NCBI GenBank assembly: GCA_947626795.1
Contig: CANQTH010000021.1
Span: forward strand, 1-37,495
From: an uncultured Lachnospiraceae bacterium
GTDB taxonomy: Bacteria; Bacillota; Clostridia; Lachnospirales; Lachnospiraceae
Length of the DNA stretch: 37,495 nt
Direction: 5' to 3'
In this document: in pieces, positions 1-37,495 of the stretch
Position numbering within the stretch: the first letter of the stretch is position 1
How the letters are laid out: every line of letters starts with the position of its first letter
Translations under genes and position numbers: made by a program
Notes under the pieces: generated by a model
The model's database searches: none
Seen by the model: the letters and a program-made list of their open reading frames with translations, nothing else
What the model was told of the DNA's origin: nothing

Positions 1-664
1 GGGCGTGCTGGAAGTCGTATTCGAGGACGCGCAGGGCGATGGAATTGTCCGATCTCATCTGCGCCTCGAAGTGAAAGGCGCGCCCGCCGATGGAAAAGGT
101 GGTGTCCGCGCTGCGCCCGGTAAGGTCGCCGCGGACATATTCATGGTTCGGGAAAAAGATATTGCTGTCAGGCGGGAAGTCCGTGAGGAAGAAGCCGTTG
201 ACGAAATGGACGATGGCCTGGTTGGAGAGGGAGAAGATGCGCTTGAAGACGCGGTCATAGATGGGCAGGCTTTGGTCAGCCTGTGCTGGCGGCGCGCCTG
301 CGGGCGCGGCTTTGCTGTGTTCTTTTTCGATATGGATCACTTCCTTTGTGTGCTGTGGGTTTATAAAGCTGCCAGGTTCGCGCAAGAGAGGCGGAAGCAG
401 GCTGCCCGGAATGCTTGCGAGCCGTAAGTCTGTAAAATGAAAGGTTTGAGAGTGCGGACGCAGATTGCGAAAATAATGGATTTGTGCGAGGGGGACAGAT
501 ACAATCTGCTCGAAATGCTTGTGAGCTGTAAGGTTGCGAAGTTGATGCCCGGAATGCTCGTGAGTCGCAAGTCTGTAAAATGAAAGGTTCGTAAGAAGGT
601 GGATGCAATCTGTCCGAAAGGAATCTGTCAGAGGGCGTCTGCCCCTGGAACTGCCGAACGGCAT
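1..664 (-). CDS. Rpn-type PD-(D/E)XK nuclease / putative transposase family protein, 5' part (runs off the left edge)
   Basis: The reverse strand is open from the ATG at 664 to the window edge. The part encoded by about 1-255 matches the Rpn / PD-(D/E)XK transposase-like family that is abundant in Lachnospiraceae. It has the YDRVFKRIFSL entry motif, then a core with an Asp (ADTTF) and a Glu-x-Gln (FEAQM), the expected spacing for the nuclease active site. Family members are linked to recombination-promoting DNA cleavage; that role is by homology. The start is uncertain. ATG 664 has an AGGGA eight bases upstream and a consensus promoter behind it, but the first ~110 residues are built on nucleotide repeats read in different frames and do not look like conserved protein. 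GTG at 340 would leave the usual short N-terminus but has poor RBS spacing. The C-terminus lies outside the window. Confidence 0.72.
   Translation of the reverse strand, partial: MPFGSSRGRRPLTDSFRTDCIHLLTNLSFYRLATHEHSGHQLRNLTAHKHFEQIVSVPLAQIHYFRNLRPHSQTFHFTDLRLASIPGSLLPPLLREPGSFINPQHTKEVIHIEKEHSKAAPAGAPPAQADQSLPIYDRVFKRIFSLSNQAIVHFVNGFFLTDFPPDSNIFFPNHEYVRGDLTGRSADTTFSIGGRAFHFEAQMRSDNSIALRVLEYDFQHA
404..591. repeat. Three imperfect direct repeats in the 5' region of the left Rpn gene
   Basis: Units begin at about 404, 508 and 547. The first and third share about 43 bases nearly unchanged (cccggaatgc, then g-c-g-a/t-g-a-g, then aagtctgtaaaatgaaaggt) and lie 143 bases apart. The middle one is shorter and more diverged. 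143 is not a multiple of three, so the copies are read in different frames if the region is translated. This argues that the repeats arose as DNA and that the long N-terminus is recent or untranslated. Confidence 0.75.
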
Positions 665-704
665 AAGTAAAATCCCTGGATGTGGATGATTTTCACATAG
701 CTGG

Positions 705-734
705 ATTATAGCGGGACAGGGATGCGTTTGTCAA
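705..734 (-). promoter_or_regulatory. Consensus sigma-A promoter for the left Rpn gene
   Basis: On the reverse strand there is a perfect -35 box TTGACA (729-734) and a perfect -10 box TATAAT (705-710), 18 bases apart. Transcription would start near 698 and run leftward, leaving about 34 bases of leader before the ATG at 664. An exact match to both hexamers is unusually strong for a gene of this family. Confidence 0.8.
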
Positions 735-854
735 TGGATATGAAGGAGTTTATGAAATTTTTAGAAATGCACTGCCCAAGCCAGAGCGTTGCGTTTGCCG
801 CAAAGGCGGTCCCATCCCCTGTTTATGCAAAACGTAAAACCCGTAAACCCACGA

Positions 855-882
855 TTGCAAAAATTCTTTGCTTTTGTAGAAT
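855..882 (+). promoter_or_regulatory. Possible promoter for the kinase-topoisomerase operon
   Basis: TTGCAA (855-860) and TAGAAT (877-882) are separated by 16 bases and lie about 60 bases before the kinase start. An overlapping alternative, TTGCTT (868-873) with TAGTAT (891-896), is weaker. The rest of the divergent gap 735-941 shows no further recognisable feature. Confidence 0.35.
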
Positions 883-941
883 GATTATGGTAGTATAGCA
901 ATGTATTTGTGTTTTTAAGCCGCGCGGGAGGGGGAAAACGT

Positions 942-1724
942 TTGCTTGGGCAGGGCGATGTCTTGGAAGGAAGGTACGAGGTCAAAGGGAAGCTGGGCGA
1001 AGGCGGCTCCTCGCTCGTGTTCCTCGCTTACGATACGAAAAGCGGGGAAAACCGCGCGGTCAAAGAGATCGAAGGCAAAAGGGACGGGCAGGCGCGCCGC
1101 GCCGCGCGCAGGGAGGCCGGGCTGGTGCAGAGGCTGCGTTACCCGTATTTCCCGAAAATAGAGGAACTCATCGAAAAAGAGGACGCCAGCTACCTTGTCA
1201 TGGAATACCTGGAAGGGGAGACGCTGGGGCGGCTTTTGGCGCGCAAGGGGGCGCAGCCCGCGTCGGACGTGGTAAAATGGGCGGAAAGCCTGTGCCTGAT
1301 GTTGGGATACCTGCATGAGGCACAGCCGCCCGTCCTATATCGCGACATGAAGCCCGCCAACGTCATGCTGCAGTCCGGCGGTAATCTGCGCCTGCTCGAC
1401 TTTGGCGCGGCGCAGGAAATGGGGCGGGGAGACGGCTTAAGCTTCGGGACAAGGGGCTACGCCGCGCCGGAACAGCTTGCCGGGGACGGGAGCCTGGACG
1501 CGCGGACCGACATATACGGGCTGGGCGCGACGATGTACCAGCTTTTGACGGGGAAGGACCCGGGCGAGTTTCCCTGCGGGAAGTATGGGATCCGCCATTG
1601 GAACCGGAGGCTTCCGGCTAAGCTGGAGAGGATCGTGAAAAAATGCACCCGCCCAGAGAAAGAGGGCCGTTACCCTTCCTGCGAGGCCCTGCGGGCGGAA
1701 TTAGGGAAATTAGGGCGGCTGTGA
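942..1724 (+). CDS. Soluble Hanks-type serine/threonine protein kinase
   Basis: A single protein kinase domain fills almost all of the 260 residues. Visible motifs are the Gly-rich loop GEGGSS (about 20-25), the ATP-anchoring Lys41 in AVKEI, catalytic Asp135 in YRDMKPAN (Tyr replaces the usual His of HRD), Asp153 of DFG, and GYAAPEQ in the activation segment. There is no membrane segment and no PASTA repeat, so it is cytosolic, unlike PrkC/StkP. I chose the TTG at 942 because a GGGAGGGGG ribosome binding site lies seven bases before it; a GTG at 909 is in frame but lacks an RBS. It is followed after 20 bases by the topoisomerase genes, so it is probably co-transcribed with them. Its substrate cannot be read from the sequence. 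No paired PP2C phosphatase is present. Confidence 0.9.
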   Translation: MLGQGDVLEGRYEVKGKLGEGGSSLVFLAYDTKSGENRAVKEIEGKRDGQARRAARREAGLVQRLRYPYFPKIEELIEKEDASYLVMEYLEGETLGRLLARKGAQPASDVVKWAESLCLMLGYLHEAQPPVLYRDMKPANVMLQSGGNLRLLDFGAAQEMGRGDGLSFGTRGYAAPEQLAGDGSLDARTDIYGLGATMYQLLTGKDPGEFPCGKYGIRHWNRRLPAKLERIVKKCTRPEKEGRYPSCEALRAELGKLGRL

Positions 1725-1744
1725 GGCCGGGCGGATAGGAGAAA

Positions 1745-3673
1745 ATGGAAATGGCAAAGAATCAGGAATACGACGCTGGGAATATTACCGTATTGGAAGG
1801 GCTTGAGGCCGTGCGGAAGCGGCCCGGCATGTATATCGGGAGCGTGTCCGGGAAAGGACTGAACCATTTGATCTATGAGATCGTGGACAATTCAGTCGAC
1901 GAGCATCTGGCCGGGTTCTGCAGCGTGATCCATGTGACGCTGGAAGCGGACGGATCCTGCACGGTCGAGGACAACGGGCGCGGGATTCCCGTGGGGATGC
2001 ATGAGAAAGGGATGTCCGCGGCGCGCCTGGTATTCACGACGCTCCACGCGGGCGGGAAATTCAACAACGACGTTTATAAGACGAGCGGCGGCCTGCACGG
2101 CGTAGGCTCTTCCGTCGTCAACGCGCTGTCCGCTTCCCTGGACCTGGAGGTGTACCTGGACGGGAAGATCCACCATGACCGTTACGAGCGCGGCAAGCCT
2201 GTCCTTGCGTTGGAGGACGGCCTGCTCCCCGTCACGGGGAAGACGAAAAAGACCGGGACAAGGATCAATTTCCTGCCCGACCCGGAGATCTTTGACAGGA
2301 CGCGCTTCAAGGAGGAGGACGTCAAGAGCCGCCTCCATGAGACGGCGTACCTGAACCCGGAGCTTACGATCGTCTATGAGGATCGGCGCGGGGAGGCCGC
2401 AGAGCATATCGAGTTCCACGAGCCGGACGGCATCAGCGGCTTTGTGGCGGAGCTGAACAAGAAGGCGGAGGCCGTGCATGACGTCGTATATTTCAAAGGG
2501 GAGAGCGAGGGCATCGTGGTGGAGGCCGCGTTCCAGTATGTCAATGAGTTCCATGAGAATGTGCTGGGCTTCTGCAACAACATTTACAATGCGGAGGGCG
2601 GCACGCACCTGACCGGGTTCAAGACGGTATTCACGACGGTCATCAACAATTATGCCAGGGAACTGGGAATCCTGAAAGAAAAGGACGCGAACTTCACCGG
2701 GGCGGACGTGCGCAACGGGATGACGGCGGTCGTTTCCATCAAGCATCCGGAGCCACGGTTCGAGGGGCAGACGAAGACGAAATTAGACAACCAGGACGCG
2801 GCGCGCGCCGCCAGCAAGGTGACGGGGGAAGAGATCCAGTTATATTTTGACCGGAATTTAGAGAACCTAAAGAAAGTCATCGGATGCGCGGAAAAAGCGG
2901 CCAAGATCCGCAAGAGCGAGGAAAAGGCCAAGACGAACCTGCTGACGAAGCAGAAGTTTTCCTTTGACTCGAATGGGAAGCTTGCCAATTGCGAGAGCCG
3001 GGACGCTTCCATCTGCGAGATCTTCATCGTGGAGGGGGATTCCGCCGGAGGCTCGGCAAAGACGGCGCGGGACCGGAATTTCCAGGCGATCCTGCCGATA
3101 CGCGGCAAGATCTTGAATGTAGAGAAGGCGAGCATCGACAAAGTGCTGGCGAACGCGGAGATCAAGACGATGATCAACGCGTTCGGATGCGGTTTCTCGG
3201 AAGGCTACGGCAATGATTTTGACATCGCGAAGCTGCGCTACGACAAGATCATCATCATGGCGGACGCCGACGTGGACGGCGCGCATATCTCCACGCTGCT
3301 TCTGACGCTGTTCTATCGGTTCATGCCGGAGCTGATCTTCGAGGGGCATATTTACATCGCGATGCCGCCGCTGTATAAGGCGATCCCGTCGAAAGGGGAG
3401 GAAGAGTACCTCTACGACGACGCGGCCTTGGAAAAGTACCGGAAGCGGCACAAAGGCCCGTTCACGCTCCAGCGGTACAAAGGATTGGGAGAGATGGACG
3501 CGCAGCAGCTCTGGGAGACGACGCTGGACCCCAGGACGCGGATCCTAAAGCAGGTGGAGATCGAGGACGCGCGGATGGCGTCGGACGTGACGGAGATGCT
3601 GATGGGGACGGAAGTCCCGCCGCGCCGGGAGTTCATCCACGAGCACGCGCACGACGCGGCGCTGGACGTCTGA
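1745..3673 (+). CDS. parE: Type IIA DNA topoisomerase subunit B (ParE-like ATPase subunit)
   Basis: A 642-residue GyrB/ParE-type ATPase and metal-binding subunit. The GHKL ATPase region has EIVDNSVDE, EDNGRGIP and GGLHGVGSS. The TOPRIM domain has the catalytic Glu430 in EGDSAGGSAK and the Mg-binding Asp507/509/511 in DADVDG; the conserved YKGLGEMD follows. The length is standard and there is no large insertion. With the next gene it forms an ATP-dependent enzyme that passes one DNA duplex through another. GyrB and ParE are hard to separate by eye. I prefer ParE because the partner lacks a GyrA box and because the pair sits with a kinase instead of with dnaA/recF. The RBS AGGAG is five bases before ATG 1745; a second ATG at 1751 is less well placed. 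Confidence 0.88.
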   Translation: MEMAKNQEYDAGNITVLEGLEAVRKRPGMYIGSVSGKGLNHLIYEIVDNSVDEHLAGFCSVIHVTLEADGSCTVEDNGRGIPVGMHEKGMSAARLVFTTLHAGGKFNNDVYKTSGGLHGVGSSVVNALSASLDLEVYLDGKIHHDRYERGKPVLALEDGLLPVTGKTKKTGTRINFLPDPEIFDRTRFKEEDVKSRLHETAYLNPELTIVYEDRRGEAAEHIEFHEPDGISGFVAELNKKAEAVHDVVYFKGESEGIVVEAAFQYVNEFHENVLGFCNNIYNAEGGTHLTGFKTVFTTVINNYARELGILKEKDANFTGADVRNGMTAVVSIKHPEPRFEGQTKTKLDNQDAARAASKVTGEEIQLYFDRNLENLKKVIGCAEKAAKIRKSEEKAKTNLLTKQKFSFDSNGKLANCESRDASICEIFIVEGDSAGGSAKTARDRNFQAILPIRGKILNVEKASIDKVLANAEIKTMINAFGCGFSEGYGNDFDIAKLRYDKIIIMADADVDGAHISTLLLTLFYRFMPELIFEGHIYIAMPPLYKAIPSKGEEEYLYDDAALEKYRKRHKGPFTLQRYKGLGEMDAQQLWETTLDPRTRILKQVEIEDARMASDVTEMLMGTEVPPRREFIHEHAHDAALDV

Positions 3674-3708
3674 CCAGCGGCGGGAGGAAATGATAGGAAG
3701 GGATAGGA

Positions 3709-5952
3709 ATGCAGGAAAGCGAACAGATCATTCGGACAGAATATTCCGAGTTGATGCAAAAATCATATATCGACTATGCGATGAGCGTGATCGTGTCCAG
3801 GGCGCTGCCGGATGTGCGCGACGGCTTAAAGCCGGTGCAGCGCAGGACGCTCTACGATATGCATGAGCTGGGCATCCGGCACGATCGGCCGTATCGGAAA
3901 TGCGCCCGTATCGTGGGCGACACGATGGGCAAGTACCATCCGCACGGCGACAGCTCCATCTACGAGGCTTTGGTCGTCATGGCGCAGGATTTCAAGCGCG
4001 GGGTGCCGTTAGTGGACGGGCATGGGAATTTCGGGTCGATCGAAGGGGACGGGGCGGCCGCCATGCGTTATACGGAAGCGCGCCTGCAGAAGATCACCCA
4101 GGAGGCCTACCTCGCGGATCTGGACAAAGGGGTCGTGGATTTCGTCCCGAATTTCGACGAGACGGAAAAAGAGCCGGAAGTGCTTCCGGTCAAGATCCCG
4201 AACCTTTTGGTCAACGGCGCGGAGGGCATCGCGGTCGGGATGGCTACCAGCATACCGCCGCACAACCTGTCCGAGGTCATCGACGGCGTGAAGGCATATA
4301 TGAAAAATCCGGACATCACGACGGAAGAGATGATGGAATACATCAAGGGGCCGGATTTTCCGACGGGCGGCATTGTCGTGAACAAGGACGATCTGCCGGG
4401 GATCTATGAGATGGGCGTCGGGAAGGTGAAGATCCGCGGCAAGGTCGAGATCGAGCAGGCCAAGGGCGGCAGGAGCCGGATCGTCATCACGGAGATCCCG
4501 TATACCATGGTCGGGGCGAACATCGGGAAATTTTTGATGGATATCTATCATCTTGTGGAGAGCAAGAAGGCGAGCGACATCGTGGACATTTCCAACCAGT
4601 CCTCGAAAGAGGGCATCCGCATCGTCCTGGACCTGAAAAAAGGCGCGGACGCGGAGAACCTCTGCAACCTGCTCTACAAGAAGACGCGGCTGGAGGACAC
4701 GTTCGGCGTGAATATGCTGGCGGTCGCGGACGGCAGGCCGGAGACGATGGGTCTGATCCCCATCATCCGCCATCATGTGCAGTTCCAGTACGAGCTTGCC
4801 ACGCGCAAGTACCGGACGCTTTTGGAAAAGGAGCTTGAGAAAAAGGAGATCCAGGAGGGCCTGATCGCGGCCTGCGATGTGATCGACCTGATCATCGAGA
4901 TCCTGCGCGGCTCCAAAAACATCAAGGACGCGAAGGACTGCCTGATGAACGGCAATACGGAAAAGATACGGTTCCGCTACAAAGGCTCGGAGGCGGACGC
5001 GCGGCAGCTCCATTTCACGGAGCGGCAGGCGTCGGCCATCCTGGAGATGCGCCTGTACCGCTTAATCGGGCTGGAGATCGAGGCTTTACTAAAGGAGCAT
5101 GAGGCGACGCTTTCCAATATCGCGGATTACGAGGAGATCCTGGGCAGCCGGGTCGCGATGGCAAAAGTCATCATCAAGGAGCTGACGCGTTTCCAGAAGG
5201 AATATGGAAAGCCGCGGAAGACGGCGGTCGAGAACGCGCAGGAGGCCGTTTACGAGGAGCAGAAGGCCGAGGAGACGGCGATCGTGGCCTTAGTGGACCG
5301 CTTCGGCTATGTGAAGGCCATCGACGCGGCTGTTTACGAGCGGAACAAGGAGGCGGCGGACGCGGAGAACCGCTACGTCGTCCCCTGCATGAACACGGAT
5401 AAGCTGTGCGTGTTCACGGATCAGGGGCAGCTCCACACGGTGAAGGCGATGGACCTGCCATATGGGAAATTCCGCGACAAGGGGACGCCGCTTGACAACA
5501 TCAGCAATTACGACAGCAGCGGGGAGACGATGCTCTACGTCGGCAGCGTGGGCGGCCTGCGCGGGAAAATGCTCCTGTTCGCCAGCAGCGGCGGCATGGT
5601 CAAGCAGGTGCGCGGGGAGGAATTTGACGTCTCCAAGCGGACGACGGCCGCCACGAAGCTGAACGAGGGGGAGACGCTGCTCTTTGTCCAGCCATTGGCG
5701 GGGACGGAAGAGGAGAGCGTCGTCATGTGGACTGAGAAGAACCTGTTCCTGCGGTTCTTAGCGTCGGACGTGCCGGAGAAGAAAAAAGGCGCGGTCGGCG
5801 TCCGGGGCATGAAGATCGACGGGAAGGACAGCTTGAAGGGGGTCTGCCTCCTCCAGGGGGAAGAGAAGACGGTTGAGGCGAATGGGAAGGAAGTCGCGCT
5901 GCACAGGCTCCGCCTTGCGAACCGGGACGGCAAGGGGGTGAGGAAGGCGTAA
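3709..5952 (+). CDS. parC: Type IIA DNA topoisomerase subunit A (ParC-like)
   Basis: A 747-residue GyrA/ParC-type DNA-cleaving subunit. The catalytic Tyr121 lies in [10 protein letters not shown]. The quinolone-resistance region reads [12 protein letters not shown] with the usual Ser present. A helical tower and coiled coil follow, then a C-terminal beta-pinwheel-like region (about 500-740). That region lacks the QRRGGKG-type GyrA box needed for negative supercoiling, which favours ParC (decatenation) over gyrase. It lies 35 bases after the ParE-like gene with a purine-rich RBS, so the two subunits are co-expressed. No terminator is visible after it; 5953-6063 holds only the RBS of the next gene. 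Confidence 0.88.
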
Positions 5953-6063
5953 AAGGAACATATTTATATCACATTCCGTAGTTATACTGAAAAAGCCGCG
6001 GCGGGGAGGCAATGGGGTGGCAAAGGGGAATCATTTCGATCAAACAGGAAAAGGAGAAAAAAG

Positions 6064-6297
6064 ATGGAAAGATTATATGAGATTTTGGAAGAAGTAAGGT
6101 CAGACGTAGATTTTCGGAACTGCAAGGACAAGCTGATCGATGACGGCGTGCTGGGCTCGTTCGACATCATCGCGATCATCGGGGAGCTGAACGAGGAATT
6201 TGACATTGAGATTTCCGTGGACGAGCTGCTGCCGGAGAACTTCAATTCGCCGGAAGCGATGATGGAGCTGATCCAGAAGCTGCAGGAAGAGATGTAG
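6064..6297 (+). CDS. Acyl carrier protein (DltC-like carrier)
   Basis: A 77-residue acidic four-helix carrier protein. The likely phosphopantetheine-bearing Ser is in VLGSFDII, equivalent to the DSL/DSF motif of carrier proteins. It is followed by the typical helix ELNEEFDIEI and a helix ending PENFNSPEA. It would hold an acyl or aminoacyl group as a thioester in the cytosol. The adenylate-forming ligase at 8509 is the obvious candidate for loading it, although a two-component system sits between them. An AAAAGGAG RBS is well placed. It differs from a housekeeping fatty-acid AcpP by context: no fab genes are nearby. The attached group is unknown. Confidence 0.85.
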   Translation: MERLYEILEEVRSDVDFRNCKDKLIDDGVLGSFDIIAIIGELNEEFDIEISVDELLPENFNSPEAMMELIQKLQEEM

Positions 6298-6322
6298 GGA
6301 CAAGGCCGGAGGAGAGGCGTAG

Positions 6323-7012
6323 ATGAAGACGACGACCGTGCTGATCGTGGAAGACGAGAGAAAATTGTTGCAGACGCTTGCGGATTTTTTGCGCCTCAAC
6401 GGCTACAAGACTTATACCGCAGGCGACGGCCTGGAGGGGATCCGGGCGTTCCGGGAACACAGGGAGGAGATCGACTGCGTGCTGTTGGACGTCATGCTGC
6501 CGTTCGCCGATGGGAACGAGGTGCTAAAGCAGATCCGGCTAAGCTCCAACGTCCCGGTCATCATGCTCACGGCGAAGGAAGAGGTGGAGGACCAGGTGGA
6601 GAGTTTTTCGCACGGGGCGGACGATTATATTGTGAAGCCCTATTCCCTGGCCGTCGTGAAGATGCACCTGGAGGCGGTCCTGAAGCGGTTCTGGCAGGAC
6701 ATGGATTTTTTGGAGGCGGGCGACATCCGGATCGAGACGGCTTCCAAGCGCGTGTTCGTCTGCGGGGAACCCGTGGACATGACGCCGAAAGAATTTGAGG
6801 TCATGCAGTTCTTCCTGAAAAACGAGGGAGTCGTGCTTGAGCGGGAAAAGATCCTGGACAGCGTATGGGGCTATCAATATATCGGGGATACCAGGACGGT
6901 GGACACCATCGTGAAGCAGCTTCGGAAAAAATTAGGCGGCGCGCCCTATATCCAGACGGTATATGGGATCGGCTACCGATTCGAGGGGAAGGGAAATGGG
7001 AAAGAAGCTTAG
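6323..7012 (+). CDS. OmpR/PhoB-family response regulator
   Basis: 229 residues. The N-terminal receiver domain has the acidic pair DE at the start, phospho-acceptor Asp56 in CVLLDVMLP, and Lys in YIVKPYS. The C-terminal winged helix-turn-helix has the DTRTVDTIVKQLRKKL recognition helix and the GIGYRF beta-hairpin. It is a transcription factor activated by phosphorylation, with the histidine kinase encoded immediately downstream as partner: the two genes overlap by 17 bases (6996-7012). It starts 25 bases after the carrier protein gene with a GGAGGAGAGG RBS. Targets cannot be deduced, but placement between carrier and ligase genes suggests autoregulation of this unit. Confidence 0.93.
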   Translation: MKTTTVLIVEDERKLLQTLADFLRLNGYKTYTAGDGLEGIRAFREHREEIDCVLLDVMLPFADGNEVLKQIRLSSNVPVIMLTAKEEVEDQVESFSHGADDYIVKPYSLAVVKMHLEAVLKRFWQDMDFLEAGDIRIETASKRVFVCGEPVDMTPKEFEVMQFFLKNEGVVLEREKILDSVWGYQYIGDTRTVDTIVKQLRKKLGGAPYIQTVYGIGYRFEGKGNGKEA

Positions 7013-8444
7013 CATCCGTATCTTATTGTTGGAATTGGCCTGCGTGGTGGCGGCGTTAGCGGCGGGGATGCTCTTGTACAGCGTAGGCCTGCCCGTTTAT
7101 AATGAAAAACAAAAAGACAAGAAGATCATGCAGGCGTACCATGAGATCTGCGGCCTGGACTTGAGCAATGTGGTGGAAGAGGATCTCGCGCTGTTTTTCA
7201 AGTATGAGGAAGAAGAGGGGCTGAGCTTTTGCATCGCGACGAACAAGATGAAGCCGGTCTACGTGACGAACGGGAGGCGGAATTCCATCCAGCGCCACAT
7301 TACCTGGTATCTTGACCAGTTCTCAAGCGACCCGGAGATCGTGCGGGAGCGTGGCAACGTCGTCAACCAGGCGAAGCTGCGCGGCATCGTGACGCAGAAA
7401 GGGAAAGATTTCTACGTCTCCATCCGGGAATATTCCGTGGGGGCGAAGACGGTCTTCTCGACCGGGTTCTTCCTGGCCCTCATCACGCTGGCCTTTTTCG
7501 GGCTTTGGAACGTCTTGGCGTTCCGCTCCGTCAGGCGCATGCTAAAGCCGATGGACGACGTGATCCGCGCGGCCGGGCAGGAGGCGGAAGGCGCGCCCGC
7601 CGGGCGGCTGCCGGAAGACGGCCCATATGAGGAACTCAACGGCCTGGCGAAAAGCGTCAACCAGATGGCGGAGCGGCTTTCGGACCAGGAGGCGTGGATC
7701 GAAGAGGACAAGGAGCGGCTGATGCGCCAGAATGTCCAGAAAGAGCGCATGGAGAAGCTGCGTAAGGACTCCATCGCCAACATCTCCCATGAGCTGAAGA
7801 CGCCGCTGGCGGTGATCCTAAGCCAGGTGGAGATGTTAGGATATACGCAGGAAAACAGGGAATATTACCTTTCCTCCATCCAGGAAGAGGCCGTGAAGAT
7901 GTCCGACCTGGTGAGCAGGCTTTTGGACGGCTCCGTCATGGAGCGGCAGATGGAGAACATGGTCCAGAAGGAGCTGGACTTAAAAGAAATCATGGGCTAC
8001 ATCCGCATGAAGTACGAGGGGCTTGCGAAAAAGAGGAAGTTAAGCCTCGATACGTTCCTCGAAGACGGCTGCCGCGTCTGCGGCGACCGGGAATATATCG
8101 AGCAGGCGATCAACAATTTCATGATGAACGCGATCGAGCATACGAAAGCAGGCGGGAATATCCGCATGACGTTAAAGAGGCAGGCGGACAAGGCGCGCGT
8201 CGGCGTTTACAACGAAGGGGAGCGGATCCCGGAAGACGAGATGGAGGATATCTGGAACGGCTATTACCGCAAGCCGCCGAAGGCGGAATATGGGAAGAAC
8301 GGGTTTTCCCACGCGGGGCTGGGGCTTTATATCGTCCAGAGCGCCGTCGCCATGCACGGGGGAGAATGCGGCGTGGAAAACCTGCCGGACGGCGTGGAGT
8401 TCTGGTTTACGCTCCCGGCCTTAAAAATCCAAGGGGGGGGGTAA
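6996..8444 (+). CDS. Membrane-bound sensor histidine kinase
   Basis: 482 residues. TM1 is about residues 8-30, followed by a ~110-residue extracytoplasmic sensor region. TM2 is about 146-170, then a HAMP linker. The HisKA domain has phospho-acceptor His265 in NISHELKTPLA. The HATPase domain has NFMMNAIEHT (N box) and HAGLGLYIV (G2 box). This is the VanS/PhoR-like architecture. I start at ATG 6996 rather than the upstream in-frame ATG at 6963, because 6996 follows GGGGAAGGG and gives a clean TM1. It is translationally coupled to the regulator. The gene ends in a run of nine G (8433-8441) just before the stop, which makes the last three residues Gly and is a potential slippage site. Confidence 0.92.
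   Translation: MGKKLSIRILLLELACVVAALAAGMLLYSVGLPVYNEKQKDKKIMQAYHEICGLDLSNVVEEDLALFFKYEEEEGLSFCIATNKMKPVYVTNGRRNSIQRHITWYLDQFSSDPEIVRERGNVVNQAKLRGIVTQKGKDFYVSIREYSVGAKTVFSTGFFLALITLAFFGLWNVLAFRSVRRMLKPMDDVIRAAGQEAEGAPAGRLPEDGPYEELNGLAKSVNQMAERLSDQEAWIEEDKERLMRQNVQKERMEKLRKDSIANISHELKTPLAVILSQVEMLGYTQENREYYLSSIQEEAVKMSDLVSRLLDGSVMERQMENMVQKELDLKEIMGYIRMKYEGLAKKRKLSLDTFLEDGCRVCGDREYIEQAINNFMMNAIEHTKAGGNIRMTLKRQADKARVGVYNEGERIPEDEMEDIWNGYYRKPPKAEYGKNGFSHAGLGLYIVQSAVAMHGGECGVENLPDGVEFWFTLPALKIQGGG
8433..8441 (+). repeat. G9 homopolymer at the histidine kinase stop codon
   Basis: Nine consecutive G encode the last three Gly codons and lie directly before the TAA at 8442-8444. Losing one G shifts reading into a frame with no stop from 8443 to 8508 that continues in frame into the ATG at 8509, which would fuse kinase and ligase. 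Gaining one G would read to a stop near 8524. Tracts of this length can slip in replication or be miscounted in sequencing. Confidence 0.85.
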
Positions 8445-8508
8445 AAACAGGCCGGGGGCAGGGCGCGTCAGGAAACGCGCCAGGAAAAAGGAAAGAAGGA
8501 GAGATAGG

Positions 8509-9975
8509 ATGTTTGAGTCAATAGTGGAAATCATCGCGGATCATGCGAAACGGTCCCCGGACAAACTCTGCATGGCGGATAAGAACGGGGCGTACACGTA
8601 CGGCGAGGCCTGGGAACAGGCGCAGGCCGCGGCGCGCAGCCTGCGCGCGCGTGGCATCGGGAAGCGGGAGAGCGTAATGGTCGAATGCACGCAGGACACA
8701 GGATACCTGATCTGCAAACTGGCCTGCGAATTGGTCGGCGCGGTCTTTGCCCCGGTGGAGCATAGGGCGTCGGAAGGGCGCGTGGCGACGATCTTGTCCG
8801 ACACGGACGCGAAGGCGTTCTTCTGCGACACGAAGTACGACGTCCCGATCGGGACGGCGCAGACGGGCGACCTGCTAAAAGAAGGGCGGGACGCGCCGGA
8901 GGAGAGCTTCCAGTTCCCGAAGGCGGAAGAAACGGCGGAAATCTTATATACGACCGGGACGACCGGGGCCTCTAAAGGGATCGAGATCACGCATGGGAAC
9001 AACATCGCGCTCGCGGAGAACGTGAAGTATGGGACCGAGATGAAGGAGGGGAGCGTCGAGCTGATCCCGCTGCCGCTAAGCCATTCGCACGGGTTAAGGT
9101 GCTGCTACGCCAACTTCCTCAACGGGAGCGCGGTCGTCCTGACGGACGGCGTGTCCTGGGCGAAGCTGGTGTTCGAGCTGATCGGGAAATACAAGGTGAC
9201 GGCGATGGACGTGTCCCCGAGCGCGGTGATGGTGCTTTACCAGCTCGCGCGGAAGAAGCTTGCGGAGATCGCCCCCCAGATCGACTATATCCAGGTGGGG
9301 ACGGAGGCACTGCCGGAAAACGTCAAGGAGATCCTTTTGGAGAATTTCCCGGAGGCAAGGCTTTATAATTTCTACGGTTCCACGGAATCCGGGCGTACCT
9401 GCGCGCTGGACTTCAACAAGGACAGAGGCAGGGCCGGGTGCATCGGGAAGCCGACGAAGAACGCGACGTTCATCGTTACCGACGAGGACAGGAACCCGAT
9501 CGAGTCCTCTAAGGAGAACATGGGGCTGCTCGCGACGGCGGGCGCGATGAACATGAAAGGCTACTGGAAGCAGCCCGAGCTGACGGAAAAGATCATGCGC
9601 GGCGGCTATATCTATACAAACGACTTAGGCTACATCGACGAGGACGGCTACGTCTACACACTTGGGCGCAAGGACGACGTCATCAATTACAAGGGGATCA
9701 AGATCGCGCCGGATGAGATCGAAGAAAGCGTCCGCAAGTATGAGCAGATCGTGGACTGCGCCTGCGTCCCGAAGGCGGACAAGCTCTCCGGGCAGGTGCC
9801 GAAGCTCTTCGTCGTCGTGCGCGACAAGGAGAAGTTTGACAAAAAGGATCTGTTCGAATTCTTAAAGAGCCGGGTCGACGGGAACAAGATGCCGAAAGAG
9901 GTCGAGGTCATCGACGAGATCCCGCGCACCTATAACGGGAAGATCCACCGGATGAAGCTTGCAGAGCGCGCGTAA
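8509..9975 (+). CDS. Class I adenylate-forming enzyme (acyl/aryl-CoA or carrier-protein ligase)
   Basis: 488 residues of the ANL superfamily. The P-loop motif YTTGTTGASKG is near residue 148. NFYGSTESG is the A5 motif. YTNDLGYIDEDGYVYTLGRK contains the ADP-ribose-binding Asp and the hinge. A catalytic Lys sits near residue 478 in the C-terminal PRTYNGKIHRMK. All core motifs are present, so it should activate a carboxylate as acyl-AMP. It would then transfer the group to a thiol, either CoA or the pantetheine arm of the carrier encoded at 6064. Carboxylate specificity is not evident. The RBS GAAGGAGAG precedes ATG 8509. A hairpin-rich repeat begins exactly at its stop codon. Confidence 0.88.
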   Translation: MFESIVEIIADHAKRSPDKLCMADKNGAYTYGEAWEQAQAAARSLRARGIGKRESVMVECTQDTGYLICKLACELVGAVFAPVEHRASEGRVATILSDTDAKAFFCDTKYDVPIGTAQTGDLLKEGRDAPEESFQFPKAEETAEILYTTGTTGASKGIEITHGNNIALAENVKYGTEMKEGSVELIPLPLSHSHGLRCCYANFLNGSAVVLTDGVSWAKLVFELIGKYKVTAMDVSPSAVMVLYQLARKKLAEIAPQIDYIQVGTEALPENVKEILLENFPEARLYNFYGSTESGRTCALDFNKDRGRAGCIGKPTKNATFIVTDEDRNPIESSKENMGLLATAGAMNMKGYWKQPELTEKIMRGGYIYTNDLGYIDEDGYVYTLGRKDDVINYKGIKIAPDEIEESVRKYEQIVDCACVPKADKLSGQVPKLFVVVRDKEKFDKKDLFEFLKSRVDGNKMPKEVEVIDEIPRTYNGKIHRMKLAERA

Positions 9976-10114
9976 GGGTTTGGGTCAGGACTTTGCACTT
10001 GCTGCAAAGTCCGTAAGAACGCGTAAATCCTGCCGAGAGGGAATCCGCCCCCGCCGCAGGCGGTCCGGAATGGGCGGATTCCGCAACAGGGCAGCCGGAA
10101 GGCTGGACTGCTGC
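9972..10114 (-). repeat. Multi-hairpin intergenic element, copy 1 (inverted orientation, diverged)
   Basis: About 143 bp matching, as reverse complement, the 147-bp elements at 22529 and 22683. Conserved parts are the 10-bp-stem hairpin GGACTTTGCA-loop-TGCAAAGTCC at its left and the GTAA...CAGGA and AGCCG-AAGGCTG-ACTG ends. The central hairpin has been replaced by a GC-rich palindrome. It overlaps the ligase stop codon. Small ORFs predicted here (for example reading QDFALAAKSVR) also occur in the other copies and are artefacts of the repeat. Confidence 0.8.
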
Positions 10115-10148
10115 GCGCGTGAAGGTTTGGCTTGGGACGGAATAGGTA

Positions 10149-10177
10149 TGGACAAACCGGGGAAACAGTTATAGAAT
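10149..10177 (+). promoter_or_regulatory. Promoter for the ABC transporter (and perhaps nadBC)
   Basis: TGGACA (10149-10154) and TAGAAT (10172-10177) are separated by 17 bases; each hexamer is one base off consensus. It lies 33 bases upstream of the permease ATG. Confidence 0.6.
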
Positions 10178-10210
10178 AGAAACGGAAAATAAAAATAGGA
10201 GAATAGCGAG

Positions 10211-11017
10211 ATGGATGAAAAAAAGAGGCAGGCCCAGGCGCTGGCGGCGCGGGTTGTGTTTGTGATCGTGGTCTTATGCATTTGGGAATACGTTGCGAAA
10301 TCCGGGCTTATGGGCGAGAAATCCGAGCTGATCTTCCCGTCGCTTGAGTCGATCGGGAGCGCGTTTATCCGGAATTTTGTCGAAGGGTACGCGGGGATCT
10401 CCCTGTGGGCGTACATTGGGAATTCGATGCGGCTGCTGCTGGAGGGCCTGCTGATCGGGATCCTGCTGGCGTTTTTGCTGAGCGGGCTTTCCATGATAAG
10501 CAGGGTGTTTTACGATATCTGCAACCTGGTGATCTCGGTCTTCGACCTTTTGCCGGGCGTCGCGCTGCTTCCGGTCGTCATTATCATTTTTGGCGTGAAG
10601 CCGGGCGTCATCGTGTTCCTGGTCGTGCATGCCGTGTTGTGGCCGATGGCGCGGAATGTCCTGGACGGTTTTCTGGCGGTCCCGCGCATCTATATCGAAG
10701 GCGGCATGAATATCGGCCTGAACAACTTGTCGCTGCTGTTCGGCGTGTACCTCCCGGCGGCGACCTCGTATATTGTGTCCGGCTTGAAAGTCGGCTGGGC
10801 GAGGGCGTGGAGGGGTTTGATCAGCGCGGAGATGATCTTTGGCGTGGCCTCCTGTCCGGGCATCGGGCTGTTCATCAACCAGATGCGCACGAATATGAAC
10901 AATGCGGAAATGTACGCGACGCTGGTAGTTATCATTATCATTGGACTGATCGTGCAGTACGGCGTGCTTTCGCCGATTGAGAAATGCACAGTGAAAAAAT
11001 GGGGAATGTCAAGATGA
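10211..11017 (+). CDS. ABC transporter permease, NitT/TauT (SsuC-like) family
   Basis: 268 residues with about six membrane segments. The cytoplasmic EAA loop (about residues 155-205) has [26 protein letters not shown] and [11 protein letters not shown], as in SsuC/TauC/ThiX-type importers. It should form the membrane channel for the ATPase encoded next, with which it overlaps by four bases (ATGA). Importers of this family take up sulfonates, nitrate, thiamine precursors or similar small molecules through a periplasmic-type binding protein. No binding protein gene is present in this cluster, so the substrate cannot be assigned. The RBS AATAGGAGAA precedes ATG 10211. Confidence 0.88.
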
Positions 11018-11775
11018 CGAAGAATGAGAATTGTATTTTAGAGGTAAAGAACGTATCAAAGATTTTTGACGTCGGCACGGAACAGGAAAAAGGCGTTCTG
11101 CACGACGTGAGCTTAGAGCTTGAGCGGAGTGAATTCCTGTGCGTCTTAGGGCCTTCCGGATGCGGGAAGACGACCCTGCTGCGGTGCATCGCGGGATTTG
11201 AGGACTACGAGGGGAGCGTGCTTGTAAACGGCGCAGAGCGCAGGAAGCCCGGAACCGACCGGATCATGGTATTCCAAGATTTCAACCAGCTTTTCCCGTG
11301 GAAAACGGTGGAGAAGAACATCCAGTACCCGTTAAAGATCCAGGGGATCCGCGACAAGGCGGAGCTGAAGCGGCGGACGGAAGAGGCGCTCGCGATGGTG
11401 AAGCTCTCCGGGCAGGAAAAATACTATCCGTACCAGTTATCCGGCGGGATGAAGCAGCGCGTCGCGATCGCGAAGGCGCTGGCGCTCAAACCGAAGATCA
11501 TATTGATGGACGAGCCGTTCGCGGCGTTAGACGCGATGACGCGCAACGAGCTTCAGTCGGAGCTTCTGCGCATTTCCATGGAAGAGAAATGCACCGTGAT
11601 CTTCATCACGCACAACATCCAGGAAGCCATCGTGCTGGGGACGCGGATCATAGTCCTGGCGGAGGGCGGGAAGATCGTCGTGGACGAGAAGAACGCGATC
11701 CCAAGGCCGGTCACGCCGGCTTCCGAAGGATACGGGGCGACGTGGGAACGGCTGCATCGTGCGCTATACCAGTAA
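11014..11775 (+). CDS. ABC transporter ATP-binding protein, NitT/TauT (SsuB-like) family
   Basis: 253 residues. Walker [10 protein letters not shown] (46-54, Lys52), Q-loop in [12 protein letters not shown], signature LSGGMKQRV, Walker B ILMDEPF and the switch His in FITHNIQEA are all intact, so it should be an active ATPase. I start at ATG 11014, which overlaps the permease stop as ATGA. The in-frame ATGs at 10984 and 10999 would embed the start deep in the permease gene and have no better RBS. The permease partner is fixed by this coupling. The next genes are nadB and nadC, which makes an NAD- or cofactor-related substrate possible but unproven. Confidence 0.9.
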
Positions 11776-11784
11776 TGGTATAGC
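11763..11784 (+). other. Hairpin overlapping the ABC ATPase stop codon
   Basis: An 8-bp perfect inverted repeat, GCTATACC and GGTATAGC with a six-base loop, spans the TAA stop (11773-11775). It is followed by GTATTTTC, not a true U-tract. It could be a weak terminator or an mRNA 3'-end stabiliser. Confidence 0.5.
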
Positions 11785-11881
11785 GTATTTTCGGTAGTGG
11801 AGATCAGGATAAGGCAGTTGCGGAAGATGAGCGGCAAGGGAACATCGCATAGCGTATTTTCGGCAGTGGAAATCAGGATAA
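11781..11881. repeat. Direct duplication between the ABC ATPase gene and nadB
   Basis: A 32-base sequence beginning tagcgtattttcgg occurs at 11781-11812 and again at 11850-11881, 69 bases apart, with few differences. It fills most of the intergenic space before nadB. Confidence 0.85.
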
Positions 11882-11896
11882 AAGCAGGTGGGGGAT

Positions 11897-13219
11897 ATGG
11901 AAAAAGAGACAGAGGTTGTGATCGTAGGCACCGGGGCGGCGGGGCTTTTTTGCGCGTTGCAGCTCCCGGAGGATAAGAAGGTGACGGTCATCACGAAGGA
12001 CGAGGCCCAGAACAGCGACTCCTTCCTGGCGCAGGGCGGGATCTGCATGCTGCGGTCGAAGGACGACTACGACGCGTATTTTGAGGACACGATGCGGGCC
12101 GGGCACTATAAGAACAACCGGGATTCCGTGGAGCGGATGATCCTGGATTCCCCGCAGATCATAGGGCTTTTGCTCGGATACGGCGTAGAATTTGAGCGGC
12201 GGGACGGGGAATTGGCCTACACCCGGGAAGGGGGACATTCCCGGCCGAGGATCTTGTTCCACGAGGACGTCACGGGCCGGGAGATCACGGGGAAATTGTT
12301 AGAGCAGGTGAAAAAGCGGGGCAACGTCACGCTCTATGAGCATACGGAGATGGTGGACGTCCTCTGCGAGGGGAACGCCTGCCACGGGATCGTCGTCTGC
12401 CAGGAAGGGCGGGTACGCCCGATCTTCGCGGGCCATACCGTGCTTGCCTGCGGCGGGATCGGCGGCCTCTACCGCCATTCGACGAATTTTTCCCATCTGA
12501 CCGGGGACGGGGTCGCGGTCGCGCTGCGCCATGGGATCGCGCTAAAGGACGTGAATTTTGTCCAGATCCACCCGACGACCCTGTATTCGGAAAAGCCGGG
12601 CAGGCGGTTTTTGATCTCGGAATCCGTCCGGGGCGAGGGCGCGGTCTTATACAATGCGGCCGGGGAGCGTTTCGTGGACGAGCTGCTGCCGCGGGACGTC
12701 GTGACGGCGGCGATCCAGGAGCAGATGGAAAAGGACAAAAAGCCATATGTCTGGCTGTCAATGGAGCATATCCCGCGCGAAGATATCAGGGGGCATTTCC
12801 CCAATATCTGCCAAAAATGCATGGAAGAAGGGTACGACGTGTTCCGGGAATGGATCCCGGTCGTGCCGGGGCAGCATTATTTCATGGGCGGGATCCGGGC
12901 GGATCTGGATGGCCGGACGTCCATGGACAGGCTCTACGCCGTGGGGGAGACGGGCTGCAACGGCGTCCATGGGGCGAACCGCTTGGCCAGCAATTCCCTT
13001 TTAGAGAGCCTGGTGTTCGCGCGGCGCGCGGCCTGGGACATCGCGGCCGGGCAGGCGCCCCGGCTGCCGGAGGAGAAAAAAAAGGCCCTGTTCCGGCCGG
13101 AAGCGTATGAAGATATGGAAACGATGCGCATGGAGAACCACGATCTGGTGCGCGAGGAGATCAAAAGGAGGAAAAAAGAATATGGACAACAAGATCACGA
13201 TGCTCCTGCAGGCGGATGA
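11897..13219 (+). CDS. nadB: L-aspartate oxidase
   Basis: 440-residue FAD-dependent enzyme that oxidises L-aspartate to iminoaspartate, the first step of de novo NAD synthesis. The N-terminal dinucleotide-binding motif is VIVGTGAAGL. FLAQGGI follows, then the active-site region SESVRGEGA with Arg, HYFMGGI, and GANRLASNSLLE near the C-terminus. These set it apart from succinate dehydrogenase/fumarate reductase flavoproteins, as does the small size. It acts in the cytosol. ATG 11897 is preceded by AGGTGGGGG; a GTG at 11888 is in frame but has no RBS. It overlaps nadC by 38 bases. nadA (quinolinate synthase) is not in this window. Confidence 0.93.
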   Translation: MEKETEVVIVGTGAAGLFCALQLPEDKKVTVITKDEAQNSDSFLAQGGICMLRSKDDYDAYFEDTMRAGHYKNNRDSVERMILDSPQIIGLLLGYGVEFERRDGELAYTREGGHSRPRILFHEDVTGREITGKLLEQVKKRGNVTLYEHTEMVDVLCEGNACHGIVVCQEGRVRPIFAGHTVLACGGIGGLYRHSTNFSHLTGDGVAVALRHGIALKDVNFVQIHPTTLYSEKPGRRFLISESVRGEGAVLYNAAGERFVDELLPRDVVTAAIQEQMEKDKKPYVWLSMEHIPREDIRGHFPNICQKCMEEGYDVFREWIPVVPGQHYFMGGIRADLDGRTSMDRLYAVGETGCNGVHGANRLASNSLLESLVFARRAAWDIAAGQAPRLPEEKKKALFRPEAYEDMETMRMENHDLVREEIKRRKKEYGQQDHDAPAGG

Positions 13220-14039
13220 GCTGATCCTGCAGGCGCTTAGGGAGGACATTTCCAGCGAGGACGTCACGACGAACGCCGTGATGCCCGCGCCGAAGAAAGG
13301 GGAGGCGCAGCTGATCTGTAAGCAGGACGGCGTGCTGGCCGGGCTGTTTGTTTTCCGGCGCGTGTTCGAGCTTTTGGACGACGGGATCGACGTGCGGTTT
13401 TTCTTTTCCGACGGGGACGCCGTGAAAAAAGGCGATCTGATCGGGACGGTCGCCGGGGATATCCGCGCGATCCTTTCCGGAGAGCGGACGGCGCTGAATT
13501 ACCTGCAGCGCATGAGCGGAATCGCGACGTATACCAACTCGGTCGCGAAGCTCTTAGAGGGGAGCGGCGTGAAGCTTCTGGACACCAGGAAGACGACGCC
13601 CGGGATGCGCATTTTTGAGAAATACGCGGTCAAGGCGGGCGGCGGGCATAACCACAGGTACAACCTCTCCGACGGCGTCCTGCTTAAAGACAACCACATC
13701 GGGGCGGCAGGCGGCGTGAAGGAGGCCGTCCGGATGGCGAAGGATTACGCGCCCTTTGTGCGGAAGATCGAGGTGGAGTGCGAGACGCTCCCGATGGTAA
13801 AAGACGCCGTGGAGGCCGGAGCGGACATCATCATGTTAGACAACATGGGCGTGGACGAGATGAAGGAGGCCGTCGCGCTGATCGGCGGGCGCGCGCAGAT
13901 CGAATGTTCCGGGAATGTGACGAAGGAGAATATCGGGCATTACCTGTCGCTCGGCGTGGACTACATTTCCAGCGGCGCGCTGACGCATTCCGCGCCGATC
14001 CTGGACGTCTCGCTCAAAGGCCTGCACGCGGTCGGGTAG
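13182..14039 (+). CDS. nadC: Nicotinate-nucleotide pyrophosphorylase (carboxylating; quinolinate phosphoribosyltransferase)
   Basis: 285 residues. It makes nicotinate mononucleotide from quinolinate and PRPP. Motifs include ERTALNYLQRMSGIAT, the PRPP/quinolinate-binding LLDTRKTTPGMR and KAGGGHNHR, LLKDNHI, EVECETL and IMLDNM, all typical of NadC. The start at ATG 13182 is fixed by AAAAGGAGG nine bases upstream, inside the 3' end of nadB. The 38-base overlap suggests translational coupling. The region after it (14040-14089) is AT-rich and leads straight into the groES promoter. Confidence 0.95.
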   Translation: MDNKITMLLQADELILQALREDISSEDVTTNAVMPAPKKGEAQLICKQDGVLAGLFVFRRVFELLDDGIDVRFFFSDGDAVKKGDLIGTVAGDIRAILSGERTALNYLQRMSGIATYTNSVAKLLEGSGVKLLDTRKTTPGMRIFEKYAVKAGGGHNHRYNLSDGVLLKDNHIGAAGGVKEAVRMAKDYAPFVRKIEVECETLPMVKDAVEAGADIIMLDNMGVDEMKEAVALIGGRAQIECSGNVTKENIGHYLSLGVDYISSGALTHSAPILDVSLKGLHAVG

Positions 14040-14089
14040 AAGAGCGGGAATATAAAATATAAACTTTTTATAAAATGTGAAAATGGATA

Positions 14090-14118
14090 TTGACAAAGAA
14101 AATAATGAGTGCTAAATT
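14090..14118 (+). promoter_or_regulatory. Sigma-A promoter for groES-groEL
   Basis: TTGACA (14090-14095) and TAAATT (14113-14118) are separated by 17 bases. The -10 box overlaps a GAGTGCTAA half-site at 14107-14115, so repressor binding there would block polymerase. Confidence 0.75.
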
Positions 14119-14134
14119 ATCTTACATGAAGTCG

Positions 14135-14161
14135 TTAGCACTCATTTTTGGTGAGCGCTAA
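14135..14161 (+). promoter_or_regulatory. CIRCE operator (HrcA binding site)
   Basis: TTAGCACTC (14135-14143), nine bases, then GAGCGCTAA (14153-14161). This is the CIRCE inverted repeat with one mismatch in the right arm, placed between promoter and groES as usual. HrcA represses from this site at normal temperature. A further perfect half-site GAGTGCTAA lies at 14107-14115 in the promoter, giving an additional inside-out pairing with the left arm. Confidence 0.93.
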
Positions 14162-14194
14162 TAAGCCAAACAATCGCGAAAAGAAGATTGATAA

Positions 14195-14494
<300 letters not shown>

Positions 14495-14572
14495 GGACAG
14501 CTTAGCCGGGAGGCGGAACGGTTCTAAAGGGCAAGACAGGAAGCGGCGGAGCCTTGGAGCGAGGCCCGTTAG

Positions 14573-16328
<1,756 letters not shown>

Positions 16329-16408
16329 CAGGCTTTGGAACAGAAGACGCCTGTGAAAGCAGGCGCGGCTTCCGCGCCGGGACGCGCAGGCGTGCCTTGA
16401 ATAAGAAG

Positions 16409-16443
16409 CCCCGTGGGTTACGGAAAAACCCATGGGGTTTTTT
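16409..16443 (+). terminator. Rho-independent terminator of groESL
   Basis: The 11-bp stem CCCCGTGGGTT / AACCCATGGGG (one G-T pair) has a seven-base loop and is followed by TTTTTT. It lies about 180 bases after groEL, beyond the tandem repeats. Confidence 0.92.
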
Positions 16444-16510
16444 CTGCCCGCCAAAAACGCGGGGCGGATTGCCCTTTCCTTAAAAAAGTATAAAATTTTG
16501 GATATCGTTC

Positions 16511-16538
16511 TTGAAAAAAACGGGGAAAATGATACAAT
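16511..16538 (+). promoter_or_regulatory. Promoter for the GGDEF-EAL gene
   Basis: TTGAAA (16511-16516), 16 bases, TACAAT (16533-16538). The leader of about 75 bases to ATG 16621 shows no recognisable cyclic-di-GMP riboswitch. The remainder of the 395-base gap 16226-16620 is the groEL repeats and terminator. Confidence 0.65.
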
Positions 16539-16620
16539 GAAAAAAGAATGGAAGGGTGTGGATCTTTTTTATAGGCGGCGAGCCGCAGATTTTTGGGATA
16601 AGATATGAGGCGAAGAGGAT

Positions 16621-18300
16621 ATGGAACAAAGAGAGTTGTTTAACATAGCGGGCCGGGAAGAGTTTGAGTATATCATGCGGGTGTTCGGGGCGTGTACGGA
16701 TGATTACCTGTTCTTTTTTGACCTGGATGAGAATTATTACAGCATATCGGAGCGGGCGGCCGAGCGGTTCGATCTGCCGTCGAACCATTTTTACAACGCG
16801 GGAGAGGCGATCCGCAAGATCGTGCATCCGGAGGATTTCGAGGGCTTGAAGCGGGATATCCAGGAGCTGCGGGAAGGGAAGAAGACGCAGCACAACCTGG
16901 AATACCGCTGGGTGGACCGTCAGGGGAAGACCGTATGGATCAGTTGCCGCGGCGTGATCGCCACGGAGGGGTCCAGAGTCCTGATCGGGCGCGTGACGGA
17001 GATCGGGAGCAAGCGCAAGGCGGACAACATCACGGGGCTGTATGCCGAGCGGCGTCTGCAGTACGACTACCAGAATATCCAAAGCGAGGGCATTTACAAG
17101 CGCGGCACGCTTTTGCGCATCGGGATCGACAATTTCAAGGAAGTGAACGAGCGTTACGGGATGGACGTCGGGGACGACATCCTCAGACTGATCGCCAGGT
17201 GCTTAGAGAAAGTCAGCGGGGCGAACCGCTGCTACCGCTTAAGCGGGGACGAGTTTGCCGTGCTGATGATGGAGGACGACGTCCAGAAGGCGCGGAAGAT
17301 GTACCACAAGGTCCGCATCATGATCGAGCAGGACCGGAGGGCGGAAGGGTATCAGAATTTCTATACGATCTCCGCCGGGGTCGTAGGCTTCTCTTACCGG
17401 GAGCTGGAGTTCGAGCAGTTGTGCAATTTTTCGGAATTTTCCTTGGGCGAGGCGAAGAAGAACGGGAAGAACTGCTCTTATGTATTCAGCCAGGAAGATT
17501 ACGATTCCTATATGAAGAGCATTGACATCCAGGAGAAGCTGCGGCACGCAGTGAACCATGGGTTTGAGGGATTCGAGGTCTATTACCAGCCGATCGTGTC
17601 GGCGAAGACGGAGCGCATCGTCGGCGCGGAGGCGCTGCTGCGGTTTTCCTGCGAGGAATACGGGATGCTCTCGCCGGGCGTGTTCATCCCGATCTTAGAG
17701 GAGAGCGGGCTGATCATCCCAGTCGGCGAATGGGTGTACCAGACGGCGATCCAGCAGAGCCTCCAGTGGCAGAAGCTGATACCGGAATTCCGGATCAACA
17801 TCAACCTGTCCTTCATCCAGATCCGCAAGTCGGACGTCGTGAGCGGGATCATGTCCTCGATCGAAAAAGCGGGGATCGACCCCTGCACAGTCCTGTTTGA
17901 GTTTACGGAGAGCGGGCTGATCTCTTACGATGATTCCGTGCAGGAACTGTTGGACGTGCTGAACGAGAACCAGGTAAAGATCGCGCTGGATGATTTCGGG
18001 ACGGGATATTCTTCCCTCGCATATTTGCAGAACCTGCGGGTGAACCTCTTAAAGCTCGACCGGAGCTTCACGTCGAAAGCGGTGCGGAATGATTTCGACT
18101 ACAGCCTGGTGGGCTATATCGTGGAGATGGCGCACAGCATAGGCATGACGGTTTGCTTTGAGGGGATCGAGACGAGAGAGGAGCTTGAGAAGCTCTTGAA
18201 GCTCCATCCAGACTATATCCAGGGATTTTATTACGGCAGGCCCGTAAATAAAGAAAATTTCTACGAGCAGAACCTGACAAAATACAATAAGGTGTCCTGA
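16621..18300 (+). CDS. PAS-GGDEF-EAL cyclic-di-GMP signalling protein
   Basis: 559 residues, no membrane segment. The N-terminal PAS-like fold is about residues 18-128. The GGDEF domain (about 135-290) has the signature RLSGDEF near 207, where Ser replaces the first Gly. The EAL domain (about 310-550) has EALLRF near 337, the Asn of INLS, FEFTES, DDFGTGYSS near 457, KLD, EGIET near 514 and the Gln of YIQGFYYGRP. All EAL catalytic and metal ligands are present, so phosphodiesterase activity is likely. Cyclase activity is possible, since SGDEF variants can be active, but a regulatory GTP-binding role is an alternative. It has its own promoter, and its 3' end is duplicated downstream. Confidence 0.93.
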   Translation: MEQRELFNIAGREEFEYIMRVFGACTDDYLFFFDLDENYYSISERAAERFDLPSNHFYNAGEAIRKIVHPEDFEGLKRDIQELREGKKTQHNLEYRWVDRQGKTVWISCRGVIATEGSRVLIGRVTEIGSKRKADNITGLYAERRLQYDYQNIQSEGIYKRGTLLRIGIDNFKEVNERYGMDVGDDILRLIARCLEKVSGANRCYRLSGDEFAVLMMEDDVQKARKMYHKVRIMIEQDRRAEGYQNFYTISAGVVGFSYRELEFEQLCNFSEFSLGEAKKNGKNCSYVFSQEDYDSYMKSIDIQEKLRHAVNHGFEGFEVYYQPIVSAKTERIVGAEALLRFSCEEYGMLSPGVFIPILEESGLIIPVGEWVYQTAIQQSLQWQKLIPEFRININLSFIQIRKSDVVSGIMSSIEKAGIDPCTVLFEFTESGLISYDDSVQELLDVLNENQVKIALDDFGTGYSSLAYLQNLRVNLLKLDRSFTSKAVRNDFDYSLVGYIVEMAHSIGMTVCFEGIETREELEKLLKLHPDYIQGFYYGRPVNKENFYEQNLTKYNKVS

Positions 18301-18396
18301 ACTGCGCGCCTGGCAGGGGGCGCGGCGGCTTATCGTGACAAAATACAATAAGGCGTCCTGGCCCGCGCGCCTGGCAAGAGGCGCGGCGGCAGGCGG
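18275..18396 (+). repeat. 61-bp tandem duplication at the GGDEF-EAL gene end
   Basis: Units at 18275-18335 and 18336-18396 share tgacaaaatacaataagg, then gtcctg, then gcgcgcctggca and gcgcggcggc...cttat. The first unit contains the last codons and TGA stop of the GGDEF-EAL gene; the second fills the gap up to the HAD gene. Confidence 0.88.
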
Positions 18397-18399
18397 CTT

Positions 18400-19209
18400 A
18401 TGAAACAGATGGTGAAGATGAGGAAGGCAGTATTTTTTGATATCGACGGGACCGTATGGGACGACGGGCAGCGGATCCCGGACAGCGCGCGGGAGGCGTT
18501 CCGGCTCATGAAGGAGCGGGGGCATTTCCTGTTTATCAGCAGCGGGCGCACGCGGGTCTTCATCCCGGACCGGGATCTGATGCCGTTAGGGTTTGACGGG
18601 ATCCTGGCGGGCTGCGGCACGTACGGGGAGTTCCAGGGGGAAGAAAAATTCCATTACCAGATCGAGCTTGGGCAGATGCAGCGGCTCAATGAGTTCCTGC
18701 GGGACTTAGGGGCCGCTTATATTTTTGAAGGGCGCGACTACCTGTATTTTGACGCGGAGCGCTTCCCGGAAGAGTCCCCCTTTACCTGGGGGCTGCAGGA
18801 GACGCTCGGGGAGAAGGTCCTGCGCGTGACGGGGAACGAGGGCAGCTTGGCGGTCAGCAAGTTCTGCGTGAACTGCTTCGAGGACGCGAAGCGGCAGGCT
18901 GCGCTGGAGAAAGAGCTTGGGAAGGCTTATACGGTCATCCATCGGGAAGGGAATTTTGTGGAGGTTGTGCCGCGCGGCTGCAGCAAGGCGGAGGGGATCC
19001 GCAAGATCTGTGAGCTGCTTGGGATCGCGCATGAGGATACGTATTCCTTTGGGGACAGCACGAACGATGTGGATATGCTCCGGTATACGGCGCATTCCGT
19101 GGCGATGGGGAATGGGATGCGGCAGGCGAAGGAAGCCGCGGAATATGTGACGGCCCCGCTGTGGGAAGATGGGCTGTACGAAGGATGCAGGCATTTCGGG
19201 CTGCTCTAG
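18400..19209 (+). CDS. HAD-IIB (Cof-type) hydrolase
   Basis: 269 residues, haloacid dehalogenase superfamily with a C2B cap. Motif I is FFDIDGTVWDDG with both Asp, motif II ISSGRT, motif III a Lys in GCSKAEGI, and motif IV FGDSTNDVDML. These predict a Mg-dependent phosphatase acting on a small phosphorylated metabolite in the cytosol, such as a sugar phosphate or flavin/pyridoxal phosphate. The exact substrate cannot be read. ATG 18400 follows AGGCGG; the in-frame ATG at 18418, directly before the DxD motif, is an alternative. It follows the GGDEF-EAL gene by 99 bases that consist of the duplicated gene end. Confidence 0.9.
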   Translation: MKQMVKMRKAVFFDIDGTVWDDGQRIPDSAREAFRLMKERGHFLFISSGRTRVFIPDRDLMPLGFDGILAGCGTYGEFQGEEKFHYQIELGQMQRLNEFLRDLGAAYIFEGRDYLYFDAERFPEESPFTWGLQETLGEKVLRVTGNEGSLAVSKFCVNCFEDAKRQAALEKELGKAYTVIHREGNFVEVVPRGCSKAEGIRKICELLGIAHEDTYSFGDSTNDVDMLRYTAHSVAMGNGMRQAKEAAEYVTAPLWEDGLYEGCRHFGLL

Positions 19210-19219
19210 GAGGGCGCGG

Positions 19220-19614
19220 CGGCCAGCCCGTTCAGATGCATATAAGTCAAGTCAAGCTGAAGAAGGCGTTTTCCGGGTTTGGGGAGCACCTTTCGCGCGT
19301 CCGCGGGGCTTGAGGCGGCTTGAGGCGGGAGATCGGCGGCCAGCCCATTCAGGTGCATATAAGCTAAGTCAAGGTGGAGAAGGCGTTTTCCGGGTTCGGG
19401 GAGCGCCTTTCGCGCGTCCGCGGGGCTTGTGATGGGAAATCGGCCCGTTCAGATGCGGACGATTGGATGCTGGAAATCATTTTTCAGGCGGCAGCCGCGG
19501 CCCTTATCGGCCAGCCCGACGCGGTACAGCTCTGACGCGTCTAAATCAAGCTGGAGAAGGCGTTTCCCAGGTTCGGGGAGCGCCTTTTGCGCGTCCGCGG
19601 GGCTTGTGACAAGC
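19220..19614 (-). repeat. Tandem relics of the tmcAL 3' end
   Basis: The segment at 19508-19614 inside tmcAL (starting cggccagccc, containing gagaaggcgttt, ttcggggagc and gcgtccgcggggctt) recurs at 19337-19441 and 19220-19315, both beyond the stop codon. A fourth short fragment at 19441-19460 contains the stop codon (19449-19451). The outer copies have stops and shifts and are not coding. They occupy the whole 239-base gap between the convergent HAD and tmcAL genes, where no terminator is visible. Confidence 0.88.
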
Positions 19615-20912
19615 GGCAGGCTGCCGTGGGATTTGACGGCGGAGAGCAGCGCGGCGGCGTCTTTGCGGAAGCCCAGCACGCGCAGGTAGGACGGCGCGCC
19701 CAGCGCGTCGAGGTCTTCCTGGCGGACGCTCAATAAGATATGGAGGAACAGGCGGCTGATCCTGGCATAGGTGACGTCCTTTGTGTGCAGGCGGCTGCAG
19801 AAGCTTGTCCAGGAGGAAAAAGAGGGAAGCTCTTTTTTGATCCTCGCGGCGAGCGCGGGGGAGCTGTCCGCGTAGGAGGCCAGCTCTTCGCAGGACGAAA
19901 AGGCCAGCTTGTAGTGGAGCGGCAGGGAAAGGTCGTCTTCCGATAAAAGCGGGTGCGGGTAATCTTCCAGGAGGGCGCGGGAAGGCGCGGGCAGGGACGC
20001 GGCAACCTCGCAGGGGAGCTTCCGCTTCTGGGCCGCCGCTCCGCCCATGCCAGGAGCCGCCGCTTCGCCTGCGCCAGGATTCGCTTCATCTGCGCCAGGA
20101 GTCGTCGCTCCGCCCGCGTTAAGGGCCGCCGCTCCGTCCATGCCAGGAGCCGTCGCTCCGCCTGTGCCAGGAGCCGCCGCTTCGCCCATGCCAGGAGCCG
20201 CCGCTCCGCCCGCGCCAAGGGGAGCCAGGAATCCTTCTTCCTTTAAGCGGGCGCGGATGGCTGAGGCGGGGCCGTATCCCCCTTCTAAGGAAGCACTGCG
20301 GTGTCCCCCGCCCTTCCGCGCGAGCGGGAACGGGATGAGGCCGGGGGCGTCGCGAAAGACGGCTTTTAAGTATTCCACCGCGAGGATATTGTTGGGGGAG
20401 GAGAGCGCGTCCGCGAGCAGATCCGCGAGCGGCCCTGCGGCGGGCGACCCGTTCGCGGAAAAATACGATCTTAGCGCGGCAAGGCGCGCGGCCGGGAAGG
20501 AGCGGCCTTTTTTCAATTCCGCTTTCAGGGCCTCGCGGAAGGCCGCGGGCTGGCGCAGGAGGGTTTCAGCCGCCGCTAAAAGGATTCCGTAAGGGCTGTT
20601 TTCCGTGCCGAAGCAAAGATGCGTGACGACCCCCGTGTTTTTCAGGAGGGAGACGCCCCCTTTCGCGAAATATTCAGCGCTCGATGTGGCGTAAAGGGCC
20701 GGGAGCTCCAGCACGAGATCCGCGCCGCAGTTTAGGGCCGCCTGCGCGCGGCTGTATTTTTCCAGGAGCGCGGGCGCGCCGCGCTGCACAAAATTCCCGC
20801 TCATTGCGACGATGGCATGATCGGCGCCGATTTCTTTTTTCAGCGTCTCAAGCTGGTAAGCGTGTCCGTTGTGGAACGGATTGTATTCTGCGATGATCCC
20901 GATGACTTTCAT
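19449..20912 (-). CDS. tmcAL: tRNA(Met) cytidine acetate ligase (TmcAL, YlbM-like nucleotidyltransferase)
   Basis: 487 residues. The N-terminus GIIAEYNPFHNGHAYQL has the HxGH nucleotidyltransferase signature, followed by AMSGNFVQRGAP and the LELPALYATSSAEYFAKGG segment typical of TmcAL. The family makes ac4C at the wobble position of elongator tRNA-Met using acetate and ATP. This fits its position opposite acetate kinase. Usual length is about 400. The excess is an Ala/Gly/Pro-rich stretch of about 75 residues (roughly 225-300) encoded by a 24-bp minisatellite at 20032-20220. The RBS AGGAAGGAG precedes ATG 20912. Both ends of the gene are flanked by decayed tandem copies of themselves. Confidence 0.92.
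   Translation of the reverse strand: MKVIGIIAEYNPFHNGHAYQLETLKKEIGADHAIVAMSGNFVQRGAPALLEKYSRAQAALNCGADLVLELPALYATSSAEYFAKGGVSLLKNTGVVTHLCFGTENSPYGILLAAAETLLRQPAAFREALKAELKKGRSFPAARLAALRSYFSANGSPAAGPLADLLADALSSPNNILAVEYLKAVFRDAPGLIPFPLARKGGGHRSASLEGGYGPASAIRARLKEEGFLAPLGAGGAAAPGMGEAAAPGTGGATAPGMDGAAALNAGGATTPGADEANPGAGEAAAPGMGGAAAQKRKLPCEVAASLPAPSRALLEDYPHPLLSEDDLSLPLHYKLAFSSCEELASYADSSPALAARIKKELPSFSSWTSFCSRLHTKDVTYARISRLFLHILLSVRQEDLDALGAPSYLRVLGFRKDAAALLSAVKSHGSLPLVTSPADAQKALPEPGKRLLQLDLDASELYRVGLADKGRGCRLKNDFQHPIVRI
20032..20220 (-). repeat. 24-bp minisatellite inside tmcAL
   Basis: Eight units of 24 bases (one is 21 bases) run from 20032 to 20220, each a variant of gccgccgctccgcccatgcc plus agga. 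On the coding strand they give eight-residue repeats of the type PGxGGAAA. All unit lengths are multiples of three, so copy-number change keeps the reading frame. The tract is an insertion relative to ordinary TmcAL. Confidence 0.93.
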
Positions 20913-20982
20913 GACGTTCTCCTTCCTGCCGCTGGCTTGACAAGTAAAGATTGATTGGTGGGCGCATCCCGATGACTTTCAT
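20848..20982 (-). CDS. Upstream ORF created by duplication of the tmcAL start region (44 codons)
   Basis: A second copy of the tmcAL initiation region (RBS GGAAGGGGG, ATG and the first codons MKVIGM) lies 70 bases upstream of the true start. Because 70 is not a multiple of three, this ATG (20982) opens a different frame that runs 44 codons across the true tmcAL start and stops at 20848. It lies within the transcript expected from the promoter at 21037-21065. It may lower tmcAL translation or be a translated relic; a protein function is unlikely. Confidence 0.45.
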   Translation of the reverse strand: MKVIGMRPPINLYLSSQRQEGERHESHRDHRRIQSVPQRTRLPA

Positions 20983-20999
20983 GACGTCCCCCTTCCTGC
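20896..20999. repeat. Duplicated translation start region of tmcAL
   Basis: The sequence from atcccgatgactttcatgacg through the ccttcctgcc of the RBS occurs at 20896-20929 and at 20966-20999 (70-base period). The inner copy is the real start; the outer one starts the overlapping upstream ORF. Confidence 0.9.
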
Positions 21000-21036
21000 C
21001 CGCCGCGCGCGGCGGCCTGCGCGTTTAAGTAACTAG

Positions 21037-21065
21037 AGTATAGCGGTTTTTGCGGAGATTATCAA
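21037..21065 (-). promoter_or_regulatory. Promoter for tmcAL
   Basis: On the reverse strand, TTGATA (21060-21065), 17 bases, TATACT (21037-21042). Each hexamer is one base off consensus. The predicted start near 21030 gives a leader of about 115 bases containing the duplicated start region. Confidence 0.75.
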
Positions 21066-21080
21066 GCGGGGGCGGATTCC

Positions 21081-21225
21081 GTAATGATCCAGCCTTGCGG
21101 CTTCCTGGTTACGGGATCCTGGCTCATTGAAAGTTTGCCTTCGGTAAAGAGCCGGATTCCAACTCGGCAAAATTTACACGTTCTTACGGGCTTTGCGGCA
21201 AGCGCAAAATCCGGGAAACGGTTAT
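21081..21225 (+). repeat. Multi-hairpin intergenic element, copy 2 (diverged)
   Basis: About 145 bp in the same orientation as the 22529 copy. It starts GTAATGATCCAGCC, keeps the GGATCC-GGCTC / GAGCCGGATTCC arms around TTTGCC-TTC-GGTAAA, and keeps the ACTCGGCAAAATTTACAC stretch. The right hairpin is weakened and the right terminus is degraded (cgggaaacggttat). It lies between the tmcAL and ackA promoters in the 411-base divergent gap 20913-21323. Apart from it and the duplicated tmcAL start, that gap holds only the two promoters. Confidence 0.85.
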
Positions 21226-21234
21226 AATTTTTGC

Positions 21235-21263
21235 TTGTATAGGGGATCGGATTGGTTTATAAT
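21235..21263 (+). promoter_or_regulatory. Promoter for ackA
   Basis: TTGTAT (21235-21240), 17 bases, TATAAT (21258-21263, perfect). The leader is about 55 bases and ends in an AAAAGGAG RBS. Confidence 0.75.
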
Positions 21264-21323
21264 AAAGGAAACGCGCGTGGGCGCAAGCTTTAGAAAACAA
21301 GTCAGAAAAGGAGAAATAAAGAA

Positions 21324-22517
21324 ATGAACGTACTGGTAATTAACTGCGGAAGCTCTTCCCTGAAATATCAGGTCATCGACTCGGAGACGGAGGAGGTCCT
21401 GGCGAAGGGGCTGTGTGAGAGGATCGGTTTGGACGGGAGGCTGGTTTATCAGAAGGCCGGGTGCGAGAAGGAGATCACGGATGCGGATATGCCGACGCAC
21501 AAGCAGGCGATCCAGATGGTGCTGGACGCTTTGGTGAACCCGAAGACGGGCGCGCTCGGGAGCCTTTCGGAGATCGGCGCGGTCGGGCACAGGATCGTGC
21601 ATGGCGGGGAGCGGTTCGCGGCCTCCACGATCCTGGACGACGAGGTGTTAAAGGCGGTGGAGGAATGCAACGACCTCGCGCCTTTGCATAACCCGGCGAA
21701 CCTGATCGGGATCCGCGCCTGCAAGGACTTGATGCCAAACGTGCCGATGGTCGGCGTGTTCGACACGGCGTTTCATCAGACGATGCCGGAGGAAGCGTAC
21801 CTGTACGGCATTGATTATGATTATTATGAAAAATACAAGGTAAGGCGGTACGGCTTCCATGGGACGTCCCACAGCTATGTGTCTAAGCGCGCGGCCGAGA
21901 TGCTTGGGAAGCCGTATGAGGAATTGAAGACGATTGTGTGCCATCTGGGGAACGGCGCGTCCATCTGCGCCGTGAAGAACGGCAAGTCCATCGACACGTC
22001 CATGGGTCTGACCCCGCTGGAGGGCCTGATCATGGGGACGCGTTCCGGCGACATTGACCCGGGGGCGATGGAATACATCGCGAAGAAAGAGAACCTGGAC
22101 TTAGAAGGCGTGATGGAGATCCTGAACAAAAAATCCGGCGTGCAGGGCATCTCCCATATTTCGAGCGATTTCCGCGACCTGGAGGCAGCCGCGGCGAAGG
22201 GCGACCACGCAGGCGTCCGCGCGCTGAACGCTTTCATTTACCGCGCGGCGAAATACGTGGGCGCGTATACGGCGGCCATGAACGGCGTGGACGTGATCTG
22301 CTTTACGGCGGGCGTGGGCGAGAACGGCCCGGACACGCGCAAGGGGATCTGCGACCACCTGGGCTACCTGGGCGTCAAGATCGACGATAAGGCGAATGAG
22401 GTGCATGGCAAGGAGACAATCATCTCCACGCCGGATTCCAAAGTCACCGTGATCTGCCTGCCGACGAACGAGGAGCTGGCGATCGCGCGCGAGACGGTCG
22501 CGCTGGTGTTAAAATAA
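21324..22517 (+). CDS. ackA: Acetate kinase
   Basis: 397 residues, the usual length. It interconverts acetyl phosphate and acetate with ADP/ATP, the energy-yielding last step of fermentative acetate production. Motifs are VINCGSSSLKYQ at the N-terminus, GHRIVHGG, DTAFHQTMP, RYGFHGTSH, HLGNGASI, MGTRSGDIDP and GENGPDTR, with all active-site Asn/Arg/His/Asp positions present. It is cytosolic. A pta gene, often its neighbour, is not in the window, so ackA is monocistronic here. Two tandem multi-hairpin elements follow its stop codon and are the only candidates for 3'-end processing or termination. Confidence 0.98.
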   Translation: MNVLVINCGSSSLKYQVIDSETEEVLAKGLCERIGLDGRLVYQKAGCEKEITDADMPTHKQAIQMVLDALVNPKTGALGSLSEIGAVGHRIVHGGERFAASTILDDEVLKAVEECNDLAPLHNPANLIGIRACKDLMPNVPMVGVFDTAFHQTMPEEAYLYGIDYDYYEKYKVRRYGFHGTSHSYVSKRAAEMLGKPYEELKTIVCHLGNGASICAVKNGKSIDTSMGLTPLEGLIMGTRSGDIDPGAMEYIAKKENLDLEGVMEILNKKSGVQGISHISSDFRDLEAAAAKGDHAGVRALNAFIYRAAKYVGAYTAAMNGVDVICFTAGVGENGPDTRKGICDHLGYLGVKIDDKANEVHGKETIISTPDSKVTVICLPTNEELAIARETVALVLK

Positions 22518-22528
22518 GCGGGCGCGCA

Positions 22529-22675
22529 GTAACAGTTCAGCCTTGCGGCTTCACAGTTACGGGATCCGGCTCATTTCAAGTTTGCCTTCGGCAAAGAGCC
22601 GGATTCCCACTCGGCAAAATTTACACATTCTTACGGACTTTGCAGCAAGTGCAAAGTCCTGGGCTGAACTGTTAC
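22529..22675 (+). repeat. Multi-hairpin intergenic element, copy 3 (best preserved)
   Basis: 147 bp bounded by a perfect 14-bp inverted repeat, GTAACAGTTCAGCC and GGCTGAACTGTTAC. Inside are a nested hairpin (GGATCCGGCTC with GAGCCGGATTCC, enclosing TTTGCC-TTC-GGCAAA, 22562-22607) and a second 10-bp hairpin GGACTTTGCA-GCAAG-TGCAAAGTCC (22635-22659). It begins 11 bases after the ackA stop. No protein-coding content is convincing; reverse-strand ORFs reading QDFALAAKSVR are by-products of the repeat. Confidence 0.92.
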
Positions 22676-22682
22676 GACGTAA

Positions 22683-22829
22683 GTAATCGTTCAGCCTTGC
22701 GGTTTCACAGTTACGGGATCCGGCTCATTTCAAGTTTGCCTTCGGCAAAGAGCCGGATTCCCACTCGGCAAAATTTACACACTCTTACGGACTTTGCAGC
22801 AAGTGCAAAGTCCTGGGCTGAACGGTTGC
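22683..22829 (+). repeat. Multi-hairpin intergenic element, copy 4 (tandem to copy 3)
   Basis: 147 bp, nearly identical to copy 3 and separated from it by seven bases. The terminal repeats differ slightly (GTAATCGTTCAGCC and GGCTGAACGGTTGC). Both hairpins are intact. Copies 3 and 4 together fill most of the 436-base gap 22518-22953; the rest is the promoter and leader of the HPt gene. Confidence 0.92.
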
Positions 22830-22851
22830 TAACGTTCTTATAAAAAACATC

Positions 22852-22880
22852 TTGCGGGATGGAAAAAAATGTGATAAGAT
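22852..22880 (+). promoter_or_regulatory. Promoter for the HPt gene
   Basis: TTGCGG (22852-22857), 17 bases, TAAGAT (22875-22880). The leader contains short inverted repeats (GTATATG...CACATAC and GCCGA...TCGGC) of unknown importance. Confidence 0.6.
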
Positions 22881-22953
22881 GTATATGCTGCACATACGCC
22901 GACGGTTTTTTCGGCTTATTTGTGGATATATTGCTGAAAAGGAGAGGTTAAGG

Positions 22954-23313
22954 ATGGGTTTGCTCGAAGAGCTAAGAGAATTGGGAGTGAACGTGGACGA
23001 AGGAATGGGACGCCTTGGCGGGAACGCCAAGATTTATGAGAAGATGCTCGGGTCCTTTTTGAAGATGATGGGTGAATATGCGGTCAGCCCGGATTTCGAC
23101 GGGGAGGAATACGCAGACGTCATTGAGAAGGCGCACGCCATTAAGGGGGCGGCTGCCAATCTGTCGCTTACCCCAATCTTTGAGGCATATTCGGATATTG
23201 TGGATCTGCTGCGCAAGGGGCAGCCGGAGCAGGCGCGCGAGAAGCTGGTTGGCGTGCTGCCGACCCAGGAGAAGATCATAAGCGCGATCAGGGGGAACGC
23301 CGCGGCCCAGTGA
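22954..23313 (+). CDS. Free-standing HPt (histidine phosphotransfer) domain protein
   Basis: 119 residues, all helical in character. The phospho-accepting His61 is in EKAHAIKGAAANLSL, the HPt signature. No kinase, receiver or membrane part is attached, so it should shuttle phosphate between a hybrid kinase and a response regulator encoded elsewhere. ATG 22954 follows AAGGAGAGG. A longer in-frame reading from a TTG at 22852 lies in the promoter region and is rejected. The chemoreceptor gene starts 130 bases downstream behind its own promoter, so the two may share a pathway but need not be one transcript. Confidence 0.88.
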   Translation: MGLLEELRELGVNVDEGMGRLGGNAKIYEKMLGSFLKMMGEYAVSPDFDGEEYADVIEKAHAIKGAAANLSLTPIFEAYSDIVDLLRKGQPEQAREKLVGVLPTQEKIISAIRGNAAAQ

Positions 23314-23376
23314 CCGGGCAGCCTTGCGGGGGAAAGCGGAACGGTCATAATATCGCAGAAAAAAGCCCGTGCAAGC

Positions 23377-23405
23377 TAGACAGGGAATGTAAAAAAAGAT
23401 ATAAT
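23377..23405 (+). promoter_or_regulatory. Promoter for the chemoreceptor gene
   Basis: TAGACA (23377-23382), 17 bases, TATAAT (23400-23405). This is a sigma-A pattern; no flagellar sigma-D motif is seen. Confidence 0.75.
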
Positions 23406-23443
23406 ATAAATTAACGAATATCACCGAAAGAGGAGGAAAAGAG

Positions 23444-25198
23444 ATGAAAGTGTTTTTGAAGAACCTGAGCATCAGGTACAAGATCCTACTCCCAGTCTCA
23501 GTGATTGGGGCCTTGTTGCTTGTGTTGGGGATCATGGGCATCACGAGCACGACCCAGATCATGAATGCAGGCGAGGAGATTTCAGGGAATTACGCCGTGA
23601 AGATTGAGACATTGGGCGACGTGACGGCGGCATACCAGACCTTGCGCCGCGTGGCGTTTGCGCATATCGTCGGCAAGGACGACCCGGATTTGCAGCAGAA
23701 CTTGTATGAAGAGCAGGAATCCTTAAAGGAGACGATCACGAGCCTTTCAGAGTCTTACGAACCGCTGCTTTCTTCCGAGGAGGAAGAGACGAGCTTCCGG
23801 CAGTTCGAGGAGGATTATGTGGCATATGTCAAGATATATGACGAGATCCTTACCTGCAGCGCGAACGGCAGCTCGGAAGACGACTTGGCGAGAGCCATCC
23901 AGCTCGCGAACGTTGACTTGAAGGAAGCGGGGACGAACCTGACGGCCGAGCTGAACGCGATGCGCGATATTAACAAGGCGGGCATGGACGCGGCCATCCA
24001 GCATCAGGAGGAAGTCTATAATCAGGTGGTAAGGACGATCGTGATCGTGATCGTGGTCGCGGTGATCGTGCTGCTCTTCCTGGTATGGGTATGCTGGACT
24101 TGGGTATGCAAGCGGCTGATCAATATCAATAAGCAGCTCCGCGGCATCATTACCACGATCGAGGAAGGCCAGGGCGACTTGACGAGGCGCGTGCAGTGCT
24201 TCTGTACGGACGAGATCGGGACGCTGGCTGCCGGCATCAATATCTTTATCGAGACGCTGCAGGGCATCATGGGCCAGATCAACGTAAGCTCCAGCAAACT
24301 GGGGTCCGTCGTGAGCCTTGTTTCGGATAAGGTATCTACGGCGAATGACAATTCGAACGACATCTCTTCCGTCATGGAGGAACTGTCCGCATCCATGGAG
24401 GAGATCTCTTCCACGATCGCGGGCATCAAGGAGAGCATCGAAGTCGTGGACGAGAACGTATTGGAGCTTTCCGACACCTCGCAGGGTATGTACGATTATG
24501 CGGTCGGGATGCAGGAGCGTGCGGAGGGCCTGGAACACAATGCGGTTGAGAACAAGCAGAACACGAGCGATATCGTCAACGGCATCATCAGCAAGCTGAA
24601 GCAGGCGATCGAAGACAGCAAGAGCGTTGACCGCGTCAACGACTTGACAGACGAGATCTTGAGCATCTCCAACCAGACGAACCTCCTCTCCCTGAACGCA
24701 TCCATCGAGGCTGCAAGGGCTGGCGAGGCAGGCCGCGGGTTTGCAGTTGTGGCGGATGAGATCAGCCAGTTGGCAAATTCCAGCCGTGAGGCGGCGAATA
24801 ATATCCAGACGATCAACAACATGGTAGTCGATGCGGTAAATGAGCTGATCGAGAGCGCGGATTCGATCGTGAAGTATATCAATGAGAATATCCTTCCGGA
24901 TTATGAGAACTTCGTGAACGCGGGCAGGCAGTACAATGAGGACTCCGTCCATGTCAATGAGATCGTCAACCGCTTTAACGATATGTCCGTCAGCCTGAAG
25001 CAGCTTATGGACAGCATCACCAATTCGATCAACGGTATCAGCCAGGCGGTAGAAGAAAGCACGAAGGGCGCTACGAACGTGGCGATGAACACTTCAGACC
25101 TGGTTAAGGACATTGATGAGATCGCGGATGCGATGAATGACAACAGGCAGGTAGCAGGAAGCCTGACAAGCGAGGCGGATCGGTTTATTAACCTCTAA
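23444..25198 (+). CDS. Methyl-accepting chemotaxis protein (transmembrane)
   Basis: 584 residues. TM1 is about residues 14-36, followed by a ~150-residue helical ligand-binding region resembling the four-helix-bundle MCP sensor. TM2 is about 188-212 and is unusually rich in Ile/Val, and a HAMP domain follows it. The cytoplasmic signalling coiled coil has its conserved tip [22 protein letters not shown] and the flanking [11 protein letters not shown]. It should control a CheA/CheW array at the membrane. The C-terminus lacks a visible CheR-tethering pentapeptide. No cheA, cheW or motility gene is in the window, so it acts in trans. The RBS AGAGGAGGAAAAG is strong. A long-stem terminator follows. 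Confidence 0.94.
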
Positions 25199-25217
25199 GA
25201 TAGACAGAAATCTTTCG

Positions 25218-25308
25218 CTGCCGCAGGACGTGGCGGCCCATAGGATGCAAGAGCGGCACAGGCTGGCTCATGATCTTATCGGGCGTCGCTTCCTGCGGCA
25301 GTTTTTTT
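25218..25308 (+). terminator. Terminator-like structure after the chemoreceptor gene (long loop)
   Basis: The perfect 11-bp arms CTGCCGCAGGA (25218-25228) and TCCTGCGGCAG (25291-25301) are followed directly by seven T. The arms are 62 bases apart, far more than in a simple terminator, so the loop may fold further or the element may be a structured RNA ending in a terminator. 25309-25430 shows nothing else besides the next RBS. Confidence 0.65.
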
Positions 25309-25430
25309 GTCAGATGGAAGCAGGCTTTTACGTCTATGGGTGATGTCTGCAAAAGCAGAGCCGCATATCTGCGCGCAAAGTGTCTAAGCTCCAAAGGATA
25401 AAGGGGAAAGGGAATGGAAAGGGGATCGCG

Positions 25431-27713
25431 ATGATTCAGCAGGTGGGGAATTATTATATGCTGCATACGGAGCATACGACGTATGGGTTCCGTGTGATGG
25501 AGAGCGGGCATCTGGAGCATCTCTATTATGGGCGGCGGATCACAGTGGAAGACGGGGAGGCCCCGGAGGCGCTGGCGGAGAAGTTTGCGGCTGTGCCGGG
25601 CAACACGAATGGGTACAGCGAGGAATATCCCGCCCTGACGTTAGAGGACGTCCGGCTGGAAATGTCTTCCTATGGGAAGGGGGACGTCCGCGAGCCGTTT
25701 GTGGAGGCGGTGCATGGCGACGGCAGCGTTACGTCGGATTTTTTGTTTGCGAAGGCCGAACTTTTGCCGGGGAAGGAAAAGTACCGGACGCTGCCTGGCT
25801 CTTACGGGGAGCCGGGGCAGGTGGGGCATCTTTGCGTGACGCTTGCAGACAGGCAGTACGGGCTGGAATTGGAGCTGCACTATTATGTCTATGCGGAATG
25901 CGACGTGATCGCGCGCAGCGCGCGCCTCTGCAATCGGAGCGGGGATCCGGTGAGGCTGCTGCGGCTCATGAGCGCGCAGGTGGATTTTGACACGTCGGAT
26001 TATGTGTTTACCACGTTTACCGGGGCATGGGCGCGGGAAATGGAAAAGACGGCGATCCGGGTGCAGGCGGGAAAATATGTGAACGCCTCTTATACGGGGA
26101 CGTCCTCAAACCGCGCGAATCCGTTCGTCATGCTGAGCCGTCCGGAAACGTCAGAGGATTTCGGCGACTGCTACGGCTTCCATTTGATCTACAGCGGCAA
26201 CCACTATGAGGCGGTGGAGGTAAGCAGTTTTGGGAAGCTGCGGTTCGTGTCGGGGATCAGCCCGCAGTCTTTTTGCTACCTGCTCGCGCCGGGGGAGGAT
26301 TTTGAAAGCCCGGAAGCCGTCATGGCATATTCCTGGGAAGGGTTTAACGGGATGAGCCAGCGGATGCATCGGTTTGTGCGGGAACATATCGTGCGCGGGG
26401 AATGGAAGCGGAAAGTCCGCCCCGTGCTGCTGAACAGTTGGGAGGCCGCTTATTTTGACATTGACGAGGAGCGGCTGCTGCGCCTTGCCCGCGCGGGGAA
26501 GGAAGCGGGAGCCGAGCTGTTTGTCATGGACGACGGATGGTTTGGGACAAGGGACGACGACACGCAGTCCTTGGGCGACTGGCAGGCCGACAGGCGGAAG
26601 CTGCCGGGCGGCGTCGCGGGGATCAGCAGGAAGATCCGGGAGATGGGCCTTGCGTTTGGCATCTGGGTCGAGCCTGAGATGGTAAATGTCAGGAGCAGGC
26701 TGTATCGGGAACATCCGGACTGGGTCTTGCAGATACCGGGAAAGCCGCATTCGGAGGGGCGTTCCCAGCGGATCTTGGACCTGACCAGGAAGGAAGTGCA
26801 GGATTTTGTTATAGAGGCGATGGGGCGCGTCTTTTCTTCCGGGGAGATCTCGTACGTGAAGTGGGACATGAACCGGACGTTCACGGATTATTTTTCCGGC
26901 GGGCTTGACGCGGGCCGCCAGGGGGAGGTGGCGCACCGCTATGTGCTGGGGCTGTACCGCTGCATGGAGGAGCTGACCGGGCGTTTCCCGCAGATCCTCT
27001 TTGAGGGCTGCTGCGCCGGAGGGAACCGTTTTGACCTGGGGATCTTATGTTATTTTCCGCAGATCTGGGCGAGCGACAATACGGACGCGCTTTGCCGCGC
27101 GCAGATCCAGACGGGGTACAGCTACGGGTATCCGATGTCCGTCTTGGGCGCGCACGTCTCGGCCTGCCCGAACCATCAGACGATGCGTACGGCGCCGTTA
27201 AGAACGCGCTTCCATGTGGCGTGTTTTGGCATTTTTGGCTATGAATGCGATCTTACGGAGATGGATGGGGAAGAGCTGGAGCAGATCAAGGAGCAGATCG
27301 CCTGGTATAAGGAGTGGCGGGAGGTCTTGCAGACGGGTGAATTTTACCGCGGGAGGACGTTCTCGGACGGGGGCGGGAGCTGCCTGTCGCAGCGGAAGGG
27401 GAATATCCTGGAGTGGACGTGCGTTTCCGCAGACCGGGAAAAAGCGGTCGGGATGCTGATGCAGAAGCTGGCCGTGCCGAACACGCGCACGGAGACTTAT
27501 CATGCGAAAGGACTTGACGCGGGCGCGAGGTACCGTTTCGCAAGCGCGGGGGGCGGCGGGGAGAGCTGCGCTGCTTATGGAGACGCGCTGATGTATGGTG
27601 GAGTGAAGCTGCGGCAGGCGTTTTGCGGGAACGGACGCCAGGAAGGGACGCGCCTTTTTCCGGATTTCGCGTCGGAATTGTATTGTATGGAGAAGGAAAA
27701 GGGGAAAAAATAA
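25431..27713 (+). CDS. Alpha-galactosidase, glycoside hydrolase family 36
   Basis: 760 residues, the usual size of clostridial GH36 enzymes. The N-terminal beta-sandwich is about residues 1-320, the TIM barrel about 330-660, and a C-terminal beta domain follows. Catalytic nucleophile Asp479 is in KWDMNRTF and acid/base Asp549 is in WASDNTDA; MDDGWFG and EGCCAGGNRFD supply substrate-binding residues. It removes terminal alpha-1,6-galactose from raffinose, stachyose or melibiose. No signal peptide is seen, so it is intracellular and needs imported sugars; no sugar transporter is adjacent. I use ATG 25431 (AAAGGGG upstream) rather than the in-frame start at 25380. Its stop codon abuts a terminator that serves the opposite strand. 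Confidence 0.95.
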   Translation: MIQQVGNYYMLHTEHTTYGFRVMESGHLEHLYYGRRITVEDGEAPEALAEKFAAVPGNTNGYSEEYPALTLEDVRLEMSSYGKGDVREPFVEAVHGDGSVTSDFLFAKAELLPGKEKYRTLPGSYGEPGQVGHLCVTLADRQYGLELELHYYVYAECDVIARSARLCNRSGDPVRLLRLMSAQVDFDTSDYVFTTFTGAWAREMEKTAIRVQAGKYVNASYTGTSSNRANPFVMLSRPETSEDFGDCYGFHLIYSGNHYEAVEVSSFGKLRFVSGISPQSFCYLLAPGEDFESPEAVMAYSWEGFNGMSQRMHRFVREHIVRGEWKRKVRPVLLNSWEAAYFDIDEERLLRLARAGKEAGAELFVMDDGWFGTRDDDTQSLGDWQADRRKLPGGVAGISRKIREMGLAFGIWVEPEMVNVRSRLYREHPDWVLQIPGKPHSEGRSQRILDLTRKEVQDFVIEAMGRVFSSGEISYVKWDMNRTFTDYFSGGLDAGRQGEVAHRYVLGLYRCMEELTGRFPQILFEGCCAGGNRFDLGILCYFPQIWASDNTDALCRAQIQTGYSYGYPMSVLGAHVSACPNHQTMRTAPLRTRFHVACFGIFGYECDLTEMDGEELEQIKEQIAWYKEWREVLQTGEFYRGRTFSDGGGSCLSQRKGNILEWTCVSADREKAVGMLMQKLAVPNTRTETYHAKGLDAGARYRFASAGGGGESCAAYGDALMYGGVKLRQAFCGNGRQEGTRLFPDFASELYCMEKEKGKK

Positions 27714-27732
27714 CGCCGCCCGACAGGGCGGC
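27704..27732 (-). terminator. Terminator of the PadR-HAAS1 transcript
   Basis: Stem GCCGCCC / GGGCGGC with a four-base loop (27715-27732). On the reverse strand it is followed by TTATTTTTT (27705-27713). It overlaps the alpha-galactosidase stop codon, so it ends the leftward transcript and may block read-through in both directions. Confidence 0.8.
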
Positions 27733-27757
27733 TGAGATCAGGGGGTTGCGGGCAGGA

Positions 27758-28141
27758 TCATTCTTGAGGCTCTTCCATCTCAACGTAGACTTTGATCACG
27801 TGGTCGCTGTGTTGCCGTATGGAGTGGACAAAAGCGACGAAATAGAGTAGCATACCCGCGATCAAGACCACAGAAACAACACGGAAGGCCTTTAGCCACC
27901 GCATCTGACGGGCAAGCTTTGCGCCCGACAGTTCTGAAAAATACGCGTCCGCGATTTCTTCAGGCCTGCCAAATTGCTGTTGGATCAAGGAGATGTCCGT
28001 GACGGCATTTTCCGCTATATAGTCCCGGACGTCCGCCTTTAAGGATTTGAGGAAGGCGCGTTTTTCATGGCCTTTCCCGGATAAGAGCCTGTAAATGTCA
28101 TGGTAATATTTCCAAAGGCGCCTACGCATTGTCCATTCCAT
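27758..28141 (-). CDS. HAAS (DUF1700-like) membrane protein, copy 1
   Basis: 127 residues. The N-terminal ~85 residues form a small helical HAAS/DUF1700-like domain (MRRRLWKYYHDIYRLL, then FGRPEEIADAYFSEL). One membrane helix (about 92-112) and a short outer tail follow. Such proteins are commonly encoded directly after PadR repressors and are thought to be membrane partners or sensors in the same circuit. The gene overlaps padR by 20 bases, so the two are translationally coupled. A second copy at 29199-29582 is about 80% identical in the cytoplasmic part but differs in the outer tail. This suggests that duplication was followed by divergence of the sensing end. Confidence 0.82.
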   Translation of the reverse strand: MEWTMRRRLWKYYHDIYRLLSGKGHEKRAFLKSLKADVRDYIAENAVTDISLIQQQFGRPEEIADAYFSELSGAKLARQMRWLKAFRVVSVVLIAGMLLYFVAFVHSIRQHSDHVIKVYVEMEEPQE

Positions 28142-28484
28142 AGATATCCCCCTGTGTGCTTTTTAGCAAAAACTCGATCACCTGGATCGAATTGTGATAT
28201 TCTGCCTCCATATCATGCAGCCGCTCCGTCCCTGCCTGCTCTATATGATAATAAATGCGGGTCTGCCGCTTGCCAACTTTTTCCTCATGGCATGAAACGC
28301 AGCCGCTGTCTGCCAGGCGGTAAAGGATGGGGTACATGGAGCCTTCCAGTATGGTGAAAGAACCGTTGCTCCGTTTTTTTAATTCTGTCGTCATCTGATA
28401 GCCGTACATATCATTCTCTGACAAAAGCTTTAAGAGAAGCATCTCGATTACGGCTTTTTTTATATTTCCAGTTAATGTTTTCAT
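28122..28484 (-). CDS. PadR-family transcriptional regulator
   Basis: 120 residues. It is a winged helix-turn-helix with the PadR hallmarks LLLKLLSENDMYGYQM, LEGSMYPILYRLADSG and QTRIYYHIEQAG, plus a C-terminal dimerisation helix. PadR proteins usually repress nearby transporter or stress genes until a ligand is bound. The gene reads away from the rightward secretion/ABC genes and is coupled to HAAS1. No good RBS or promoter is visible before ATG 28484. The upstream DNA is a truncated copy of the 30291-30430 region, so it may have lost its native control region. A deleted second padR copy lies at 29580-29651. Confidence 0.93.
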   Translation of the reverse strand: MKTLTGNIKKAVIEMLLLKLLSENDMYGYQMTTELKKRSNGSFTILEGSMYPILYRLADSGCVSCHEEKVGKRQTRIYYHIEQAGTERLHDMEAEYHNSIQVIEFLLKSTQGDIYGMDNA

Positions 28485-28528
28485 AAAGGATCTTAAAATA
28501 GTAAAACAAGAGACAGTAAACTAGTTGC

Positions 28529-28640
28529 CAGCTGATTCCTGCATGGAATCCCGCTGGTATTTGCGGCAGTAGAGGCATGAGGGTGGAAAGAACGTATTTG
28601 CCGCGCTGTGCTTACGTATGCTGTTGTCGGGCGGTTCCGA
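28529..28640 (+). pseudogene. Relic of the lipoprotein gene 5' end and its upstream hairpin
   Basis: This stretch matches 30287-30425. The hairpin gccag..gattcc..ggaatcc..ctggtat is present in damaged form. It is followed by an ATG (28581) whose first codons read MRVERTYL against MKAGRTYF of the intact lipoprotein at 30348, then shared blocks gcgctgtgc and gctgttgtcggg, with frame shifts. It ends abruptly near 28640, next to the 3' end of the reverse-strand secreted protein gene. No intact product is possible. Confidence 0.8.
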
Positions 28641-28650
28641 TGGAGACAGC

Positions 28651-29121
28651 CTAAGATAGACGGCCGCTTGTATCGCAGGTTAGGAAGAGGGTTTCTGAGA
28701 TGGTGTCTATGACAACCCCAAACTGCTTGCATTGGGCCGTAAAGCTTCCTTTGGCGGCCGCGCCGGATTTAGACGCAGATGCGCTGGTAAAATGCCAATA
28801 GTTATTGCTTATGTTTGTTGTGTAAGAAGCAGATGTGCAGGTGGCGGATCGGGAAGAATATTTAAAAGTCCCGGATAATTTGTAGGTGGCGACGGCAGTC
28901 CCGCTTGAATTTTTGATTGTGTAAGTTTTAGAACCGCTTACGGTTTTGGAGGAGGAGTAGTAACTGGATGGAGCGGAAGAATATTCGATGGCGACAGTGA
29001 CATAATAGCCATTTTTTAAATGCATGGCAATAGAACTTCCAGAATCAGAGGTCACATGGGTCGTGATCGGCGTCGCAACTAATAATGTCAAAGATAAAAA
29101 TAAGGTAAACAATTTTTTCAT
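28651..29121 (-). CDS. Small secreted protein of unknown function (A)
   Basis: 156 residues that I do not recognise. A Sec signal peptide (MKKLFTLFLSLTLLVATP, cleavage near residue 20-25) leads to a mature domain very rich in Ser, Thr, Tyr and Lys, with a predicted beta pattern. It includes KTYTIKNSSGTAVATYKLSG and three Cys (TCTSAS, AQCKQFG, LTCDTSG). No membrane anchor, LPXTG or cell-wall-binding repeat is seen, so it is probably released. The RBS AAAGGAATCCC is acceptable. It follows HAAS2 in the same direction after 77 bases and is likely under that control. The DNA is more AT-rich than the flanking core genes, which fits horizontal acquisition. Confidence 0.75.
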   Translation of the reverse strand: MKKLFTLFLSLTLLVATPITTHVTSDSGSSIAMHLKNGYYVTVAIEYSSAPSSYYSSSKTVSGSKTYTIKNSSGTAVATYKLSGTFKYSSRSATCTSASYTTNISNNYWHFTSASASKSGAAAKGSFTAQCKQFGVVIDTISETLFLTCDTSGRLS

Positions 29122-29198
29122 AATGGGATTCCTTTCTTTTTTGTTATTTTTGGAAATGCTGGTAAATCATCGTTCTGAGCAATCGTTTGCAGATAGGA

Positions 29199-29582
29199 TC
29201 ATTCTTGGGGCTTGTCTGTCTCAACGGTAATCTCAATTGAGTGGGAGATATTCTCCCGTGCCAAACGGACAAAGGTGACAAGAAAGAAAAGCATACCCAC
29301 AATCAAGACAGCAGAAACAATACGGAATACCTTTAGCCACCGCATCTGACGGGCAAGCTTTACGCCCGACAATTCTGAAAAATACGAGTCCGCGATCTCT
29401 TCGGGCCTGCCAAATTGCTGCTGGATCAAGGAGATGTCCGTGACGGCATTTTCCTCTATATAGTCCCGGACGTCAGCCTTTAAGGATTTGAGGAAGGCGC
29501 GTTTTTTATGGCCTTTCCCAGATAAGAGACTGTGAATATCATGGTAATATTTCCAAAGATGTCTGCGCATTGTCCAATTCAT
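29199..29582 (-). CDS. HAAS (DUF1700-like) membrane protein, copy 2
   Basis: 127 residues, a paralogue of the protein at 27758. MRRHLWKYYHDI, the long shared block through FGRPEEIADSYFSELSG and the RQMRWLK juxtamembrane motif are nearly unchanged. The membrane helix (about 92-112) and outer tail (LARENISHSIEI and beyond) have diverged. Its padR partner has been deleted down to a fragment directly upstream, so it is now transcribed straight from the promoter at 29677-29705. The secreted protein gene at 28651 follows in the same direction. Confidence 0.82.
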   Translation of the reverse strand: MNWTMRRHLWKYYHDIHSLLSGKGHKKRAFLKSLKADVRDYIEENAVTDISLIQQQFGRPEEIADSYFSELSGVKLARQMRWLKVFRIVSAVLIVGMLFFLVTFVRLARENISHSIEITVETDKPQE

Positions 29583-29651
29583 AGATATCCCCCTGAGCGC
29601 TTTTTCTTAAAAAGCCTGACTTCATATCATGCTCTGATAAAAGCTTTACTT
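29580..29651 (-). pseudogene. padR remnant with internal deletion
   Basis: Reading leftward, the fragment joins the 5' portion of padR (matching AAAGCTTTTGTCAGAGAATGATATG around 28407-28431) to its 3' end (GGGGGATATCTATG before HAAS). In the intact copy the eight bases CATATCAT occur at both 28209-28216 and 28407-28414, and the remnant contains one such block at its junction. Deletion by recombination between these short repeats explains the loss of about 200 bases. The DNA-binding domain is gone. Confidence 0.8.
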
Positions 29652-29676
29652 ATGTTATGTATTAGAACTTTCATTT

Positions 29677-29705
29677 ATTCTATAGTAAGTATAACTAAAA
29701 TTCAA
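29677..29705 (-). promoter_or_regulatory. Leftward promoter for HAAS2 and secreted protein A
   Basis: On the reverse strand, TTGAAT (29700-29705), 17 bases, TAGAAT (29677-29682). It lies in the AT-rich 303-base divergent gap 29583-29885, close to the rightward promoter, so a regulator bound between them could control both directions. Confidence 0.6.
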
Positions 29706-29736
29706 TACCTAGATTAAAAATATAATTGTAAAAACA

Positions 29737-29765
29737 TTGACATTCTTAAAAAAACAGTTTATTAT
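29737..29765 (+). promoter_or_regulatory. Rightward promoter of the secretion/ABC island
   Basis: TTGACA (29737-29742, perfect), 17 bases, TATTAT (29760-29765). A leader of about 115 bases contains the hairpin CCTATG-ATTG-CATAGG near 29800 and a partial second copy of it, possible operator or leader structures. An AAGGAGGGAG RBS follows. Confidence 0.78.
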
Positions 29766-29885
29766 AGAAAAGGGAGAGAAAGAAAGACGGCGATGCCTAT
29801 GATTGCATAGGTCAGTATATGCGATAGCATAGGAAGAGAGCGTGGCAAATGCGTTTCCCAATGGGAGGAAAAAAGGAGGGAGCTT

Positions 29886-30284
29886 ATGAGAAAAAACAAA
29901 GGGAAGATCATAAGAAGATGCGTGGGCATGGCTTTGGCTTGTATGATGATATGCCTGCAGACGAATGCAATGACAGCATTGGCGGCAACAAGGTCCTGGA
30001 AGCTGTATTATAATCCGGCGGGTCCGCCAGCAGAGAACGTTACCAGTTGGAGAGAACCACTGACAGCGACCCAATCCACATCAAGGTGTACCTATCGATG
30101 CAATACGGACAAAGCGAAGGTTTCATATGTGATAGAGAATACGGGACAGGGATGCACGTTTCCGGATGCGGGAAATGCATATCCCGCATCGTCGTTTATC
30201 AAAGGCCATGTGTATACATATTCTTTGAAATATAGCTATACGGCAAATATTCTAAACAGCCCGAATGGGACAATTACTTATTAA
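29886..30284 (+). CDS. Small secreted protein of unknown function (B)
   Basis: 132 residues, not recognised. A basic N-terminus (MRKNKGKIIRR) and hydrophobic core end in ALA-A near residue 34, a standard Sec signal peptide. The mature ~98 residues begin TRSWKLYYNPAGPP and contain three Cys (RCTYRC and GCTF) and many Tyr/Thr/Ser, suggesting a small beta protein. It is the first gene of the rightward operon and is followed by a strong hairpin and then the lipoprotein/ABC genes. This order suggests it is made in excess over the downstream genes. A secreted toxin, immunity-linked protein or surface ligand are all possible; none can be assigned. Confidence 0.8.
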   Translation: MRKNKGKIIRRCVGMALACMMICLQTNAMTALAATRSWKLYYNPAGPPAENVTSWREPLTATQSTSRCTYRCNTDKAKVSYVIENTGQGCTFPDAGNAYPASSFIKGHVYTYSLKYSYTANILNSPNGTITY

Positions 30285-30290
30285 GCCAGT

Positions 30291-30324
30291 TACCAGCGGA
30301 TTCCTGGATGGGAATCCGCTGGTA
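30291..30324 (+). other. Strong hairpin between secreted protein B and the lipoprotein gene (attenuator candidate)
   Basis: Perfect 14-bp stem TACCAGCGGATTCC / GGAATCCGCTGGTA with a six-base loop. No U-tract follows, so it is not a standard terminator. It could stabilise the upstream mRNA or partly attenuate the downstream genes. A damaged copy is present at 28529-28563. Confidence 0.8.
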
Positions 30325-30347
30325 TGGGCATTTACGGAGGTGTGGGC

Positions 30348-31502
30348 ATGAAGGCGGGAAGAACGTATTTTGCGGCGCTGTGCCTGGGCGTGCTGCTGTG
30401 CGGCTGTCGGGATGTCCCGGAGGGCGTGAAGGAAAATATGGGGCGGTATGGGGAGAATCCGCAGAAGGAGGTTTCTGAGATCACATACTGCTCCATAGAA
30501 GAGCTTAGGGAGATGAATGTCCCGGACATAGACACGGGCTGCTTGCTTTTGCCGCCGGAGGTGGATTTTTCCGGCGTGGAAGAGGCGTCGCTTTTAAGCA
30601 TCTCCTGCTATGATGATTTTCTGACGGAGGAAAATGTGGCGAAATACGCGGAACTGTTTGGCGTGAGCAGGGACGGGTTTGTGGAGGGGCATGATAATTA
30701 TTTTGGCGACCGGGAATATTACGACGATAGCGAAAGCCGGGAATACGTCAATGTCATGCAGAACGGCGGCATATCGCATATGGGCGGATGGGCGTACGAT
30801 GGCGCAAGCGGCATCCTTGAGCAGGAATACGACATGGCGAAGGACGACATTACGGGAGTGAAGGTGCGCCTTAAGGATGGCGAGGCCGATCTTTCGGAAC
30901 TTTGCAGCAGCGTGGAGACATGGGCGGAGGAGAATATGCCCGTGGAAGGGGTGAGCCAGCGGGTGTCAGGCATAGCTGTCCGAGAGCCAGAGGAGGGAGA
31001 GCGGGACGGGGACGCGCGCCGGGTGGCCATGTGCATAGACTACGTCTATAAAGGGATTCCGTTCAACAGCCGTACCGCAGGTCGGGAGGAATCCGAGGAC
31101 GGCTACCATTCGGAACTCGTGACGACCAGCATTTGCGCCCAGTTGGAGATGGACGCGCAGGAGGGTCCTCCGGCATTTTTTTCCAGGAACGAGGGATTTC
31201 GGGTCGTCAAGGCGGAGCCGTTGGAGAAGGTGGTCAGCTTTGAGAGCGCGGTGCGGATGCTCAGCGAGACGCTGTCAGGCTTCGGGACGTTTCGGATATC
31301 GACCGTCATGCCCCTGTATGACCTTTACCCGGACCGCAATTCCACAGCCCCCGGGCTGCGGATCGAGGCGCGGCCGGTCTATGCCTTCCTGGTGGAGGAA
31401 AAGGATGACAATGGATTCGGCCTCATAAATGCTTGGAAAAACAGGTATTTCTTTTTCGTGGACATGGAGACGGGGGAGATGACGACGAACCTGGAGATGT
31501 GA
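30348..31502 (+). CDS. Predicted lipoprotein of unknown function
   Basis: 384 residues. The signal peptide ends in a lipobox-like LCGC with Cys20 as the lipid attachment site, so the protein should be anchored outside the membrane. The remainder is acidic and has no domain I recognise. The C-terminal ~60 residues (RPVYAFLVEEKDD, then RYFFFVDMETGEM) recall the beta-hairpin ends of PepSY/YycI-like extracytoplasmic proteins, a weak resemblance. ATG 30348 follows GGAGGTG; an in-frame ATG at 30324 would spoil the signal peptide. It lies 13 bases before the ABC permease gene and is probably a partner of that transporter, as binding, immunity or sensor protein. Confidence 0.82.
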   Translation: MKAGRTYFAALCLGVLLCGCRDVPEGVKENMGRYGENPQKEVSEITYCSIEELREMNVPDIDTGCLLLPPEVDFSGVEEASLLSISCYDDFLTEENVAKYAELFGVSRDGFVEGHDNYFGDREYYDDSESREYVNVMQNGGISHMGGWAYDGASGILEQEYDMAKDDITGVKVRLKDGEADLSELCSSVETWAEENMPVEGVSQRVSGIAVREPEEGERDGDARRVAMCIDYVYKGIPFNSRTAGREESEDGYHSELVTTSICAQLEMDAQEGPPAFFSRNEGFRVVKAEPLEKVVSFESAVRMLSETLSGFGTFRISTVMPLYDLYPDRNSTAPGLRIEARPVYAFLVEEKDDNGFGLINAWKNRYFFFVDMETGEMTTNLEM

Positions 31503-31514
31503 GGGGGTGGCCAT

Positions 31515-33197
31515 ATGAAGGCAAGGAAAAAACTGCCCGCGTATAGTTTTGGCGTTTTGGCGATCGTCGCCGTGGCCTTGCTTGGAAATATGAATTTTGA
31601 GAGGAAGAACATCACGGCGCTTGCGGCGATCCTGGAGCTGCCCAGGGAGGAACTCCGGGCGCATTTTAGCCTGCTGTCCGCATGGGCGGTCGTCAGTTCG
31701 AAGGGGATGGGACTGATCCTGCCCATTGTGGCGGCGATCCCGTCCGCTTCCTATGTATATGAAGAGGTCGCGGGCCGATTTTATATGGGCGCTGAGATGC
31801 GCATGGGGCGGCGGCGGTGCGCATGTTCCCATTTCCGTTATGCCGCGCTGAGCGGCGGCGCGGTCGCGGCGGCGGGCCTCTTTTCCTATGCCCTGCTGGC
31901 GGCGTGCGTTTTCCCGGTGGGCGTGGAGACGGATGGGATGGCGCTTAGCGAGAGCCTGCAAGAGGTTGCGGCCGGATATATCCTGCCGGATGTCCTGTAC
32001 TTTACGTTGTATGGAATGGCGATGTCCGCGCTGGCGTCCTTGCTGGTCTTTTTGTGCGCAAAGCTGTATTTTTCCCTCAGCGTGCTGTTCATCCTGGCCC
32101 ATATGATCGGGGAATGGGGGCCTGCCATGCAGGGGGAGATGTGGGCCGCGGCGGCGATGCTTGCGGCGGTCGCGGCTGCGTTTTGGCCTGTGTGGGGTCG
32201 GAAGAGCAGGCGGATGCAAGGGGGCGGGCTGGACGCCCTGCCTGTGGCAAGCCTGCCGCATATGCGCGTTTGGAAGCGGCGCGCCGCGCCTGGGATCGGC
32301 GGAAGAGAACGGAAGGAACGGGAGGCCTCCCGGGGAAGGGAAGCCTTGCTGGTGGCGAAGAGCGAATACAGGAAATGGCTGGCAAGCCCGCGGATGATCC
32401 TGTTCGCCATTGCGTTTTTGCCGATGTACGACAATGTCGTCCACCCGCTGCTTGAGATGTCGGATGCGATGGGAAGCCCGCTGAACGTTTTGGAACCTTG
32501 CATAGGGGCGCTAAATACATGGATGGGGATGCTGATCTTTGGCATCGCCTATATGGCGCTCATGTCCCCGTTCCCGACGGCGGACGGCAATATGCTCTTC
32601 TATGTGTCCCGCATGGGGAAACGGGCATGGATCTTGGGCGAGATGTTGTTCCAGGCCATGGCGGCCGTCACATACAGCCTGCTCATAGCGGCCGTCATGG
32701 CAGTCCCGGCGGTCGGGCGGTCGTTCTTTGCCAATGGGTGGAGCCTTGTGGTGACGGATTATGGCAGGCTGTACGGCGGGGGCGAGGTGGGGCTGACGGA
32801 GGTCATCCCGCCGAACCTGTATTTCCAGATGTCCCCGTTCCGCGCGTTTCTGTTTTCCTATGGGCTGTTCACGCTGTTCTTGCTGTTCTGCGGGATGGCG
32901 TTCGTGGCAGGGTGCATGTATCAGAAACGCCTGCAGGCGTTTGCCCTTCTGGCGCTGCAGACCGCGGCGGGGTGCATTCTGGCATTTACGCCCAGGAAGT
33001 CGGCGGGAATGTGGCTGTTCCCGGTGAACCATGCCTTTTTGGCGGTGCATTACCGGAGGTATTACCGGAAATATGAGTTTTCGCCCTGGGCGTCCTTTGG
33101 GATCCTGCTGGTTTTGACGCTTTTGATGGCGGCGGCCATGTACCGGAAGGCAAAGGACGTAAGCATGGACATGATCGGCGGGGAAGTGCTGAAGTGA
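31515..33197 (+). CDS. Large polytopic membrane protein, probably a fused ABC-2-type permease
   Basis: 560 residues with about 10-12 membrane helices in two groups (about 9-215 and 290-530), joined by a basic cytoplasmic linker (about 225-285). Each half contains a similar stretch. One is KGMGLILPIVAAIPSASY followed by a YMGAEMRMGRRR loop; the other is MGMLIFGIAYMALMSPF followed by a FYVSRMGKRAWI loop. This suggests two permease subunits fused into one chain. No ATPase motif is present; the ATPase is supplied by the gene at 33321. With that gene it should form an exporter of the ABC-2 or bacteriocin-immunity type. The substrate may be one of the secreted proteins or a foreign peptide. Confidence 0.75.
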   Translation: MKARKKLPAYSFGVLAIVAVALLGNMNFERKNITALAAILELPREELRAHFSLLSAWAVVSSKGMGLILPIVAAIPSASYVYEEVAGRFYMGAEMRMGRRRCACSHFRYAALSGGAVAAAGLFSYALLAACVFPVGVETDGMALSESLQEVAAGYILPDVLYFTLYGMAMSALASLLVFLCAKLYFSLSVLFILAHMIGEWGPAMQGEMWAAAAMLAAVAAAFWPVWGRKSRRMQGGGLDALPVASLPHMRVWKRRAAPGIGGRERKEREASRGREALLVAKSEYRKWLASPRMILFAIAFLPMYDNVVHPLLEMSDAMGSPLNVLEPCIGALNTWMGMLIFGIAYMALMSPFPTADGNMLFYVSRMGKRAWILGEMLFQAMAAVTYSLLIAAVMAVPAVGRSFFANGWSLVVTDYGRLYGGGEVGLTEVIPPNLYFQMSPFRAFLFSYGLFTLFLLFCGMAFVAGCMYQKRLQAFALLALQTAAGCILAFTPRKSAGMWLFPVNHAFLAVHYRRYYRKYEFSPWASFGILLVLTLLMAAAMYRKAKDVSMDMIGGEVLK

Positions 33198-33205
33198 TAG
33201 GGAGG

Positions 33206-33311
33206 CGGCGCGTGAGAGCAAGGTTATGGAGACAGGCGCGGCAGGCGAAGGATTTGAAAACGACAGGCGGAATCGCGAGACGGCGCGTGAGAGCAAGGCT
33301 ATGGAGACAGG
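33206..33311. repeat. 75-bp-period direct duplication before the ABC ATPase gene
   Basis: The 31-base sequence cggcgcgtgagagcaagg-t/c-tatggagacagg occurs at 33206-33236 and at 33281-33311. The second copy runs directly into the RBS of the ATPase gene. The period is 25 codons and one frame is open across both, but without an RBS or protein-like composition I do not call a gene. Confidence 0.88.
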
Positions 33312-33320
33312 AGGAAGAGG

Positions 33321-33953
33321 ATGATCCGAGTGGAGAATGTGTCCCTGACGCTGAACAGGCGCGGGATATTAAAAGAAGTGTCCCTGTGGGCGGGCAGGGG
33401 AGAGGCGGTCGGCCTTGTGGGCGGCAATGGCTCCGGGAAGACGATGCTGATGAAATGCATCTGCGGGTTTCAGACGGCGTTCACCGGGGAGATCGAAGTG
33501 TTTGGGGAAAAGATCGGGAAGGAGGCCGAGTTTCCCAAAAGCACGGGGTTCATCCTTGAGACCCCGGGGTTCATGCCGTACATGAGCGGCTATGAGAACT
33601 TGAAGGTTTTGGCGGACATCCGCAAGAAGATCGGAAAAAAGGAGATCTTTTCGTATATGGAACTCGTGGGCCTGGACCCGGAGGACAAGAAAAAGGTAAG
33701 GAAGTATTCTTTGGGGATGAAGCAGCGGCTTGGGATCGCGCAGGCGCTGATGGAAGATCCGGAGATATTGATCCTGGACGAGCCTTTTAACGGGCTGGAC
33801 AAAGGGATGGCGGAAAAGATGCGGGACGTGCTGAACGCGGAAAAAGGGAAAGGGAAGACCATCCTCCTGGCCTCGCACAATGAGAAGGACATTGCGTATA
33901 TCTGCGACCACACATATGAACTGGACGCGGGGCGGGTCGTTGATGTGGCGTAA
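33321..33953 (+). CDS. ABC transporter ATP-binding protein
   Basis: 210 residues, a short stand-alone nucleotide-binding domain. Walker A is GGNGSGKTML, the signature is YSLGMKQRLG (Leu in place of the second Ser/Gly of LSGG, common in exporters of the BcrA/EcsA kind), Walker B is LILDEPFNGLD, and the switch His is in LASHNEKD. It should energise the permease encoded just upstream. The GGAGGAAGAGG RBS is strong. The length and signature are like lantibiotic-immunity and antibiotic-efflux ATPases, not importers. It is the last gene of the island; the hairpin before the tRNA gene follows. Confidence 0.92.
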   Translation: MIRVENVSLTLNRRGILKEVSLWAGRGEAVGLVGGNGSGKTMLMKCICGFQTAFTGEIEVFGEKIGKEAEFPKSTGFILETPGFMPYMSGYENLKVLADIRKKIGKKEIFSYMELVGLDPEDKKKVRKYSLGMKQRLGIAQALMEDPEILILDEPFNGLDKGMAEKMRDVLNAEKGKGKTILLASHNEKDIAYICDHTYELDAGRVVDVA

Positions 33954-33961
33954 TGCGAAGG

Positions 33962-34001
33962 TTATAAAAAACCCCTTGGAAACGTCTGTTTCCAAGGGGT
34001 T
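33962..34001 (-). terminator. Terminator between the ABC ATPase and tRNA-Arg genes
   Basis: A perfect 14-bp stem (33970-33983 with 33988-34001) has a four-base loop. On the reverse strand it is followed by TTTTTTATAA, so it terminates the tRNA transcript. On the forward strand it can also stop the island transcript, though without a U-tract. Confidence 0.93.
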
Positions 34002-34002
34002 A

Positions 34003-34076
34003 CGTGCGTGAGAGGATTCGAACCCCCGACACCTTGGTCCGTAGCCAAGTGCTCTATCCAGCTGAGCTACACACAC
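34003..34076 (-). tRNA. tRNA-Arg (anticodon ACG)
   Basis: The reverse strand folds into a full cloverleaf. The acceptor stem is GTGTGTG with CACGCAC (one G-U pair). The D arm is GCTC/GAGC. The anticodon stem is CTTGG/CCAAG with loop CTACGGA, giving anticodon ACG (read as ICG after deamination). The T loop is TTCGAAT. The discriminator base is G, and CCA is not encoded. It has its own promoter and terminator. Confidence 0.97.
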
Positions 34077-34109
34077 ATAAAAACGCCCACCGTACGTGGA
34101 ACTTTTTAT

Positions 34110-34138
34110 ATCTTATCCCGATTTCACATTTTTGTCAA
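34110..34138 (-). promoter_or_regulatory. Promoter for tRNA-Arg
   Basis: On the reverse strand, TTGACA (34133-34138, perfect), 17 bases, TAAGAT (34110-34115). Transcription would start about 25 bases before the tRNA. The rest of the gap to 34281 is AT-rich. A rightward promoter around TTGATG (34165-34170) is possible but weak. Confidence 0.85.
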
Positions 34139-34281
34139 GAGAGATTTTAAAAAAATATAAAATATTGATGAAAAAATTTAGAAAGTGTGATACCATATAA
34201 CCAGCGTCACGGTTTTTGGGGGAGGCCGGGACGGAAAATGGGAAAACGGCGCCAAAATGGCGGATGGGTAGGAGAACAGGG

Positions 34282-34764
34282 ATGGCGAAGCAGGAATTTT
34301 TGCAGGAATTGCGTGCCGCGCTGCAAGGAGAGGTCAGCCAGTCGGCGATCAATGAGCATTTGCGGTATTATGACAGCTACATTACGGAAGAGGCCAGGAA
34401 GGGGAAGAGCGAAGAAGAAGTCGTTTCCATGCTGGGAAGCCCCCGCCTGATCGCCAAGACGCTGATCGACACGTCAGAGCAGTTCGGGTCGTATGGAGGC
34501 CAGGAGAAAGGCTATCGGGAGGAAAGCGCGCAGGGACGCGCGGGGACGTCCGGCGGCTTTGAGGGCGGCTACCCATACCAGGGGCGGGACGGGCGGCCGA
34601 TGGGACGCGGGACGGGCGTCTGGTACCGGAAGCTGGTTCTTGCCCTGGCGGCTGTCGTCATTGTCATTGCCCTGGCAAACGTAGTGGCATTCCTGCTGCC
34701 GCTGCTGGTTCCGATCATATTGGTCGTGTTAATATATACCCTCATTTTCGGAGGAAGAAGATAA
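34282..34764 (+). CDS. HAAS/DUF1700 family membrane protein
   Basis: 160 residues. The N-terminal HAAS/DUF1700 domain (about 1-65) has the family signature of a short helical region ending EEEVVSMLGSPRLIAKTLI. A Gly/Tyr/Arg-rich linker (about 66-112) follows. Two closely spaced hydrophobic segments (117-157) end in GGRR. These proteins sit in the membrane with the HAAS domain inside; their biochemical role is poorly known. No padR gene accompanies this one. ATG 34282 with AGGAG seven bases upstream is preferred over an in-frame start at 34216. The next gene begins 20 bases after it, so the two are probably co-transcribed. Confidence 0.85.
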   Translation: MAKQEFLQELRAALQGEVSQSAINEHLRYYDSYITEEARKGKSEEEVVSMLGSPRLIAKTLIDTSEQFGSYGGQEKGYREESAQGRAGTSGGFEGGYPYQGRDGRPMGRGTGVWYRKLVLALAAVVIVIALANVVAFLLPLLVPIILVVLIYTLIFGGRR

Positions 34765-34784
34765 ACGGGAGATAGGAGAGCGTG

Positions 34785-37055
34785 ATGGACACAGTAAAAG
34801 TAGGCAAGGGGAAACGTTTTTTGAAAAAGGGCGACAAGGTGAGGGGGCTTTACATCATTTTGCAGGGAAGCGTCCGCGCCGTTTCAAAGAACGACGAGGT
34901 CGATATGGAGGCCGGGAGCATCGTGGGGATGCTGGACAGCGATTCTGGCAATTATGAGTGCGATTACGTGGCGAATACGGACTGCGTGTTCTATGCTTTC
35001 CCCTACAATGAGCCGGAAGATTATAAGAAGATCTTTACGGACGAGGAAAAATATGTGGCGGTCTTCGCGATGTCGGCCATGCACCAGACGGCGTCGCTGC
35101 TCAAGCGTTACAACGCGTTTTACAAGAAGGCCCAGGATTATTATAAATTTCTGGTGGGATGCCATGAGGAATACGGGAAGCTCTGCGACGACTATGGGCT
35201 TCCGGTGAAGCCGTTCGGGCGGTTGGCTTCGTTGACGCCGCTGCACTTAGACGGGAAGATCGAGCTCTGGACGATGGAGTATTACGGGAGGATGTCCGAG
35301 CTTTCCTTAAAGTCGCTCGACCAGTTCCTTGCCAGGGACCACGCGATCGGCATCGGCTCCATTTTGAACGCGGTCTGCTGGATGAAAAGCGCGATGTCGA
35401 AGATCGTGGAGATCAAGGATTACCTGAATACGCATCGGGGGCTTCTGCTCTCCGCGGAGTCTGAGAATATGTTCCAGATGTATTTCGAGCTGGCGCGGAA
35501 GGCGGCGAAGACCGGGGTGGACATGGAGCCTCTGTTCCAGAAGATCTCGGAGATCATGAATTATGCGCGGGACAGCCGGATGTTCTCGGAAAAGGTGATG
35601 GGGCTGTGCTTTGAGGAATATGAGAAATATGATTTCTACCAGGCGGACGAGACGGACATCATGGCGGAAGAGGCGCAGAAGGAAGTTTATGAGGAAGGCA
35701 TCGACCATTTGGAGCAGATTTTGGTCTATTCCGGGTACGAGGAGGAAAAGGCGGAGAGCTTTCGAAAGGCCATGGGGGAATATAAGGCCCTGCCGGACCG
35801 GTATGCGACGACGGACGACGTGCGCAAGCTGCGCAGGAAGATCACGCAGGATTTCTATGAGATATATGAGCTGGCGTTTTTCCGCTCGCTGGACGACAGG
35901 CGCGTGCCTGTGTCCGTGAAGATGTTTTTGAATTTCGGTTTCATGGACGTGGGCCTGGCCGGAGAGGAGGCAGCCCACAGCCTGCACGACATGGCGCAGG
36001 AGCTGTACCGCTGCAAGGCGGACAACGTCTTTACGATCTACGAGTGGTTAAAAAGCATTGAGCGCGGGGAAAACGAGCCGTCCCGGAACGAGTTCGATTT
36101 AGATTACACAGGATATTTGAACGAGCAGAAAAAGACGGGCAAGATCACGGCGGCCGAGCTTGCCGTCCTTGCCAAGGACAACCGGAAGAAGACGGAATTT
36201 GAGATGCACAATATGTTTGTGTCTAACAACCGCGCGACGTACGGGAAGATCTCCACGTTCTGCGCCGTTTGGCATGAGGACGACATCGTCGGCTCGGTGG
36301 AGAAGATGCTTGTGACGGCGGAAAAGGTAAACGCGGCGATCGACGAGATCCGGAACATAGATTTCTCCTTGTTTTACCGGGAAGTCGGTTTTTCCGACCC
36401 GAAGCATGACATCAACCGCGAGATGATACAAAAGGAAGTCATCCCGTATGTGATCCTGATGCCGAACCCGGGCAGCCGTGCGATGATGTGGCAGGAGACG
36501 GCGGGCATCAAAAAGGACACCCAGGCCAGGTTTGTGTTCCCAATCCTTACGTCGGTCGATATTTCGGAGATGATGATCGAGGTATGCGGACGTTTCCGCT
36601 GGGAGATGTGCCGGAAGATCCAGGGCGTGCGCTGGAACGATATCACAGAGGCGTCCCTGACTTCGGAGTACAACGATTATATCCAGTATTACCGGAAGAA
36701 TTCAAACTTGTCCGCGGAAGCGAAAGATAAGATAAAGAACGCGCTTGCCAGGGCGAAGAACAATTACCGGGAGGTATTTGTCAAGGATTACCAGAGCTGG
36801 CTGAAATATGAGGCGAAGGGGAGCTTCCGCTTAAATAAGGTAGCGCGGGAAATCCTGTTCCGCTATTGCCCGTTTAACAAGGAAATCCGCAAGGAGCTTG
36901 GGATCAACCCGATGTTCCGGGAGATGTTCGAGAAGTACGACATCTTGAAATCAAGGAAAGTGCGCCATGTGGAGACATGGTATGACCGCTACAAGAAAAA
37001 GGGCGGAGAGATTACGGAGGAATTGCAGCAGAATTTGGATTTTTATGATATGTAA
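34785..37055 (+). CDS. Large protein with N-terminal cyclic-nucleotide-binding-like domain, function unknown
   Basis: 756 residues, no membrane segment or signal peptide. The first ~95 residues look like a Crp/cNMP-binding beta-roll (FLKKGDKVRGLYIILQGSVRAV, then MEAGSIVGMLD). The cap residues that bind phosphate in Crp (the RET.A motif) are not evident, so ligand binding is doubtful. The remaining ~660 residues are helical, acidic and rich in Tyr, Lys and Glu. They have no domain I can name and no helix-turn-helix, so this is not a Crp-type transcription factor. ATG 34785 follows GATAGGAGAG; the GTG three bases upstream is less well spaced. Co-transcription with the HAAS membrane protein suggests a membrane-associated stress or signalling role, by inference only. 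Confidence 0.8.
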   Translation: MDTVKVGKGKRFLKKGDKVRGLYIILQGSVRAVSKNDEVDMEAGSIVGMLDSDSGNYECDYVANTDCVFYAFPYNEPEDYKKIFTDEEKYVAVFAMSAMHQTASLLKRYNAFYKKAQDYYKFLVGCHEEYGKLCDDYGLPVKPFGRLASLTPLHLDGKIELWTMEYYGRMSELSLKSLDQFLARDHAIGIGSILNAVCWMKSAMSKIVEIKDYLNTHRGLLLSAESENMFQMYFELARKAAKTGVDMEPLFQKISEIMNYARDSRMFSEKVMGLCFEEYEKYDFYQADETDIMAEEAQKEVYEEGIDHLEQILVYSGYEEEKAESFRKAMGEYKALPDRYATTDDVRKLRRKITQDFYEIYELAFFRSLDDRRVPVSVKMFLNFGFMDVGLAGEEAAHSLHDMAQELYRCKADNVFTIYEWLKSIERGENEPSRNEFDLDYTGYLNEQKKTGKITAAELAVLAKDNRKKTEFEMHNMFVSNNRATYGKISTFCAVWHEDDIVGSVEKMLVTAEKVNAAIDEIRNIDFSLFYREVGFSDPKHDINREMIQKEVIPYVILMPNPGSRAMMWQETAGIKKDTQARFVFPILTSVDISEMMIEVCGRFRWEMCRKIQGVRWNDITEASLTSEYNDYIQYYRKNSNLSAEAKDKIKNALARAKNNYREVFVKDYQSWLKYEAKGSFRLNKVAREILFRYCPFNKEIRKELGINPMFREMFEKYDILKSRKVRHVETWYDRYKKKGGEITEELQQNLDFYDM

Positions 37056-37139
37056 AGAATTCCCGCGGGATATGCCGGAAGATGCGGGCGGAGGATGGTC
37101 TTCTGCCTGCAGCCAGGCGGCCCGTGGGATTGTTTTGCG

Positions 37140-37225
37140 CAAATGATCCGGATCCCGGTTCCGCGATGCGGAAGCGGGATTGGCTGTTCGGCAATTCGAT
37201 CGCGCCGGAAAGCAGTGGATGAGGG
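37140..37225 (-). pseudogene. Decayed partial copy of the Rpn-type gene 3' region
   Basis: 37159-37217 repeats 37388-37447 of the adjacent gene (ttccgcgatgcggaagcgg, then ttcggcaattcgatcgcgcc, then aagcagtgg), 229 bases apart. Translated leftward it gives PLLSGAIELPN followed by RFRIAEP, against PLLPGAIELPN and RFRIAEL in the intact gene, and then loses the coiled coil. It lies just beyond the stop codon of that gene. Confidence 0.82.
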
Positions 37226-37495
37226 TTATTGTGTGGATTGTTTCGCTTCCAACTCTGCGATGCGCTTCTTGAGTTCCTCATTTTCGCTGATGTAGCGCAA
37301 GAGATCGCTGGCGTATTTTCGGTTCTCGTCAGCATATTGCGAGACTTTCTGCTCTAATTCTGTAAACTGCGAGACTTTCTCTTCCAGTTCCGCGATGCGG
37401 AAGCGGTATTTGTCGTTTGGCAATTCGATCGCGCCGGGAAGCAATGGCTTCATCATGATCAGACCCCCTGTCTTTTCGGTAATGTCCGCGCATAT
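37226..37495 (-). CDS. Rpn-type PD-(D/E)XK nuclease family protein, 3' end (starts beyond the right edge)
   Basis: The reverse strand is open from the right edge to the stop at 37226-37228, about 89 codons. It contains the LLPGAIELPNDKYRFRIAEL motif found near the C-terminus of Lachnospiraceae Rpn-type/putative transposase proteins, followed by a coiled-coil tail with heptad-like repeats (EEKVSQ, EQKVSQ, then EELKKRIAEL). Methionines at 37456 and 37453 are internal, since the frame stays open upstream of them. The nuclease domain lies outside the window. The left-edge gene is a second member of the family. The coiled-coil tail contains its own short repeat (gcgagactttct twice near 37340 and 37369). 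Confidence 0.75.
   Translation of the reverse strand: MCADITEKTGGLIMMKPLLPGAIELPNDKYRFRIAELEEKVSQFTELEQKVSQYADENRKYASDLLRYISENEELKKRIAELEAKQSTQ

Follow-up and report, generated by a model that had tools for sequence, protein, structure and literature searches.

What process leaves short, imperfect direct duplications at so many gene boundaries of a single genome? The question is raised by the window analysed here, that is, the whole stretch of 37,495 nucleotides of contig CANQTH010000021.1 from an uncultured Lachnospiraceae bacterium, in which a preliminary description had listed eight such duplications. All eight are real: each was confirmed in the sequence within a few bases of the position first given for it, with copy identities of 0.88-0.94 (Table 1), and the number of such duplications far exceeds what chance would produce. 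The copies differ from site to site, which argues, as had been proposed, for a repeated process rather than for a single mobile repeat. More than one process is represented among the eight. Three sites (11780, 20896 and 33202) display a copy-insert-copy form, three (16197, 18275 and 19217) are plain tandem repeats, and two (403/546 and 37155/37384) are long-spaced pairs.

Table 1 Duplications of the window and the genes beside them, in order of position
Feature	Position	Strand	Remarks
Long-spaced pair, 44-bp copies 403-446 and 546-589, period 143	403..589	.	No gene edge established there
ABC-transporter ATPase gene upstream of site 11780	10999-11775		Pfam ABC_tran
Site 11780, first target copy (A1), 33 bp	11780..11812	+	4 bases past the ABC-transporter ATPase stop
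Site 11780, insert (S), 36 bp	11813..11848	+
Site 11780, second target copy (A2), 94% identical	11849..11881	+	6 bases short of the ORF at 11888
40-bp unit in about 3 tandem copies, spanning the stop (16225) of the chaperonin (GroEL) gene	16197..16328	+	Pfam Cpn60_TCP1
Two 55-bp copies, period 61, gap 6, spanning the stop (18300) of the GGDEF/EAL gene	18275..18390	+
Two copies, period 117, between the HAD hydrolase gene and the HIGH_NTase1 gene	19217..19429	+
Site 20896, target copy (35 bp) with start codon and ribosome-binding site of gene 19449-20912	20896..20930	-
Site 20896, insert (S), 35 bp	20931..20965	-
Site 20896, second target copy, 94% identical	20966..21000	-
Site 33202, first target copy (A1), 35 bp	33202..33236	+	4 bases past the stop at 33197
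Site 33202, insert (S), 40 bp	33237..33276	+
Site 33202, second target copy (A2), 94% identical	33277..33311	+	9 bases short of the ABC ATPase gene (33321-33953)
Long-spaced pair, 64-bp copies 37155-37218 and 37384-37447, period 229	37155..37447	.

The gene content around these sites is varied. The ORF that follows site 11780 matches Pfam FAD_binding_2, and the gene upstream of site 33202 has no Pfam match. The gene at site 20896 matches Pfam HIGH_NTase1, and we take it to be TmcAL. The copy upstream of this gene places an additional ribosome-binding site and ATG before it; the frame opened by that ATG appears to overrun the true start and may lower expression of the gene. The interior of the same gene holds 24/48-bp repeats (20030-20221) with a period divisible by 3. 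Among the plain tandems, the repeat at 16197 has no copy-insert-copy form, and the pair at 19217, separated by a gap of 21, has a third copy at 19511-19606 that is 70% alike. A small ORF on the minus strand (37226-37456) has the second copy of the pair 37155/37384 at its 5′ end and the first copy past its stop, from which we guess that this pair is a gene remnant. A ninth tandem of 154 bp (22528/22682), absent from the original list, belongs to a family of dispersed intergenic repeats of about 147 bp, found in the window at 22528-22673 and 22682-22827 and partially near 21085-21215. This family has at least 46 matches in the genome and 91 BLAST hits in the 1.2-Mb sample described below, and copies at about 75% occur in a genome of the same genus (G017).

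We scanned for direct repeats at offsets of 25-300 with a score of 18 (match +1, mismatch -1.5), calling genes with a simple codon-score caller of our own making rather than a published one. Besides the window, the sample of the genome took in 20 stretches of 20 kb each and two batches added afterwards, in total 1,199 kb (about 41% of the genome) outside the native type III-A CRISPR array and the contig of the type I-C system. Controls amounted to 2,270 kb, made up of 80 loci (most of them titled as Lachnospiraceae, the rest being a few from other Clostridia and a single Atribacteria contig) and stretches of nine genomes of the same genus. The scan recovered 226 duplications from the genome's own sample, 132 of them outside coding sequences and 94 inside, every one of the latter having a period that is a multiple of 3; a single dinucleotide shuffle of its 60 loci yielded one duplication of any kind against the 226 observed. 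Non-coding duplications thus reached 11.0 per 100 kb, compared with 1.4 per 100 kb in the controls, where 32 lay outside coding sequences and four of those crossed a 3′ end. In the GC-rich part of the controls (21 loci above 0.5 GC, 353 kb) we counted 17 duplications of any type. This is a comparison of samples rather than of whole genomes, and it favours the initial impression that the density is raised. A link with the dispersed repeat was rejected: it overlaps 12 of the 132 non-coding duplications; this wider overlap test includes one copy-insert-copy site (L112:16279), and a narrower test restricted to the 40 sites of that class found none.

The copy-insert-copy class has a characteristic geometry. 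Its limits (about 1.5 copies, copy 28-46, period 60-78) were fixed after the first 21 stretches, and G051, which represents a second species and has the nearest type III-A Cas1 found, served as an independent check of them. The 1,199-kb sample contains 31 sites of about 1.5 copies and nine of about 2.5 copies, the latter with the form copy-insert-copy-insert-copy, giving 40 in all. Copies are typically 33-37 bp, gaps 32-40 bp and periods 67-75; within the window and the 20 stretches scanned first, a period of 69 alone came up six times. Across the 31 sites of 1.5 copies the periods run from 61 to 76 with a median of 70, and the gap is 28-40 bp in 28 sites and 19, 22 and 26 bp in the remaining three. 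The borders are sharp, with similarity ceasing at the two ends of each copy in the sites aligned in detail. Half-integer copy numbers were found in 37 of the 58 duplications with a period of 62-78, against an expected 18%, and in only 4/38 of those with shorter and 6/36 of those with longer periods. The copies are identical at five sites, where these newest copies measure 34-36 bp with no fixed length of 36. They differ by 3-18% in 22 of 27 sites, and the differences over 36 sites comprise 71 transitions and 11 transversions, a pattern as in old duplications. The nearest relative, about 70% identical over long alignments, is too distant to reveal an empty target site.

The target copies match the III-A repeat at 12.7 of 36 positions, with 13.3 in controls, and thus bear no resemblance to it, nor was a leader-repeat-like target found in this comparison, which was made with the III-A repeat only; such a target is a non-defining trait of type II-A integration in vitro. 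RNA fold energies of 27 copies, set against 1,500 random non-coding 36-mers with correction for GC, showed no excess of hairpins. The copy end in this genome displayed a weak purine and G bias (last base G in 15 of 27), and the G bias is absent in G051 (3/13). None of the sites holds the several spacers and near-identical repeats of a functional CRISPR array, and we found no sign of growth into arrays with different spacers: extra nearby copies occurred at 2 of 53 sites (L109:3645 and L174:8314, with identities of 76% and 62%), compared with 34 of 300 stretches of random non-coding DNA.

One insert was traced to its origin at L205:6907, where a 36-bp insert lies between identical 36-bp copies that contain the stop codon of a gene. 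This insert matches at 36 of 36 bases, on the other strand, a segment directly before the ribosome-binding site of another gene (L107:15369-15404), and homology ends at the borders of the insert. Two older inserts, L186:2656 and L173:16449, match host coding sequence at 29/33 and 28/34 positions, where one shuffle of each gave best matches of 23 and 24, and these matches also stay within the insert borders except for a few bases. Judging from these matches, which come from a search of about 41% of the genome, at least one of the 40 inserts, and probably three, is host DNA that was taken up at another place and inserted with target duplication. The insert of L186:2656 differs from its source (L117:7644) at four bases, each of them an A at the source that reads G in the insert. 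At three of the identical-copy sites no second copy of the insert within 3 mismatches was found in the whole genome, and at the fifth (L174:12383) the best match in the sample, with which alone it was compared, was 23/28. Two of the three source-less inserts had no match in viral contigs (exact 20-mers) or phages. In G051, 0 of 13 inserts had a source clearly above shuffles in 414 kb plus the array contig. The GC content is 58% in the inserts and 57-59% in the targets, compared with 42-43% in native spacers and 47% in intergenic DNA. The high value would fit host-like DNA that was never required to act as a spacer, although few host sources were traced, and none in G051.

The genome encodes machinery of matching dimensions. 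Two Cas1 proteins exceed the Pfam cut-off and have no stops. One belongs to a type III-A locus with Csm1-6, Cas1, Cas2 and a Cas6 match just below the curated cut-off; the Cas2 beside this Cas1 is over the cut-off, III-A being the locus where Cas2 was scanned. Its array, on C13, has 36-bp repeats with a variable last base. The other, a Cas1c with a small ORF beside it, belongs to a type I-C locus whose array, on C82, is built of 33-bp repeats. Among the 125 native spacers one is a self spacer, in the III-A array (L170:9017), which matches window positions 22932-22970 at 38 of 39 bases, so the CRISPR machinery can take up host DNA; its target is the start of a window gene. Part of a review (PMC10011333) likewise states that E. 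coli occasionally acquires host fragments. CRISPR adaptation by Cas1-Cas2, treated in passages of PMC6895254, is the established process in which a piece of 30-40 bp is taken up and joined to a target, with duplication of a target stretch of comparable length.

Four things are directly observed: the geometry of the sites; its excess over controls, both here and in G051; an insert with an identical counterpart at a distant host locus; and the presence in the genome of Cas1, Cas2 and arrays built on a similar plan. From these we infer that the copy-insert-copy sites are quite probably single spacers integrated outside arrays by the Cas1-Cas2 of the host cell, and that the enzyme would most likely be that of the III-A system. 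Under this proposal, Cas1-Cas2 would capture a fragment of about 33-40 bp and join it to both strands of a chromosomal site at positions about 35 bp apart, and gap filling would duplicate the 35 bp, placing one copy on each side of the insert. Where the target lies over a stop codon the upstream copy would preserve the gene, so that insertions at 3′ ends would survive. Later exchange between copies might sometimes yield copy-insert-copy-insert-copy sites (period about 70, 2.5 copies). Off-target Cas1-Cas2 spacer integration supplies a name that fits the copy-insert-copy class, where no named phenomenon had been known to fit.

If one Cas1 is responsible, the genomes with its nearest kin would be expected to show the class, and the five nearest were sampled. 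The nearest III-A Cas1 among 250 genomes of the family is that of G051 (65%), and a further draw of 397 held none nearer. In 414 kb of G051, leaving out the array contig, there were 73 duplications, of which 35 lay outside coding sequences and 38 inside, one of the latter with a period that is no multiple of 3. Thirteen of the 35 non-coding duplications have the copy-insert-copy geometry, and 12 of the 16 duplications with a period of 62-78 have half-integer copy numbers. The limits applied to G051 were slightly wider (period 62-80, copy 25-50); all 13 also fall within those of the first genome, as would one further site with a period of 61. The controls contain two non-coding sites of the class in 2,270 kb. 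When all positions are counted they hold four, against 32 in the genome's own sample, and the 21 high-GC control loci (353 kb) hold none. Meanwhile, G150, G156, G225 and G146, whose III-A Cas1 proteins are 51-59% identical, had no sites of the class in 265 kb, where 6.8 would be expected at the density of the first genome; arrays beside cas1 were judged native and left out of this count. A locus on a contig named uncultured Acetatifactor (L004:18644) shows a similar geometry with an insert that partly repeats the copy.

The test does not separate the two enzymes of the cell, since G051 also encodes a Cas1c-like protein (44%). It is thus possible, if somewhat unlikely, that the type I-C Cas1-Cas2, or both systems together, were responsible instead of III-A alone. 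Cas1 of both kinds is present in the two genomes that show the signature, and G150 and G156, which have the III-A enzyme and no Cas1c-like protein, show no sites. Of the nine same-genus control genomes, G017 has a long match to Cas1c at 34%, G024 a short one and the other seven none. The native arrays offer a second comparison, as their periods are 68-75 in III-A (median 71, n 66) and 65-70 in I-C (median 67, n 59). The periods of the 31 sites overlap with both: 15 of the 31 lie inside the I-C range, which itself overlaps that of III-A, and 25 of the 31 lie in 68-76. Their distribution is nearer to the III-A array (KS p 0.02), though this fit is only rough, and departs strongly from the I-C array (KS p 5e-11). 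Moreover, the copies at L205:6907, around the 36/36 insert, are 36 bp long, which is the length of the III-A repeat and not that of the I-C repeat (33).

The position of the duplications relative to genes was also surveyed. The 132 non-coding duplications comprise 52 across a 3′ end, four across a start, two across both and 74 intergenic, and random placement of the same spans, given that they do not fall inside coding sequences, predicts 26.5, 28.5, 17.1 and 59.9. The suggestion that such duplications survive at gene edges is part of the story, but the bias is toward 3′ ends rather than toward edges in general. It appeared from these whole spans that starts are avoided as strongly as ends are enriched, and this was not borne out when the 36-bp target, with the insert removed, was placed instead. 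Such targets overlap a stop in 18 of 38 sites, two of the 40 that lie inside coding sequences having been dropped, where 11.6% is expected (p 5e-8), and in 7 of 13 sites of G051, where 16.5% is expected (p 0.002). The avoidance of starts was not significant in either genome (3/38 against an expected 11.5%, p 0.35; 0/13 in G051, p 0.10). By type of gap, the 40 sites fell nine in 11.9 kb of convergent, 29 in 114 kb of codirectional and one in 27.5 kb of divergent gaps, with one dropped; the other 92 non-coding duplications of the genome fell 15, 60 and seven, with 10 dropped.

The bias toward 3′ ends is not confined to the class. It is present in the 40 sites (p 0.007) and in the other duplications of the same genome (KS p 4e-4), so that tolerance can explain much of it; in G051 it is present in the 13 sites (p 0.005) and was not detected in the other duplications (12 codirectional, p 0.59). 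Of the 24 sites that cross a 3′ end, 23 carry the stop codon within the upstream copy and the last has it one base beyond, which leaves the genes intact. Tolerance of 3′ ends together with intolerance of promoters can explain the direction of the bias, and selection would account for most of it. There may be more to it than selection: the Cas1-Cas2 of this lineage might be drawn to 3′ ends, for example by terminating transcription or DNA topology. Integration would then be a directed, continuing force of remodelling that may supply extra 3′ tails, small upstream frames or seeds of new arrays. We consider such attraction unlikely on present evidence.

Tolerance at gene edges is also part of an older explanation, namely replication slippage or microhomology-mediated tandem duplication, which had been suggested for all eight window duplications. 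It is adequate for 16197 and 18275, which consist of adjacent copies with no insert, and roughly so for 19217, and it probably fits many of the 92 other non-coding duplications, whose 3′-end bias is expected under tolerance. Such plain duplications are also raised in number (92 in 1,199 kb here and 22 in 414 kb of G051, against 30 in 2,270 kb of controls), and their excess in both positive genomes is outside the reach of the Cas1-Cas2 model. For the largest class, slippage is the wrong process, as it predicts adjacent copies without an insert and none of the 31 sites has that form. It predicts neither the gap of about 35 bp, nor the confinement of half-integer copies to periods of 62-78, nor an insert derived from elsewhere, and we therefore regard it as an improbable source of the copy-insert-copy sites.

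Still less probable is an unfamiliar mini-transposon, or another integrase that duplicates about 35 bp of its target. Integrases that make staggered cuts do leave copy-insert-copy structures, as in transposition, and transposons and MITEs resemble our sites in placing an insert between direct repeats. Their target-site duplications are usually far shorter, and we know of no transposase with one of 35 bp. A transposon with a common insert was rejected: the inserts of our sites share no sequence when compared with one another (the best pair has 19 matching bases), and one of them consists of sequence from an ordinary host locus. An artefact of assembly or binning is hardly credible, even in a draft of 144 contigs where repeats are difficult to assemble, given the divergence between copies, its excess of transitions and the recurrence of the signature in G051.

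Off-target spacer integration thus remains our preferred reading of the class, and it has a counterpart in the laboratory. Nivala, Shipman and Church (Nat Microbiol 3:310) reportedly described in 2018 the off-target integration of spacers as 'neo-CRISPR' loci in E. coli with overexpressed Cas1-Cas2, together with a few natural candidates elsewhere. As in those loci, a spacer-sized insert lies here outside any array, between flanks that are the duplicated target of approximately repeat length, and cas1, cas2 and a captured insert are likewise found. In length the sites agree with the native arrays only in part: the median period of 70 stands against 71 in the III-A and 67 in the I-C array, and the newest copies measure 34-36 bp where the native repeats have 36 and 33. 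The difference lies in number and setting: the events here are natural, 40 of them in roughly 41% of one genome and a further 13 in the 414 kb sampled from G051, and they gather at 3′ ends. The native arrays on C13 and C82 share the repeat-insert-repeat form and the size class, whereas our sites hold one insert each, between repeats that differ per site and are unlike the III-A repeat.

Passages of PMC9456107 and PMC11788318 cite off-target (non-canonical) spacer integration in E. coli (Nivala et al. 2018), and the former also proposes a partner protein that restrains Cas1 from integrating outside arrays. According to parts of PMC6895254, integration by the type II-A Cas1-Cas2 of Streptococcus thermophilus spread in vitro over non-CRISPR DNA, strongly favouring guanine and surroundings that resemble a leader-repeat junction; at the sites described here the border bias is no more than weak, and it appears in this genome but not in G051. 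Repeat length in that system depends, according to the same source, on a ruler element, and duplications away from arrays may therefore differ in length. A natural genome strewn with off-target integrations was not recognised in the titles, starts of abstracts and passages of the open-access literature that we searched. Off-target integration is known, and within that literature its genome-wide natural load appears to be new.

Extrapolated from 40 sites in about 41% of the genome, this load would amount to approximately a hundred misses in this genome. If our reading is true, these sites form a fossil record of unselected spacer capture, in which the uptake and insertion preferences of the integrase can be seen without selection for interference. 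The finding bears on the natural miss rate of CRISPR integrases and on the origin of new arrays, and it suggests a source of small insertions at the 3′ ends of genes which repeat searches would class as slippage.
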